From: a virus
IMG/VR virus record: IMGVR_UViG_3300028920_000117
Span: 1-44,983 of that record
Length of the DNA stretch: 44,983 bases
Strand: one strand, 5' to 3'
Part shown: positions 1 to 44,983 of the stretch, one piece after another
Numbering within the stretch: position 1 is the first letter of the stretch
Layout of the letters: the number at the start of each line of letters is the position of its first letter
The notes under the pieces: model-generated
The model's database searches: none
Told to the model about the DNA's origin: nothing
What the model saw: only the letters and a program-made list of their open reading frames with translations
Made by a program: the position numbers and the translations under genes

Positions 1-127
1 CCCGTCCAGTTACGATGCCGAGTGGTTCGTGAATCAGGGCAGGGTTGCAATTCGCAAGATCGAAGGAATCAACGCGCAGCCCCAATCGCCCGGGCTCATT
101 GGTCACAGGTTCACGTTTCAGACCTAG
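1..127 (+). CDS. 3' end of tail protein gene, cut by window start
   Basis: Open frame from base 2 to the TAG at 125-127, giving the last 41 residues and ending in HRFTFQT. It is base-for-base identical to the end of the complete gene at 34857-35366 (residues 129-169 there). A tail or receptor-binding accessory role is inferred from that copy, which follows the large tail spike. After the stop the two copies share nothing. A lipoprotein gene follows 19 bases later here; a different tail gene follows in the other copy. Confidence 0.8.
   Translation, partial: PSSYDAEWFVNQGRVAIRKIEGINAQPQSPGLIGHRFTFQT
1..127. repeat. 127-bp exact direct repeat, copy 1
   Basis: Identical over all 127 bases to 35240-35366. 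The match begins at the first base of the window and stops exactly after the shared TAG stop codon. The length equals a commonly used maximum de Bruijn k-mer, so this may be an assembly-graph overlap rather than a biological duplication. Confidence 0.95.
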
Positions 128-146
128 TAAAGCAAAGGGGGCAAAT

Positions 147-338
147 TTGAAACGCTTACAAATATTGATCCCGATTGCTATTGCAATCTCTGGATGCACG
201 CAGTCTCAGCCGGCACGTACTCGAATCACGCCGGGAAAGACCGAAGTCTCGAGAACCGAAGTCATGCCGACAAAGTACCGTATTATTCTCAGGGCGCCGA
301 AAAACATGGATCAAAGCAACAGGGAGAAATCGGAATGA
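147..338 (+). CDS. Small lipoprotein, possible outer-membrane spanin
   Basis: 63 residues from a TTG start placed by AAAGGGGG (134-141) five bases upstream; no ATG gives the signal peptide. Residues 1-16 are a short basic end plus hydrophobic stretch, ending in the lipobox ISGC with Cys17 as the predicted lipidated residue. A Gln/Pro/Arg-rich mature part follows (TQSQPARTRITPG). The protein at 44494-44757 shares the pattern SGCT-SQPAR-R-TPG, so these are homologues. Small phage lipoproteins beside a membrane protein are often Rz1-type spanins; that role is inferred from context. The stop overlaps the next start (ATGA). Confidence 0.7.
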   Translation: MKRLQILIPIAIAISGCTQSQPARTRITPGKTEVSRTEVMPTKYRIILRAPKNMDQSNREKSE

Positions 339-946
339 CGCGCCTTTCCGAAGACATTCAAGAAATTATCAGGGCCGCGCAAGAAAGCGGGCTCGAAGTC
401 GAAATCTACACTGAATCAGGCGGAATGGTCGAGGCCAGCGGCCTGGGCATTGGCGCCGGAGCCGTGGCAAGCGGCAGCGACCTTTCCAGCGATTTCACGG
501 GGCAGCCCGCAACGGTAGACGTTGGCGGGGCTGTTGCGTCCGGGGGGGCATTCACACGCGTCCTCAAGGCCGACGGGTTTACGATCCCGGCCGGACCCAG
601 CGTGTACCTGATCGTTCCAGGAGTCGCCATCCTCATGGCCGCGGCGTTCGCAGCGTACCGCGCGCGCATCGGGCTTGCGCTTGTAGGCGGCGCGCTCGGA
701 GCCGGACTCATCGGCGGAGCGTTCTATCCGCCCCTGTTCGCCCTCGCGCTCGTCGGGCTTTCCATCGGGGCCGTGCTTTACTTTCGGGGCGATCTCAACA
801 AGGCTGCGATCGAGCAAGCATTTGTTCGCACGGCCGCAATCATTGAAACCGAAACGCCCGACCTAAAATCAAAGATCAAGGCGACGACGCCGACGCGCGC
901 AAGGAGCGCGGCCGGAAAGTTGCTCAAGCGAGAGGGCGTATCCTAA
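335..946 (+). CDS. Membrane protein with three predicted TM segments, holin-like candidate
   Basis: 203 residues. The ATG overlaps the lipoprotein stop and is preceded by GGGAGAAATCGGA. Residues 1-30 look like an amphipathic helix and acidic strand (EVEIYTESGG). Residues 35-75 are Gly/Ala/Ser-rich. Hydrophobic segments lie near 90-108, 112-131 and 134-150, and the tail from 155 is basic. The position between a lipoprotein and the terminase suits a lysis or membrane function, but no family is recognised. The truncated gene at 44871 sits after a homologous lipoprotein and has a vaguely similar start, so it may be the counterpart. Confidence 0.7.
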   Translation: MTRLSEDIQEIIRAAQESGLEVEIYTESGGMVEASGLGIGAGAVASGSDLSSDFTGQPATVDVGGAVASGGAFTRVLKADGFTIPAGPSVYLIVPGVAILMAAAFAAYRARIGLALVGGALGAGLIGGAFYPPLFALALVGLSIGAVLYFRGDLNKAAIEQAFVRTAAIIETETPDLKSKIKATTPTRARSAAGKLLKREGVS

Positions 947-965
947 ACAACAAAGGAATAAAAGC

Positions 966-1331
966 ATGACGGGCCCGCGTAAAAAACAAGCCGCACAGGC
1001 GAAAAAAGTGCCTAAAGACGCAAGCCCCATTAATGGGGTCGTCCCCCCCAAAGAATACCGCTGGAAACCCGGACAAAGCGGAAACCCGCGCGGCGTTCCC
1101 AAGGGCACGGTTTTCTTGACTGACTATCTTAGAAAACTGCTCAAGATGAATGATTACCAGGCCGCAAAGGTGCTGTGCCATATCATCCTAGAAAAAGCGA
1201 TGGAAGGTGACTTTAAGTTCGTCAAGGAAGTGTGGGATCGCATGGATGGGCCCGTCAGGCAAGAGGTGGAAAATACGATCATGACTCATTACAAGGTCCA
1301 CAAACTCGAAGATGTCGAGGATGCCGTGTGA
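966..1331 (+). CDS. terS: Terminase small subunit (DUF5681-like)
   Basis: 121 residues, start ATG 966 after AAAGGAATAA. The N-terminal 30 residues are Lys/Ala-rich. Residues 33-49 carry the pattern WKPGQSGNPRGVPKGT, typical of DUF5681-type proteins often found immediately before phage large terminases. The rest is helical and acidic at the end. Small terminases recognise the packaging site and regulate the motor. The stop overlaps the GTG of the large subunit (GTGA), indicating coupled translation. The assignment rests on the motif and position. Confidence 0.75.
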   Translation: MTGPRKKQAAQAKKVPKDASPINGVVPPKEYRWKPGQSGNPRGVPKGTVFLTDYLRKLLKMNDYQAAKVLCHIILEKAMEGDFKFVKEVWDRMDGPVRQEVENTIMTHYKVHKLEDVEDAV

Positions 1332-2635
1332 CCGAATGTGTCGAAGAATATTATGTGCCGACCGGGAATCACCGCAAACTGTGGGCGTCTGATTCCCGTG
1401 TCGTCGTGTACGAAGGGCCCGCAGGCACCGGGAAGACGCGCGCGGACCTGGAAAAGGCGCTCGCGGTAGCCGAAAACTGCCCAGGCTCTCGGCAACTATT
1501 TCTCCGGCGAATCAAGAAATCGCTCAGTAGTACGGTACTCGACGAGTGGGAAGAGGCCGTGTTGCCGGCCGGGCACCCCGCATTGCTCGGCCCGACCCGC
1601 AGACTGCGCGATCAGTACGTCTTCCCCAATGGTTCAGAGATCAGGCTTGGCGGCATTGACACCAAAGAGGATGCGGACAAAGTTATGTCGTCTCAGTACG
1701 ACCGCATCTATGTGTTTGAGGCCACAGATATTCGCGATTCTGCGCCAGTTGTGCAACTCATGACCCGGGCTCGCAACTTCAAAACAAGCAAGCATCAAAT
1801 CACCCTGGAATGTAACCCGGGCGTGCCGACACACTGGATCAACAAGTGGGCCATGTCTGGCAAGGCCGAACGCATAAAGACCACGCACAAAGACAATCCC
1901 AAGTGGTGGAATGAAGCCGAGGGGGACTGGACGCAAGCGGGGCGCGAGTACGTCCTGGGCACGCTCGAAATGCTTGAAGGAACCGCCAGGGAGCGGTACC
2001 TTCTCGGTCACTGGGTCCAGGCCGAGGGTCTTGTGTACGACACGTTCACACACGGCCGGCACGTCAGGTCTGCGGCCAATGAGCCCTCCAGCGTGCTTGT
2101 GGCGGTCGATGACGGCTACACTGACCCGTTCGCTGCCCTGCGGCTCGAAATCGACGGAGACGGACGCGTGCACATTGCGGCCGAAGCGTACAAGAGCCGT
2201 ATGCTTTGGCCCGAAAAAATTGAAGCGGTTAGAGAGTTGGGCGGGGAGAAAGCCGTTGTGGTGTATGACAATGCCGCGTCTCAGTTGGGCGCACAACTAA
2301 GGCAGGAGTTTTCAAATGTGCTGCCCTGTGATAAGAGGATAAAGAAAGTAGACGGGTGTCATCTCGTTCGCGACCGTCTGCGAGACCCGGGCGATGGCAT
2401 TCCGCGACTCACGGTTGATGGAGAATGTAAAAATACCATTCGAGAGTTTGAATCTTACGAATGGAAGAAACGCGCGGACGGAAGCGACAAAGACGAGCCG
2501 ATAGATGGTATGGATCACGCGCTTGACGCGCTGAGATACGGAATAGTATACCTTGATGCTTCCCGCCCGCTCAAGCCACACGCTATAATGCCAGACGAAA
2601 AAATTCATGATGGCCATATGTGGAAGTCGTGGTAG
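1328..2635 (+). CDS. terL: Terminase large subunit
   Basis: 435 residues from GTG 1328, which overlaps the terS stop; no upstream ATG is compatible with terS. The ATPase domain has Walker A GPAGTGKT (residues 30-37) and a Walker B-like strand RIYVFEATD around 127-135. The nuclease half shows the expected acidic residues in AVDDGYTDP (near 261), VVYDNAAS (Asp near 314) and GMDHALDALRYG (Asp near 396 and 400). This is the packaging motor that pumps and cuts DNA at the portal. Length is normal. It is followed by the portal gene after 39 bases. Confidence 0.95.
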   Translation: MTECVEEYYVPTGNHRKLWASDSRVVVYEGPAGTGKTRADLEKALAVAENCPGSRQLFLRRIKKSLSSTVLDEWEEAVLPAGHPALLGPTRRLRDQYVFPNGSEIRLGGIDTKEDADKVMSSQYDRIYVFEATDIRDSAPVVQLMTRARNFKTSKHQITLECNPGVPTHWINKWAMSGKAERIKTTHKDNPKWWNEAEGDWTQAGREYVLGTLEMLEGTARERYLLGHWVQAEGLVYDTFTHGRHVRSAANEPSSVLVAVDDGYTDPFAALRLEIDGDGRVHIAAEAYKSRMLWPEKIEAVRELGGEKAVVVYDNAASQLGAQLRQEFSNVLPCDKRIKKVDGCHLVRDRLRDPGDGIPRLTVDGECKNTIREFESYEWKKRADGSDKDEPIDGMDHALDALRYGIVYLDASRPLKPHAIMPDEKIHDGHMWKSW

Positions 2636-2674
2636 CAAGGTGACGCAGAAACAAGCCGGCTTCGGAGTCAATGC

Positions 2675-5101
2675 ATGACCGAGTCGAAACAAATTCAAAC
2701 CAAGGCCGTGCGGGATATTTCTAACTATCTTGAAGCCACGGTCACCGTGCGGGACCGCACGCGATCAATCTACAGCCGAAACATCGACGCTATCGAATTG
2801 CTTGACGTGGCTCGTGGTTATGTGTACAACTGCGCAGACACGATCGCGCTTGCCGCGTCTCAGCAGCCGCTCCGGCTCTATCGCACCGGATCGGTGCGCA
2901 TCCAGAGGGCCGGAAAGGTGAAAACGCGAAGGGCTCGCTCAACAACGGAGCACATACTCCGTTCGGGACGCATGGGTCGCAAGGCCGCGACCTGGTCGGG
3001 AATGGGCGGCAATACCGACGAGGTCACCGATCACCCCGTGCTCAACCTTCTCACTCGGCCCAACACGTTCCAAAACGGCGAGGCGTTCGATTATCAGCGT
3101 TTCCTTATGTCTTTACTGACCGGCGAAATGTTCCATTTGGTAGAGGGTGGGCGCTTTCCCGAGCATTTGTGGCCCATGTTGCCGCAATACACGCAGATTT
3201 TGCCAGACATTGACGGGATTGTGGGCTCGTACGCGTACGGACGAGAGCGATCGAGAGTTGTAGAGTACCCGGCAAAAGAGGTATTGCATTTCAAGTTTTC
3301 AGATCATCCCGAGAATCCATATCATGGTTACGGCCCGCTCCACTGGTGCTATCAGGCCGCACGGATCGTTGCTGAAAATGAAGACTTCGATCTTGAATTT
3401 ATTGACAACGGAAACATACCGTTGGCCTTTATTACTTTAGACCCAACGGTTTACGGGTCCGACACAGCAATCAACAATTTCATGGAGTATTTAGGCAAGA
3501 TTACGCGCGGGTCAGTGGGCAAATCTCGTGCAATTGTTGGCGCCGGCATGAGTGTGTCGTCACCAATGCTTTCGTCCAAAGACTTGCAAACGATCGAAAA
3601 ACTCAATACACACAAGGCTACGATCCGGAACGCGTTCAAAGTGCCCGAGTCTCTCCTTGAACTCAACAGCGCAAATCTGGCGTCTGCAAATGTTGGGGAC
3701 GATCAATTCTGGGGCATGACCATACGCCCACTTCTCAATCGGGCCGCGGACCATCTTACAGAAATGCTTCTCCCGATGTTTGGCCTGGAGCCTGGAGAAC
3801 ATTTCTTCGCTTATGATGATCCGCTTCTCGCGGACATTGAACGCGAGGCCAGGATCGCGGAAATTGATTTGCGCTCCGGTGTTCGGAACATCAACGAGGT
3901 TCGGTCAGAGCGAAACTTGGACAGCATCGGATCGGAGGGCGATAGGTACCGTATTAGCGGTGTACCGATTGAGCAGTCGGGCGAGCAGCAGCCCCAGCAA
4001 CCATTCTTCACACTTAACGATCATCGTGTCCACGAAATCAAGATGTTGGAAAGCGGGCCGCAGCGGGAAATCCGAGCAGTCGAAAATAATTGCAGCGACG
4101 AGAAGAGCGGAGAAGACGCATACACGGACGAAACCACCGAGTCCGAAGTCGGGGCGTCGGAGGAATTGGACTCGGGAGAATCGGCCCAGGAGGAAACGAA
4201 GAGCGCGCCCGAGCCGCTCGCAATCGTTGCCACGCTCGCAGACCGGCATATTCGAGACGACCCGTACGACTTCTCGTGTTACGAATGCGGAATATCAACA
4301 AAGTCCGACGAGAATGAGCCGCCCGTTACGATCAATCCTCCGTCCGGCGTGAGTCTCAATGAAGACCAGGAGCAAGCGTTTACGTCTCAAAGGGCGCTCG
4401 TCGCGGCCGCGGTGATTCAGTTCGGGTCTATCATTTCCGACTTTATGTTGGACGCGCAGCAGGACGCGGCCTCGTCGATTCGTGCGGGTAATGCGATCGA
4501 CCTAAGCGAACTCGAAGCGCAGTTAGAGTTTGTGTTGGAACCCGAATTCCGACAAATGTACCGCGTCGGATTCGATATCGGCGCAATCGAACTGGACGAA
4601 CCGGTCGGGACGGACCCGCTCACGCTCCCCAACGCGCGCGCTATCGCGGATGTGCAGACAAGCCTTGTGCGTCAGTTGTCACGCGACATATCCGACCACA
4701 CGGCCCAGGCCATAGAGTTACGCATCCGCGCCGGGTTGGATGCGGGCGACAGTATCGACGAGATCGCCTCGGCTATCGAGGGAGATACCGACTTTGCCAA
4801 ATACCGCTCGGAGCGAATTGCACGCACCGAGGTTCTCAACGCATCAAACGCAGGCAAGATTGCAAGGTACAAAGAATCGAACGTGTCGCTCAAGTATTGG
4901 ATACCCGGAACGAGCGCTGTGCACCGCGCGCTCGGAGAAATGTTCAAGGATGGGATTCCAATTGACGAGCCGTTTTTGCGTGCGGGCCAGTCTGTAACCG
5001 CAGGCGGGAAAACCGAAAGGTTTACCCGAGATGTGTATTGGCCTCCCGCGAGGCCCAATTGCACATGCACGGTTACGGCCAGCGCGCCCGGGGGTAAATA
5101 A
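2675..5101 (+). CDS. Portal protein fused to MuF-like head morphogenesis domain
   Basis: 808 residues. Residues 1 to about 430 match HK97-type portals (YVYNCADTIALAASQQPLRLYR, HPVLNLLTRPN, then VPESLLELNSANLASANVGDDQFW). A strongly acidic, low-complexity linker spans roughly 455-510. The C-terminal third has the Mu gpF-like pattern: helical region, then RIARTEVLNASNAGKIARYKES near 710, YWIPGTS, and a final Cys pair in PARPNCTCTV. Portal and MuF are usually separate neighbouring genes of about 400-500 and 250-400 residues, so this single frame is a fusion; no internal frameshift is seen. Its stop directly abuts the protease start. Confidence 0.9.
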   Translation: MTESKQIQTKAVRDISNYLEATVTVRDRTRSIYSRNIDAIELLDVARGYVYNCADTIALAASQQPLRLYRTGSVRIQRAGKVKTRRARSTTEHILRSGRMGRKAATWSGMGGNTDEVTDHPVLNLLTRPNTFQNGEAFDYQRFLMSLLTGEMFHLVEGGRFPEHLWPMLPQYTQILPDIDGIVGSYAYGRERSRVVEYPAKEVLHFKFSDHPENPYHGYGPLHWCYQAARIVAENEDFDLEFIDNGNIPLAFITLDPTVYGSDTAINNFMEYLGKITRGSVGKSRAIVGAGMSVSSPMLSSKDLQTIEKLNTHKATIRNAFKVPESLLELNSANLASANVGDDQFWGMTIRPLLNRAADHLTEMLLPMFGLEPGEHFFAYDDPLLADIEREARIAEIDLRSGVRNINEVRSERNLDSIGSEGDRYRISGVPIEQSGEQQPQQPFFTLNDHRVHEIKMLESGPQREIRAVENNCSDEKSGEDAYTDETTESEVGASEELDSGESAQEETKSAPEPLAIVATLADRHIRDDPYDFSCYECGISTKSDENEPPVTINPPSGVSLNEDQEQAFTSQRALVAAAVIQFGSIISDFMLDAQQDAASSIRAGNAIDLSELEAQLEFVLEPEFRQMYRVGFDIGAIELDEPVGTDPLTLPNARAIADVQTSLVRQLSRDISDHTAQAIELRIRAGLDAGDSIDEIASAIEGDTDFAKYRSERIARTEVLNASNAGKIARYKESNVSLKYWIPGTSAVHRALGEMFKDGIPIDEPFLRAGQSVTAGGKTERFTRDVYWPPARPNCTCTVTASAPGGK

Positions 5102-5743
5102 ATGACTAATAGCGTATCAATCTCAGAAATCAAATCAAGAATCAGGGCGCATAATTCATGGATGCGAAAAGACGCAGACGTGCAAATCCGATCTGGGATT
5201 TCTGAGTCGTCCAAGGTCATAAAAGATGGCGACCGTCGCGAACTCGTGGTAGTTGCGAACACGGCCAGAATTGATCAGGACGACGAGGTAGTCGTGCCGG
5301 AGGGCGCAGACATTGGGTACTTTGGCGAAAACCGATCTGTGTTTTTCGATCACATGTACGACGAGCCCAATTTTATTGGAAAGGCCCGCACCGGATATCC
5401 TAAATTGTCGAATGGTCTTTGGATTGTTCGCTTTGGTGTACGCAGGTCAGAGCGCGGGGAGCAATTGCTACGAGATGCGGAAGACTTTGGGGTGTCTGTT
5501 TCGATTGGTTACGACGCCCTGGATAAGGGGCCCCCAACAGACAAGGAAATCCAAAAATACGGGGGTGGAAAAGAATTCCGATCAATTGTCCGAAAATGGT
5601 TTTGGGCGGAACTGTCCGTTACGTGGATTCCTAGCAACCCGGAGGCGCGCAGTCCACACCCCGAAAAATTTTCCTCGTCCCCGAAATCGGCGATATTGAC
5701 ACCGTTTGGGGTATTTGGCATGCCGTTGATTTCATGCCGTTGA
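5102..5743 (+). CDS. Prohead protease (HK97 type, U35)
   Basis: 213 residues, ATG immediately after the portal stop. It has the family signature: His84 in FFDHMYDEPNFIGKA, Ser134 in FGVSVSIGYDAL, and ELSVTWIPSNPEA near 170-182. It is expected to trim the capsid N-terminal scaffold during head maturation. The last ten codons run into a tandem 15-bp duplication (catgccgttgatttc, twice, 5719-5748) that sets the stop codon, so the extreme C-terminus may be recently altered. Confidence 0.88.
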   Translation: MTNSVSISEIKSRIRAHNSWMRKDADVQIRSGISESSKVIKDGDRRELVVVANTARIDQDDEVVVPEGADIGYFGENRSVFFDHMYDEPNFIGKARTGYPKLSNGLWIVRFGVRRSERGEQLLRDAEDFGVSVSIGYDALDKGPPTDKEIQKYGGGKEFRSIVRKWFWAELSVTWIPSNPEARSPHPEKFSSSPKSAILTPFGVFGMPLISCR

Positions 5744-5770
5744 TTTCTCGTGTGAAGGGGCTATGATTCA

Positions 5771-5802
5771 TGGCTCGCCTTGCTTGATTGCGAGGCGGGC
5801 CA
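5771..5802 (+). promoter_or_regulatory. Strong hairpin between protease and capsid genes
   Basis: A 13-bp stem (5771-5783 with 5790-5802, two G-U pairs) closes a six-base loop TTGATT in the 161-bp gap before the capsid gene. No U-tract follows, so it is not a canonical terminator. It could be an RNA processing or stabilising element raising capsid expression. The rest of the gap holds no plausible gene. Confidence 0.6.
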
Positions 5803-5904
5803 CTTGGGCGAACAGCAGCCTTTGGGGCGCAACCGCATCTGCCTTGCCGCCTCGAACCGATGCCTTCGTGAGAACACAAGGTTTTCAATACTGGAGGTAT
5901 TGCA

Positions 5905-7464
5905 ATGTCTGCGAATAGGTACAAGTCCAGATACGCGCTGATTAAGGATCTTGAGAGGTCCGGCGCGTTTGACGACGATGCGATCAAGTCTTTGGAGTCG
6001 ATGAATACTGAGGATGCCTGCGAATGGATTGGTAAAAACGTCGAACTCAAAGGGTGGACGCTTGATGATGTCAGGTCCATTTGGACAAAGCCATCGATCG
6101 AAAGAAAGAAAGTGACCATCGAAGTCAGCGCGGACGCGGGCGAGGAAGTCGAAGTCATGTCTCCGCAGGCTGAGGACCCAGAACAGACCGAAGAAATGGA
6201 CGAGGACGAGTATGAATCTCCACCCAAGTCCAGGCAGAGAGCAAGATCCATGACCACCAAGGGCGGTAGGCTTGCGCGCGCCGCGGAGCCGGCCGTGCAC
6301 TCGTTCAACACTCCCAGTAGCGCCCTAGGGCGCCAGATCAAGGCGTACGACTCGATCGTCAAGTCGGGACGGTCTTACTGCGTTCCTGGCCGCGCGCCCG
6401 CTCCGCCGGCGTTCTCGTCCGGGGAAAAGGCGTTTCTCTACGGCGCCGCTGTCCGCAATCGACTGATTGAACTCTATCCGGGCGAACTTGGAAAGTATCG
6501 CAACAACTCGGAAGACAGGTACCTGTCCAAGGCTTTGGGTACGACTACGAATGAATTGGGCGGCGCGCTTGTCCCCAATGAATTCATTCCGGACCTTCTC
6601 GATTATCCCAACGAATACGGCGCCTTTTCGCGTGCGGTCGGCACGACTCCGATGCCCGGCGACACGGCCACAATGTCGCGTGTCACAGAGCGCTTTATTG
6701 TGGGGGATATCGGCGAGGGTTCGCAAATTGAGGAGCAAAATAATCCCCAATTTGACAATGTGACACTTGTTGCCGCTAAAAAGGGCGGCATTGTCCGGGT
6801 TAACAGAGAACTTATTGGCGGGAGTGCCATTAATCTTGCCGAGGTTATTTCTCGAGACGTCAAGCGCGGATTTGATAAATACGCCGATGATTCGGGGCTG
6901 CTCGGCCTGAATGGGTATCGAGGCATGAATGCCGAGGCGTTCACGGCCTCAGGCGTGGACCATTATGACGCCGCGCTCAGCACGCCGCTTTGGTCGGAAT
7001 ATGATGTCGCGGATATTTCGACATGGCTTTCGCTTATTCCGTCTTCCGCGTGGGGCGCCGGCGGGGTGGCGATCGTTTGCCACAGGGCGTTTTTCGGATC
7101 CGTTTTCCTTCGGTTTGCGGCCAGTGCGGCGACTGTGTCTGATTCGGGCCGGGGTTTGTTCAATGGTGACGTTAGTTCCCCGAGCGGGGCGGACGCGACA
7201 TTCTGGAACTACCCGGTGTATTTCTCCGATTCGATGCCGTCGAGTCCGTCAAGCGATCAGATCAGCGCTATTGCTGGATCGTTCCCGGGCGCAAGCAAAT
7301 ACGGAGAGGTCACGGGCTCGGACGAAATCATGTCAAGCGAGCATCGCTACTTCGAATACGACCAGATCGGATTCCGCGCACTGAGGCGGCTTGCGATCAA
7401 CAATCACAACGTAGGCGGCTCTGACTCGACCCGCCCGTCGCTGGTAATTGGTCTCAAAGACTAA
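5905..7464 (+). CDS. Major capsid protein with N-terminal scaffold domain
   Basis: 519 residues; ATG preceded by CTGGAGGTATTGCA, a strong ribosome site. Residues 1-115 are helical and then very acidic (EVEVMSPQAEDPEQTEEMDE), ending in a basic stretch (KSRQRARSMTTKGGR), as expected of a removable delta/scaffold domain. From about 205 the HK97 gp5-type pattern begins (ALGTTTNELGGALVPNEF, TTPMPGDTATMSRVT, FDNVTLVAAKKGGIVRVNREL, ISRDVKRGFDKYADDSGLLG). The protease next door probably cleaves between the two parts. No separate scaffold gene is present. Confidence 0.93.
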   Translation: MSANRYKSRYALIKDLERSGAFDDDAIKSLESMNTEDACEWIGKNVELKGWTLDDVRSIWTKPSIERKKVTIEVSADAGEEVEVMSPQAEDPEQTEEMDEDEYESPPKSRQRARSMTTKGGRLARAAEPAVHSFNTPSSALGRQIKAYDSIVKSGRSYCVPGRAPAPPAFSSGEKAFLYGAAVRNRLIELYPGELGKYRNNSEDRYLSKALGTTTNELGGALVPNEFIPDLLDYPNEYGAFSRAVGTTPMPGDTATMSRVTERFIVGDIGEGSQIEEQNNPQFDNVTLVAAKKGGIVRVNRELIGGSAINLAEVISRDVKRGFDKYADDSGLLGLNGYRGMNAEAFTASGVDHYDAALSTPLWSEYDVADISTWLSLIPSSAWGAGGVAIVCHRAFFGSVFLRFAASAATVSDSGRGLFNGDVSSPSGADATFWNYPVYFSDSMPSSPSSDQISAIAGSFPGASKYGEVTGSDEIMSSEHRYFEYDQIGFRALRRLAINNHNVGGSDSTRPSLVIGLKD

Positions 7465-7476
7465 GGATAAATAAAG

Positions 7477-7956
7477 ATGATTACTGCAACACAACAGAAG
7501 ATTGTTCCGATCATTCTTCCGGCTGCAATTGTTGATAACGATGATCCTGTCGGCGCGTACGGGGACACCAACCCGGTTAGCGTGGACACCATCGGGTTCA
7601 GCCGTTGCGATATCTATGTGCTATTGGGTGCGACCGATATTGCAATGACGGCGCTCGGTGTGTACGAGGGGCCGACTGCGGCCTCGGGCGCAAACGATGC
7701 GGACTACTCTGCTATCACTGGCCTGCAAGCCTCGGGCGCAACCGGAGACGGACGGCTGCCCACGGCGACGGATGACAACAAGATTTTCCACTTCGGTGTG
7801 GATCTTCGAGACAAAGACCGATTCCTCGCGCTTGACGCCACATGCGGAAACGGCACGGCCGGTACATACGTTGTCGCGTGGGCCGTGCTGAGTCGTGGCG
7901 ACGAGGAGCCGACCACCGACACCGACCGCAACATCGAGTGGGGCCTCGAAGCGTAG
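7477..7956 (+). CDS. Probable capsid decoration/accessory protein
   Basis: 159 residues with AAGGATAAATAAAG before the ATG. The sequence is Ala/Gly/Thr/Asp-rich and beta-like (GFSRCDIYVLLGATDIAMTA, LPTATDDNKIFHFGVDLRDK). It sits directly after the capsid gene, where decoration or cement proteins normally lie, and resembles in style small beta-rich phage head proteins. The family is not recognised with certainty. Two cysteines only. A terminator-like hairpin follows it, which would keep it co-expressed with capsid at high level. Confidence 0.6.
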   Translation: MITATQQKIVPIILPAAIVDNDDPVGAYGDTNPVSVDTIGFSRCDIYVLLGATDIAMTALGVYEGPTAASGANDADYSAITGLQASGATGDGRLPTATDDNKIFHFGVDLRDKDRFLALDATCGNGTAGTYVVAWAVLSRGDEEPTTDTDRNIEWGLEA

Positions 7957-7993
7957 GTCATGTGATTTCACGCCGGCTCATCCCCTTTCCCTC

Positions 7994-8027
7994 CCCTTTG
8001 CGTCCGGAAACGGGCGCAGAGGGTTTT
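7994..8027 (+). terminator. Intrinsic terminator/attenuator inside structural operon
   Basis: A 13-bp stem (7994-8006 with 8011-8023, two G-U pairs) capped by a GAAA tetraloop (8007-8010) and followed by TTTT. It lies between the decoration gene and the next structural gene on the same strand, so it probably lets only part of transcription through, giving more capsid and decoration protein than connectors. Confidence 0.75.
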
Positions 8028-8044
8028 CTCAAGGGAGCACAGAC

Positions 8045-8248
8045 ATGAAGACAATCAAACTTCTCAAGAATTGGATCTCGCACAAAAAAGGCGAAATTAT
8101 GCAGGTGGAAAGTTCACTTGCAGAACAACTCATTCGGTCCAACTTTGCAAAGGAAGTTTTGAAGCGAGGACCAAAGCCAAAGGGGACAAAGATCCTTTCT
8201 GTGAATCAGGCCAAGTATGCGGGGTGCGGAGACAATGCGGAGGAATAG
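8045..8248 (+). CDS. Small basic structural-region protein, unknown
   Basis: 67 residues, ATG 8045 preceded by AAGGGAG. The start resembles small phage proteins of the form K-I-K-x-L-K-x-W-I-x-K-K-G-E-I with a short SH3-like or KOW-like strand pattern (LKNWISHKKGEIMQVESSLAEQLI), and a basic tail follows. Position between capsid/decoration and connector suggests a minor head protein. The role is inferred from place only. Confidence 0.65.
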   Translation: MKTIKLLKNWISHKKGEIMQVESSLAEQLIRSNFAKEVLKRGPKPKGTKILSVNQAKYAGCGDNAEE

Positions 8249-8251
8249 TCT

Positions 8252-8869
8252 ATGGCGCTCGTCACAGTCGATGAATACAAGGCGAGCCGGGGAATTTCCG
8301 GAGACGACTACGATGCGCGAATAGGGGGCGCGATCGACACCGCGAGCGCGCGTGTGCGCGAGTATTGCGGTCGAGACACCACAAATGGGTTTGAGTTAGA
8401 TTCTCGAACGGAGGTTTACAGCGGATCCGGGATCGACACGCTGAGGCTGCGTGAATGGCCGGTAGCGAGCGTAGAATCTGTGGCGTATCTGTCGTCTGTG
8501 TCCGATGGCGCGGCGTCCTACGAGTCAGCCATAGACTCTTCGTCTTATTATGCAGATGAGCGCGGGAATTTGTATCTTACGGGCAGTGTGTCGTGGGCCT
8601 GGGAGCACGGCGGAAAAAGCCGGGGAGTCTGGGCCAAGGGAGATCGAAATATCCGGGTCTCATATACGGCCGGTTATTCAGAAATACCCGACAACCTTAA
8701 AGAAGCGGTGATGATTCTATGCGATTCCTGGTTCCTTACTTCGCAACGTGATGTTGTGACGCTCAATCAGGAGGCGCGCGGCGTAGACAGTCGCCAATAC
8801 TCCGCGACGACGGAGGTGACCAGTCGGGTTTTGGCTCTGCTCGCGCCATGGAGGAGGCCCTACGCGTGA
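8252..8869 (+). CDS. Head-tail connector protein (gp6-like)
   Basis: 205 residues, ATG three bases after the preceding stop. It starts with MALVTVDEYKASRGISGDDYDARIGGAIDTASARVREYCGR split as a helical N-terminus, then REWPVASVESVAYLS, the hallmark of phage gp6/adaptor proteins, which form the ring under the portal. The C-terminal region (NLKEAVMILCDSWF) is the usual last helix. Length is at the upper end for the family. The stop overlaps the next GTG. Confidence 0.8.
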   Translation: MALVTVDEYKASRGISGDDYDARIGGAIDTASARVREYCGRDTTNGFELDSRTEVYSGSGIDTLRLREWPVASVESVAYLSSVSDGAASYESAIDSSSYYADERGNLYLTGSVSWAWEHGGKSRGVWAKGDRNIRVSYTAGYSEIPDNLKEAVMILCDSWFLTSQRDVVTLNQEARGVDSRQYSATTEVTSRVLALLAPWRRPYA

Positions 8870-9231
8870 AATCGCCGCCGATCAATTACGGCCCGCTCGG
8901 ATTCGAGACAACATGCGAGGTGAGCGTGCCCGTGTATTGCCCCGATTCCGCGGGCAGGCCCACGGCTACCGAGGCGACCGAAACCTATCACGTCCCGTGC
9001 ACGATTGAGCCGTCGGGCGCGTCTGAGACCATGCGACTTGGAGACGGTCTGGTTAACGAATCAACCACCACCTGGGTAGCCTTTCTTCCCAGACTTCGGG
9101 CAAGCGGAGTTCCGCTGGCATTGCCGGCGTCTTCGGTGATCATTGCAGACAGCATAGCGTATGAGGTTAAGGGGGAGGGTCAGGCGTACGCGGACGGGCT
9201 CCAGCGCGTTCCCGTGGAGATCAAGACTTGA
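8866..9231 (+). CDS. Probable head-closure/stopper protein
   Basis: 121 residues from GTG 8866, which overlaps the connector stop (GTGA) and has GGAGGAGG at 8850-8857, eight bases upstream. The ATG at 8848 overlaps that ribosome site itself and is less likely. Beta-rich sequence, small size and position between the gp6-like and gp10-like genes suit the head-closure (stopper) protein, which caps the connector and joins the tail. The assignment is by synteny; the sequence itself is not diagnostic. Confidence 0.65.
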   Translation: MKSPPINYGPLGFETTCEVSVPVYCPDSAGRPTATEATETYHVPCTIEPSGASETMRLGDGLVNESTTTWVAFLPRLRASGVPLALPASSVIIADSIAYEVKGEGQAYADGLQRVPVEIKT

Positions 9232-9635
9232 TTCGTGATTACTCCGCCAAGTTCCTTTCTGATTTGTCCGACGCACTCGACGACGGGCTGCGCGCGGCGT
9301 CTCGAAGAGGGTCGGACATTGCCGCCCTGAGCATGAGGCCGGCGCCTGGCGCAGAGGGCCAATTGATCCGCCACCGGGTCTCGTCTTCTCCGGGAAACCC
9401 CCCGTTTGTCCGCACGGGCCGGCTGCGCTCGAGCCTGGCTTACGAGAAGACGGGCCCGCTTGCCTGGGGCTTCGGTACCAGCGTTCGATACGGGCGGCTT
9501 CTCGAGCGCGGCACTTCACGCATGAAGTCCAGGCCGTTTCTGCGCCCCGTGCTGATTCGCAACGGCAAAGACATTACAAGGGAATTTGTTTTTGCCGTAA
9601 AGAGAAAAATAGGAGGGGGGCAAGCAAATGGCTAA
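9228..9635 (+). CDS. HK97 gp10-like tail completion protein
   Basis: 135 residues from a TTG start (9228) overlapping the previous stop, with GGAG upstream. It carries the family signature: a helical start, SSPGNPPFVRTGRLRSSL near 53-70, then YGRLLERGTSRMKSRPFLRP near 90-110. HK97 gp10 family proteins act at the head-tail joint or tail completion. Length is typical. The stop overlaps the next gene by eight bases. Confidence 0.85.
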   Translation: MIRDYSAKFLSDLSDALDDGLRAASRRGSDIAALSMRPAPGAEGQLIRHRVSSSPGNPPFVRTGRLRSSLAYEKTGPLAWGFGTSVRYGRLLERGTSRMKSRPFLRPVLIRNGKDITREFVFAVKRKIGGGQANG

Positions 9636-10062
9636 GCCAAATGTTTATAGTGCAATGGAAGCCGTATACAATCGGCTAAATGAAGATCTGACTTTGACAT
9701 ACGCAAAATCGGTTTGGTCTGGCCACGTTTCGCCGGGCGAGATTCCAAAGTGCGACGAAAAGCCGATCGTGATTCTTTCGTATTCGTTCGATAGGGACCC
9801 CACGTTTGACAGTGACGACGGATGGCTCAATTTAGAAGCCTGGGTTCTGCATCACGTTGATGCCCCGCCATCGGATCGAGAAACCGTAGTATCCCGGATC
9901 ATTGGAGACGGCAGCACGCACGGCTTGCTCAGGTGGGTTCCGGCCATCACGGGGATCGGCACAAATCCTTTTGAGCCGAACGGGACCGAGCAGGACGGCC
10001 CGTACGATGATCAGCACGTCGCCGCGATTATTCCATTCCGCGCATATCTTACGGAAGGCTGA
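9628..10062 (+). CDS. Probable tail terminator protein
   Basis: 144 residues with AGGAGGGGGGCAA before the ATG. Starts with a helix (YSAMEAVYNRLNEDLTLT) followed by mixed strands and IVILSYSFDRD, and ends with IIPFRAYLTEG. The position directly after gp10 and before the tail tube gene is where the gpU/tail terminator lies in siphoviruses. It would cap the growing tail tube. The call is by synteny and size. Confidence 0.65.
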   Translation: MAKPNVYSAMEAVYNRLNEDLTLTYAKSVWSGHVSPGEIPKCDEKPIVILSYSFDRDPTFDSDDGWLNLEAWVLHHVDAPPSDRETVVSRIIGDGSTHGLLRWVPAITGIGTNPFEPNGTEQDGPYDDQHVAAIIPFRAYLTEG

Positions 10063-10064
10063 CA

Positions 10065-10895
10065 ATGGGTGCAACATCTGGTATTACCGGTGCGCTGACC
10101 GCCACGGGCGCAAGCACCACAAAGGATCTTATTGATGCGATCGACTTTTATACTTCGACGCTGACAATCAGTTCTGCGGAAATTCCCGCGTCTGGATTCG
10201 CATCGTCTCTTGTGTTTTCTAAGTATTTGCAGGATCTATACGACTGGAGCATTACTTCTCAGGGAAGGTTCCCCAAAGACGCTCAGGCCTCGTTTCGGTG
10301 CAACGTGACGCAAAACGGAACGGATCTCTATCTCACAAACGTATACGGCTTTGCAGTAGACCTTTCGATTCCTGTAGAAAAAGATACAGATTTTACGGCC
10401 ACGGTCGCGAACACTTGGGGATACGTTGGTCCAATTGAGGGTAGATTTAGCATTAATGCGAGGATCAACAGCGCGAATCCCGTGAAACTGCCCACGGTCG
10501 ACCTTGGCTCACCGGGCCACGATTTATCTTTCCGCATTGGAATCGAAGACACAAACGATGATATCATTTCGGTAGATGGTACAAACGGGGGGGCGCGTAT
10601 TTTGAGCGTTACTCCGGTTGTTGCGCTTGGGGCGCAGAATGACGTTACCATCGCGGGCGTTTTTTCTGGAGACGTGCAGATTGACGGCGATAATTCGATC
10701 TTTGCGGTATCATCGCCAGGCACGCCCGAAAACATCGCGCTGCCGACTCCGACACAGATTCAATTGCAAGCGGCGACTGGGCGCACGTATACGGGCCAGG
10801 CGTTCTGGTCCGCATTCAGCGTGTCTTCACAGCCCGGCTCTGCGATTAACGTTTCAGTGACTTTCCAGGGGACCGGAGAACTCACGATCGCCTAG
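10065..10895 (+). CDS. Probable major tail (tube) protein
   Basis: 276 residues, starting two bases after the previous stop. Almost wholly beta-rich and Ser/Thr/Gly-heavy, with few basic residues, as in tube proteins. The C-terminal part (about 215-276, VSSQPGSAINVSVTFQGTGE) repeats a strand-rich module. It follows the tail terminator and precedes the tape measure, so tail tube is the best fit; direct motif support is limited. The stop overlaps, tail to tail, the stop of a minus-strand gene. Confidence 0.7.
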   Translation: MGATSGITGALTATGASTTKDLIDAIDFYTSTLTISSAEIPASGFASSLVFSKYLQDLYDWSITSQGRFPKDAQASFRCNVTQNGTDLYLTNVYGFAVDLSIPVEKDTDFTATVANTWGYVGPIEGRFSINARINSANPVKLPTVDLGSPGHDLSFRIGIEDTNDDIISVDGTNGGARILSVTPVVALGAQNDVTIAGVFSGDVQIDGDNSIFAVSSPGTPENIALPTPTQIQLQAATGRTYTGQAFWSAFSVSSQPGSAINVSVTFQGTGELTIA

Positions 10896-11080
10896 TCGTG
10901 CGCGGCGTCTCCGAATAGGGCGAAAGCCATGGCAAACGGCCAGATGATTGGCACAAAAATCGAGATGATGCAGAGCCCAGAGAGCAGGCGCCTTTCTTTG
11001 ATGCGCCTTTGGGCCCCGGTCCAGTGCGCGATCGCTGATAACAGGCAAACCGTGGCGAATACGAGAATCAGGGGTTCCAT
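10892..11080 (-). CDS. Small membrane protein antisense to the tail operon
   Basis: 62 residues. The start is fixed by AAAGGAG six bases before the ATG at 11080; another ATG lies two codons further upstream, inside that ribosome site. Two hydrophobic segments, residues 3-19 (LILVFATVCLLSAIAHW) and 33-57, are joined by a basic loop (RRIKERR), giving a membrane hairpin. It fills the gap between tube and tape measure, where tail assembly chaperones normally lie. The stop shares two bases with the stop of the tail tube gene. Function unknown; a holin, antiholin or superinfection-exclusion protein are possibilities without direct support. Confidence 0.6.
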   Translation of the reverse strand: MEPLILVFATVCLLSAIAHWTGAQRRIKERRLLSGLCIISIFVPIIWPFAMAFALFGDAAHD

Positions 11081-11151
11081 GGACATCTCCTTTCGATCGT
11101 CAATTTTACCGCCGAGGCACTGACGAGTCAAGCCGCTAGCAAGGATACGCC

Positions 11152-12198
11152 ATGGCCAATAAAATTGCCGAAGCGTTCATCGAACTGAAGGTTCGGGGCA
11201 AGCGAGCCGCCGTGAAGGCGATCGACGAGGTCAAGCAGTCCGCCGGCTCAATGGGCGGCAAGTTCGACGCCGCGCTCGGGTCGCTTGGCGCAAAAATGGA
11301 CAAGGCGACGGAAGGGGCCCGCAAACTCCAAGGGGCGATCGCCGGCATCCTGGGGATTGCTACGCTCGTCGCGGCCGCGTTCTACAAATTAGGCAATGCA
11401 ATTTTTAGCGCAACGCAGTATTTTCGGTCTGCGAAAAAAAGAGTAGAGGAATTTAGAAATGAACTCTCGGCAAGCGGAAAGGATCTATCTCAGCAGGCAT
11501 CCGCAGTTCGAGATAGATATAACGAACTCACCAGCGAGTTAGAAAAGGGCGTTCCCTCTTTCTTTCAGAAAAGGTACATATCCGAACTCAAAGAACTAAA
11601 CAAACTACTGGTTGAAATCAGTTTTACTGAGCGCGCAAGATCACAAAGATCATTCGATAAAATACTGCAAGAAGAAAGGGCGATCACAGAAGAACGCAAC
11701 AGGCAGTTGCGGGCAATTATTGAACAATCCGCTGTGCAACTCGAAACGGACCCAATTAGCAAAATTCAACTTAGAAACGCCCAGCAGCAGCGAGACATTC
11801 AAAACGAACTGCTGAATGTTGCTAAAGAATTACAGGAGGCTATGTCTGATCCGGCCAACGATACTGTAAGGATCAACATGCTTCGAGAGCAGCGGCGATT
11901 GCTCGAAATACAACTACAAATGGTCAACAAGATTGCGCAGCAGGAAATTAAAGGGATCGAAAACGCAGAAGCACGAAGGCGGGAGGAAATCGAAAAACGT
12001 AGAAGGGCAGAGAGAGAGGCCGCGGAAGAGAACGCGCGGGTCATTGCCGAAGCCAACGCCAAGGCGATGCAGGATCTACAGAGAGAATTTGCCAACACGA
12101 TCTCGTCAATAAACTCACAGGCCGGCGCGTTTGTAAGGGTCGAAGACCTGGTGGCCTCCATTGCCGATGAGGTGCGGCAGATTCGGGGGAGAAGTTGA
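11152..12198 (+). CDS. Short tape measure protein
   Basis: 348 residues. The first 50 are Ala/Gly/Lys-rich (KAIDEVKQSAGSMGGKFDAA), residues about 58-88 form a hydrophobic segment (AIAGILGIATLVAAAFY), and 95-320 are long coiled-coil helices rich in Glu, Arg and Gln. This is the pattern of tail tape measure proteins, which set tail length and form a membrane channel on ejection. Most are over 700 residues, so a tail of only about 50 nm is predicted at the usual 1.5 angstrom per residue. No lysozyme or peptidase domain is seen. The next gene starts at a TTG overlapping the stop. Confidence 0.75.
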   Translation: MANKIAEAFIELKVRGKRAAVKAIDEVKQSAGSMGGKFDAALGSLGAKMDKATEGARKLQGAIAGILGIATLVAAAFYKLGNAIFSATQYFRSAKKRVEEFRNELSASGKDLSQQASAVRDRYNELTSELEKGVPSFFQKRYISELKELNKLLVEISFTERARSQRSFDKILQEERAITEERNRQLRAIIEQSAVQLETDPISKIQLRNAQQQRDIQNELLNVAKELQEAMSDPANDTVRINMLREQRRLLEIQLQMVNKIAQQEIKGIENAEARRREEIEKRRRAEREAAEENARVIAEANAKAMQDLQREFANTISSINSQAGAFVRVEDLVASIADEVRQIRGRS

Positions 12199-13259
12199 GC
12201 AGCGAATCCCCCCTGGTTACTTCCGTGCGTCAGGCGTTCCAGTCAGAGGAATCAACGCTCCATCGCACATTTCGCAATGTACCGGTCAATGTCAACGATC
12301 CCAACGTGTACTCTGCGCTGCGTTCGGTAGATCCGCCCTTGCCGGGTCTGGGAGACTTTATCGAAGGCACGGTGTATCGGGTGACGGCAATAAACGTGCG
12401 GCCCGTAGGCAGTCGCACAGATGTTGCAGATGTTACAGTTTCATATACGACGATTCCTGTAGAGGGCAGCCCGTCTAACGTTTCCAAGCAACCCGGAACA
12501 GAGGTGACATTTGAGATATTCCCCGAGTCTACCCAAATCGAAATCGACGCGGCCGTAGCGTCTCCCCTTATCACAAAGACAATAGAATTAGACGAACAGG
12601 GTACGCCAATTGGAGAAGTCGGCAGCGCGGTACCTGAAATCTCTCGCACGACCAGATCCATTGTGTTGGATCGTGTACGCGTCAATTACACAATCACGGG
12701 AACCGCTACGGCCCTGGGTCTTCCGATTGACTTTTCATTTGGAAGCGTGCCTGTTGCGCTTGCACAGCAAAGATTTCTGCACGTCATCGGAGGCGTGCCC
12801 TTGCTGTTTAGGTCCGGCGTCATACGGCAAGTGAGAAGGTCCGCGAGCACCCCAGAGGAGGCGGCAGATCCCAGCCTGCACACCTACGCGATCTCCTACG
12901 AATGGGTTTTTGATTCGGGCATAGGCTGGGGCAGCCCCCCGGAGCAGTGGACAGTTGATCCCGGGCTTGGCCCGGCCGACGATCTCGTCGTGGTTGCGAA
13001 TACTCGGGGGTCGGTGTCAGAGACAGAGGACTTTGACATATTTTCCGGAGTGTTCATTCCTAATATTCGTGCACCACTGGAAATAGAGCAGATTCTTAGT
13101 TCCCAGCAAAGATACATACGTCCGCCATATTGTGACGTTAACCTTGTTCTAAAGGCCGATCATTCGTTTCCGTATCCATCCTTTGTGCCGGCGCCGGAGT
13201 ACACACGAGCGGACAGCGTAGCGCGTTTGGCGTGGCAAAGCCTACCGGGGGTTTTCTAA
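12195..13259 (+). CDS. Tail-tip/baseplate protein, unknown family
   Basis: 354 residues from a TTG start (12195) overlapping the tape measure stop, with GGGGGAGAAG upstream. Strongly beta-rich with no signal peptide or TM segment. Its place directly after the tape measure suggests a distal tail or hub protein, but no diagnostic motif is seen. The stop overlaps the ATG of the next gene by one base. Confidence 0.65.
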   Translation: MSSESPLVTSVRQAFQSEESTLHRTFRNVPVNVNDPNVYSALRSVDPPLPGLGDFIEGTVYRVTAINVRPVGSRTDVADVTVSYTTIPVEGSPSNVSKQPGTEVTFEIFPESTQIEIDAAVASPLITKTIELDEQGTPIGEVGSAVPEISRTTRSIVLDRVRVNYTITGTATALGLPIDFSFGSVPVALAQQRFLHVIGGVPLLFRSGVIRQVRRSASTPEEAADPSLHTYAISYEWVFDSGIGWGSPPEQWTVDPGLGPADDLVVVANTRGSVSETEDFDIFSGVFIPNIRAPLEIEQILSSQQRYIRPPYCDVNLVLKADHSFPYPSFVPAPEYTRADSVARLAWQSLPGVF

Positions 13260-13582
13260 TGATCACTGAAATCTTTGACATAAGCATCTACGATCTTGAC
13301 AGCAGGATCATAGCGGTGCCGTGCTCACAGTACAAATACGCATCGGTGCAGGTTATCCCGTCTGATTACAGCAGCACAACCGGGGTCATTGAAATCAAAA
13401 AAAGCCTAACAAGCAATTCTTCGGATGCTGTATCGTTTTCTACGCCGATCACGCCCAACATGACAAGCAAGGCAATTACCGACGATATTAATATTCGGGA
13501 CGTACCGTTTATTCATGTGGCGAACACCACAGCAGATAGCGGCAAGTCGTGCCGCGTGGTCATCCATCTCTCGGAGGAATAA
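13259..13582 (+). CDS. Small tail-tip protein, homologue of 35387-35746
   Basis: 107 residues, start ATG 13259 sharing one base with the previous TAA. All-beta pattern: YASVQVIPSDYSSTTGVIEI, KKSLTSNS, VPFIHVANTTADSGKSCR. The protein at 35387 shows the same order of elements (V-I-E-x-x-K-S, AFST, P-x-x-x-V-x-x-TTA, C-terminal strand) and both are followed by a beta-helix-like tail gene, so they are syntenic homologues. Probably a small structural protein of the tail tip; function is inferred. Confidence 0.65.
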   Translation: MITEIFDISIYDLDSRIIAVPCSQYKYASVQVIPSDYSSTTGVIEIKKSLTSNSSDAVSFSTPITPNMTSKAITDDINIRDVPFIHVANTTADSGKSCRVVIHLSEE

Positions 13583-13585
13583 ATT

Positions 13586-14413
13586 ATGGCGATTGCATAT
13601 CTAAACGAGAATGCGACCAGCGCGGCGGCCGCGAACTGGTCAGACTCCACCGGATTTGCAGACGGTGCTGAACTTGTTTTGTCTACGTCAAACGGTATTT
13701 CCGTAATAAATGACGTAGATTATAGCAGTTTGACAACCGGCGTAGAATCATTCGAGATCCAAGAAACATTCAACGCAGACGCCGCAAGCGCCGGACAGCC
13801 GTTTGTTTTCGACGCGGACGCGAGTTCGGATGCCTTTGTTCGGCACCGCGGGCCGCGCAGATTTTACTACGGCGCGGGTGGTGGGTCCAACAATTGCAAT
13901 AACTATTACCAGGCCGGCAACGGGTCTACCTATTTGGAGGGTGGGACGTTTGATAATATGGACGTAGTCAGGGGCGAATTCTACGCCAATGAATCTACTG
14001 TAATTACTAACATGACCGCCTGGGGAGGGCGCGGAGCGATCGAATACAACGCAACAGACATTACTTTGTATTATCAGAGCAGGGGCCAATTTCTTCTCAA
14101 GCGTGGAGGAGAAATTATCGTAGGCGGCGGAACGCTTACTCTAGACATTCCTGATTCTTCGCCCAGCATTGACTTGACAATCAGGCGCGGCGGGCGGGTC
14201 ATCGTGTTGCGCGCAGATGTAATTGCCAATTGTCACAATGAAGGCATGCTCGATATGAGCAGGGCCAAGCGGCCCGTAACGCTTGGCGGGACGACCCACG
14301 AGCAAGGCCCGTACGCAAAACTTGTTCGCGGCAGTCTTAATCATGCAATCACCGAACCGCTTTATCTCGGCGGCGTGTATTCTGTGGCCAACCCTGAAAC
14401 CGGAAGCATTTAG
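13586..14413 (+). CDS. Beta-helix-like tail protein, homologue of 35777-36568
   Basis: 275 residues. The N-terminus (MAIAYLNENATSAAAANWSD) is followed by short Gly-rich turns and single strands repeated at about 20-25 residues (GGTFDNMDVVRGEFYANEST, VITNMTAWGGRGAIEYN, GGGTLTLDIPDSS, RRGGRVIVLRAD), which is the appearance of a parallel beta-helix. The counterpart at 35777 has the same architecture. Likely a tail-tip or fibre component at the virion surface. No enzymatic motif is seen. Confidence 0.65.
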   Translation: MAIAYLNENATSAAAANWSDSTGFADGAELVLSTSNGISVINDVDYSSLTTGVESFEIQETFNADAASAGQPFVFDADASSDAFVRHRGPRRFYYGAGGGSNNCNNYYQAGNGSTYLEGGTFDNMDVVRGEFYANESTVITNMTAWGGRGAIEYNATDITLYYQSRGQFLLKRGGEIIVGGGTLTLDIPDSSPSIDLTIRRGGRVIVLRADVIANCHNEGMLDMSRAKRPVTLGGTTHEQGPYAKLVRGSLNHAITEPLYLGGVYSVANPETGSI

Positions 14414-14415
14414 TA

Positions 14416-14946
14416 GTGAGCGTGTCCGTCTCGTATGCCCGCGTGCTCGGCGTGCGCACCGTGGAGGGGCGCACGCTGTTGGACGTGGCCGTACAGACGG
14501 ACGAGGGCGAGATACGCCCTGGAGAGATCGACGGCACCAATGTAGTGTTCGCTGATTCGCTTGTGGTCGGCATCGTAACCGGCAGCCGCGACAGTGGCCA
14601 GACATTCCGGCCGATGCGGCATGCGGGCGGTGGCGGCAGCGGTAATCTCAAGCCGGCCATCATCGTTTCGTCTCGACCAATCGGGGAAGACCTGTTCGAG
14701 TATCAGATAAAGGGCGTGCTGCCCATCGTAGACGACGGAGGCGACGATGTCGGCTCGGCCAGGTCATGGGAAATTGACGAGGCGTCCCCGATCGAAACGG
14801 CATACAATACCGCGGAGCGCGTGCCGTTTAACGGGTTCTCGTCTAACCCGGTCGCCACGGGAACGGGCGTATTGGTCTCGAAATTGCTAGGTTACAATTA
14901 CTTCTCAATGTCGAATGTTGAGGGAGCGTGCCAGGGTCCGCCCTGA
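14416..14946 (+). CDS. Tail-region protein, unknown
   Basis: 176 residues from GTG 14416, directly after the previous stop; the GTG is the first start codon in frame. Beta-rich first half (LDVAVQTDEGEIRPGEIDG) and a Gly-rich loop near 75-80 (HAGGGGSGN). It has no counterpart in the otherwise parallel gene order at 35387-37521. It overlaps the next gene by about 19 bases if that one uses GTG 14928. No family recognised; a minor tail protein by position. Confidence 0.6.
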   Translation: MSVSVSYARVLGVRTVEGRTLLDVAVQTDEGEIRPGEIDGTNVVFADSLVVGIVTGSRDSGQTFRPMRHAGGGGSGNLKPAIIVSSRPIGEDLFEYQIKGVLPIVDDGGDDVGSARSWEIDEASPIETAYNTAERVPFNGFSSNPVATGTGVLVSKLLGYNYFSMSNVEGACQGPP

Positions 14947-16643
14947 CGGGATGTGTTGCGATGGCCGAACGCTTGCATAGAAACTGTACCAGGCTGCTTA
15001 ATTCGGTCTATTCTACTGGCCGCTATGAATATGAAAAGGAAGCAGGAGAATTAGTAGGCACAGTAAGAACAGATACTATGCAATACAAGCGGCACCGCGC
15101 CCCTCTGCAAATAATCGGCGCAGAAATTAGTTACAGCGAGGAAAATCGACTTAATGGAGAACTGAAAGATCGTTACGATATAAGCATGTCGCTATTTTGG
15201 GGCGTTCAGTGGGTGACGCCCACTATGTGGGACTTTGTCCCGGGAAGTCCAGAGGAAATACTCCGCGCAGATACGGCGCCAGATATAGCATACGGATTTG
15301 CGCCCACAGACGAAGCGCTCAAATACCCACCAAGAACCGGTGTTCCACTTATCTTTGTTGCTTACAAATCATTTGCGGGAACACTTACCAGTCAATATGG
15401 AACCTCAGAAATTGGCATTCTTGACGCCATTACGACAATAGGAGATTCTTTTACTTTTGTTGATTGGGTTTTCTTTGAATTCCCAAGCCCCGGCTGCCCG
15501 GTAGATGATCCAATCGGAGGATATAGGTGGAACGCGCTCGATTTGTATCAGGGTTATATTGTAAAATATTCAGATTTTCCCATCGGAAACACTCTCACTA
15601 AAATTTCTTTATCTACTGTAGCAAGTAAAAACGGAATTGTTTCTAATGGCTATTTTAGAAATGATTCTTACGGAAGCACAGCAACACTAACAAGGCAAAT
15701 AAATCATTCAGCCACATACTGGCCCGTGCGCACGTATCCGCATCTCATCGAAGGATACGACGGCCCGTCCAATCCGGCCGGCCAGCCTGGGCCGTGTCCA
15801 CAGCCCACGATCCCCGCTAGGCTATTCCAGCCGTGCAACAGAGGATCCGTCGGCGGTTTACTCGTGGCGCCGTCTGTGCTCGACGTGTCCCCGTTTGGCG
15901 AGGATCCAGTCGTGCGCATCAACGGAGAGTGCTACCGATCGGTCGCCGACGTAGAGTCGCTCCGGGGCGCGGTTACGTTTCCAGAAATCGAAGAAGGATT
16001 CGACAATTGCGAAGATTGCTTGGCAAATCCTGTTCCGTGTTGGAGACTCGAGTCTTGCGGTGGATCAGGTGAGGAAATCATCGTAGCAAAATCAGAAATT
16101 GACAAAGTGCCCGGAATTGGCACAACCATCGTTTACGATAGAAAATGCTGGACAAAGGTAGCCGAAGTGGAAGCGGAGCCAAACGAAATAACAGCAGAGC
16201 AGATAGACGGCAGGTTTGATTCGTGCGAATCGTGCATCGATGCAAATGATCTTTTGTATGTTGTATTCAGCGCATGCAAACCAAATGATGGCCCGAGTAC
16301 TTTTTACGTCTTGCAGTCTGAATATTACGACGAAGAAGTGCCGCCGCAAACGGTCAATCTAAAGCCGGTATTTGGATATTCTCCTGGGTGCTATAGAATG
16401 GTAGCAACCGATGTAACAGACATACCAGACGACGCGCTTATTTTGGGACCAAATCTTCCTCGAGTGCGATCTTGCGGGGACCCTTTGTGCGGAGATCTGG
16501 TAGACTTTGACGATGCTCCGATTGATCCAAGGGTTGCGCAGCCTCGCACCGTTTCGAACCCGCTGCTTAACCCGAACGAAAACGCGATACAGTTGGCCAT
16601 ACAGTCTGACCCGCTCCGAAGATGCAGGGGCTGCGGTCAATAA
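14928..16643 (+). CDS. Large tail protein with repeated cysteine modules
   Basis: 571 residues from GTG 14928; ATG 14961 is an equally possible start, as neither has ideal ribosome-site spacing. Residues 1-260 are AT-rich in codon use and mixed alpha/beta. From about 320 three degenerate modules follow: CYRSVADV...FDNCEDC, CWTKVAEV...FDSCESC and CYRMVATD...RSCGDPLC, about 70-80 residues apart. These resemble Cys-paired beta modules in phage tail appendages. The end (NPNENAIQLAI...RRCRGCGQ) parallels that of the 36565 protein. Probably a receptor-facing tail-tip protein. Confidence 0.65.
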   Translation: MPGSALTGCVAMAERLHRNCTRLLNSVYSTGRYEYEKEAGELVGTVRTDTMQYKRHRAPLQIIGAEISYSEENRLNGELKDRYDISMSLFWGVQWVTPTMWDFVPGSPEEILRADTAPDIAYGFAPTDEALKYPPRTGVPLIFVAYKSFAGTLTSQYGTSEIGILDAITTIGDSFTFVDWVFFEFPSPGCPVDDPIGGYRWNALDLYQGYIVKYSDFPIGNTLTKISLSTVASKNGIVSNGYFRNDSYGSTATLTRQINHSATYWPVRTYPHLIEGYDGPSNPAGQPGPCPQPTIPARLFQPCNRGSVGGLLVAPSVLDVSPFGEDPVVRINGECYRSVADVESLRGAVTFPEIEEGFDNCEDCLANPVPCWRLESCGGSGEEIIVAKSEIDKVPGIGTTIVYDRKCWTKVAEVEAEPNEITAEQIDGRFDSCESCIDANDLLYVVFSACKPNDGPSTFYVLQSEYYDEEVPPQTVNLKPVFGYSPGCYRMVATDVTDIPDDALILGPNLPRVRSCGDPLCGDLVDFDDAPIDPRVAQPRTVSNPLLNPNENAIQLAIQSDPLRRCRGCGQ

Positions 16644-16657
16644 ACAACGGATAAACA

Positions 16658-17554
16658 ATGAAACCATCACACGCGCCGGATTTTACGCTTTCTAGGCCAG
16701 AACCAAACGTTACTATTGTGCGCATGGAAGTTCCGTCGTCGTCGGGTTGGTCGCAACGGTTTCTTGTTCGATCTGATGTGCACCGCGACTCAAAAGATTG
16801 CAGGAGGGACATCGAAAAGGCAAGTTGCGAGCAAGCGTTGCGCGAGGGCGCGGGAATTATTGATGTCGGCGATCTGTACGATGCGATGCAGGGTCCCGGA
16901 GACAAAAGGGCGTGCAAGGAATCACTTCGCGACGAATACGCAAGGGCTGCTTACTTCGATGAACTCGTGGAGGACGCCGAGGAATTTTACAAGCTGTATG
17001 CATGGAACTTAGTAAGCCTGAATTACGGAAATCACGAAACCTCCGTGATTCGCCATTATGCTACAGATTTGACTAAAAGGCTCTCAAACGGCCTGCGAAG
17101 AATAACCGGCGCGCCGGTGCATCCAAACGGTTATCAAGGATGGGTCATTTTTCGAGTTGTCGCCAATAAGACCAAGCGAGCAAGCAAGGCTATGTATTGC
17201 TATCATGGTTCGGGTGGCGGCGGACAGGTGACAAAGGATATCATACAGTTGCACCGCCGCCAGTCGTACGTCAACGCCGATATCGACGCGAGCGGGCACA
17301 CACACGATCTATGGGCCACATCCGATGTCAGGTTGTCCGTCAACGATGCCGGCCGTCAAGTGCAATCCAAAGTATGGGGCCTCAAATGTGGGACACTCAA
17401 GCAATCGTATGTCAAAGAGGGGAATACTGGATTCGGGTATGAGCAGCAACAGGGACACCGCCCTAAGCCGATAGGTCATTGCTGGATCAAATTAACATGG
17501 GATCAACAGAAAAGCCGTATCAATGTGGACGCAACCGCCGAAGCATTTGAATGA
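16658..17554 (+). CDS. Calcineurin-like metallophosphoesterase
   Basis: 298 residues. All metal-binding motifs of the superfamily are present in order: Asp40 and His42 (RSDVHRD), Asp72 (DVGDLYDA), Asn125-His126 (YGNHE), His183 (CYHGSGGGG) and His214/His216 (SGHTHD). It could hydrolyse a phosphodiester or phosphomonoester; substrate unknown. No signal peptide is seen. It lies at the end of the tail operon rather than with the replication genes, so it may act late, on host nucleotides, defence signals or DNA ends. Length is normal for the fold. Confidence 0.85.
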   Translation: MKPSHAPDFTLSRPEPNVTIVRMEVPSSSGWSQRFLVRSDVHRDSKDCRRDIEKASCEQALREGAGIIDVGDLYDAMQGPGDKRACKESLRDEYARAAYFDELVEDAEEFYKLYAWNLVSLNYGNHETSVIRHYATDLTKRLSNGLRRITGAPVHPNGYQGWVIFRVVANKTKRASKAMYCYHGSGGGGQVTKDIIQLHRRQSYVNADIDASGHTHDLWATSDVRLSVNDAGRQVQSKVWGLKCGTLKQSYVKEGNTGFGYEQQQGHRPKPIGHCWIKLTWDQQKSRINVDATAEAFE

Positions 17555-17564
17555 TGAGGATAAT

Positions 17565-17816
17565 ATGGCCCGGTGGTGCGGGGATGTTCATTCGCTTGGA
17601 CGCGCCAGAAAGGCCGCGGTCTTGTGGTCCCTGCGTCGCCTCATGGGCTACGTTACAGATCATTCGCTGATCTTGATTCGCGTAAATCCAGAAGACGACG
17701 AATACTGCACAGTCTCGGTCGAAACCGGAGATCCGGCCGTATGCGAAGCAATGGCAAATGAGTATGTAGACGGCTGCATCCCATCAGATGTAAATGATGA
17801 CGAAAGCGAGAAATAA
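17565..17816 (+). CDS. Small protein, unknown
   Basis: 83 residues; ATG 17565 chosen for the GAGG five bases upstream, rather than an earlier ATG inside the preceding gene. The first half has Arg/Trp-rich helices (ARKAAVLWSLRRLMGYV), the second is acidic (NPEDDEYC, SDVNDDESEK). No TM segment or motif. It abuts the next gene without a gap, so the two are probably translated together. Confidence 0.55.
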   Translation: MARWCGDVHSLGRARKAAVLWSLRRLMGYVTDHSLILIRVNPEDDEYCTVSVETGDPAVCEAMANEYVDGCIPSDVNDDESEK

Positions 17817-18119
17817 ATGGAAGACCGAGAACGCCAGGTTATCAAACAAGCGGTGCACGAAGCCGTTACGGAATCTGGCATTCTCACCGATCAGGAAGTG
17901 CGCCGCATTGTGAGGGAAACGGTCCGCGAAACGCTTCTCAAGTCCGGCATCAACCCGGACGAATCGCAGGCTATTTCTGACGATCTGAGATACGTTCGAG
18001 AGTGGCGCACGATGACAAGTAGCATCAAAAACAAATCTATACTTGCGATTGTCGGACTGCTGATTTCTGGCTTTGCGGCTTTGCTGATTCTTGGAATCAG
18101 ATCGGCGTTTCAAAAATAG
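17817..18119 (+). CDS. Small membrane protein with coiled coil, holin-like candidate
   Basis: 100 residues. A charged helical N-terminus (residues 1-70, RQVIKQAVHEAVTES... and RETVRETLLKSG) precedes one hydrophobic segment at 75-94 (ILAIVGLLISGFAALLILGI) and a short basic tail. Single-TM proteins with a soluble coiled-coil head at the end of phage late operons are often holins or accessory lysis proteins of the XhlA type; that is inference. The protein at 44089 has a comparable plan. It is the last gene of the plus-strand late block. Confidence 0.65.
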   Translation: MEDRERQVIKQAVHEAVTESGILTDQEVRRIVRETVRETLLKSGINPDESQAISDDLRYVREWRTMTSSIKNKSILAIVGLLISGFAALLILGIRSAFQK

Positions 18120-18144
18120 TCGCCATAATCCGTGTTTATAAAAA

Positions 18145-18181
18145 TTACCATAGTTTATCATATTTTGATAAACCAAGGTAA
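18145..18181. terminator. Palindrome between convergent operons
   Basis: Inner stem 18153-18160 with 18166-18173 (GTTTATCA / TGATAAAC, loop TATTT) plus outer arm TTACC / GGTAA (18145-18149, 18177-18181). AT-rich and nearly symmetric, it lies in the 96-bp gap between two operons facing each other and could stop transcription from both sides. The stem is weak in GC, so efficiency is uncertain. Confidence 0.5.
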
Positions 18182-18215
18182 CTTTGAAAAAACCTAGAAT
18201 ATTGGGACCGTGCGC

Positions 18216-18620
18216 CTATAATTTGCTTGCGACTATGTCCCAGAGTTCCGGTTCCCAGCAAATCGCAAGCCCCTTCCCGGGGCCACAATGAGTTGGGGTT
18301 CCGCCATTTGCGCCGCAAAGAATGGCGTGCCCGAATCCCTTTCCAGAGCGAATGGCGTCTCCGGGGCCGTCCCCTCTGCGTGCCGCATGCCCCGGCCCCT
18401 TGCCAAAGCGGCAGGCTCTCCCTCTGCCAGCGCCTTCGCGGTACGCATGCCCACTGTCCTCTCCAATAACCCAGATACTTCCATTATCACCTCCCCGAAG
18501 GCCATATCTGGTATTTCCCCTTGCCACAATTGCATGGTTCTGTCCGTCGGCATTTCGCCAATAAATGCCGCGTTCGAGCACAGAGCCTTCAATCCACTCT
18601 TTGTGCTTCCAAATTTTCAT
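18216..18620 (-). CDS. Glycine-decapeptide repeat protein, family member 1
   Basis: 134 residues, GGGGGGA three bases before the ATG. Head domain (residues 1-52): WKHKEWIEG, GIYWRNADG, YGLRGGDNGSIWVIG. Then about six decapeptide units of the form xGxGxAxRxG (EGAGRGRACR, RGDGPGDAIR, SGKGFGHAIL). The C-terminus departs from the repeat (ICWEPELWDIVASKL). Five further copies exist in this window. The repeat suggests a compact beta-solenoid; the Gly/Asp/Arg pattern is not the RTX calcium nonapeptide. Function unknown. Its start overlaps the stop of the next upstream family gene. Confidence 0.75.
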   Translation of the reverse strand: MKIWKHKEWIEGSVLERGIYWRNADGQNHAIVARGNTRYGLRGGDNGSIWVIGEDSGHAYREGAGRGRACRFGKGPGHAARRGDGPGDAIRSGKGFGHAILCGANGGTPTHCGPGKGLAICWEPELWDIVASKL

Positions 18621-19027
18621 TTGTCCCCCCCTTCGGTTTGGCCATGTCCGCTACCGGACCGAAGCGCAATTCCCTGGCCCGGACCGCTGCGATTGGCGTG
18701 TCCGTCGCCCGATCCGTCTCGAATGGCGCCGCCATTTCCTTCGCCTTCACGAAAAGCGTGCCCGTTCCCGGCACCGAGGCGGATAGCCCATCCGTCGCCT
18801 TGTTCGTAGCGCTTGGCGTCTCCATCGCCGGCCCCGTCTCGAATGGCATCGCCGACACCCGGGCCATGTACCGTGATGCTGCCGTTGACTGCGCCGCGCA
18901 AACCATAGCCATAGTAGTTTGAGCCCTCGACATACACGACATGGTCATGTCCGTCGGATTCCATCCAATAGATTCCTTCCTCGAATGTCGTGTCCTCTAC
19001 CCACTCGTCATGTGTCCAAGTTGTCAT
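18617..19027 (-). CDS. Glycine-decapeptide repeat protein, family member 2
   Basis: 136 residues. ATG 19027 is preferred over the codon at 19054 because GGGGGGTGG lies just upstream and the protein then starts MTTWTHDEWVEDTTFEEG like its relatives. Head motifs: GIYWMESDG, YGYGLRGAVNGSITVHG. Seven or eight decapeptides follow (DGAGDGDAKR, LGAGNGHAFR, EGEGNGGAIR, DGSGDGHANR, SGPGQGIALR). The C-terminus is short and polar. The start overlaps the stop of 19024-19233 (ATGA), so this is an operon of four minus-strand genes. Confidence 0.75.
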   Translation of the reverse strand: MTTWTHDEWVEDTTFEEGIYWMESDGHDHVVYVEGSNYYGYGLRGAVNGSITVHGPGVGDAIRDGAGDGDAKRYEQGDGWAIRLGAGNGHAFREGEGNGGAIRDGSGDGHANRSGPGQGIALRSGSGHGQTEGGDK

Positions 19028-19233
19028 CGCTTGCCACCCCCCGGCCGGCACCACAAAACAAGCGGCTCATCTGCCACCTTGTCACGACGCTCGGCCGCGG
19101 AAATCCGTTCGAGCTCGTCCGCAAGCACTTCCGCCGCGGTCATCGCACGAGTCAGTCGCAACCGCACAGGTGTATCCTCTGGTGCCTTCGCCGCTTCGCG
19201 TACCGCCGCGATCGCTTCCTCTACCGTCATCAT
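19024..19233 (-). CDS. Small helical protein, unknown
   Basis: 69 residues; the start at 19233 (MMTVEEA) is set by GGGAGGT upstream, within a 55-bp leader that recurs at 44821-44875. The sequence is helical and charged (AIAAVREAAKAPED, AAEVLADELERISAAERR) with no TM segment. The 19-residue frame at 44754-44813 begins MTVGEALRYAR and may be a shortened relative. Function unknown; it is part of the early minus operon with two repeat-family genes. Confidence 0.6.
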   Translation of the reverse strand: MMTVEEAIAAVREAAKAPEDTPVRLRLTRAMTAAEVLADELERISAAERRDKVADEPLVLWCRPGGGKR

Positions 19234-19283
19234 TCGCCACCTCCCGTCCAGCTTTTTCCACCGGATCACATCGAGTACCCCCG
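19229..19283 (-). repeat. 55-bp leader repeat, copy 1
   Basis: Read on the minus strand, it matches 44821-44875 with two mismatches, from CGGGGGTACTCGATGT to the start codon GCGAATGAT, and includes the ribosome site GGGAGGTGG. Both copies sit directly in front of a gene start, but the genes downstream are unrelated. It may be a conserved translation or regulatory leader, or a recombination joint. Confidence 0.8.
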
Positions 19284-19421
19284 CGTAATGTCGCGCGTTC
19301 TCTGCACTAGCGTTTCGGGCTCGCACTTCGCCTTGCGCCTGAGCGCGCGAGCAGTGCAGCGCTTGGCGAATCTGCGGTAGCCCGGCGATTTTTCTCCCCG
19401 GCTGATTTTTTCAACGCGCAT
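19266..19421 (-). CDS. Small basic protein, first gene of minus operon
   Basis: 51 residues; start at 19421 chosen because it follows AAAGGGG and the promoter 65 bases upstream. Highly basic (RRFAKRCTARALRRKAK) with two Cys, ending TRGYSM. Its last codons lie inside the repeated 55-bp leader. A small nucleic-acid-binding protein is possible, but nothing more specific can be said. Confidence 0.5.
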   Translation of the reverse strand: MRVEKISRGEKSPGYRRFAKRCTARALRRKAKCEPETLVQRTRDITRGYSM

Positions 19422-19485
19422 CGTCGTACCCACCCCTTTCGTTATCACTCGCCCGCCCCTTCCCCGCCCGTCGTCTCGCCCCTGG

Positions 19486-19514
19486 ATCATGGCATAGTAT
19501 CGGTTCCGTGTCAA
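19486..19514 (-). promoter_or_regulatory. Sigma70-like promoter for minus early operon
   Basis: Minus-strand TTGACA (19514-19509), 17-bp spacer, then CATGAT (19491-19486). The -35 is perfect and the -10 matches four of six. It would start transcription near 19479, about 58 bases before the 51-residue gene. It lies in the divergent region 19422-19672, which otherwise shows only A-rich DNA and the plus-strand promoter candidate. Confidence 0.6.
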
Positions 19515-19624
19515 GCCGCATAAAGAAAAATTTGCGGTGGATAAAAAATTCTTCCGTAAATGGCCGCCAATAAATGGCTTACGTCGTTCAGCCGCTTGGA
19601 AAAAACAAAAAAATGCTAAAGGGC

Positions 19625-19652
19625 TTGATTGGCGTGGCCGATGGGCTATACT
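19625..19652 (+). promoter_or_regulatory. Candidate promoter for plus early operon
   Basis: TTGATT (19625-19630), 16-bp spacer, TATACT (19647-19652). It would start near 19659, only about 14 bases before the nuclease ATG, so the leader would hold little more than the ribosome site AAAGGGG. A reasonable but unproven match; it is divergent from the minus operon promoter. Confidence 0.4.
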
Positions 19653-19672
19653 TGGCCGAAAGGGGTAATCAC

Positions 19673-20572
19673 ATGAATCCGATCGTATCACTCGGTCAGG
19701 GCGACTACGCCCGCGACATCAAGGCGGAAGATATTCTTGGCAGCAAGAAAGACTGCGCCGAGCGCTACCCGTTCCTCATCCGCGAGCCGGAGGAAGTCTA
19801 CCACGCGATGCGGGGAAGCCATCTCACCGCTCACGCCCTGGCTGAATTTCGGCACTGCCCGGCTCAGTACCGAGCGTATGAGGTCGGTCTAGAGCCGCGA
19901 CCGGTGAGCGCGGCATACCTCATCGGCCGCGCGATCCACACGCTGTGGCTTGAGGGTCGAGAGGCGTATCAGGCCGCGTACCAGATCGGCGGCGAACCGC
20001 GGAACAAGCAGACCGGAAAGGTGATGTCGCCGACCAGCAGGGTTTATAAGCAATGGGTAGAATCACTTGACAAGCCGCTCATCAGAGAGAGTCAGTCTTA
20101 CACGATTGAGATGGTGTATGCCTCGCTGTGCGTTCACCCTGTGACAAGAGAACTCTTCAGGGACGGAGTCGCCGAGGGCGTGGTGCGAACGGACATGTTC
20201 GGGCACGCGTGCCAGTCTCGGATTGATTTCATCGGTCGGTACGACGGTCTCGATATCGTCGTCGATTTGAAGACCGCGGACTCGCTCGACGGCTTCGAGT
20301 CAGCGGCGATTGAGTTTGAGTATATCCATCAGTTGGCGTTCTACCGCAAGATGATTATAAACGCAGACGGCCCCGATTCTGCATATTATATTGTTGCAGT
20401 TGAAAAGAAATTTCCCTATCGCGTGGGGGTGTGGAATGTTCCGCATTATACGCTTGACATGGCCGAATGGGATAACACGCTTGCGCTGAAAGAGTTGCAT
20501 GAGTGTCGTGAATCGGGAGTGTGGCCGACAAGATACGAGCAGCCAGGGGTGCTTAAGTTTCCGGAATCGTGA
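19673..20572 (+). CDS. Exonuclease VIII-like PDDEXK nuclease (DUF3799)
   Basis: 299 residues from ATG 19673, with AAAGGGG upstream; a longer frame to 19574 lacks a ribosome site. Signature motifs are all present: LIGRAIHTLWLEG (catalytic-core His), SRIDFI (Asp), VVDLKTADSL (Asp, Lys) and QLAFYR. Such phage nucleases degrade one strand from DNA ends to feed a single-strand annealing protein; the Sak4-like ATPase downstream is the likely partner. First gene of the replication and recombination operon. A second divergent nuclease of this type lies at 42326-43186. Confidence 0.85.
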   Translation: MNPIVSLGQGDYARDIKAEDILGSKKDCAERYPFLIREPEEVYHAMRGSHLTAHALAEFRHCPAQYRAYEVGLEPRPVSAAYLIGRAIHTLWLEGREAYQAAYQIGGEPRNKQTGKVMSPTSRVYKQWVESLDKPLIRESQSYTIEMVYASLCVHPVTRELFRDGVAEGVVRTDMFGHACQSRIDFIGRYDGLDIVVDLKTADSLDGFESAAIEFEYIHQLAFYRKMIINADGPDSAYYIVAVEKKFPYRVGVWNVPHYTLDMAEWDNTLALKELHECRESGVWPTRYEQPGVLKFPES

Positions 20573-20579
20573 GTAAAAC

Positions 20580-20801
20580 ATGTGCAACAAAGAATTAGAA
20601 TTTGCAACAACCGACGAATTATTCGAGGAACTGCGATCCCGATTTGACGCTTGCGTTTTTGTCGGTGTTTCTGATCATACCACAACAAAAATAAAAACAA
20701 GTTACTATTACTCAGGAAGCATACCGACATGCCTGGGTCTTTGCGATATGACGCGCCGATGGCTATTGGCCGAAGAGGCCAAATCAAAAGATGAAGGATG
20801 A
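20580..20801 (+). CDS. Small protein, unknown
   Basis: 73 residues, starting seven bases after the nuclease stop. Sequence has an acidic helix (FATTDELFEELRSRFDACVF) and a strand region with TSYYYSGSIPTCLGLCDM, a pattern seen in small early phage proteins. Four Cys, not in a clear zinc-binding arrangement. No function assigned. Confidence 0.6.
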   Translation: MCNKELEFATTDELFEELRSRFDACVFVGVSDHTTTKIKTSYYYSGSIPTCLGLCDMTRRWLLAEEAKSKDEG

Positions 20802-20813
20802 AGGATAAATAAA

Positions 20814-20966
20814 ATGTCAATAGAAAGCAAAGCCCGAATAGCAGATAATTTTCACATCGCATCAAACGGAGACCTTGTTTGGTCTATTTTGTACGATAAT
20901 GGAGACTGGCATAATCATAGATGTCCTCTATATATTTTGAGGACAATTATACAAATTAATTATTGA
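20814..20966 (+). CDS. Small protein, possibly the 5' half of a frameshifted gene
   Basis: 50 residues; ATG 20814 with GAAGGATAAATAAA upstream. Contains DLVWSILYDNGDWHNHRC. The frame ends at 20966 in an A/T-rich stretch, while another frame, open from 20941, runs on to 21177 with protein-like sequence but no ribosome site of its own. A one-base indel near 20945-20965 would join them into a protein of about 120 residues. Either a genuine frameshift mutation or a sequencing error could explain this. Confidence 0.45.
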   Translation: MSIESKARIADNFHIASNGDLVWSILYDNGDWHNHRCPLYILRTIIQINY

Positions 20967-20994
20967 TTCGAATAGATCTATACCAGAATGGCAA

Positions 20995-21177
20995 GTGTCC
21001 GGGTGGGCCGCCGGAGAAGTTGCGGTGGCGTTCCTGCAAAAATGCGGTCTTGTAAATCTTAGCGGAGACGACATTGCTCTCAAAAAAGGGGAAATTGCAG
21101 TTAGGGGAATTAAAGAGTATTTGATACTGCAAGAAAATGGATTCTTGCAGAACGAAAAGGGGAAACAAAATGACTAA
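20995..21177 (+). CDS. Small protein or 3' half of a frameshifted gene
   Basis: 60 residues counted from GTG 20995, but no ribosome site precedes it and the frame is open and protein-like back to 20941 (DSNRSIPEWQV before the GTG). Ends KGKQND, overlapping the ATPase start at 21170. Gly/Ala-rich helix (GWAAGEVAVAFLQKCGLV) and a charged tail. Read together with 20814-20966 it probably forms one gene. Confidence 0.4.
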   Translation: MSGWAAGEVAVAFLQKCGLVNLSGDDIALKKGEIAVRGIKEYLILQENGFLQNEKGKQND

Positions 21178-22051
21178 TCTAATCGAAACAATCTCCGAAA
21201 CACTGCGCGCCGCGCCGCAACGAATCGTGGTCTACGGGCCGCACGGCATCGGAAAGAGTTCGTTCGCCGCGAGCGCGGAGCGGGTGGTCTTCATTCAGAC
21301 CGAGGACGGGCTCGCGAACATCGACGCGAAGGCATTCCCGATTGCAACCGAGTATGAGCACGTCATCCAGTTCCTGGATAGTCTCCTGAGCGGCGAGCAC
21401 GAATTCATGACGCTCGCGGTCGACAGTTTGGACTGGCTCGAGCGTCTGATCTTCGATCGTGTGTGTCAAGATAAGAATGTGAAGTCTATTGAAGACATCG
21501 GGTACGCTAAAGGCTATCACTTTGCGCTCTTATATTGGCGCGAGTTTGTTTCCAAACTGAACCTTCTCCGCTCCGAACGCGGTATGCAAATCATTCTGAT
21601 TGCGCACGCTCAGATCGAAAAGTTCCAGGACCCGACCGCAGACAGTTACGGTCGGTATTCGCCCGGACTTCACAAGTACGCGTCGGCTCTGATTCAGGAA
21701 TGGGCCGACGAGGTTTTGTTTGCAAACTACCGCGTCCACACTAAGATGGTGGATGAGGGCTTCAACCGCAAGCGGGCGCAGGGCATCGGCACCGGGGAGC
21801 GTGTTCTCAAGACCACCGAGCGCCCCTCACACGTCGCCAAAAATCGCCTGGGCCTTCCTGACGAGTTGCCGCTGAACTTCGGGGCATTCGCTCGGTATCG
21901 GGACTCGATCAGTTCTCGTGAGCCCAGCAATAAGGACGGGGCAGAGTCGCCGTATGTTGAGCCGGGGCGCGGGAAGCGGATTCACACGCCCCGAAATGAT
22001 CCGGACAAGCCGACATCTCCAATCGTGGACATGACGGAGCGGGCGCCATAG
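21170..22051 (+). CDS. Sak4-like RecA-family recombination ATPase
   Basis: 293 residues, ATG 21170 after AAAAGGGGAAAC. Walker A GPHGIGKS at 23-30, Walker B strand MTLAVDS with Asp85, and a sensor strand IILIAHAQIEKF. This AAA_24-type, RecA-like pattern is found in Sak4 single-strand annealing proteins of phages. It would work with the Exo VIII-like nuclease upstream and the DUF669 and RusA proteins downstream. Residues after 235 are polar and probably disordered. Segment B uses a RecT-type protein for the same role. Confidence 0.8.
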   Translation: MTNLIETISETLRAAPQRIVVYGPHGIGKSSFAASAERVVFIQTEDGLANIDAKAFPIATEYEHVIQFLDSLLSGEHEFMTLAVDSLDWLERLIFDRVCQDKNVKSIEDIGYAKGYHFALLYWREFVSKLNLLRSERGMQIILIAHAQIEKFQDPTADSYGRYSPGLHKYASALIQEWADEVLFANYRVHTKMVDEGFNRKRAQGIGTGERVLKTTERPSHVAKNRLGLPDELPLNFGAFARYRDSISSREPSNKDGAESPYVEPGRGKRIHTPRNDPDKPTSPIVDMTERAP

Positions 22052-22061
22052 GGAGGCGAAC

Positions 22062-22454
22062 ATGAAAAACTGGACACACGCTGAGTGGATCAAGGGCGCA
22101 GCACTGGAGAATGAAATCTACTGGAGAGAGGCGGACGGGCGATATCATCGAGTCAGCGCAAAAGACAAAACGAAATATGGTCTGCGCGGAAGGTCATTTG
22201 GCACCATTATCGTGCATGGAACCGAAGATGGAGACTCCATCCGTGATGGCTGGGGACCAGGCGATGCGATCCGCGAGGGGGTAGGTATGGGTAGTGCCTA
22301 TCGCTGGGGATCTGGGGACGGGATGGCTTTTCGCATCGACGGGGGGCACGGAGATGCTAGGCGTCTCGGACTGGGCCATGGTTACGCGTGCAGGTTTGCC
22401 GGACGTGGGCGGGCAATTTCCAGCGGCTGTTGTGGGCGGGCAATATATGGATAA
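22062..22454 (+). CDS. Glycine-decapeptide repeat protein, family member 3
   Basis: 130 residues, GGGAGGCGAAC before the ATG. Head: WTHAEWIKGAALENEIYWRE...YGLRGRSFGTIIVHG. Repeat units: DGWGPGDAIR, EGVGMGSAYR, WGSGDGMAFR, LGLGHGYACR, ending RAIYG. It is nearly identical to the broken copy at 39957-40355, with 148 identical bases (22240-22387 against 40030-40177, inverted). After its stop, the motif AGCAATCGAAT recurs behind two other family copies. It interrupts the recombination operon between the ATPase and the DUF669 gene. Confidence 0.75.
   Translation: MKNWTHAEWIKGAALENEIYWREADGRYHRVSAKDKTKYGLRGRSFGTIIVHGTEDGDSIRDGWGPGDAIREGVGMGSAYRWGSGDGMAFRIDGGHGDARRLGLGHGYACRFAGRGRAISSGCCGRAIYG
22240..22387 (+). 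repeat. 148-bp exact inverted repeat, copy 1
   Basis: Identical to the reverse complement of 40030-40177, bounded by single mismatches at 22239 and 22388. It encodes the decapeptide part of the repeat-family genes. The flanks remain closely similar over the whole gene, so the exact block reflects recent exchange or duplication, and is also a place where assemblies can be joined wrongly. Confidence 0.9.
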
Positions 22455-22470
22455 GCAATCGAATAAACCT

Positions 22471-22552
22471 GAACGCGCGAACGCATTCGCCGTGATGGGG
22501 GGGGGGTGGTGGAGTCATCTGAATGGGCAGCATCTGAAAAAGGAGGTCGAAC
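22471..22552 (+). repeat. Gene-junction remnant with poly-G run
   Basis: Bases 22471-22496 match the 3' end of the gene at 38154-38402 (coding ERIRRDGG...VI). A run of ten G (22497-22506) follows, then TCATCTGAATGGGCAG, matching the stop and next gene start there. Nine G would restore the reading frame into the ancestral stop. A near-identical remnant lies before the family copy at 40355. It appears to be a scar of gene insertion. Confidence 0.65.
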
Positions 22553-22948
22553 ATGAAAAACTGGACACACGAGGAATGGATCAAGGGCGCAAAACTGGAG
22601 GACGGAATCTACTGGAGAGAGGCGGACGGGCAATATCACCGCGTAAGGGCTAAGTGGATGACCAATTACGGCCTGCGCGGCCCAAATGCTGGGACCATTG
22701 ATGTCTACGGAACCGGCGGTGGATACGCAATCCGCGATGGTGATGGACTTGGAAATGCTATTCGCAAGGGTTCCGGCGAAGGCGGCGCCATTCGCCTAGG
22801 ATCCGGCGAAGGGATGGCATGTCGCATCGGCTGCGGCTATGGGCACGCCAGACGTGGCGGATCGGGCGATGGAGACGCATGCCGGTTTGGCGGACATGGA
22901 CGCTCCTCTCGCACCGGCAGCGGATACGGCCGGGCAATATATGGATGA
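22553..22948 (+). CDS. Glycine-decapeptide repeat protein, family member 4
   Basis: 131 residues, AAAAAGGAGGTCGAAC before the ATG. Head: WTHEEWIKGAKLEDGIYWRE...YGLRGPNAGTIDVYG. The clearest repeat of the family, in register: DGLGNAIRKG, SGEGGAIRLG, SGEGMACRIG, CGYGHARRGG, SGDGDACRFG, then SGYGRAIYG. Its 5' flank is nearly identical to that of the broken copy at 40355, while that copy's body is closer to member 3, so copies have recombined. Function unknown. Confidence 0.75.
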   Translation: MKNWTHEEWIKGAKLEDGIYWREADGQYHRVRAKWMTNYGLRGPNAGTIDVYGTGGGYAIRDGDGLGNAIRKGSGEGGAIRLGSGEGMACRIGCGYGHARRGGSGDGDACRFGGHGRSSRTGSGYGRAIYG

Positions 22949-22972
22949 GCAATCGAATGAGGGGAAAAAGGA

Positions 22973-24025
22973 ATGAGCAAAAACCCGACAGATGAATACA
23001 ACTACATCAATCCGAAAGAAACCTTTGATTTAGGATCTATATACCCATACGAAGTAAATAACTCGGGAACGCGACAAAGAGATTGGACTGATGTCGCGCG
23101 CTGCGACGAACTCAGGAGGCGGTGCTATTTGGAGTACTCAGAAAATGGTATATTGATCAAGCGATTCAGCCCCGAGTGGTGGATGAATCGAGCGAAACTC
23201 GAAGATGATGTATACTTTCTCGAAGCGGATGGCGCAGACTATCGAATTTCCTTTTCTTCGGATTACGATACTCCGTCCGTCGATCTGCTCCGATTTGGGC
23301 TTAGGGGGGATAATCCGGGCTCTATTCTCGTATACGGATGCGGAAAGGCGGACGTTATCCGCGACGGAGACGGACAGGGAGACGCAAAGAATTACGCAAT
23401 AATCGGAGACGCCATCCGGTGCGGAAATGGGGCCGGGAGCGCAATCAGAAAATCCCGCACCTATCATGACACCGGTAGCGCGATTAGAAAGGGCGGCGGA
23501 ACCGGGGACGCAATTTCCTACATGATGAGCGAAGGAAACGCATTTTGCGAGAGCGCGAGCGGAAATGCCATCCACCTATGGGGAAAAGACGGAAACGCAA
23601 TTCGTGGGGGAGGCTGGAAATATTCTAGCGGACACGCAATCCGTATCAGCGATAAGCCGGGAATGGGAAACTCAATTTATGAATCCAATGATTCAAGGGG
23701 CATGTCCCTGTTTATTGGTCTTCATGGCGACATCATCGGCGATGCGGTCTACGTCGGAGGGGGAGGGGGAATCGCTGCGATTTACGGGTACGGCGGGAGA
23801 ACCCTACACCACATTGAAAGCAAATCGAAAATTTACTTGATTAAACCTTCGATGTTTCATGAAAAAAGCATTAGAAAGACAAAGAAGGTTTGCAAGAAGT
23901 GGAAGAAAGCGGGGTTTAGAGAAGAATACAAAAAACTCATTAGCGAAACAGTCGAAATGGCAATCCGAGACGCATTGACTTACGACGCAAAAAACGTCCA
24001 TTTGTCTGTACCAAGATCGGTGTAA
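22973..24025 (+). CDS. Long glycine-repeat protein, family member 5
   Basis: 350 residues. A 60-residue N-terminal extension without a known motif precedes the family head (FSPEWWMNRAKLEDDVYFLEADG ... FGLRGDNPGSILVYG, about residues 65-125). Longer, less regular repeats follow to about 275 (GDGQGDAKNY, GNGAGSAIRK, GGGTGDAISY, KDGNAIRGGG). A basic helical C-terminus (KKVCKKWKKAGFREEYKKLI) of about 65 residues is unique to this copy. More AT-rich and diverged than its neighbours, it may be the older member. Function unknown. Confidence 0.7.
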   Translation: MSKNPTDEYNYINPKETFDLGSIYPYEVNNSGTRQRDWTDVARCDELRRRCYLEYSENGILIKRFSPEWWMNRAKLEDDVYFLEADGADYRISFSSDYDTPSVDLLRFGLRGDNPGSILVYGCGKADVIRDGDGQGDAKNYAIIGDAIRCGNGAGSAIRKSRTYHDTGSAIRKGGGTGDAISYMMSEGNAFCESASGNAIHLWGKDGNAIRGGGWKYSSGHAIRISDKPGMGNSIYESNDSRGMSLFIGLHGDIIGDAVYVGGGGGIAAIYGYGGRTLHHIESKSKIYLIKPSMFHEKSIRKTKKVCKKWKKAGFREEYKKLISETVEMAIRDALTYDAKNVHLSVPRSV

Positions 24026-24054
24026 TAACCATTCAACAAGAAAGGAAACAAAGC

Positions 24055-24534
24055 ATGATCGACATTAGAGGATTCAACGCGGAAGAGCACGAACCGGCAG
24101 GAAGTTTTGAGCCCATTCCCCCAGGAGACTACACCGCAATCATCACAGACTCAGAATCGAAACAAACAAAGTCAGGCAACGGCGAATATCTCCAGTTTGC
24201 GTTTCAAATCGTGGAAGGCGAGCACAAGGGCCGGGTGCTTTGGGCCCGGCTGAACCTCGACAACCCCAGCGAGACGGCGGTGAAGATCGCCAAGGGGGAG
24301 CTCTCGGCGATCTGCCGGGCGGTGGACGTGTTGACGCCAAACGATCCAGTGGAACTGCACAACATCCCGCTGGTGATCAAAGTTGGCACGAAGCGCCGTG
24401 AAGACAATGGCGAGACAACTAATGTAATTCGTGGTTACATTGCCAGCAAGAATGCGGCGGCCTATAGGCCGAATCGGGTCCCAATGGCTTCGGCGGGTGA
24501 CAGGCCCACTCCGCCGTGGATGAAGAATTCGTAA
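24055..24534 (+). CDS. DUF669 phage recombination-associated protein
   Basis: 159 residues, GAAAGGAAACAAAGC before the ATG. The pattern PPGDYTAIITDSESKQTKSGNGEYL, then FQIVEGEHKGRVLWARLNLDN and GELSAICRAV, is characteristic of DUF669 proteins. They accompany Sak-type annealing ATPases and RusA in phages and probably bind single-stranded DNA. OB-like strand pattern in the middle and a proline-containing acidic-free tail. It sits between the Sak4-like and RusA genes as expected. Confidence 0.8.
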   Translation: MIDIRGFNAEEHEPAGSFEPIPPGDYTAIITDSESKQTKSGNGEYLQFAFQIVEGEHKGRVLWARLNLDNPSETAVKIAKGELSAICRAVDVLTPNDPVELHNIPLVIKVGTKRREDNGETTNVIRGYIASKNAAAYRPNRVPMASAGDRPTPPWMKNS

Positions 24535-24555
24535 GCGAATAGAAAGGCTAACGGA

Positions 24556-25128
24556 ATGGCCCCTAAGACACGGACGTCATATTCGTTTACGGCCCCTTGG
24601 CCACCGAGCGTGAATCATTATTATCGCTCGGTGTCTTTGGAGCGAGGAAAGGGCGTACGTGTATACGTGAGCAAGGAAGGCAAGGAATACCGCAAGGATG
24701 CCATTTCCGCGCTCTTTCCCCTTCCTGCGGGCCTGCCCCTCCGGGGTAGGCTCGCGGTTTCGATCGATTTGTACCCGCCTTCAAACCGCGCATATGACGC
24801 CGACAACCGGCTCAAGCCTCTCCTCGACGCAATCGAGTACGCCGGAATTATCGAAAATGACGAGCAGTTTCACGAAATCCACGTTTACAAAACATCGTCC
24901 AAGAATGGAAAACGATTCAAAGGGGGGAAGGTTGAGGTCAGGATTTCTACTCTTTGCCCCGACGAGCCGTACCGCGTCGAGTACTACGAGGCGCTCGAAC
25001 TGCTTGCGATCGCGTGCCGCGACCATGAAGTTTCCTTTGTCCAGCACATGGCCGGCGTAGCGCAGCGAGAGTTGCAAAAAATGGGCGTGCCCGTGAAAGT
25101 GGAATGCTCCCCGGAGGATGACGGATGA
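24556..25128 (+). CDS. rusA: RusA-like Holliday junction resolvase
   Basis: 190 residues, ATG 24556. The RusA core is clear: APWPPSVNHYYR at the start, then DADNRLKPLLDAIEYAGIIENDEQ with the catalytic Asp cluster at about 76-90. RusA resolves four-way junctions during phage recombination and replication. About 60 residues longer than most RusA proteins: an added C-terminal region (from about 135, VEYYEALELLAIACRDHEVS) of unknown role. The stop overlaps the helicase start by four bases. Confidence 0.85.
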   Translation: MAPKTRTSYSFTAPWPPSVNHYYRSVSLERGKGVRVYVSKEGKEYRKDAISALFPLPAGLPLRGRLAVSIDLYPPSNRAYDADNRLKPLLDAIEYAGIIENDEQFHEIHVYKTSSKNGKRFKGGKVEVRISTLCPDEPYRVEYYEALELLAIACRDHEVSFVQHMAGVAQRELQKMGVPVKVECSPEDDG

Positions 25129-26801
25129 GCCCGCTCCGGCGCTATCAGCGCGACGCGGTCGATGCCGTGTGGAATCACATTGCATCCAGCGAGACGAACC
25201 CCGCGGTTGTGCTTCCGACGGGCTCCGGCAAGACGCACGTCATCGCCGAGCTGTGCCGGGACGCGGTGCAGAAGTGGAACGGGCGCGTCGTGGTGCTCGC
25301 CCACGTCAAAGAGCTGCTGGAGCAGGCCGCCGGAAAGCTGCGGGCGGTTGCACCGGATCTTCCAGTCGGCGTGTTCAGCGCGGGGCTCGGTCGGCGGGAC
25401 CTCGGGTACGCCGTGACGATCGCGGGTGTGCAGTCGGTGTACCAGCGGGCGCACGACCTCGGCCCGCTCGACCTAGTCATCGTGGACGAGGCGCACCTGA
25501 TCCCGCCGGACGGCGAGGGCATGTACCGCCGCTTCCTCGCCGAAGCGAGGGACCTGTGCGACCACCAGCGTGTCATCGGGCTGACGGCGACGCCGTATCG
25601 CATGAAGACCGGCACGATCTGCGGCTCGGACTCGGTGCTCAACGAGGTCTGCTTCGAGGTCGGCGTCCGCGAGTTGATTGTACACGGTTACCTGTGCCCG
25701 CTGAAAAGCCGATCCGGTCAGTGGGTCGCAGATACCAGCGACGTCGCCGTTCGCGGTGGCGAGTTTGTCGCCGGCGAGCTCGAGAACCGCATGGACGAAG
25801 ACCCGATCGTTGAAACGGCGTGCAGTGATATCGTGTCCGAGACCAGCGACCGCCGCAGCGTCCTGCTGTTTTGCGCCGGCGTTCGTCACGGCGAGCACGT
25901 CGCACGGGTGCTTGCCGAGCGTCACGGCGTCGAGTGCGGGTTCGTCGAGGGCAACACGCCCGCGAAGGAACGCGATGCGCTGATCGACCGCTTCAAGTCC
26001 GGGGACCTGAAGTACCTTGCGAACATCAATGTGCTCACGACCGGGTTCGACGCGCCGAACGTTGACTGCGTGGCGATGCTACGCCCGACAATGAGCCCCG
26101 GGCTCTACTACCAGATGGTCGGGCGCGGCTTCCGACTGCACCCCGGCAAGCACGACTGCCTGGTGCTCGACTTCGGCGGCAACGTGCTGCGGCACGGGCC
26201 GGTCGATGCGGTGCGCACGAAAAAGCCGGGCAAGGGCGGGGGGCAGGCGCCTGCCAAGGAGTGCCCAAAGTGCCGTGCGTTGATCGCGGCGGGCTACCAG
26301 GTCTGCCCCGAGTGCGGGCATGCGTTCCCGCCTCGGGAACACGCGGAGCACGACGCACACGCTTCGGGCGAGGGCGTCCTCACGGGCCAGGTCACGCGCG
26401 CAGATTATAAGGTCACGGGCACGACATACCATATTCACCAAAAAAGAAAGGATCCGGCGGCTCCGCTGACGATGCGCGTAGAATACGACGCGGGCCTCTA
26501 TCAGGTGTTCAGGGAATGGGTATGCTTTGATCACGAGGGGTATGCCCGCAGAAAGGCCGTTTCGTGGTGGATGGCAAGGTCGATCGAGCCTGTGCCGGGG
26601 AGTGTGCAAGAGGCAGTCGAACTGGCGAAGGCCGGGGCGCTGTCGCCGACACTGGAAATTACCGTCGAGAGGGAAGCCGGCAAGAAATACGACCGGGTCG
26701 TACGGCACCGTCTCGGCGAAAAGCCGCCGCGTTTGGACGACCCAGATGCCGTCGGCGCGGAAGACTACTGCGAGATACCCGAAGATGAGATCCCATTTTG
26801 A
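25125..26801 (+). CDS. DEAD/DEAH helicase with zinc ribbon
   Basis: 558 residues. Superfamily 2 motifs: PTGSGKT (31-37), IVDEAH (119-124), TATPYR (154-159) and YYQMVGRGFR (328-337). A zinc ribbon CPKC...CPEC follows at 380-397. Family members unwind DNA and support replication or replication restart. Up to about nucleotide 26390 the gene is markedly GC-rich; the last 130 residues use AT-richer codons like the neighbours, so the helicase core may have been acquired separately. The C-terminus is acidic (CEIPEDEIPF). Confidence 0.88.
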   Translation: MSPLRRYQRDAVDAVWNHIASSETNPAVVLPTGSGKTHVIAELCRDAVQKWNGRVVVLAHVKELLEQAAGKLRAVAPDLPVGVFSAGLGRRDLGYAVTIAGVQSVYQRAHDLGPLDLVIVDEAHLIPPDGEGMYRRFLAEARDLCDHQRVIGLTATPYRMKTGTICGSDSVLNEVCFEVGVRELIVHGYLCPLKSRSGQWVADTSDVAVRGGEFVAGELENRMDEDPIVETACSDIVSETSDRRSVLLFCAGVRHGEHVARVLAERHGVECGFVEGNTPAKERDALIDRFKSGDLKYLANINVLTTGFDAPNVDCVAMLRPTMSPGLYYQMVGRGFRLHPGKHDCLVLDFGGNVLRHGPVDAVRTKKPGKGGGQAPAKECPKCRALIAAGYQVCPECGHAFPPREHAEHDAHASGEGVLTGQVTRADYKVTGTTYHIHQKRKDPAAPLTMRVEYDAGLYQVFREWVCFDHEGYARRKAVSWWMARSIEPVPGSVQEAVELAKAGALSPTLEITVEREAGKKYDRVVRHRLGEKPPRLDDPDAVGAEDYCEIPEDEIPF

Positions 26802-26815
26802 ACAGGAGATAAAGC

Positions 26816-27268
26816 ATGGAAAGGAAAAAAAGAAAAATGACAACCGAGCAGGCGTTGGCTGATGCCAAGAAAAACGCGGACGCAAATATTAGGGCAATTG
26901 AGGAAAAAGAAAGGAATGAAGCAATGAACAATGAACAACAGGATTCGAGCGTGCAAGTTGAAACGGAAGAGGCCGTGGAGGTTACGCCGAAGACAAATAA
27001 GAAAAAGTCCAAGGGACGCCGCCCGAGCGCGCTTGATTACGCGGTTATTGTTTTGATGAGAGAAAAAGGAAAGGCGCTAACCGTAAAGGAAATTACAGAT
27101 AGGGTCATTGCTGAGGGCTGGAATACCCAATGCAAGACCCCGAACGTGTCACTTTCCGTAGCGATGATCCGAGAAATCGCACAAAAGGGAGAATTCTCCA
27201 GGTTTGTAAAAAAGTCACGCGGAAGGTATGCGATTCGATATATTGATTTTGGCGCGGAGAGAGAGTGA
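26816..27268 (+). CDS. Winged-helix (HARE-HTH-like) protein
   Basis: 150 residues. Residues 1-60 form a charged helix (ALADAKKNADANIRAIEEKE) and a Lys-rich linker. Residues 62-140 match the HARE-HTH/delta-subunit type winged helix (SALDYAVIVLMREKGKALTVKEITDRVIAEGW). The N-terminal helix resembles that of the 43167-43637 protein (ALANAKASVDANLKAIAAAD), whose C-terminal domain differs. Probably a DNA-binding regulator or chromatin-type protein of the phage. Its gene is AT-richer than the helicase gene. Confidence 0.7.
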   Translation: MERKKRKMTTEQALADAKKNADANIRAIEEKERNEAMNNEQQDSSVQVETEEAVEVTPKTNKKKSKGRRPSALDYAVIVLMREKGKALTVKEITDRVIAEGWNTQCKTPNVSLSVAMIREIAQKGEFSRFVKKSRGRYAIRYIDFGAERE

Positions 27269-27271
27269 TAA

Positions 27272-27577
27272 ATGAAAAGGTTATTCCCAGAATTTGTTGA
27301 CATGGGCAGGACACATTGTCCGTGGTGCCTAAGATATCGAGCGGTTGAATACGATAAGTTTTTTACTCCAGACTGTGACGACAGGTCTTTGTGCTGGTTT
27401 GATACAGAGCGGTATATTGGGGGATGTCCCGTAATGGACAATCCGCTCGCCGAGATTGTTAGGCTCAGGGAATTTATTCTCAAGGCGTGCCCGGACAGAG
27501 ACCTTGCCGAAGAAGCAATAATGATGCACGCAATCAATCCACGTTATGAAAGCGGGAAATATGCAGACCGCATCTGA
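27272..27577 (+). CDS. Zinc-binding small protein, tandem copy 1
   Basis: 101 residues. The CPWC knuckle (THCPWCLRYRAV, residues 15-18) is followed by a second Cys set (CDDRSLCW, GGCPVMDNPLAEIVRLREFI). The next gene repeats this layout, so the two are tandem paralogues. A zinc-dependent adaptor or anti-host factor is plausible but no family is recognised. It overlaps the next gene by up to 32 bases. Confidence 0.6.
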   Translation: MKRLFPEFVDMGRTHCPWCLRYRAVEYDKFFTPDCDDRSLCWFDTERYIGGCPVMDNPLAEIVRLREFILKACPDRDLAEEAIMMHAINPRYESGKYADRI

Positions 27578-27860
27578 AGCATTTGACGACAGAGACAGGA
27601 CTATTTGTCCGTGGTGCCTCAAATACATGGCAGACGATGAAGACGCGGAGCGGGATCCGGACTCGATTGGAGATGAATTGCTATGTTGGAAAAATCTAAA
27701 CGAGTGCGCGCCATGCGTACGAGATGATCCGCTCGCAGAAATTAATAAACTTAGAAACCATATTTGCGAACTTTGCAGACTTTTTACAAAACTTTGCAGA
27801 ATTTCTGCGGAAATAGTAGATTTAAATTGTTTGCCACATAAAGACTCGAAAAAAAGATAA
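27561..27860 (+). CDS. Zinc-binding small protein, tandem copy 2
   Basis: 99 residues from ATG 27561; ATG 27546 is also possible. RTICPWCLKYMADDEDA and LLCWKNLNECAPCVRDDPLAEINKLR match copy 1 in order and spacing. A third Cys cluster (CELCRLFTKLC) is unique to this copy. The AT-rich 3' end contains long T and A runs. Function unknown. Confidence 0.6.
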   Translation: MQTASEAFDDRDRTICPWCLKYMADDEDAERDPDSIGDELLCWKNLNECAPCVRDDPLAEINKLRNHICELCRLFTKLCRISAEIVDLNCLPHKDSKKR

Positions 27861-27879
27861 GAAACCGAGAGGGCATGCA

Positions 27880-29955
27880 TTGTCCAGTCCGGCTTCTAAT
27901 CCGCTTTACGAGAGCGCGTTAGCGTACTCCAAATGCGGGCTCAGTGTTATACCCGCCGAGCGTTCGGGCAATACGAAAAGGCCGACCGTTTCTTGGAAGC
28001 CGTACACAAAGCGCGGGGCGCAAGATGGGGAACTGGAAGAGTGGTTCGGGCCGGCCCAGTCGATGGCCCTTGTGTGCGGTTCTGTTTCCGGAAATCTTGA
28101 ATTGCTCGACTTTGATCTTGAGGGGGAGGCATTTCAGACATGGTCTGGGGCAGTCCAATCAATCGCCCCGGGCCTTTTTGAGTCTTTGGTCATTGAAAAA
28201 TCTCCAAGCGGAGGAATTCATGTCATATACCGATGTGAAGATCCCATACCCGGAAACCGCAAACTTGCACGATTTTGGTTCTCAGCAGAGCATGAAAAGG
28301 CAGAAATTGCTGTAGGCAACAGGACCTACCAGGTTCGGCACGATCCCCGCATGGGCGGCCCCGGCGCGTGGGTCACCGCAATCGAGACCCGCGGCGAGGG
28401 GGGGCTGTTCCTGTGCTACCCGAGCCCGGGATATCAGTTGACCCAGGGCGCCATCTACCGGCCGCCGGTGCTCACGCCGGACCAGCGGGCCGTTTTGGTG
28501 CGGTGCGCGGCGGCGCTCAACCAGGAGCCGGCTAGGGTGTCCGACGATCCTTCGCAGTCTGAACGCGAGGGCCGACCCGGCGACGACTACAACCGCAGGG
28601 CGGGCGTCCGCGGCCTCCTGGAGCGGCACGGGTGGCGCCTGGTCGCGTGTCGGGACCAGGAGTACTGGTGCCGCCCGCGCAAGGCCGGCGGGGTCAGCGC
28701 GACGTGGAACGGCGAGCACCTGTACGTGTTCACGAGCAACGCGCCGCCGCTCGAGCCGGACACCGCGTACCGCCCGTTCGCCCTCTACGCCGCCCTCGAG
28801 CACCAAGGCGACTACGCGGCCGCGGCGTCCGCCCTCGGGCGAGACGGGTACGGCGAGCCGCCACAGAGGCCCGTCCCGAGCGACGTCGAGGAAGCGCCGC
28901 CGACCAGGTTTGAGATCCTCAGCGCCGGCGACCTGATCAGGCAGTACCCCCGGCTCCGCCCCCCGATCGTTCACGGCCTGCTTCGTGAGGGAGAGACATG
29001 CAACATCATCGCGGCCCCCAAAATGGGGAAAAGTTGGCTCACCCTTTCACTTGCGCTTTCGGTGTCGTCCGGACGAGATTGGATGAATCGGTATAAATGT
29101 GAGCCCGGGTCTGTTTTGGTCATAGACAATGAATTGCACCGAGAGACCATCGCGCATAGAATCCCGCGCGTGGCGGACGCAATGGGCGTAGCCCCCCGAG
29201 AGTATGAGGGCCTAGTCGATTATGCACCGCTGAGAGGCAATTTGCAGGACATCGTGGGGCTTTCTCGTCTCTTTGATTTGATCGAGCACGGGGCGTACAA
29301 GATGGTCGTACTTGACGCTTGGTACCGATTCTTGCCCGACGGCAAGGATGAAAACAGTAATGCCGATATCGCCGGCCTGTTCAACCGAATAGACCAATAC
29401 GCCGACCAAATCGGGTGCGCGTTTTGCTGTGTGCACCATAGCAGCAAGGGGAGCCAGTCGCTAAAATCTATTACCGACGTTGGCGCGGGCGCCGGCGCAC
29501 AGAGCCGGGCGGTAGACTGCCATATCGCACTCCGTCCGCACGAGGAACCCGGAGTTGTCGTGTTTGCCGCGGCGGCCCGGTCGTGGCCCCCGCCGGAGCC
29601 GGTGTGCTTGCGGTGGGAGTGGCCGATATTTACCCCGGACGAATCACTCGATCCCTCAGAACTTGACGGGATCAGGAGAGGTGGAAACGGGGTGTTTGGT
29701 CAACATAAGAAAGAAAGTAAGAAAGAGTGGACATCTGACGAATTTGTATCTGAATTTATTACAGATGATCCACGGAGTGTAGAGGAACTATGGGGGCGCG
29801 CAAGGCTCAAATTTAAGGGCGACGCGCCCGGAGAAAGGACGGTTCGGGCTCTTGTGAAAGAGGCGACAGACCGAGGATTGATTGTTCAAGTTCGTAAAAT
29901 GGAAGGAAAAAGCGGGGCAGCCAGAGGGTACATAAAGGCGCCTTTGGGGCACTAA
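27880..29955 (+). CDS. Prim-pol primase fused to RepA-like helicase
   Basis: 691 residues from a TTG start set by GAGAGGG six bases upstream. N-terminal prim-pol domain: LLDFDLEG with Asp77 and Asp79, then GGIHVIYR with His114. Middle AAA_25/RepA-like domain: Walker A AAPKMGKS (378-385), Walker B VVLDAW (Asp479), sensor CCVHHSS (519-520). A small winged-helix-like C-terminus follows (RSVEELWGRARLKFKG). It probably initiates phage DNA replication, priming and unwinding. Bases about 28330-28980 are sharply GC-richer than the rest, suggesting an internal exchange. Confidence 0.85.
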   Translation: MSSPASNPLYESALAYSKCGLSVIPAERSGNTKRPTVSWKPYTKRGAQDGELEEWFGPAQSMALVCGSVSGNLELLDFDLEGEAFQTWSGAVQSIAPGLFESLVIEKSPSGGIHVIYRCEDPIPGNRKLARFWFSAEHEKAEIAVGNRTYQVRHDPRMGGPGAWVTAIETRGEGGLFLCYPSPGYQLTQGAIYRPPVLTPDQRAVLVRCAAALNQEPARVSDDPSQSEREGRPGDDYNRRAGVRGLLERHGWRLVACRDQEYWCRPRKAGGVSATWNGEHLYVFTSNAPPLEPDTAYRPFALYAALEHQGDYAAAASALGRDGYGEPPQRPVPSDVEEAPPTRFEILSAGDLIRQYPRLRPPIVHGLLREGETCNIIAAPKMGKSWLTLSLALSVSSGRDWMNRYKCEPGSVLVIDNELHRETIAHRIPRVADAMGVAPREYEGLVDYAPLRGNLQDIVGLSRLFDLIEHGAYKMVVLDAWYRFLPDGKDENSNADIAGLFNRIDQYADQIGCAFCCVHHSSKGSQSLKSITDVGAGAGAQSRAVDCHIALRPHEEPGVVVFAAAARSWPPPEPVCLRWEWPIFTPDESLDPSELDGIRRGGNGVFGQHKKESKKEWTSDEFVSEFITDDPRSVEELWGRARLKFKGDAPGERTVRALVKEATDRGLIVQVRKMEGKSGAARGYIKAPLGH

Positions 29956-29993
29956 CAAATGGGTAGCAAAACAAAAGAAAATAGCCTAATTCA

Positions 29994-30147
29994 ATTTCGG
30001 CGCGCAATTCCGGCGCGCCGAAATAGGCGCCGGAATTGGGGCGATTGCCGGGTTATGGTAGGTGGATTCAATTCCGGCGCACACACCGCCCCGCCCCGTA
30101 GGGGCGGGGTGTGCGCCGGAATTGAATCCCGCCCTACCCCCGGCAAT
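29994..30147. repeat. Palindrome cluster, candidate replication origin or REPIN-like element
   Basis: CAATTCCGGCGC occurs at 30005-30016 and 30069-30080, and its inverse at 30027-30038 and 30113-30124. Two competing hairpins (29994-30004 with 30014-30024; 30005-30016 with 30027-30038) precede a long one: 20 bp (30064-30083 with 30110-30129), a five-base bulge, 9 bp (30089-30097 with 30101-30109) and a GTA loop, extended by GGTAGG/CCTACC and ATTGCCGGG/CCCGGCAAT out to 30044-30147. It lies in the 233-bp non-coding gap after the primase gene. Confidence 0.85.
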
Positions 30148-30188
30148 TTCGACTGCGCCGAGATTGCCGAAAATTTGGAGATACATTT

Positions 30189-30428
30189 ATGACTTACCGT
30201 GAGGCAGTTTGGGTGGCGACGTCGCCGGAGTTCAAGCCGAACTGCCAACGCATCGAAGCGCTACGGGAACTCGCGCGGCACGCCGCCCGGCTCGAGTCCA
30301 TTGCCGCTAAAATCGCCACTCTCCCGCTCGAACCGTGCGGGCGATGCTTGATACCGCTCGACGAAATCGCAGACGAGGCGGCAAATGTAATAGTGAATTT
30401 GATCAGCGAATCAAACGAGGAATTATAA
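30189..30428 (+). CDS. Small helical protein, unknown
   Basis: 79 residues, TTTGGAGATACATTT before the ATG. Mostly helical, with CGRC in the middle (LEPCGRCLIPLDEIADEAAN). No TM segment. It follows the palindrome cluster, so it may be expressed from the same transcript as the primase or from a promoter in that gap. No function assigned. Confidence 0.55.
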   Translation: MTYREAVWVATSPEFKPNCQRIEALRELARHAARLESIAAKIATLPLEPCGRCLIPLDEIADEAANVIVNLISESNEEL

Positions 30429-30429
30429 T

Positions 30430-30696
30430 ATGAAGAATATCAGAAACAAGCAAATGGAAGAGGCGCTCGTATTTGCCGAAATCGACCGCGACCGCGCAGC
30501 GCTGCACCACGTGCTTCGGGCAATGGAAAAATCGTTCCCGGGATGGATTGCCAATTTTCTCGTACGGCTTGAATGTGAAAAAACCGAATCGGAAAAACCA
30601 ACAGATAAATTGATTTATCACTCGGCGATTGTGGGAATTGAAACAGCGATGCAGCTCATGGTCGAGGCCGTGGATGGAGACCGGGGGGAAACATGA
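30430..30696 (+). CDS. Small helical protein, unknown
   Basis: 88 residues, beginning two bases after the previous stop, AT-rich upstream. Charged helices (KQMEEALVFAEIDRDRAALHHVL) and a segment with WIANFLVRLECEK. No motif recognised. The stop overlaps the next ATG (ATGA), so these small genes form an operon with 30189-31217. Confidence 0.55.
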   Translation: MKNIRNKQMEEALVFAEIDRDRAALHHVLRAMEKSFPGWIANFLVRLECEKTESEKPTDKLIYHSAIVGIETAMQLMVEAVDGDRGET

Positions 30697-31217
30697 CCGC
30701 GTTGCTCGCCTGTAACGGGCCGTGTCCGCTTTGTGGATCGGTGGATCGCAGAAGGGGCTTTTGCTGCGATGGGTGCCATGCGGCCTACATGGCCAAGCAG
30801 CACGAGATGTGGAGCATGCCGGGCACGGCCAGAGACGCGCCCGAGCCGCCGGAGCCCGAGCCGGACAAGCAGCAAGCGCCGAGGAGACGGATCGTGCGAG
30901 ACATCATGATGCTGATCCGCGCCATGCGACTCCTGCTGTGGCACCCGATCCTCGCGGCGATGTCGGACGCGGACGCCCAAGGAGGGGGGGCGATCTCTCG
31001 CGGGCGAAAACGCTCGAACGTGTATCACGGTCGCCCGGGTTGGCGCGCCGCGATCGAGGCGGCCATCATGGCCCGCCAGAGGCCCCAGGATTGCGTCTGC
31101 GGCGTTTCGGGGCCGAGGGGCGGACCAGATGCCGCCGAAGGACCCGAGAGCGTTACAGGGCATTCTGCGGCGTGCTGTGTCCATGTCCTGTGGTCGCGTC
31201 CAGGATACGGCGAGTAG
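30693..31217 (+). CDS. Zinc-finger protein, unknown
   Basis: 174 residues, GGGGGGAAAC before the ATG. N-terminal treble-clef-like Cys set: CNGPCPLCGSVDRR and FCCDGCHAAYMAK. A Pro/Glu linker (PEPPEPEPDKQQAP) and a hydrophobic-basic helix follow (IMMLIRAMRLLLWHPILAAM). A second Cys cluster, DCVCGVSG and AACCVH, lies near the end. GC-rich throughout, unlike the two genes before it. It may be a host-takeover or nucleic-acid-binding protein; this is inference. Confidence 0.55.
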   Translation: MTALLACNGPCPLCGSVDRRRGFCCDGCHAAYMAKQHEMWSMPGTARDAPEPPEPEPDKQQAPRRRIVRDIMMLIRAMRLLLWHPILAAMSDADAQGGGAISRGRKRSNVYHGRPGWRAAIEAAIMARQRPQDCVCGVSGPRGGPDAAEGPESVTGHSAACCVHVLWSRPGYGE

Positions 31218-31250
31218 TTTCCTATTTGCAAAAATCATCGGAGCGATAAA

Positions 31251-31592
31251 ATGACTCAGGATAAAAATCTCAGGGTAGTAAAAAATGACAATTTCGTTGT
31301 TGATTTTCAATTTGTCGATATTGACGACAACGTGATTGATTTAACCGGGATTACGGACGTAGAATTCAACGTAGCGGACGACTACGGGCTCGTAGATCCG
31401 GCTTTGTTGTCTTTTTCGTTGGGGGACGGAATCTCGGTACCCGATCCGACCGATGGAACAATCAAGGTGTCTACACCGCAGATCACATTGGATGCAAGGC
31501 AATACAAGTATGATCTGAGCACGACGATCAATTCTGTGAAAATTACCTGGCTCCGCGGTTTCTTTACCGTGCTCCCAGAGGTAGCCCCATGA
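31251..31592 (+). CDS. Tail/baseplate accessory beta domain protein
   Basis: 113 residues. Pattern KNDNFVVDFQFVDIDDNVIDLTG, then DGTIKVSTPQITLDARQYKYDL and RGFFTVLPEVAP, typical of the small beta-sandwich domain seen in BppU-like and other phage fibre-attachment proteins. It probably joins the large spike that follows to the tail. The stop overlaps the spike start by four bases (ATGA), indicating co-translation. Confidence 0.7.
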   Translation: MTQDKNLRVVKNDNFVVDFQFVDIDDNVIDLTGITDVEFNVADDYGLVDPALLSFSLGDGISVPDPTDGTIKVSTPQITLDARQYKYDLSTTINSVKITWLRGFFTVLPEVAP

Positions 31593-34500
31593 CTGTAATC
31601 ATTGTTCGCGCGACAGCAATTAACAAGATTATAATGTCTGGCAGAGGGCCCGCCGGCGCAGGCGTGCCGCCGGGCGGTACCGCGGGCCAAGTGCTCGAAA
31701 AAGCAAGCAACCTAGACGGCGATACGCAATGGTCGAGCACCGCCGGCGGAGTTACCGAGTTCACCGGCCTATTAGACACCCCCGGAACGATCACCGCCGA
31801 CGGAATCGTAGTCGGAAAAGCACTTGGGGACGGGCTCGAGTTTGTCGCATCGCTGGCGATTAGCCAAGTTGAGGATCTTCAGTCTTCACTTAATGACAAA
31901 TTGGACTTGGCGTCTGTATCGGTGTTCGGAGAGTCGCTGATTGATGATGCAGACGCATCCGAAGCAAGGGCCACGCTAGAACTCGGGACCGCGGCCACTT
32001 CATCGGCCGAAGACTTTGCAACGGCAGAACAGGGCATTCCGGCTGGCGGCTCGGCTGGCCAAATATTTACAAAATTGTCCGAAGAGGATTATGTCGCTGG
32101 ATGGTCCAATATTTCTTTGTCAGCGTCAGTTTATGTAAGGGCGGACGCAACAGGTACCGGAGATGGATCATCTTGGACTAATGCGTATACGTCACTTACC
32201 GTCGCACTCGCGGCAATAAACGCGGGCGACATCCTATACACCGATGGGGATTTTTACGAACAACCTGGAACGATCACTGCAAAGCACCGGCTGACCATCG
32301 TTGGAAACGTGGGGCCGAGTGGGCAGACACGTATCTTCGGTATTCGAATCATCGACAGCGCCGACGTTACCGACAACGGCGGAAATGTGTTCTCGTTTGT
32401 CAATCCCGAGACCGGCGATCCCGCCACCGTGACGTGGGATTATCAGCAGGATGACACACTCGGCACAGTGACCGGCGTAACCGTGATGGACGCAGAGTCC
32501 GTCGCAGCCGCGGCCGGAACGCTGATCGAGGTACCGTCCGTTCGGGCTTGGTACGGACACTTGCGCAAGGTCTCTCCGACAACTACCCCTGGCAGCGGCG
32601 AATGGTCGATGAGCGGCGAGAGCGTATACGTCAACCCGCCCGAGGCCGTGGGATCCACCGTAGATTTCGCGGCCGGTGTTGGCGTTGGCAGGCTTGGGAA
32701 CGGTATTGCTTTGAATGCGTGCGATGACGTCACGATTCGCGGCGTTCAAGTTATCGCGTTCGGCGACGAAAACACGCAGCGCGGATCGTTCTACACCACC
32801 GGGTGCCTGCGACTGACGCTCGATGACTGCGTCTCCTATGACGCAGGGTACCGCGGCTTCAACATTGAGGGTGCAACCGGCGACGACGGCGCGCTCGGAC
32901 ACCGGATCACGGGTTGCCTGTCTGCTGGCGACTGGGCCAGAAGCGGCAATACGAATAACTATTTTGTCGTCTACAACGCCGAGGGGGCCCCCGGCGCAGA
33001 TGTCGTATTCACGAACTGCCACGCCGTCATGTACCCCTGGCTCGAGACGACCGGACGCCCGATGGCCGGGTCGGTCACCGGTGAGACACACGAGACCACA
33101 CAGTACAGGCCGGTGTTTTTCTATTCGCACGTTGGCGGCTCGGCAATATCTCCCATCGGTGATATCTTGTTTGACCGCTGCGCCCAGTGGTCGCAGTGTC
33201 AGAACTTGAATTCCAAACACGCATCGCTCGGAATGTTCTGGCAAGACGAAGCGTGGATGCGGCTTCTCCAATCAGAGATTGCTACGACCGACTACACCGA
33301 CCCGGATGATTACGCGGTCGTGTGCCGAAACTGCCTGATTGTCGGCGACTTCAATAACTGCAACGTGCGGATGGACTCGTGCCGGATGATCGTACCGAGC
33401 GCGAAGGGCGCGCTGTCGTCCTACGCGAGATCGGTCACGCCAGAATCCACGTCTGACTACGACTGGGTACTCCTGGGCTCCAACGAGTCGATCTACTGGC
33501 GCCTGTGCGAGGTGTTCGCGTACGGAAAGGACAGCGCCACGGGCGCGTTGATTCGTGGTTTGAACAACTCTACATCGCTGATCCACGTCCCAGGCTGCAC
33601 GATTGTCTATTGGCTCGACAATCCGGCCTATGACTCCAACTGCATCTTCCGGCCCGGACCAGAGCACAAGATCTATGCTCCGGGCTGTGTGTTTGCGAGC
33701 ATTGGCACAGGCACGGGCGGCGGCGCACTTGGCGGGAATAACCGCCACTTCATGCGATACAACACATCCACTCCCGGCGCGGACTGGCCGACAGACTCAT
33801 ACGAAGGCAAGACGTTCGATCGGTGCTGGTGGTACGGGTTCTCTGAGACGTTTTTCTACCGCAACAGCAGCACCACATCCTCGGCATACAGCCACTTTGC
33901 GGACACTGCTGGCGGCTCGCCAATCGACAACACGGACCACGTCTTCGCTGTTGACCCCGAGTTTGTCGACGAGTCCATCGGAGATATCACCCCGGTTATT
34001 GGTGGCGCATTGGACGCGGCTAGGCTGTCGTCTGGGGTGTCGGACTTGTGGGGACTGGTGTCTGTCGGCGGAGTGGTCTATGGCGATCGGTATGGGTCAT
34101 ATCAAGGCATCGTGCAGGCGCATTCGCATCCCCTGTCTGACATCATCGACGCCGGGACTGCGGCTGTCCTGGACGTGCCGGCTTCCGGGGATGCGTCAGC
34201 CTCGGAAGTTGTCAGGGGCGATGATACGAGGCTCACAGACGCACGCACGCCGACATCGCACACGCACACCGAGGCGGACATCACAGACCTTGGGGCGTAT
34301 CTCATCGATGCCCCGTCCGATGGAAGCCAGTACGGCAGACAGAATGGGGCATGGGCCGTTATTTCCGGCGGAGGTGGCGGCACGCAGCGGCTGAACGTCA
34401 TGCAATTCGTGCTGCGTGCGTCCGCATCAAGCGACGGAACATCGAGCACCAACGCACAAACCGTACCCTACGACACATTCGAGACACTCAGTAGCGGATT

Positions 34501-34846
34501 GAGTTACAGCGATTCGGGCGGAGAAATTACCATCCTCGAGGCGGGCACATGGATTTTCACCTATGAGGTGACGACAAGTAATTCATCATCTAATACCAGA
34601 AGCGAAAGCGAAATTTGGTTTGAGATCGACGGAGGCTCGGGATTTGTAAAGGTTGATGATTCTGCCTCGTGGAACTACAACAGGCAAAGTTCACAAGGTA
34701 AAACTACTTCTACTGCTACAATCGCGTTTTCATTAGATGCAGGCTCGGATATCAGGGTAAGGTACCAAACCGATAGCGCAGCAGTATTTTCTGTTGCAAA
34801 TGCGTGCAGGCTTATGATTTACAGGCTGATTACCATCACAGCGTAA
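31589..34846 (+). CDS. Large tail spike/fibre with beta-helix domain
   Basis: 1085 residues. Two fibre motifs of the form G-x-P-G-G-x-A-G-Q-(V/I)-(L/F) lie at 25-50 and 149-174 (GVPPGGTAGQVLEKAS, GIPAGGSAGQIFTKLS). Residues about 180-800 start VYVRADATGTGDGSSWTNAY and run on as strands with short turns, like pectate-lyase-type beta-helix spikes. HSHPLSDIIDAG and SHTHTEADITDLG (870-930) mark the distal fibre linker. The last 150 residues resemble a trimeric C1q/TNF-like head. Likely the receptor-binding protein; depolymerase activity is possible but unproven. Confidence 0.85.
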   Translation: MTVIIVRATAINKIIMSGRGPAGAGVPPGGTAGQVLEKASNLDGDTQWSSTAGGVTEFTGLLDTPGTITADGIVVGKALGDGLEFVASLAISQVEDLQSSLNDKLDLASVSVFGESLIDDADASEARATLELGTAATSSAEDFATAEQGIPAGGSAGQIFTKLSEEDYVAGWSNISLSASVYVRADATGTGDGSSWTNAYTSLTVALAAINAGDILYTDGDFYEQPGTITAKHRLTIVGNVGPSGQTRIFGIRIIDSADVTDNGGNVFSFVNPETGDPATVTWDYQQDDTLGTVTGVTVMDAESVAAAAGTLIEVPSVRAWYGHLRKVSPTTTPGSGEWSMSGESVYVNPPEAVGSTVDFAAGVGVGRLGNGIALNACDDVTIRGVQVIAFGDENTQRGSFYTTGCLRLTLDDCVSYDAGYRGFNIEGATGDDGALGHRITGCLSAGDWARSGNTNNYFVVYNAEGAPGADVVFTNCHAVMYPWLETTGRPMAGSVTGETHETTQYRPVFFYSHVGGSAISPIGDILFDRCAQWSQCQNLNSKHASLGMFWQDEAWMRLLQSEIATTDYTDPDDYAVVCRNCLIVGDFNNCNVRMDSCRMIVPSAKGALSSYARSVTPESTSDYDWVLLGSNESIYWRLCEVFAYGKDSATGALIRGLNNSTSLIHVPGCTIVYWLDNPAYDSNCIFRPGPEHKIYAPGCVFASIGTGTGGGALGGNNRHFMRYNTSTPGADWPTDSYEGKTFDRCWWYGFSETFFYRNSSTTSSAYSHFADTAGGSPIDNTDHVFAVDPEFVDESIGDITPVIGGALDAARLSSGVSDLWGLVSVGGVVYGDRYGSYQGIVQAHSHPLSDIIDAGTAAVLDVPASGDASASEVVRGDDTRLTDARTPTSHTHTEADITDLGAYLIDAPSDGSQYGRQNGAWAVISGGGGGTQRLNVMQFVLRASASSDGTSSTNAQTVPYDTFETLSSGLSYSDSGGEITILEAGTWIFTYEVTTSNSSSNTRSESEIWFEIDGGSGFVKVDDSASWNYNRQSSQGKTTSTATIAFSLDAGSDIRVRYQTDSAAVFSVANACRLMIYRLITITA

Positions 34847-34856
34847 GGATATACAC

Positions 34857-35366
34857 ATGGCAATTGTCACACTTCATATCCACCCGAACGGGATCATCAG
34901 GCCGTTTGAGCCGCCCGCAACGTACGACATCGACACCTGGGGATCGGGTCCAAACGAGAAGCCGGTCATCAATACGGCATTCTCTATCTCTGGCATCTAC
35001 GACGCGTATCTGTTTTTCGAGCACTTGCGGGACGTGCTCGTGAAAATGGAAAGGAACAACTACGACCTTGCTAGCCCATCGCACCTTGCGCACTCATTCA
35101 CGTTTCAGACCGACGACGGCACATTCCATATCAGGCCCGATCTGTATATCGATCAGTCGATGCCGGCAACTTGGGACATGGCCACCGGCACGACCGACGG
35201 GCCCGAGAACAAGCCGGTCATCTCCAGCGAGACGATTATCCCGTCCAGTTACGATGCCGAGTGGTTCGTGAATCAGGGCAGGGTTGCAATTCGCAAGATC
35301 GAAGGAATCAACGCGCAGCCCCAATCGCCCGGGCTCATTGGTCACAGGTTCACGTTTCAGACCTAG
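34857..35366 (+). CDS. Tail protein with duplicated 84-residue module
   Basis: 169 residues. Residues 1-85 and 86-169 are two copies of one module: HPNGIIRPFEPPATYDIDTW / RPDLYIDQSMPATWDMATG, NEKPVINT / ENKPVISS, YDAYLFFEHLRDVLVKME / YDAEWFVNQGRVAIRKIE, and both end H-(S/R)-FTFQT. The position after the spike suggests a spike-associated or capping protein. Its last 127 bases equal the window start, so two different downstream contexts exist for this gene. Confidence 0.8.
   Translation: MAIVTLHIHPNGIIRPFEPPATYDIDTWGSGPNEKPVINTAFSISGIYDAYLFFEHLRDVLVKMERNNYDLASPSHLAHSFTFQTDDGTFHIRPDLYIDQSMPATWDMATGTTDGPENKPVISSETIIPSSYDAEWFVNQGRVAIRKIEGINAQPQSPGLIGHRFTFQT
35240..35366. repeat. 127-bp exact direct repeat, copy 2
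   Basis: Identical to 1-127 and ending at the same TAG. Downstream here is a tail-tip gene; downstream of copy 1 is a lipoprotein gene. This is the junction between the segments called A and B in the summary. Confidence 0.95.
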
Positions 35367-35386
35367 GCACGAATTGGGGTCAACAA

Positions 35387-35746
35387 ATGGACCAGCGGCA
35401 TGAATACACGGTGAGGGTCGAGACGGCCGGACCGGCCTGCGCCATGCATACGCAAGCGGCAGAGGCCGGCACCGGCATGATTGACACCGCCGACGTGGAC
35501 CGTGTCTCGATCGAGTGGCATCCGATCGGCGCGGCCACGTCTGCCGAACTCGAGGTCCGCAAGAGCTACGGCAACGTGCGCGGAGAGAGCCAAGCGTTCA
35601 GCACGGCCGCCACGTTCACCAACGGGGCAAGGCGGAGGCTGGAACTGGACGTCCAGGATTGTCCGATGCTGGAGGTCATCATCACCACAGCCGGTGGTGC
35701 GGGTGCCATGGGCATCCTTCACGTGTACGGCTACAGTACTGTCTGA
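35387..35746 (+). CDS. Small tail-tip protein, homologue of 13259-13582
   Basis: 119 residues from ATG 35387, preceded by TTGGGGTCAACAA; longer frames upstream run through the previous gene in another frame. Beta-rich: HEYTVRVETAGPACAMHTQA, VDRVSIEWHPIGAAT, SAELEVRKSYGN, AFSTAATF, MLEVIITTAGGAGAMG. Order of elements and the neighbouring beta-helix gene match 13259-13582. Probably a tail-tip structural protein. Confidence 0.7.
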   Translation: MDQRHEYTVRVETAGPACAMHTQAAEAGTGMIDTADVDRVSIEWHPIGAATSAELEVRKSYGNVRGESQAFSTAATFTNGARRRLELDVQDCPMLEVIITTAGGAGAMGILHVYGYSTV

Positions 35747-35776
35747 CAGCGGCCGCGAAGGCCGGGAGCATCCAAA

Positions 35777-36568
35777 ATGGCAACGCGCACCCTGATTGAC
35801 GGATCGACAGACCTGACCCAGGCCAGCAGCTGGAGCGGGGCAACCATTCCGATCACCGGAGATGATGTCGTCATCCCTCGTGGCCGGCAGCACATCGACA
35901 CCTTTAGCCTGGCCGGCGTGCGACTTGAATCGCTTGAGATCGCGTTCAACGGCCGCATCGAAACCACGTCCGGTGCCGCCCTGGCGGTTGACGTGGACAA
36001 CAGCACAGACTCAATTGCCAAGATCAGCGGGACCGGCGCCACCCTGAGGCTGAGCGGTGGAACCACAAACGGCAAGTGGGAGAACACCCTGATCAACAGC
36101 CCCGGCTCATTGGTGGCGTTCACCAATGGGGAGTTCGAGGACATGACGGTGGAGTCCGGTACGGTCATCCTTGACTCGAGCGCGACATTCGACAACATGA
36201 ACATCCTCGGCGGCAGTGTCACCCTGGCCGATGTCGCTTCGGCGGCCGGAACATGCAACCACCGAGCGGGCACTCTCCACATCCACCGCCCGGGCGAATA
36301 CAACGTGTACGGCGGTAGCGTCGTCCTGGACGTGACCGTTGCCGGCACCACGACCATCAACCTGTACGGGGGCAGCTTGACGCACGTCAACGGCGACTTC
36401 GGCGGAGAGATCCACGGCATGTACATGGACGCGCTCGAGCAGGCCGCGACCATCGACACGGTGATCATCTCCAGCCTGGCGCGGATCAGGAGCACGAACC
36501 GGGTGACCTGGTCCAACGTCACCGAGCAGGGGATGACCGTGGCACTGCCACTGATCGGCAGCATATGA
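35777..36568 (+). CDS. Beta-helix-like tail protein, homologue of 13586-14413
   Basis: 263 residues. Starts MATRTLIDGSTDLTQASSWS and continues as short strands with Gly turns at regular spacing (GGTTNGKWENTLINSPGSLV, FTNGEFEDMTVESGTVILDS, SATFDNMNILGGSVTLADVA, LYGGSLTHVNGDFGGEI), the look of a parallel beta-helix. The A-segment counterpart has the same start and repeat spacing but differs in most residues. GC-rich compared with it. The stop overlaps the next start by four bases. Confidence 0.7.
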   Translation: MATRTLIDGSTDLTQASSWSGATIPITGDDVVIPRGRQHIDTFSLAGVRLESLEIAFNGRIETTSGAALAVDVDNSTDSIAKISGTGATLRLSGGTTNGKWENTLINSPGSLVAFTNGEFEDMTVESGTVILDSSATFDNMNILGGSVTLADVASAAGTCNHRAGTLHIHRPGEYNVYGGSVVLDVTVAGTTTINLYGGSLTHVNGDFGGEIHGMYMDALEQAATIDTVIISSLARIRSTNRVTWSNVTEQGMTVALPLIGSI

Positions 36569-37521
36569 CACGCCTGGCCACTTGCGAGGGCGGTACGCGT
36601 CTGGTGCGGTGCGGGAACCGGGTGCAGGTGTGCACAGATCAACGCCCCACCACATGCGACGGTTCCATAACCACCTATCGGTGTCCGTGCATCAGCGATA
36701 CATACGATCATGATATGCCCGAGTGCAATGTTGTCGTCGACAGAGTGATTCCTTGGCGAGCGCAAGTAATCGAGTGGGAGTGGGAATGGGAGTATATAGA
36801 AGAACGGGTGAGATCCTATGGCACCTCCGAATTGGTGCGCCGCAGCCATATAGGTGGTATTGCCGGCTATGCTTTTGCGTGGGGCCGGTACCCCACGATT
36901 CAAGAAATTCGCGACAACTACGGGATCGCCGAGGGGGAGTGGGGAGATGAAACATTCGTAATATACCCGCCTTATCAGTTCGGCGAATACACAACCGGAA
37001 CCTTTTTTGCGCAAAGAGTAATCGAAGAAGAAAACGGCGCCCTTGGGTTTCAATTTTACCCGAATAGATACGGCAGCATTGAACTATCCTGGCTTCCTTA
37101 TCACTATTACAAAATAAACGTGAGCATGTCGGGCCCTGTTTTAGGTCCCCGTACACTCGACTGCTTCGATGCCGCATTTGAACATTATGCCTATTTTATA
37201 GAAGCAAAAAGAACTTTCACGACCGAAGTATCTGGCGATGAGCGTGTTTTCAAGCAAACAACGGAGTTCTTTAGACGCGACACAAATATATCCACGCCGG
37301 ATACGGATAATAGTACTATAATAGAAAATGAAGTCACCACCGTTAGAATACTGCATGAATTTCCACACCTGATGGATACGTGGACTGGTCCGCAAGACTG
37401 GACTCCGTGCGAGCCGGTTCCTGAGGGTCCAGCCCAGCCCGCGAGCACCGATCCGAACGCCGAGGCGATCGCCAGGCAGCAGCAGCTCGACCCTCAGAAC
37501 CGGCCGGGCTGCTGCGGGTAG
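36565..37521 (+). CDS. Cys-containing tail-tip protein, relative of 14928-16643
   Basis: 318 residues; ATG overlaps the previous stop. A Cys-rich N-terminal module (TCEGGTRLVRCGNRVQVC, CDGSITTYRCPC) precedes an AT-richer middle (residues 60-270, aromatic: EWEWEYIEE, YPPYQFGEY, SWLPYHYYKI). The C-terminus (PASTDPNAEAIARQQQLDPQ, then GCCG) parallels the end of the 571-residue protein at 14928, and both follow a beta-helix gene. Here the three Cys modules are missing. Ends one base from a convergent minus-strand gene, without room for a terminator. Confidence 0.6.
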   Translation: MTRLATCEGGTRLVRCGNRVQVCTDQRPTTCDGSITTYRCPCISDTYDHDMPECNVVVDRVIPWRAQVIEWEWEWEYIEERVRSYGTSELVRRSHIGGIAGYAFAWGRYPTIQEIRDNYGIAEGEWGDETFVIYPPYQFGEYTTGTFFAQRVIEEENGALGFQFYPNRYGSIELSWLPYHYYKINVSMSGPVLGPRTLDCFDAAFEHYAYFIEAKRTFTTEVSGDERVFKQTTEFFRRDTNISTPDTDNSTIIENEVTTVRILHEFPHLMDTWTGPQDWTPCEPVPEGPAQPASTDPNAEAIARQQQLDPQNRPGCCG

Positions 37522-37522
37522 G

Positions 37523-37915
37523 TCACGCCCCTCCTTGATGGACCCGATCCCACTGGGAGAGTCGCCCGATCAGATGCTCTCGGGCGATCTCGGCCCGCTT
37601 CAGGAGCTCGCGGAGTTCAGACTCTTCCCGCTCGCGGAGCTGCCAGCCAGTCTCGGCAAAGCGGAGCGTCTCCCGTATCTGGTCGGGGTGCGCTGGGCTG
37701 TTGGGATCAAGCCACTCGAAACTGTGCCCGCCGCTCTCGAGGTCCTCGAGCGTGCACCGCACGGCCCGGGCTGCTTCGCGGATGTCCCGGTCGGGTTGGA
37801 ATCCGTCCGGGGGGCTGGTCGAGCCCCACCCAAACCACTCTGCGCCCGCGTCTCCCAGAGCGAGGTAGAGGTCGTGTAGCGCGTCCCGTAGTGCATCCAC
37901 CGCTGGAGCGATCAT
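37523..37915 (-). CDS. Small acidic helical protein, unknown
   Basis: 130 residues; AAGGGGG before the ATG, which shares one base with the preceding stop (TGATG). Strongly helical and acidic (DALRDALHDLYLALGDAGAEW, REREESELRELLKRAEIARE). No TM segment or known motif. It is the last gene of the segment B minus-strand operon and converges with the tail gene at 36565. Confidence 0.6.
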   Translation of the reverse strand: MIAPAVDALRDALHDLYLALGDAGAEWFGWGSTSPPDGFQPDRDIREAARAVRCTLEDLESGGHSFEWLDPNSPAHPDQIRETLRFAETGWQLREREESELRELLKRAEIAREHLIGRLSQWDRVHQGGA

Positions 37916-38154
37916 CAGGAACCCCCTTCCTGCGCAGACATGCTGCGCGCGTCAACGTATGCCTCCAAGTCCTTCAGGTGACGGAAGTGTGAACCAGTGG
38001 GTTGAAGGGTGTCTGGGTCAATCAGGAAGTACCACGGTTCTCTCACGCTGGAGAGCGTGAAGACATCGCAGAGCCTCCGCTCTACCCATGGATACCCGCG
38101 GTGTGTTCCTTCTCGAATGTTTTTTCCTTGGCCAGTCATTAGATACCGTCCCAT
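37915..38154 (-). CDS. Small protein, unknown
   Basis: 79 residues. Pattern WVERRLCDVFTLSSVREPWYF, then IDPDTLQPTGSHFRHLKDLEAYV. Start overlaps the previous stop as TGATG and has GGTGGGG upstream. Its first codons (MGRYLM) recur in degenerate form in the remnants at 22520 and 40375, in front of repeat-family genes. No function assigned. Confidence 0.6.
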   Translation of the reverse strand: MGRYLMTGQGKNIREGTHRGYPWVERRLCDVFTLSSVREPWYFLIDPDTLQPTGSHFRHLKDLEAYVDARSMSAQEGGS

Positions 38155-38402
38155 CAGATGACCCCACCATCACGGCGAATGCGTTCGCGCGTTCGAGCCT
38201 TGGCCGATCTCTCGATGCCACCGATTATTCCCATGAGGTGCATTCCCTTTGATTGGACCCATGGATCTTTTGCACCAATTAGAGTCTTCGCGCGTCGCTT
38301 GATCTCCCTGATCGCATACTGGTAGTCTTCCACGGTCATCTCGTCATTCCGGACCATCCTGCGGTGTGGAATGCGCTTGGTGCGAGTGTTCGCCTTTCCC
38401 AT
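38154..38402 (-). CDS. Small basic protein, unknown; source of junction remnants
   Basis: 82 residues; ATG 38402 with GGAGG six bases upstream, preferred over an upstream ATG at 38438 that overlaps the previous gene. Very basic ends (KANTRTKRIPHRRMVR and ARTRERIRRDGGVI) flank a helical middle (DYQYAIREIKRRAKTLIG). The last eight or so codons are repeated at 22471 and 40386, where they stand alone. A nucleic-acid-binding role is plausible but unproven. Confidence 0.6.
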   Translation of the reverse strand: MGKANTRTKRIPHRRMVRNDEMTVEDYQYAIREIKRRAKTLIGAKDPWVQSKGMHLMGIIGGIERSAKARTRERIRRDGGVI

Positions 38403-38403
38403 T

Positions 38404-38958
38404 TCACGCCTCCAGGTCGATCTTGGTGCCATTCGCATTTGCTGCAGTATTGCCGTACGCCTTAGTCGCGTGCGCCGCGAACGCCTGCGTGTATGCGGTG
38501 ATGTCGTTACCGTCCTCGTCCACGATGGTCACGGCAGCGCAGAATCTCGCAAGTAGTTCGCACGCAGGCGCGATCAGGTCGCGGACCATCGCTGCCTTGA
38601 CATCGTCAGCGTGCAACTTCGTGTATGCCGCCTGAAGAATTGAGAGACGATCGCCGACCTCGGTTGCAAGGCCCTGAAAGTCGGGGCCTTCAGGTGTCAT
38701 CAGGTCGAGCGCACCGTATCGGTGGTGGCGTAGCTCTAGGTCCTCGACCTGCCGCATCGCGGCCTCGTAGATCGCGTCGCCGAGCCGCTTGGCTACGCCG
38801 CACCTCTCGGCGTTGCTGCCGTAGCTCGAGTATCCGATGCGGCCGTCGGCGGTCGTGAACAGCAGCACGGCGCGATCAACGTTTGCTTTAAGTTGCTCGC
38901 CAATGCTTCGGGCGGCGTCGCGCACGATCTTGATCTCCGGTCTCTGTTTCCATGTCAT
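38404..38958 (-). CDS. Phage protein of unknown function
   Basis: 184 residues; ATG shares a base with the preceding TAA. Middle part has a strand region (DRAVLLFTTADGRIGYSSYG) followed by helices (ERCGVAKRLGDAIYEAAMRQ, MVRDLIAPACELLARFCAAV). No TM segment or catalytic motif recognised. Translationally linked to both neighbours. Role in the early operon unknown. Confidence 0.6.
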   Translation of the reverse strand: MTWKQRPEIKIVRDAARSIGEQLKANVDRAVLLFTTADGRIGYSSYGSNAERCGVAKRLGDAIYEAAMRQVEDLELRHHRYGALDLMTPEGPDFQGLATEVGDRLSILQAAYTKLHADDVKAAMVRDLIAPACELLARFCAAVTIVDEDGNDITAYTQAFAAHATKAYGNTAANANGTKIDLEA

Positions 38959-39320
38959 TATTTGATTCCTTCCGTTTTCTTCAAAACATAGGCAGAATCG
39001 GCAACTGCAAGCCCACGCTCAAAGCTTTCGAGCTCACTCCGTGTATACATGACCAGTTCCCGAAACTCGTCTCTGGTTTTGAGAAGCGCCTCTTGGTGGT
39101 CAGTCGTCAAATTACTGTGCGTGGACGGATAATAGACGTAGCCCGGTACGCGCTCGCCAGAAACGGCGCCGTCTGGATCTACCATCTCGCACCACTCAAC
39201 ATCGTATGTACGCTTGTCGGCATGCTGTCTGATAATCACGGCAGCGCGCAGCTTGCCGGAGTAGTCGAGTCTGGTGCCGTACAGGATATCGCCAGGTTTC
39301 AGATTCATTGATTCGCTCAC
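38958..39320 (-). CDS. Small SH3-like protein, unknown
   Basis: 120 residues from GTG 39320, preceded by a full-length ribosome site AGGAGGTGA seven bases upstream, which decides the start. The sequence begins with strands as in small SH3-like domains (NLKPGDILYGTRLDYSGKLR, AAVIIRQHADKRTYDVEW) and ends in a helix (EALLKTRDEFRELVMYTRSE). The fold is inferred; no function assigned. Confidence 0.6.
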   Translation of the reverse strand: MSESMNLKPGDILYGTRLDYSGKLRAAVIIRQHADKRTYDVEWCEMVDPDGAVSGERVPGYVYYPSTHSNLTTDHQEALLKTRDEFRELVMYTRSELESFERGLAVADSAYVLKKTEGIK

Positions 39321-39331
39321 AGAATCACCTC

Positions 39332-39460
39332 CTATCTGACTCTGAACGGGTCAATCCGCACGATGGTCGGGCCACGACGACGACGAGGCGGCGCCGCGAT
39401 CGCCCAGAGAATCACGAGCATAATGCCGCTCAGGGCAAGCCCTGTCGCAAGGATCATCAT
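39332..39460 (-). CDS. Small single-TM protein
   Basis: 42 residues; ATG 39460 overlaps the stop of the nuclease upstream (ATGA) and follows GAGGGTGGG. Residues 1-23 form one hydrophobic segment (MMILATGLALSGIMLVILWA), followed by a basic tail (PPRRRRGP). Too short for family assignment. The overlap and ribosome site support it as a real membrane microprotein. Confidence 0.6.
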   Translation of the reverse strand: MMILATGLALSGIMLVILWAIAAPPRRRRGPTIVRIDPFRVR

Positions 39461-39879
39461 TCACCCACCCTCTGAATGTTGTGGTACAGCATTGCCATCG
39501 CCTTCTGCTGTGCCTGCGGTGTGCTTGCTGTCACGACGTAGGGATCGCGAGAGAGGCAACATGCAATCTTGAACGAGATCAGCCAGACGTTACGGCGTTC
39601 CTTGTGGATCAGGATGGGGGTGTGGCCAACCGGACAATCTCGGTATGCCTGCTCGATCGCCATGCAAAACAGCCGATTTCCGATCTGCAATGACTCGTTG
39701 TTCTTCACCTCGACGTGGAATCGTGACCAGACCGGGTGGTCTACGGCACACTCGACATCGCCCACGACGCCGGCCGAACGGTGCTGTTGGGTGCGGCGCC
39801 ACGGTACGCCTGTCAGTTCTTCCATCAGATTGGCGGCGAACCGCTCGCCAACCTTTCCCTTGCGGCTCGAGTTGACCAT
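39457..39879 (-). CDS. Hjc-like PDDEXK nuclease, probable junction resolvase
   Basis: 140 residues; ATG 39879 with GAGG upstream, rather than the longer frame through the repeat gene. Core motifs: KGKVGERFAANLMEEL (Glu of helix 1), VVGDVECAV (Asp), then HVEVKNNES (Glu-x-Lys). This is the arrangement of archaeal-type Holliday junction resolvases and related restriction-like nucleases found in phages. It would serve in segment B the role that RusA serves in segment A. C-terminal half helical and less conserved. Confidence 0.7.
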   Translation of the reverse strand: MVNSSRKGKVGERFAANLMEELTGVPWRRTQQHRSAGVVGDVECAVDHPVWSRFHVEVKNNESLQIGNRLFCMAIEQAYRDCPVGHTPILIHKERRNVWLISFKIACCLSRDPYVVTASTPQAQQKAMAMLYHNIQRVGE

Positions 39880-39956
39880 CTGTACCTCGCTTCGCTGGAA
39901 AAGCCCGGGACGCAACACGAGGGACGCCCCGGACCTGTTCAAGTTCATTCGATTGC

Positions 39957-40355
39957 TCACCCGTACATTGTCTGGCCGCAACCATTGCCCGTACGATATG
40001 CTTGCCCGCGTCCCCCACCAAACCTGCATGCGTAACCATGGCCCAGTCCGAGACGCCTAGCATCTCCGTGCCCCCCGTCGATGCGAAAAGCCATCCCGTC
40101 CCCAGATCCCCAGCGATAGGCACTACCCATACCTACCCCCTCGCGGATCGCATCGCCTGGTCCCCAGCCATCACGGAAGGAGTCTCCGTCTTCGGCCCCG
40201 TGTACGACAATGGTCCCAAATGCCTTTCAGCGCAGACCATATTTCGTTTTGTCTTTGGCGCTGACTCGATGATATCGCCCGTCCGCCTCTCTCCAGTAGA
40301 TTCCATTCTCCAGTGTTGCGCCTTTGAGCCATTCCTCGTGTGTCCAGTTTTTCAT
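39957..40355 (-). pseudogene. Glycine-decapeptide repeat gene, family member 6, with premature stop
   Basis: Starts at ATG 40355 with AAAAAGGAGGTCAAAC upstream and reads MKNWTHEEWLKGATLENGIYWRE split over the family head. At 40227-40229 a TGA replaces the GGA found in member 3, right after YGLR. The frame then stays open for a further 90 codons of intact repeats (EGVGMGSAYR, WGSGDGMAFR, LGLGHGYACR) to a TGA at 39957. A recent nonsense mutation is the simplest explanation; TGA is an ordinary stop elsewhere here. A truncated head of 43 residues could still be made. Confidence 0.8.
40030..40177 (-). repeat. 148-bp exact inverted repeat, copy 2
   Basis: Reverse complement of 22240-22387 without mismatch. 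It lies downstream of the premature stop, so the untranslated part of this broken gene is the best conserved, which points to very recent divergence or gene conversion. Confidence 0.9.
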
Positions 40356-40441
40356 GTTTGACCTCCTTTTTCAGATACTGCCCATTCAGATGTCGCCACC
40401 CTCGCGGCGAATGCGCTCGAGTGTGGGAGGGGAGTCACTTC
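40356..40441 (-). repeat. Gene-junction remnant before repeat-family copy
   Basis: On the minus strand, 40421-40386 encodes LERIRREGGDI followed by TGA, the end of the 38154-38402 protein, and is followed by ATGGGCAG as at its neighbour's start. No full gene is present. The same arrangement stands before member 4 at 22553, so both copies arrived with this scar. Confidence 0.65.
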
Positions 40442-40726
40442 CTACTCGATGTCTGCGGCGCGAACAGACGCGAAGGTCTGAACGCGAAAGCGTCGGTATA
40501 CGCGGACGATCCGGTAGTCGCCCTGATCAAGGCGACCCTCTCCCACTTCCTGCTCGATCAACGCTCGGATCGCGGAGTGCGCCTCGCCATCGCTCGGGAC
40601 GATCTTGGATTCACGCCACGGCTCCGTATCGTCCTTTCGGTACTCCACCAGAACCGGGGGGAGTTTCCAGGACTTGCGGGTCTTGGGCTGCTCGGTCTGC
40701 TCGGTCTGTTTGTCTTTCGTTGCCAT
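40442..40726 (-). CDS. Small protein, unknown
   Basis: 94 residues, AAAGGAATTCC before the ATG. A Lys/Gln/Glu-rich disordered start (KDKQTEQTEQPKTRK) leads to a strand-helix-strand core (KLPPVLVEYRKDD, GEAHSAIRALIEQEVGEGR, DYRIVRVYRRFRV). First gene behind the minus-strand promoter at 40760-40788. No function assigned. Confidence 0.6.
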   Translation of the reverse strand: MATKDKQTEQTEQPKTRKSWKLPPVLVEYRKDDTEPWRESKIVPSDGEAHSAIRALIEQEVGEGRLDQGDYRIVRVYRRFRVQTFASVRAADIE

Positions 40727-40759
40727 GGAATTCCTTTCTGCTGGTCAGTTGTCCGTGTG

Positions 40760-40788
40760 AGTATAGGCTCGAATCACTGCAAAGGCAA
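40760..40788 (-). promoter_or_regulatory. Sigma70-like promoter for 40726-37523 genes
   Basis: Minus-strand TTGCCT (40788-40783), 17-bp spacer, TATACT (40765-40760). Four and five of six consensus bases. Transcription would start near 40753, about 27 bases before the 94-residue gene, and could read through the repeat pseudogene and resolvase to 37523. Confidence 0.5.
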
Positions 40789-41415
40789 ATGCATTGGACG
40801 AATTTCTTTTGGCATCTCGGCTTTTTTCTCGCGAATCGAAAAAATCATGGCCGCGGCAGTTTTTGCGCGCCAGTTCGTTGGCCTCTGGCCGGGCGGTCGG
40901 GTCGAGCGAGCAGGAGGGCTCGCCCGCCCGCCCGGTCGTAACAACCTGCACTCTGAGGCTTGTTATCGACGCTGCGCGTCGACGCTTCGCGGCTACTTCT
41001 GCTCCGCTGCTTCGCAGGCTCCGCAGGGGGCCACCCATGCTCCGAGGGAGTTGGTTGGGAGAACGACCCCTGCCGCAATCACGCCCGCAGCGTAACCGTG
41101 CAGGTGGCCGTTCCATGCCCCTCGGTCGCAGGCCGATCGAACGCCCGTGGTGTTTGGGCCCGGCATCCACGGGTTGCACCCTGCCGGCCGGCGCTGGCGT
41201 CACGCACGCCAGTCCCCGCCAGTTCGTCGACACCTGCGGGATTTTCTCACCGATTCCGGCCAACTACGCCCACCGGAAGGGCGGACGCGATGCCCGCAAG
41301 CCTTGTCGTCGCGTCACGACCGCCAAATTGGAAACGGGCCGGGGCGATGTTGTCGCCGCCGAACCGCTCAGAGAGGAGAAATGCAAAAAACCCAGTCGCC
41401 AGGCTCTGGCGAGGG

Positions 41416-41444
41416 TTGACTCCTGGTGTTGTGTGCTGTATTCT
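41416..41444 (+). promoter_or_regulatory. Sigma70-like promoter for short RNA
   Basis: TTGACT (41416-41421), 17-bp spacer, TATTCT (41439-41444). It points against the surrounding minus-strand genes and lies about 30 bases before a perfect intrinsic terminator, so its product would be a very short RNA. Confidence 0.55.
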
Positions 41445-41450
41445 TCATGA

Positions 41451-41511
41451 GTCCGCTGCATCCGGACACTGGCCGCCCCGCGAGTCGTCGCCGCGGGGCG
41501 GTTGCTTTTTT
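41451..41511 (+). ncRNA. Candidate small RNA of about 60 nt
   Basis: Bounded by the promoter above and a terminator. Its 5' end can form a hairpin, GTCCG/CGGAC with loop CTGCATC (41451-41467), followed by the terminator stem. No open frame fits inside. It lies antisense to the gap downstream of the RecT-like gene, not to its coding region. It could be a regulatory RNA or a decoy transcript; no known family is recognised. Confidence 0.45.
41473..41511 (+). terminator. Intrinsic terminator
   Basis: Perfect 10-bp GC stem CCGCCCCGCG / CGCGGGGCGG (41473-41482 with 41492-41501), nine-base loop, then TTGCTTTTTT. Plus-strand only, since the other side has no T-run in the right place. Confidence 0.85.
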
Positions 41512-41549
41512 GGACCCCCCCGACGCTCGGGCGTGTTCCTGAGGACACT

Positions 41550-42329
41550 CTAGCCTGCCTCGTGGCCGATGTCAAGCAGCTCGGCATCGAGTGCGTCACC
41601 GGAGTCTGGGCGTTTCTCGCCGGGCATGAGCGCCGGCCTGAACTCGACGATATCGAGCGCGTCGGATTCGTGCTGGAACCCCGCGAGCAAGTCGGCGAAT
41701 GCCTCCCTGAATGCGTACGTCTTGGCCTTGCCCCGGAGCATACGTTTCGGAAACTTGCTCCAGATGCTGCCCTTCTTTTGGGTCAGGCCCGCAGCGACCG
41801 CCTCACGCCACGAGAACGACTCGGTGAAGGATAGTATGCGAAGCGTTTTGTCGCGCAACTCGCGGAATCGGCGAACGGTGCAGGTGCAGCGCATGTCTTC
41901 GCCCTCGCCCTCGTCGGCGATGGTGTGGTCGATGTAGTCTGGCGACCACTGAGCGATGCCGACGATCGCGTCTCCCCACAGCGTAGGGCGACCGTTCACC
42001 ACATACACGCTCTTGATCGTGCTGGCGGGCCCAAGCCCGATTTCAGCCCCGGCCATCAGCGCCACCATGACATCGGCCGGTGAGCACGCCCCGCTAATGT
42101 TGGTGCCGCTATTGTAGATCCGCTCCGCCATGCGGTACAGTTGGTTATGGTCGGTGGGCATCAGCCGGCCACGCTCAAACAGAATGAGCGATTTGTCCGA
42201 CGCCTTCGGATCGGTGCGGTCGTCCGGTTCATGAGCCCGTGGCGCATTCGGATCATCATCCTCCGGGCGGTTGGGCCTGCTGGTACCGAGGATCTGATCG
42301 AGATCCTTGGCTGTGATGTCGTCTTTCAT
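41550..42329 (-). CDS. recT: RecT-like single-strand annealing protein
   Basis: 259 residues, GGAGGATCAGC before the ATG. A polar acidic N-terminus of 55 residues precedes the RecT/Red-beta core: MAERIYNSGTNISGACSPADVMVALMAGAEIGLGP, then SVYVVNGRPTLWGDAIVGIA and KGSIWSKFPKRMLRGKAKTYAFREAFADLLAG, quoted here in parts. These match RecT-type proteins, which anneal and exchange single strands made by a partner exonuclease. That partner is probably the nuclease just upstream, whose stop overlaps this start. Acidic C-terminal tail. Confidence 0.85.
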   Translation of the reverse strand: MKDDITAKDLDQILGTSRPNRPEDDDPNAPRAHEPDDRTDPKASDKSLILFERGRLMPTDHNQLYRMAERIYNSGTNISGACSPADVMVALMAGAEIGLGPASTIKSVYVVNGRPTLWGDAIVGIAQWSPDYIDHTIADEGEGEDMRCTCTVRRFRELRDKTLRILSFTESFSWREAVAAGLTQKKGSIWSKFPKRMLRGKAKTYAFREAFADLLAGFQHESDALDIVEFRPALMPGEKRPDSGDALDAELLDIGHEAG

Positions 42330-43186
42330 GCTGATCCTCCATATGGGCTATTTACGGGACGCAGCAACTTGTCTTGCGACCACCGTGGCAGCCCGAGTGT
42401 CAGGCGATTGTTGTGTGCGATCCCGTTTGCTTCGCTGCGATCCCGGTAGGCCCGGTATCGCGAGGCAGCGATTTCGATCTCTGCCCATCCCTGCTGGATG
42501 TCCTCGACGGGGATGCCGGACAGGGCGGAGTCGTAGGGCGGAGATGTCTCCTGCCACGCAAACAGCCATGCAGGATCGTGTATGCCATAGGCTACCTGCA
42601 TCGCACGCATGTACCAAGCGGCCTGAATGTGATATCCGTACTTCCAGATGGATCGCTCGACATCGGCGATGGTCAGCGTCGCGGTGGTCTTGATATCCAC
42701 TGCGCCGATCCCCTCCCAAAGCCGGTCGATCCGTGCCTTGCACTTCACCCCGCCGAGCAGGGGCTCGTGCCAGATGATCGTGTGTTCCGCGAAGCTGGCA
42801 TCTGTCAGCACCTTCTTACAGAGCGGGTGCGCCGAAAACGACTCGTACATGCGGAGCAGTCGATCCCACTCCTCGGCCACCAGCAGGATCTTCCCGGGCT
42901 CCAGAGCGTCCCGTTCCTCCTGGAATGCTTTTGTGGTGACGGATTTGGTGGCCGTGTGTCTTACGATGTTGTTGAAGTCGCCATCCTCGCACACCTTGTG
43001 GAAAGCGGTTCCGCGATTCATGGCGGCGGTTTCGGCCTGCCCCTCGGTCAGATACCACGCCCCGGCGAGCCCGCTGATCGCGAACTTTTTCAGGGTCGAT
43101 GCGTTGAGCGCGTCGATCAGGACGTAGTCTTCGAAACGCATGGCCCTGATGATCTCTGCGTCCGGGTCAGATTGTGTCGCAGTCAT
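42326..43186 (-). CDS. Exonuclease VIII-like PDDEXK nuclease (DUF3799)
   Basis: 286 residues, AAGGAAATGGGGA before the ATG. Motifs: MNRGTAFHKVCEDG (His), KARIDRLWEG (Asp), AVDIKTTATL (Asp, Lys) and IQAAWYMRAM. Same family as 19673-20572 but clearly divergent, and paired here with a RecT-type rather than a Sak4-type annealer. The C-terminal 50 residues are basic and variable. The gene overlaps the regulator gene upstream by 20 bases. Confidence 0.85.
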   Translation of the reverse strand: MTATQSDPDAEIIRAMRFEDYVLIDALNASTLKKFAISGLAGAWYLTEGQAETAAMNRGTAFHKVCEDGDFNNIVRHTATKSVTTKAFQEERDALEPGKILLVAEEWDRLLRMYESFSAHPLCKKVLTDASFAEHTIIWHEPLLGGVKCKARIDRLWEGIGAVDIKTTATLTIADVERSIWKYGYHIQAAWYMRAMQVAYGIHDPAWLFAWQETSPPYDSALSGIPVEDIQQGWAEIEIAASRYRAYRDRSEANGIAHNNRLTLGLPRWSQDKLLRPVNSPYGGSA

Positions 43187-43637
43187 TCCCCATTTCCTTG
43201 ATGTAGTCGCGGAGCGCAGGGATCAGCTCGCGGAGAGTCGCTGCCTGCGCCTTCATTGTGATTCCGTTTCCGATCCGGTACACGCGGTCCTCGGGCTGAC
43301 CGATCGCTTTGGCGATCTCGGCGTATGACATCGGCCTGTTGCGGACACGGTGGATCAAGGTCCGGGCCTCGTCGGTCGCTGCGTACCCAATCATGGATGC
43401 CCTGAAGGCATCTTCCGAATCTGCCATCGCCCGCTCGCTCGGCGTCATGCCGTCCTTGCTCGCCGCCCGCTGGTCGCGCTTGGTCGCGTTCTCCTGGTCG
43501 GCCGCCGCGATCGCCTTGAGGTTGGCGTCGACGCTCGCCTTGGCATTTGCGAGGGCCCGCTTGGTCTTGGCCTCTGCCTTAGCCCGGTCCGCGACGGAAG
43601 ACATCCGGCGGGTCTTCCTGTTGGTCTTCTTCTTCAT
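43167..43637 (-). CDS. Probable HTH DNA-binding regulator
   Basis: 156 residues, AGGAGTGCCCAG before the ATG. Basic start (KKKTNRKTRRMSSVADRAK), a long helix (ALANAKASVDANLKAIAAAD) like that of the 26816 protein, then a helix-turn-helix-like region near 105-130 (MSYAEIAKAIGQPEDRVYRI). It could regulate the early operon of segment B. No classical repressor protease or oligomerisation domain is seen. Confidence 0.65.
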   Translation of the reverse strand: MKKKTNRKTRRMSSVADRAKAEAKTKRALANAKASVDANLKAIAAADQENATKRDQRAASKDGMTPSERAMADSEDAFRASMIGYAATDEARTLIHRVRNRPMSYAEIAKAIGQPEDRVYRIGNGITMKAQAATLRELIPALRDYIKEMGNDCDTI

Positions 43638-43876
43638 CTGGGCACTCCTATCGCGCTTCTCCTGTCGGCGTGCAAAAGCAGTTCGCCCGCGATTTCGACG
43701 AGTTCCTTTGCGCGATCGCGAAGTTTTTCACGCGAGCCCCAAAGAAAGATCGTAGTATCGATAGGCAAGGGCCCTGCCTGCTTGTCATGAATGCGTATGG
43801 CGCAATTGTCCGCGGAGAATGTGATCGACTGCTCAGGACACAGATGCAGCATCAAGGTTGCGGATGTCTTTCGCAC
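43634..43876 (-). CDS. First gene of segment B early operon, unknown
   Basis: 80 residues from GTG 43876; AGGAGG six bases upstream decides this start over the ATG at 43909, which lies before that ribosome site. Mixed strands and one helix (SREKLRDRAKELVEIAGELL). Its stop overlaps the regulator start by four bases. No function assigned. Confidence 0.6.
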   Translation of the reverse strand: MRKTSATLMLHLCPEQSITFSADNCAIRIHDKQAGPLPIDTTIFLWGSREKLRDRAKELVEIAGELLLHADRRSAIGVPR

Positions 43877-43897
43877 GGTGAACCTCCTGATGTTCGG

Positions 43898-43925
43898 ATT
43901 ATGCAGCATATCTACGCGAAGTCAA
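43898..43925 (-). promoter_or_regulatory. Sigma70-like promoter for segment B early operon
   Basis: Minus-strand TTGACT (43925-43920), 16-bp spacer, CATAAT (43903-43898), each five of six consensus bases. Start near 43891, just before the AGGAGG of the first gene. The 44000-44080 stretch to the divergent plus genes shows only T/G-rich DNA. Confidence 0.6.
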
Positions 43926-44088
43926 GGGATGGTCAATAAAATATGGGTGAATGATGCAGAATCACGCAAAACCACACAGTTCGGGTGGGTGAATTGACTC
44001 CCACCCCGTTCTGGTGGAAGTTGTTGCTTGGTTGGGATTTAGGTGGTTCTCAGTGAATCCGGTTTCTGTGTGGGTGGTATGATTGGCT

Positions 44089-44484
44089 ATGCCAAACCAG
44101 CAATACGACACTGGGGTCAGCCGCTACGACCGCCTCCAGTCGAGCATCGAGGCCTTGACGCGCGATGTCGGCGACACCATGGCGACTGTGCGAAGTCTCG
44201 CGGGGACGGTCGGGGCAATCGCCCAGCGGCAGGACCGGCTCGAGTCCTTGCAGCGAGATTCGAGTCGCCTCAACTGGGCTCCTGTGTCGATCGTGGCCAC
44301 AGTAATGATCGCGGTGGCGACGCTGAGCGGGGGGCTCATCGCCTACGCGATCTCGGCCGAAGCGAGGGCGAGAGTCACGGGTGACGAGCACCTGGACCGC
44401 CTCTACAATGCGGTGCTCGAGGACAATCTCGCCGAGGTTCGGAGACGGATCGAAAGGCTTGAAAGTCCCGCGCATGGGAAGTAG
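44089..44484 (+). CDS. Coiled-coil membrane protein, holin-like candidate
   Basis: 131 residues from ATG 44089; a TTG two codons earlier is possible. Residues 10-60 are a coiled coil (RYDRLQSSIEALTRDVGDTM, RQDRLESLQRDS), residues 64-88 a hydrophobic segment (VSIVATVMIAVATLSGGLIA), and the rest a charged helix. This plan suits accessory holins of the XhlA type and Rz-like inner-membrane spanins. A lipoprotein gene follows, as in an Rz/Rz1 pair, which supports a lysis role; this is inferred. Confidence 0.6.
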   Translation: MPNQQYDTGVSRYDRLQSSIEALTRDVGDTMATVRSLAGTVGAIAQRQDRLESLQRDSSRLNWAPVSIVATVMIAVATLSGGLIAYAISAEARARVTGDEHLDRLYNAVLEDNLAEVRRRIERLESPAHGK

Positions 44485-44493
44485 GCTAGTGCT

Positions 44494-44757
44494 ATGAGCG
44501 ACGAAACAGGTACGGATTCCCAAGTCTGCACGACGCTGCGCGACATCGCGGAAAGCGTGGCCCCGCTCGTATTCGTGGCGATCGCGGCGATGCTCCTGTC
44601 TGGGTGCACGTCCCAGCCTGCACGCAACCGCGTGACGCCGGGACAGGCGAGCGTGGACCGCGAGGTTGTCGGCCCGAGTCGGTGGAGGATCGAAATTCGA
44701 CAGCCGCCGCGCGTCTACGTGCCGACGCAAGCGGATTCGGAAGGGGGCAAGCGATGA
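44494..44757 (+). CDS. Lipoprotein, homologue of 147-338
   Basis: 87 residues, ATG 44494. A polar N-terminal extension of about 20 residues precedes a hydrophobic stretch (APLVFVAIAAMLLSGC) with lipobox LLSGC and Cys38. Then TSQPARNRVTPGQASVDREV and a basic strand region, matching the A-segment lipoprotein at its mature N-terminus. The signal is unusually far from the start; M33 would be too late to leave a signal peptide. Candidate outer-membrane spanin. The stop overlaps the next small frame. Confidence 0.65.
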   Translation: MSDETGTDSQVCTTLRDIAESVAPLVFVAIAAMLLSGCTSQPARNRVTPGQASVDREVVGPSRWRIEIRQPPRVYVPTQADSEGGKR

Positions 44758-44813
44758 CAGTCGGGGAAGCACTGAGATACGCGAGGATGCGGAGGGTCGA
44801 ACGGCTTCGGTAG
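44754..44813 (+). CDS. Very short frame, possibly a truncated gene
   Basis: 19 codons (MTVGEALRYARMRRVERLR) starting with an ATGA overlap and GGGGGCAAGCG upstream. The first residues resemble the 69-residue protein at 19024-19233 (MTVEEAIAAVR). It may be a leader peptide or the remains of such a gene, and is followed directly by the repeated 55-bp leader. Confidence 0.35.
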   Translation: MTVGEALRYARMRRVERLR

Positions 44814-44820
44814 CTGAACA

Positions 44821-44875
44821 CGGGGGTACTCGATGTTATCCGGTGAAAAAAGCTGGACGGGAGGTGGCGAATGAT
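44821..44875 (+). repeat. 55-bp leader repeat, copy 2
   Basis: Matches the reverse complement of 19229-19283 with two mismatches. It contains the ribosome site GGGAGGTGG and the start codon of the following gene. Confidence 0.8.
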
Positions 44876-44983
44876 CCCGGATGATTGGCCAGAGTGGGTT
44901 TCAAAACTGGCAGAGTCCGGCGCAGATGTCATCGTGACGTCTGAGACTGACGGGACGGAATCGTTCACTGCTGATTCCCGTGG
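44871..44983 (+). CDS. Gene start, cut by window end
   Basis: ATG 44871 after GGGAGGTGGCGA; open to the last base, giving 37 complete codons (MIPDDWPEWVSKLAESGADV...). Acidic helix then strand, a little like the start of the protein at 335-946 (IIRAAQESGLEVEIYTESGG), which also follows a lipoprotein gene. If they correspond, the terminase would be expected next. Product unknown. Confidence 0.55.
   Translation, partial: MIPDDWPEWVSKLAESGADVIVTSETDGTESFTADSR

What the first reader, a model, noticed from the sequence alone, without database searches (positions are those of the whole stretch)
18216..40355. Six-member family of glycine-decapeptide repeat proteins
Six genes share a head of about 50 residues (W-T-H-E-E-W-I, G-I-Y-W-R-x-A-D-G, Y-G-L-R-G) and a C-terminal repeat of period ten, xGxGxAxRxG. 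Repeat number and ends vary. They lie in early operons of both segments and on both strands. I do not recognise the family. The repeat could form a narrow beta-solenoid; Arg and Asp at fixed positions could bind DNA, RNA or a host protein, possibly as inhibitors of defence. This is the best candidate for an undescribed system.
Basis: partly seen in the sequence, partly recalled or inferred. Interest (0 to 1): 0.85.

Follow-up and report, generated by a model that had tools for sequence, protein, structure and literature searches.

The report
Phage ten-residue-repeat solenoid protein family
This virus carries an undescribed family of small proteins built from an almost perfect ten-residue repeat, predicted to fold into thin rods with a constant core and a changeable surface, and the genes look like movable accessory cassettes rather than core virus machinery, possibly tools for binding or blocking host proteins.

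Summary
Six genes share a ~50-residue head and a C-terminal period-10 repeat (consensus G-x-A-x-R-x-G-x-G-x; 227 of 241 successive repeats spaced exactly 10). The sixth is broken by an in-frame TGA. The family matches nothing in Pfam, PHROGs, NCBIfam or the PDB. DNA patterns for the repeat found true relatives on 13 other IMG/VR contigs and in six bacterial assemblies, often as tandem paralogues. AlphaFold2 gives a narrow one-strand-per-coil solenoid for two distant members (pLDDT 97.9 and 92.1) with no PDB fold match; AF2 is known to over-call solenoids for perfect repeats, so this is support, not proof. Odd repeat positions are nearly fixed and even ones free, consistent with a constant core and variable surface. 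The invariant Arg has core parity and net charge is not conserved, against general DNA mimicry or Arg-driven DNA binding. In 11 relatives of the host operon, Sak4 and SSB sit side by side; here M3-M5 lie between them, so they are accessory. The window looks chimeric (bases 1-127 exactly equal 35240-35366), so M6 probably belongs to another genome, yet is 93% identical to M3: a mobile cassette. Function (host-protein binding, perhaps counter-defence) is inferred.

The parts
18216..18620 (-). Member M1 (134 aa): head (1-~52), about 5-6 coils, divergent C-terminus
   Evidence: ORF and alignment; profile E 1.4e-43
18617..19024 (-). Member M2 (ATG at 19024, 135 aa): head plus about 7 coils; overlaps the M1 start by 4 bases
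   Evidence: profile E 1.3e-47
22062..22454 (+). Member M3 (130 aa): head plus about 7 coils
   Evidence: E 1.8e-39; 93% identical over 349 nt to the M6 region
22553..22948 (+). Member M4 (131 aa): head plus about 8 coils; AlphaFold2 model mean pLDDT 97.9, pTM 0.91
22973..24025 (+). Member M5 (350 aa): divergent, irregular coils, extra N- and C-terminal regions
   Evidence: E 5.7e-29
39957..40355 (-). Member M6: mosaic copy of M3 (body) and M4-like upstream and 3' end; interrupted by an in-frame TGA
40227..40229 (-). In-frame TGA in M6 (codon 43, GGA in M3)
22052..24054 (+). Accessory block M3-M4-M5 between Sak4 and SSB; absent from 11 of 11 relatives of this operon
21170..22051 (+). Neighbour: Sak4-like/AAA_24 ssDNA-annealing ATPase
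   Evidence: phrog_124 E 3.3e-49, PF13479 E 6.5e-52 (scored on the longer ORF 21137-22051)
19673..20572 (+). Neighbour: RecE/exonuclease VIII-like (DUF3799)
   Evidence: scored on the longer ORF 19574-20572
24055..24534 (+). Neighbour: ssDNA-binding protein (DUF669)
24556..25128 (+). Neighbour: RusA-like resolvase
1..127 (.). 127-nt exact direct repeat of 35240-35366: sign that 1-35239 is a closed circle and the rest a chimeric or alternative join
35367..44983 (.). Segment B (RecE/RecT/PDDEXK_15 and M6) with different tetranucleotide usage

Best explanation
A family of accessory (moron-like) phage genes for small binding rods. Each protein has an N-terminal head that caps a narrow beta-solenoid with one coil per ten residues (G1-x2-A3-x4-R5-x6-G7-x8-G9-x10). 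Odd positions form a constant core (Gly, Ala, and an Arg ladder that probably fills the space left by the glycines); even positions point outward and vary, with a mostly hydrophobic/aromatic stripe at position 4. The genes move as single-gene cassettes between phages, drop into early operons, duplicate in tandem, recombine with each other and change coil number. The most likely job is to bind and block or redirect a host (or competitor-phage) protein early in infection, such as a defence or DNA-processing factor, with the outer face setting the target. Shown: family, periodicity, constraint pattern, copy number, accessory insertion. Predicted: the fold. Inferred: core Arg, binding role, target. 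Rough confidence by part: fold 0.8, accessory cassette 0.85, protein-binding antagonist 0.4.
For: Fold: AF2 of M4 with 25 aligned sequences pLDDT 97.9, pTM 0.91, one strand per ten residues; AF2 of L140 (14 coils) pLDDT 92.1, pTM 0.88. Independent of AF2: spacing exactly 10 in 227/241; entropy of odd positions 0.0-0.9 bit against 2.8-3.8 bit for even ones in 322 units, R5 98%, A3 95%, G9 98% (units were picked by a score that rewards these residues, so the percentages are upper bounds); pN/pS 0.17 odd, 0.38 head, 1.33 even, pooled over pairs. Accessory: in 11 related phage loci Sak4 is directly followed by SSB and no family member is present. Mobile: M6 shares 430 nt at 88% with the M3 region while almost nothing else of segment B matches segment A; codons 61-108 of M3 and M6 are identical. 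Multicopy: 2-3 tandem copies on other contigs, 5 plus 1 here. Different heads carry the same repeat, one being a domain seen without repeats in about 394 phage records; once the repeat is fused to a DUF429 domain beside a type I restriction system and an integrase.
Against: AF2 is reported to give confident but unrealistic solenoids for perfect repeats, with internally stacked charges as the warning sign (PMC11795689); an inward Arg ladder is just that kind of feature. Excess change at even positions is confounded: repeat arrays are homogenised in codon use, so positive selection is not shown. No target, expression or phenotype data. Some members lie next to packaging genes (G007, G008), and some bacterial copies are not visibly in prophages.
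Confidence: 0.42

Rival explanations
1. Accessory factor of phage recombination/replication: a rod that binds ssDNA, the annealing protein or a RecBCD-type nuclease (a Gam/Abc-like role).
For: M3-M5 lie between Sak4 and SSB, M6 downstream of RecE/RecT; members in other contigs lie near RusA, RecE/YqaJ, gp2.5-like SSB or RuvC-like genes. One Comamonadaceae copy adjoins recC/recB. Phage RecBCD inhibitors are known (PMC9836394).
Against: All 11 relatives with the same operon lack the genes; G007 and G008 members lie by packaging genes; the recC neighbourhood is unique among 351 sampled genomes of that family; net charge not conserved. Early phage operons contain such genes anyway.
Confidence: 0.2
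2. Nucleic-acid binding protein or DNA mimic: the Arg ladder contacts phosphate, or the acidic face mimics DNA as in pentapeptide-repeat gyrase protectors.
For: Invariant Arg in a long array; many Asp at positions 2, 6, 8 and 10.
Against: Arg5 has core parity; repeat-part charge (K+R, D+E) runs from 20, 6 (L154) to 12, 22 (L002) and is balanced in most; coil number varies from 1 to about 33, unlike a fixed-length mimic.
Confidence: 0.12
3. Virion or surface component (fibre, decoration, adhesin) or a self-assembling amyloid-like rod.
For: Outward stripe at position 4 is 76% hydrophobic and could mediate assembly; tail fibres often contain beta-solenoids (general knowledge).
Against: Genes lie outside the tail module in the window and next to replication genes in most contigs; small size; no PHROG tail match.
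Confidence: 0.12
4. Disordered Gly/Arg-rich (RGG-like) RNA-binding or condensate protein, with AF2 over-calling a solenoid.
For: High Gly and Arg; known AF2 bias (PMC11795689).
Against: Strict ten-residue register and odd/even constraint over 322 imperfect units are not expected of a disordered chain; the repeats are divergent, not perfect.
Confidence: 0.1

Closest known systems
Pentapeptide-repeat proteins (Qnr, MfpA, AlbG; PF00805)
   Same: Small cytosolic beta-solenoids with capped ends in bacteria and mobile elements, some binding a host enzyme (general knowledge)
   Different: Period 5 and four faces there; here period 10, G-x-A-x-R-x-G-x-G-x, no Pfam match, Foldseek hits to MfpA/AlbG/QnrB not significant (E 2.1-9.6, TM about 0.2)
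Midge (chironomid) antifreeze protein, ten-residue coils (recalled, not tested by structure)
   Same: Ten residues per coil, very narrow solenoid
   Different: That repeat relies on Cys pairs and a Tyr ladder; here Gly/Ala/Arg; best PDB sequence match of the family profile is an antifreeze protein at E 0.23, not significant
Curlin repeats (CsgA) and ice-nucleation protein repeats
   Same: Gly-rich repeats with ladders of identical polar residues (general knowledge)
   Different: Repeat lengths (16 for ice nucleation protein, PMC9418140; about 22 for curlin, recalled) and signature residues differ; CsgA fibril hit E 5.2, TM 0.17
Phage counter-defence or RecBCD inhibitor genes (Gam, Abc2, gp5.9)
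   Same: Accessory early genes, often beside recombination genes
   Different: No sequence relation found to any named family; function here unproven

Membership tests
Pentapeptide-repeat proteins | Period-5 A(D/N)LXX repeat detectable by PF00805 | tested here: not met
   Period 10; no Pfam hit at E<=1 for M1-M4 and only unrelated sub-threshold hits for M5 and distant members
Pentapeptide-repeat proteins | Significant structural match to MfpA/Qnr/AlbG | tested here: not met
   Foldseek E>1, TM about 0.2; none among the hits of the second model
RTX nonapeptide (GGxGxDxUx) proteins | Period-9 GGxGxDxUx | tested here: not met
   Spacing 10 and invariant Arg; the MARTX model match of L140 is 17.3 bits against a cut-off of 700
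Midge ten-residue-coil antifreeze proteins | Paired Cys and stacked Tyr per coil (feature recalled) | tested here: not met
   No fixed Cys or Tyr position; Cys 16/322 and Tyr 52/322 at position 4
DNA-mimic proteins (Ocr, MfpA type) | Strong net negative charge | tested here: not met
   Charge balanced or positive in many members
DNA-mimic proteins (Ocr, MfpA type) | Surface charge distribution copies DNA | not testable with these tools
   No model coordinates available
Phage moron/accessory genes | Present in one genome, absent at the same site in relatives | tested here: met
   11 of 11 relatives have Sak4-SSB without M genes
Phage moron/accessory genes | Own promoter/terminator | tested here: inconclusive
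   Promoter- and terminator-like matches no more than in shuffles
Phage RecBCD inhibitors | Binds or inhibits RecBCD/AddAB | not testable with these tools
   Only gene-neighbourhood evidence

The most novel reading that the evidence does not exclude
A new solenoid architecture with an arginine ladder as its core, used by phages as a programmable binding scaffold: constant inside, freely changing outside, duplicated, recombined and passed between unrelated phages to track changing host defences.
Probability: 0.22. Interest if true: 0.8.

Novelty: new variant of a known kind. Interest (0 to 1): 0.52.

Why it matters
If the fold is right, it is among the thinnest repeat scaffolds, with an unusual charged core and no solved relative. 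Its outer surface changes freely while the inside is fixed, the property wanted in a natural binding scaffold, and phages seem to trade it as a cassette. Finding its target could reveal a new counter-defence or host-takeover route. It also tests whether AlphaFold2 solenoids with stacked internal charges can be real.

Tried and rejected
Two DNA patterns with a wrong period of 8 gave only chance hits and are disregarded. tblastn hits to Natrialba phage PhiCh1 and Escherichia phage AVIO78A lie out of frame with the annotated genes and were rejected as low-complexity artefacts. A relaxed pattern added no true members when checked with the profile; the head-pattern hits L274/L275 are chance. Genome hits G424 and G476 are low-complexity readings of other frames. 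L142 has no member. Positive selection on outward positions was tested but not claimed, because arrays are codon-homogenised. DNA mimicry was considered and disfavoured by charge. The recC neighbourhood in one Comamonadaceae assembly was followed up and found in no other of 351 sampled genomes.
Full report
Observation. Six frames in the window share the head motif W-x-H-x-E-W ... G-I-Y-W-R-x-A-D-G ... Y-G-L-R-G (looser in M5) and a C-terminal decapeptide repeat. M1 and M2 are on the minus strand at 18.2-19.0 kb, M3, M4 and M5 on the plus strand at 22.1-24.0 kb, and M6 on the minus strand at 40.0-40.4 kb. M5 is longer and irregular. M6 carries an in-frame TGA after YGLR, so it is either a pseudogene or makes only the head. 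Its body is nearly identical to M3 (codons 61-108 without a difference) while its upstream and 3' end follow M4, a sign of recombination between family members. M3 and M4 differ with pN/pS about 0.38, so the protein sequence is under selection.

The window is probably chimeric. Bases 1-127 equal 35240-35366 exactly. 127 is a usual final k-mer length of metagenome assemblers (general knowledge), so bases 1-35239 would close into a complete circular or permuted siphophage genome, with terminase, portal, major head, tail, recombination, helicase, primase and tail-fibre genes. The remaining 9.6 kb has a different tetranucleotide profile (correlation 0.63-0.71 with pieces of A, against 0.88-0.92 within A) and matches A only at M6, at 58 nt upstream of M2 and at 33 nt of the M3-M4 intergenic stretch. 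The most economical reading is two genomes, or two alternative segments, that share a mobile family cassette. An in-genome origin is not excluded without reads.

Is it a known family? M1-M4 gave no hit at E<=1 in Pfam or PHROGs; M5 and distant members gave only weak, unrelated, sub-threshold hits; NCBIfam gave nothing above its cut-offs, and PDB profile searches nothing significant (second profile best E 0.23). tblastn of M4 against 50,697 phage records found nothing. A DNA pattern for two adjacent repeat units found true relatives in IMG/VR, and a three-unit pattern found them in the genome collection, each checked by translation and by profile. They are rare: 13 contigs besides the window among 2.9 million scanned with these patterns, and six bacterial assemblies among 84,980 species (at least one, L151/L206, a phage-like contig by its RusA, RecE-like and DnaB/primase-like genes). 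Sampling about 400 genomes each of two phyla found none beyond the seed genomes, apart from low-complexity false hits. The repeat occurs behind different heads. The W-type head is shared with contig G003, which has three copies; the others share mainly the Y-x-L-x-G...G-S-I-x-V-x-G entry into the repeat. One head is a small domain found alone in about 394 phage records.

Anatomy of the repeat. In 322 units positions 1, 3, 5, 7 and 9 are G, A (95%), R (98%), G (84%, or D 12%) and G (98%). Units were picked by a score that rewards these residues, so the figures are upper bounds; the exact spacing is a separate check. Positions 2, 4, 6, 8 and 10 vary, with position 4 hydrophobic or aromatic in 76%. 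Strict alternation means an extended chain with odd positions to one side. Five large residues could not fit inside a ten-residue coil, so the odd, mostly tiny residues must be inside, and the Arg shares their side; it may fill the space left by the glycines, with Asp7 as an occasional partner.

Structure. AF2 of M4 in an alignment of 25 sequences gave pLDDT 97.9 and pTM 0.91 with one short strand every ten residues; AF2 of the 14-coil L140 protein gave 92.1 and 0.88. Foldseek found no significant PDB match for either and only weak viral ones. Caution is needed: AF2 gives confident, unrealistic solenoids for perfect repeats, and internally stacked charges are the typical flaw (PMC11795689). 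Here the repeats are natural and imperfect, an alignment was used, and the register and the odd/even constraint are visible without AF2, but an experiment is needed.

Genetics. In 11 related loci found with the window's Sak4 protein, Sak4 is followed at once by SSB and then helicase, and no family member is present. In the window two kilobases with M3-M5 lie between them. The genes are therefore accessory to that operon. Elsewhere members adjoin RusA, RecE/YqaJ, gp2.5-like SSB, DnaB or repressor genes, and in two contigs packaging genes. One bacterial copy is fused to DUF429 beside hsdSMR and an integrase; another lies next to recC in one assembly only.

Evolution. Pooled pN/pS is 0.17 at odd positions, 0.38 in the head (which here includes irregular tails) and 1.33 at even positions. 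Some pairs exceed 1 significantly, but unit arrays are homogenised in codon use, so low synonymous divergence is expected even without selection. I conclude only that the outside is free or diversifying while the inside is fixed.

Mechanism. The pattern (accessory, mobile, multicopy, recombining, variable coil number, fixed inside and free outside) fits a binding scaffold whose target differs between hosts. A host or rival-phage protein bound early in infection is the most likely target; counter-defence is the leading version, a recombination-linked target the second. Nucleic-acid binding by the Arg ladder, DNA mimicry, a virion role and disorder are less likely for the reasons listed with the rivals. 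None of these functions was tested.

Noticed in passing
1-127 and 35240-35366; 35367-44983: Exact 127-nt repeat suggests that bases 1-35239 are a complete circular phage and the last 9.6 kb a chimeric or alternative join with different base-word usage.
   Followed up: partly
19673-20572(+) / 42326-43186(-) and 21170-22051(+) / 41550-42329(-): Two recombination modules in one record (RecE with Sak4, and RecE with RecT), consistent with two genomes.
   Followed up: partly
L002:3-362(-): Near the family members of this contig is another repeat protein with period-6 FGxxCx units and a T-Q-E-E-F...D-G head; Pfam reports only CCCH zinc-finger-like matches.
   Followed up: no
L203:576-11765: Acidobacteria contig with hsdS, hsdM, hsdR, a decapeptide-repeat/DUF429 fusion, a second DUF429 protein and a phage-type integrase: a possible defence island.
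   Followed up: partly
L145:12919-13302(-): The repeat is fused to a small KNGDVILHNG...IFGDSY domain that occurs without repeats in about 394 phage records as a hypothetical protein.
   Followed up: partly
44818-44880(+) and 19224-19286(-): 63 nt, 92% identical, upstream of M2 and at the contig end: another trace of sharing around the family genes.
   Followed up: partly
L148:582-3271: Two adjacent members with about 28 and 33 coils, the longest seen.
   Followed up: no

Follow-up and report, generated by a model that had tools for sequence, protein, structure and literature searches.

A block of inverted iterons and a long hairpin directly after an AAA_25-type primase-helicase gene is a probable phage replication origin

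The DNA analysed here, a virus record from IMG/VR that is 44,983 bases long, is referred to as the window. A gene on its plus strand at 27880-29955 encodes a 691-residue primase-helicase, and its stop codon (29955) is followed directly by a block of short inverted repeats and hairpins. The 12-mer CAATTCCGGCGC occurs in four exact copies within 120 bases, two in each orientation, at positions 30005-30016 (+), 30027-30038 (-), 30069-30080 (+) and 30113-30124 (-), and is found nowhere else in the window; it is the sole 12-mer in the 45 kb that has four copies inside 200 nt. The exact copies are accompanied by degenerate iterons, namely CAATTTCGGCGC at 29992-30003 (+) and copies with 2 mismatches at 30015-30026 (-) and 30155-30166 (-), the last of which pairs weakly with 30144-30151. 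Exact inverted pairs of 12-mers number 14 in the gap region, whereas 2000 order-1 Markov simulations gave no more than 3. Hairpin A (29994-30024) is formed by a perfect 12-bp stem (29994-30005 paired with 30013-30024) and a 7-nt loop, while hairpin B (30005-30038) contains a perfect 12-bp stem (30005-30016 paired with 30027-30038) and a 10-nt loop; as they share bases, the two are mutually exclusive. They are followed by a 104-nt hairpin (30044-30147) that begins 89 nt past the primase stop, carries an exact iteron in its left arm (30069-30080) and another in its right arm (30113-30124), and is capped by the G+C-rich apex CCCCGCCCCGTAGGGGCGGGG. Its folding energy is -52.6 kcal/mol (DNA parameters), and its best 100-nt window has a z-score of -10.1. 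The window contains two inverted repeats of at least 20 nt within 300 nt, the longer of which is the core of this hairpin, and the other overlaps that core. A sequence-only reading of this DNA had described a 12-mer present twice in each orientation within 120 bases, two exclusive hairpins followed by a very long one, and a position directly after the primase gene, all of which hold, although the block is better bounded at 29989-30168. An AT-rich stretch (29956-29995, 30% G+C) reaches from the primase stop to the iterons and is a possible unwinding region, albeit weaker than the A/T runs of related phages; the longest A/T-only run in the block is 7 nt, and a run of about 10 nt or more is absent.

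The upstream protein is presumed to be the initiator that acts at the adjoining block. Its N-terminal part matches a phage polymerase/primase family (phrog, 6.5e-51), and residues 341-525 form a helicase domain that is AAA_25/RepA-like (AAA_25, E=1.4e-30) and not of the SF3 type; the protein also matches hexameric RepA (PDB 1g8y, 7.4e-10). The C-terminal region aligns with an HTH-like region in related primase-helicases. HTH_11 was found in 4 of the 14 aligned C-termini, the window's own C-terminus matches no HTH family, and a single-sequence AlphaFold model of it was unusable (pLDDT 38). A profile search of the PDB with the C-terminal alignment was set aside, as it returned mostly calmodulin, a compositional artefact, together with weak matches to the Lac-repressor HTH.

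To learn what lies at this position in other phages, gene ends that follow related primases were compared. A first IMG/VR scan found no primase relative, and a first group of relatives picked by their terminase contained no primase match; its identity to the relatives that were ultimately tested is low for the window protein, at ~25%. The gap past repA in Streptococcus phage Javan535 is full of GGGACAAACCCGAG, in inverted and direct copies, Paenibacillus phage Vadim carries TTGCGGCAATCAT/ATGGTTGCCGCAA past its primase gene, and Arthrobacter phage RootBeer contains AGTGACA/TGTCACT along with an 84-nt palindrome ~370 nt past the primase stop. We counted inverted 8-mer pairs in a stretch that begins 50 nt ahead of each stop codon and ends 350 nt past it, using as controls the other gene ends in the same loci, with ORFs called by a simple script. 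In the discovery set of 15 named phages the primase ends were enriched (p=0.005) by this statistic, which was fixed after the Javan535, Vadim and RootBeer gaps had been seen, and with only one streptococcal phage kept the difference was not significant (p=0.11). In a fresh validation set of 8 named phages the enrichment was again observed (p=0.001), and among 12 phages with AAA_25-type proteins the best 100-nt fold past the stop had a median z of -6.2, as compared to -2.3 (p=3e-6). The repeat signal is absent at the gene ends of the remoter primases (phi40:1, BUCT618, Ilzat and Jflix2).

A larger test started from an alignment of ten primases, which yielded 80 IMG/VR loci, 60 of them usable once dereplicated; 3 of the 60 are near-copies of discovery phages. 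At these 60 loci the median excess of inverted 8-mer pairs past the primase stop is 16.3, while the 362 other gene ends give 0.1 (p=5e-31), and the best hairpin z is -6.3 versus -1.9 for the same groups (p=1e-30). Beyond the 5% tail of the controls lie 47 of the 60 loci when judged by inverted pairs and 50 of 60 when judged by hairpins. The gap to the next ORF is likewise wider, at 281 nt past the primase and 8 nt at control ends (p=3e-18), and the longest A/T run has a median of 11 nt in the relatives' blocks versus 8 nt at control ends, a feature that is common but not universal. Past the primase, the relatives contain many short inverted and direct repeats and not just one hairpin. Within the window itself, the primase gene end ranks first among the gene ends tested on both measures, with 39 inverted 8-mer pairs (the next has 6) and a hairpin z of -10.1 (the next has -8.0). 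The spelling of the repeats varies among phages, whereas the architecture past related primase-helicase genes is constant. In Streptococcus phages Javan535, 406, 31, 235 and 74, Vadim, Bacillus phage BCJA1c, and the Faecalibacterium phages Lugh and Aster, as in the window, the gene for an AAA_25-type primase-helicase precedes short inverted repeats and a long hairpin, but the repeats of these phages are spelled unlike those of the window. The window differs from its relatives in other respects as well: they usually have an A/T run, whereas the window has none of 10 nt; they often have a separate G+C-topped hairpin past the iterons, whereas the long hairpin of the window has the iterons as its arms; and RusA usually lies downstream of the primase in the relatives but upstream of it in the window.

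Among the streptococcal phages, the spelling of the iterons follows the initiator. The phages Javan535, 406 and 31 have GGGACA repeats in common, and their last ~49 residues are 59-71% identical (29/49 for 535-406, 35/49 for 535-31 and 33/49 for 406-31). Javan235, which has unrelated repeats, is only 29-33% identical to these phages over the last ~49 residues, although the helicase cores are 84-100% alike. In partial Mantel tests over 72 loci, the array correlates with the C-terminus once the core is controlled for (r=0.166, reached in 0 of 999 permutations), and a correlation with the core persists when the C-terminus is controlled for (r=0.155, reached in 2 of 999 permutations). The comparison is therefore suggestive of a C-terminal domain that reads the repeats, and goes no further because the core, too, keeps a partial correlation with the array. 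A broader and tentative proposal, which we consider somewhat more likely to fail than to hold, is that AAA_25-type phages constitute many mutually incompatible replicons, each with its own iteron spelling directly 3' of the initiator gene that co-diversifies with the C-terminal DNA-binding domain of the initiator, such that initiator and origin travel together as a single cassette; the window would then be a divergent example, with an origin hairpin whose arms are made by the iterons themselves.

We conclude, with a probability of roughly three in four, that the block at 29989-30168 is the replication origin of the phage. This reading is the most likely because dozens of phages with related primases hold a similarly built, differently spelled block at the same place, and the relatives' architecture strongly supports the earlier suggestion of an origin that offers the neighbouring initiator both iterons and a site for extrusion. 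In the mechanism that we envisage, the primase-helicase would bind the inverted CAATTCCGGCGC iterons via its C-terminal domain, and binding together with negative supercoiling would make it easier for the alternating short hairpins and the 104-nt hairpin to open or extrude. The RepA-like helicase ring would then load onto the strand that becomes exposed, and the first primers, from which forks would start, would be made by the N-terminal primase domain. Cumulative GC skew, which the sequence-only reading had proposed as a check, does not turn at 30 kb in the window and follows only the gene strand. This absent turn counts against the origin, as do the ~25% identity of the window protein to the tested relatives, the short A/T run, a C-terminus that matches no HTH family, and the remoter primases whose gene ends lack the signal.

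Several known systems bear some likeness to this arrangement. The ori and crr sites of P4 consist of short iterons that are read by the alpha protein, which unites origin binding, helicase and primase in one polypeptide, as proposed for the window protein. The P4 alpha protein that reads ori/crr differs in having a bacterial-type (Toprim) primase (PMC4234260). Plasmid pRN1 of crenarchaea contains a ~100-nt stem-loop in non-coding DNA 54 bp 3' of its prim-pol gene that is needed for replication, though its place in the plasmid can be changed, and phage BIP-1 has a similar stem-loop 3' of its replication gene (PMC4234260). The 104-nt hairpin of the window likewise lies directly 3' of a primase-helicase gene. 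However, pRN1-type proteins combine a prim-pol and a winged helix with an SF3 helicase, in place of which the window protein has a RepA-like AAA_25 domain, and the pRN1 origin lacks iterons, whereas the window has inverted iterons that form hairpin arms (PMC4234260). Given this likeness on the one hand, and the AAA_25 helicase, the iterons and the missing 10-nt A/T run on the other, the window block most likely works, by analogy, like a pRN1-type origin, yet we do not file it in the pRN1 family. Compared by description alone, the origin of Streptococcus thermophilus phage Sfi21, a 302-bp PER element, is likewise short, non-coding and part of a phage replication module (PMC6356513).

A rival explanation, favoured until the block past homologous primases was examined, is a host-derived cluster of GTAG-tagged REP/REPIN elements; the sequence-only reading, too, had considered a REPIN-type element. 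According to this explanation, two head-to-head units (GTAG...GGGCGGG...CCCGCCC) with enlarged loops were brought by a host RAYT transposase, and any effect would be that of an mRNA hairpin. The apex of the long hairpin does hold the 13-mer GTAGGGGCGGGGT (30098-30110, +), which is identical to the core of the GTAG-tagged REP family, and the GTAG tag, GGGCGGG stem and head-to-head arrangement are those of published REPs and REPINs (PMC3733652; TnpA_REP, PMC8266576). GTAG REPs form dimers and may insert within ORFs (PMC3733652). The full pattern is present in 28 of 34 IMG/VR records, which were mostly picked for holding the core, with up to 9 matches in 40 kb and 0 hits for a reversed-pattern control. 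Bacterial genomes contain it as well, namely 22 of 400 from the phylum of L105 (titled Villigracilaceae) and 14 of 343 from the phylum of L100, one of which, in a record titled Sedimentisphaerales, has 256 matches. Against it, the loops of the family are mostly 2-4 nt long as compared to 17 nt in the window, there is a single site in the window with no other within 2 mismatches, and Y1_Tnp (RAYT) is absent from the window, although the host may have a copy. Moreover, the 19-mer ATTCAATTCCGGCGCACAC occurs in none of 84,980 genomes, dispersed copies were not found, and the CAATTCCGGCGC motif is foreign to the GTAG REP family. Iteron-hairpin blocks of unrelated sequence hold the same position in the relatives, often with G+C-rich apices. 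The apex resemblance thus stands, while loop length, copy number and comparative context do not agree with a REPIN-type element; we regard this explanation as unlikely and the match of GTAGGGGCGGGGT to the REP core as probably coincidental.

When ATTCAATTCCGGCGC alone was searched in IMG/VR, 47 matches were obtained, none with an inverted partner, and a paired 10-mer in GTDB genomes retrieved many unrelated hairpins, including Chryseobacterium repeats and terminator-like stems, none of them built like the block. BLAST of the block found nothing among phages and weak matches only among plasmids. Separate repeat families came to light along the way. Chryseobacterium species (L099, L116, L126, L132 and others) contain a recurring intergenic palindrome, AATTCCGGCGCGGGAAGC..GCTTCCCGCGCCGGAATT. 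The 256 matches noted above, of the form GTAGGGGCGGGGT..CCCGCCC, with 0 for the reversed control, lie in genome G634 and constitute a high-copy REP family in the phylum of L100. The IMG/VR contigs L236, L245 and L322-L325 (records G351, G358 and G362), which are 26-40 kb long, have up to 8-9 GTAG-REP matches each, some of them nested inverted dimers at gene junctions, and such a density in phage contigs seems unusual.

An RNA-level switch, in which alternating hairpins of the transcript separate the primase from the genes downstream and serve as attenuator, terminator or 3' stabiliser, is also improbable. Its attraction is that genes on one strand flank the exclusive hairpins A and B and the highly stable 104-nt hairpin. 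However, what comes after the long hairpin (30044-30147) is TTCGACTG, with only TTT and no T-run, so that an intrinsic terminator signature is lacking; the same-strand gene array runs on past it, and the block has no Rfam match. The many short inverted and direct repeats in the relatives, as opposed to one hairpin, are more readily understood as protein-binding sites than as one RNA switch. Of the switchable terminator that had been suggested from the sequence, the two exclusive hairpins exist, but the T-run is missing.

The description of the block as non-coding needs qualification, since a 77-residue ORF (29959-30192, +) is open throughout. It begins 4 nt past the primase stop, and its end overlaps, as ATGA, the start of the next gene (30189-30428, +), which encodes 79 residues and has no function assigned. 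Because the ORF carries no codon signal (log-likelihood -0.04; the next two ORFs, which are similar in size, reach +9.0 and +17.2), we treat the block as non-coding. That 29959-30192 is instead a small protein gene, palindromic by chance or through an in-frame palindromic insert, is very improbable, as the start position, the ATGA overlap and the tight gene packing that favour it are opposed by the codon sums and by the absence of a Pfam match. An in-frame insert with CAATTTCG at 29992 and 30144 as its target-site duplication was rejected because the ORF has no coding signal and CAATTTCG belongs to a degenerate iteron.

Should the origin assignment at 29989-30168 hold, it would bear on many other genomes, as almost no metagenomic phage has an annotated origin. 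One simple rule, that inverted iterons and a strong hairpin be sought in the ~300 nt past an AAA_25-type primase-helicase gene, would locate origins in hundreds of genomes. It would also make the specificity of initiator for iteron, and the resulting competition between phages or prophages, directly testable; the Sfi21 origin as a resistance element is a case to compare.

The contig has further features of interest. Bases 1-127 are repeated exactly (127, not 128) at 35240-35366, which is the signature of a k=127 assembly; it is possible that bases 1-35239 make up an entire circular phage genome and that 35367-44983 extends it with DNA of a related phage or strain. A strong hairpin at 14424-14500 (z -8.0, best 100 nt) lies inside the gene at 14416-14946. 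One gene family has been duplicated and has since diverged, and an inverted copy of it lies towards the right of the contig: 22052-22474 matches 39937-40366 in inverted orientation at 88%, 22508-22960 matches 39945-40400 at 73%, and 22052-22464 matches 22542-22958 at 71%. The 130-residue product of 22062-22454 has no PHROG match. There are also two exonuclease VIII-like genes, at 19574-20572 (+) and 42326-43186 (-), and two annealing proteins, one Sak4-like (21137-22051, +) and one RecT-like (41550-42329, -); the presence of two recombination modules in one contig is in line with a composite contig.

Follow-up and report, generated by a model that had tools for sequence, protein, structure and literature searches.

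Two recombination modules in a 44,983-base viral contig: a probable assembly join of two related siphophages

Segment A and the 127-base repeat

The window analysed here is the whole of IMG/VR record IMGVR_UViG_3300028920_000117, a single contig of 44,983 bases. An exact direct repeat of 127 bases occupies its first positions and recurs internally, at 35240–35366; the contig's first base is the first base of the repeat, and the identity of the two copies ends exactly at 127 bases, as base 128 and base 35367 differ. No other 127-mer is directly repeated in the contig, and no 128-mer is. The internal copy is the 3′ end of a gene here called X, and divergence begins directly after its stop codon, i.e. 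at a natural gene boundary. That point separates segment A from segment B, and an earlier reading made from the sequence alone (the sequence-only reading) had started B at 35367, exactly where the repeat ends. The features of segment A that matter here are as follows.

1–35366, plus strand: segment A, read as one complete circular phage genome of 35,239 bp walked once round (complete gene complement and 127-base closure)
1–127, plus strand: first copy of the 127-base repeat, at the contig start; covers the final 42 codons of X with the TAG stop; 100% identical to 35240–35366
147–338, plus strand: small lipoprotein (TTG start), homologue of 44494–44757
1232–2635, plus strand: terminase large subunit (PHROG 2, E 8e-29)
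2675–5101, plus strand: portal fused to a Mu F-like head protein (PF04860, E 2e-39; PF04233)
19574–20572, plus strand: exonuclease VIII-like protein (PHROG 412, E 7e-33; DUF3799)
21137–22051, plus strand: Sak4 annealing protein (PHROG 124, E 3e-49; Pfam AAA_24, E 7e-52)
24055–24534, plus strand: DUF669 single-strand binding protein (PF05037, E 9e-16; PHROG 6015)
24556–25128, plus strand: RusA resolvase (PF05866; PHROG 34)
25125–26801, plus strand: ResIII-type helicase (PHROG 16, E 9e-100)
31589–34846, plus strand: tail fibre-like gene; no other large gene lies between it and X (weak PHROG tail matches)
34857–35366, plus strand: gene X, encoding 169 aa of no known family; the shared 127-mer forms its 3′ end
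35240–35366, plus strand: second copy of the repeat and A/B fork point, with divergence right after the TAG stop of X

The genes of A run from the lipoprotein and a small membrane gene through terminase, portal, protease, capsid, and connector and tail genes to exonuclease VIII, Sak4, the DUF669 single-strand binding protein (SSB), RusA, helicase, primase, fibre and X, and from there back to the lipoprotein. From this gene order, A reads as one complete circular siphophage with one recombination module, and we propose that its 35,239-bp map represents DNA that is circularly permuted or terminally redundant in life. Long or structural-looking genes also stand directly ahead of the terminase genes in three related viral contigs (G011, G020, G021), so that X and the fibre gene at the closing point of A are not out of place.

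The assignment of the annealing protein of A to the Sak4 family is supported by AAA_24 and PHROG 124 matches that cover the full domain. In known phage modules, sak4 lies upstream of genes for a DUF669 SSB and a ResIII helicase (PMC8093625), and A has Sak4, then the DUF669 SSB, RusA and the ResIII helicase in the same order; unlike those modules, it has several glycine-rich repeat genes between Sak4 and the SSB gene. Two other features of A were observed. Directly past the primase gene lies a near-perfect, G+C-rich inverted repeat of 29 bases with an 8-base loop (30064–30129), possibly a terminator or regulatory element, and two adjoining small cysteine-rich genes at 27272–27860 are tandem duplicates (41% identity over 76 aa).

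Segment B, its resemblance to A and its relatives

Segment B begins with tail genes on the plus strand, continues with a convergent minus-strand block of resolvase, RecT-like and exonuclease genes, and ends with a lipoprotein on the plus strand.

35367–44983, no strand assigned: segment B, probably a fragment of a second, related phage (tail genes, composition, layout of relatives, restarted late operon)
35387–35746 and 35777–36568, plus strand: tail pair homologous to A 13250/13586; 35777 is also homologous to G011 12326–13150
39457–40029, minus strand: PDDEXK-type resolvase (PF24608, PDDEXK_15; PHROG 244, labelled RusA-like there)
41550–42329, minus strand: RecT-like annealing protein (PHROG 561, E 2e-17)
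42326–43186, minus strand: exonuclease VIII-like protein (PHROG 412, E 5e-46; DUF3799)
44494–44757, plus strand: small lipoprotein with which B's own late operon begins; 45% identical to that of A

The sequence-only reading had claimed that B repeats functions already present in A, and the profile searches and alignments bear this out for the exonuclease VIII, for the two annealing proteins of different families, for the tail-tip pair (25–26% identical, E 6e-4 and 2e-5) and for the lipoprotein (45% identity over 60 aa, E 1e-10). Two resolvases are likewise present, but the 'Hjc-like' label given to the one in B was that reading's own word, the Pfam match being to PDDEXK and not to RusA. Its title had also announced repeated lysis genes, for which the basis is the lipoprotein, which overlaps the next reading frame, together with the start of a following small gene (about 44869) in a position matching the small membrane gene of A. 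The presence of these two at the far end of B indicates that B enters its own late operon there; the segment breaks off before the expected place of its terminase.

The exonuclease VIII and RecT-like genes of B overlap by 4 bases on one strand, as in RecE/RecT-type modules; the difference is that the RecT of B is divergent, being found by PHROG 561 while its Pfam RecT score falls just under the cut-off (23.2 bits against 24). The exonuclease VIII and RecT pair is also found in several relatives. The closest parallel in layout is G011 (IMG/VR 3300048587_000194, from the same collection), a circular genome of about 38.1 kb in which the late genes lie on one strand and RusA, RecT and exonuclease genes converge on the other, with a lipoprotein and a fibre-like gene ahead of the terminase. 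It differs from B in having RusA in place of the PDDEXK resolvase, and the proteins that the two share are only about 30% identical. The sequence-only reading had proposed a search for B-type genes followed by their own terminase in another contig, and G011, with its own terminase and a RecT adjoining a B-like exonuclease, provides exactly this. Another relative, G005, resembles A in that its exonuclease is of the A type and lies on the same strand as its terminase.

The composition of the two segments differs, in a comparison that the same reading had also called for. The tetranucleotide correlation of B with A is 0.71, whereas every stretch of A of equal length correlates with the rest of A at 0.86–0.93, and the GC content of B is 59.9% against 55.2% in A; the homogeneous composition expected of a single phage across both modules was not found. 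At the protein level, A and B are mostly 25–45% identical, the exception being a glycine-rich repeat gene at 84%. Judged by its sequence, B is not part of A by descent or composition. Within A itself, composition was compared along the fibre cassette (31251–35366) for signs that B shares the whole of it. The tetranucleotide profile resembles that of A at first and that of B between about 32500 and 35366, which suggests a switch within the fibre gene near 32–33 kb; a Markov log-likelihood test gave mixed results. X and the 3′ part of the fibre gene might thus have been acquired from the B phage, or be common to it.

Besides the end of X, A and B have several near-identical stretches in inverted orientation. 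The longest is an exact match of 148 bases (22240–22387 and 40030–40177) inside a 349-base stretch at 93%, and there are two more of 58 bases at 95% and 33 bases at 97%. The 349-base stretch sits in the glycine-rich repeat gene family, to which A contributes five genes and B one. The 148-base match shows recent common DNA, and it could also fit paralogues in one genome because A itself has five genes of the family. Exchange between phages in the same habitat would explain both the near-identical stretches and the shared end of X.

The glycine-rich repeat proteins, encoded for example at 18216–19054 (minus strand), 22062–24025 (plus strand) and 39960–40355 (minus strand), start MKNWTHEEWIKGA... 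and continue with many G-x-A-x-R-x-G repeats. One member run against PHROG and Pfam gave no match, and a scan of bacterial genomes confirmed no relative of the family; several more such genes occur in a 50-kb viral contig (G063, 3300031949_000056). The copy in B, at 39960–40355, has an early in-frame TGA where the closest copy in A is intact, and is therefore a broken gene or an error. The inverted stretch that A and B share at 19224–19286 and 44818–44880 (58–63 bases at 92–95%) ends, in each case, near the start of a small gene and may be a leader or promoter element carried between phages.

A probable assembly join and its rivals

An exact repeat of this kind has a known origin in assembly. 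Where paths fork, metaSPAdes contigs overlap by the largest k used (PMC10914622), and the k list 33, 55, 77, 99, 127 is given in a metagenome announcement found under 'DOE JGI' (PMC7171226); we infer that the present contig is a metaSPAdes product with k = 127. The repeat has the form of a fork or closure artefact, in that it is exact, equals this largest k and runs from the contig's first base; as a control, the circular G011 has an end repeat whose length is also exactly 127 bases. In a one-strand 127-mer graph of circular A plus B we found a single branching node, which can be entered one way and left two ways; the edges of the graph measure 35,366 and 9,744 bases. A path that makes one circuit of A before leaving for B comes to 35,366 + 9,744 − 127 = 44,983 bases, the size of the contig, which is a consistency check and not independent proof since the graph was itself derived from the contig.

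We therefore consider it very probable that the contig came about when the assembler joined two related, co-occurring siphophages, and that it does not represent one phage with two recombination systems, a reading drawn from the repeat, the gene layout and the composition. At the 3′ end of X, beside the tail fibre gene, the two phages would be identical over a stretch of 127 bases or more. In a de Bruijn graph at k = 127 this stretch would form one node with two exits, one to the start of A and one to B; the assembler would have circled A once to the node and then left it into B, giving a linear A plus B contig in which the second phage is represented by a 9.6-kb fragment. Each phage alone would then have a standard single recombination module, exonuclease VIII with Sak4, DUF669 SSB and RusA in A, and exonuclease VIII with RecT and the PDDEXK resolvase in B. 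Since the 148-base match is longer than k, the assembler must have met and resolved a second fork there, probably with read pairs.

The forked and circular metaSPAdes contigs described for COBRA (PMC10914622) likewise have an exact largest-k repeat at the contig start and at the fork, and arise where different genomes share a region. In contrast to those, the second copy is internal here, the assembler having continued into another genome, and for this reason no end repeat is left to show the circle of A.

The sequence-only reading had offered two joined phages, an unusual dual-module genome or a tandem prophage. The first is favoured by the self-closure of A, B's own late operon, the differing composition, the lack of both gene sets in any one of the related contigs compared and the lack of a tyrosine or serine recombinase; the other two are not supported.

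Variants or recombinants in one phage population, in some of which X would be followed by A's late operon and in others by B, would also place a fork directly after the X stop codon, at a natural gene boundary, and could account for the lean of the 3′ fibre region towards B in tetranucleotides. However, the homologues of A in B are mostly only 25–45% identical, which makes B a different phage and not a variant of A. We regard population variants as extremely unlikely on their own terms; if X was exchanged between two phages, this explanation merges into that of an assembly join.

A single real genome of 45 kb or more, carrying both modules and a true direct repeat flanking A, would explain why A and B lie in one contig and have several short near-identical stretches in common. 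It does not sit well with a repeat of exactly 127 bases that runs from the contig's first base, with an A that is already complete, with a late operon restarted in B or with the difference in composition. Nor does the combination of annealing families recur: among 45 other related or exonuclease-bearing viral contigs, nearly all of them reached via the exonuclease, none has both PF03837 (RecT) and PF13479 (Sak4). Three of the 45 have PF13479 and 13 have PF03837, the latter count being a lower bound, since PF03837 falls below its cut-off on the RecT of B itself and divergent RecT proteins escape the models. At nine other loci the exonuclease has a relative of B's RecT beside it, and none of these is one of the three Sak4 contigs. 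We give a genuine 45-kb genome scarcely any credence, and it is very unlikely that a real phage genome or replicating hybrid physically links, via the shared X gene, a complete phage of the A type to a B-type tail and recombination block, with Sak4 and RecT systems acting in one virus.

Tandem prophages in one host chromosome, with the repeat as attachment sites, would fit the direct repeats flanking A and the relatedness of A and B, but this possibility is remote in the extreme and was rejected, as the repeat sits within a coding gene linked to the fibre, the integrase and resolvase families sought (tyrosine and serine recombinases, PF00589 and PF00239) gave no match in the record, no tRNA was found there, and a portal alignment search of bacterial genome contigs, with poor reach to distant relatives, confirmed no relative.

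Thirty bases of the repeat had no exact match among viral contigs, in a search from which the record itself and very near records were possibly excluded; megablast of 34000–44983 against phage records gave no match; and neither the protein of X nor B's RecT, each searched singly, had a close relative.

Meaning for the record

The duplicated functions are real, whereas a single genome containing them very probably is not: the pattern is a true one in the contig, the contig as a molecule very probably does not exist, and presumably no molecule carries A joined to B. The record thus needs splitting at 35366, into a complete circular phage of 35.2 kb and a 9.6-kb piece of a second phage. If it stays as it is, the record would make one phage seem to have two annealing systems, give a wrong genome size and hide the completeness of A. 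Where the first k bases of a contig recur exactly in its interior, a circle has been continued into another genome, and looking for such repeats may be a useful and cheap test for virus collections.
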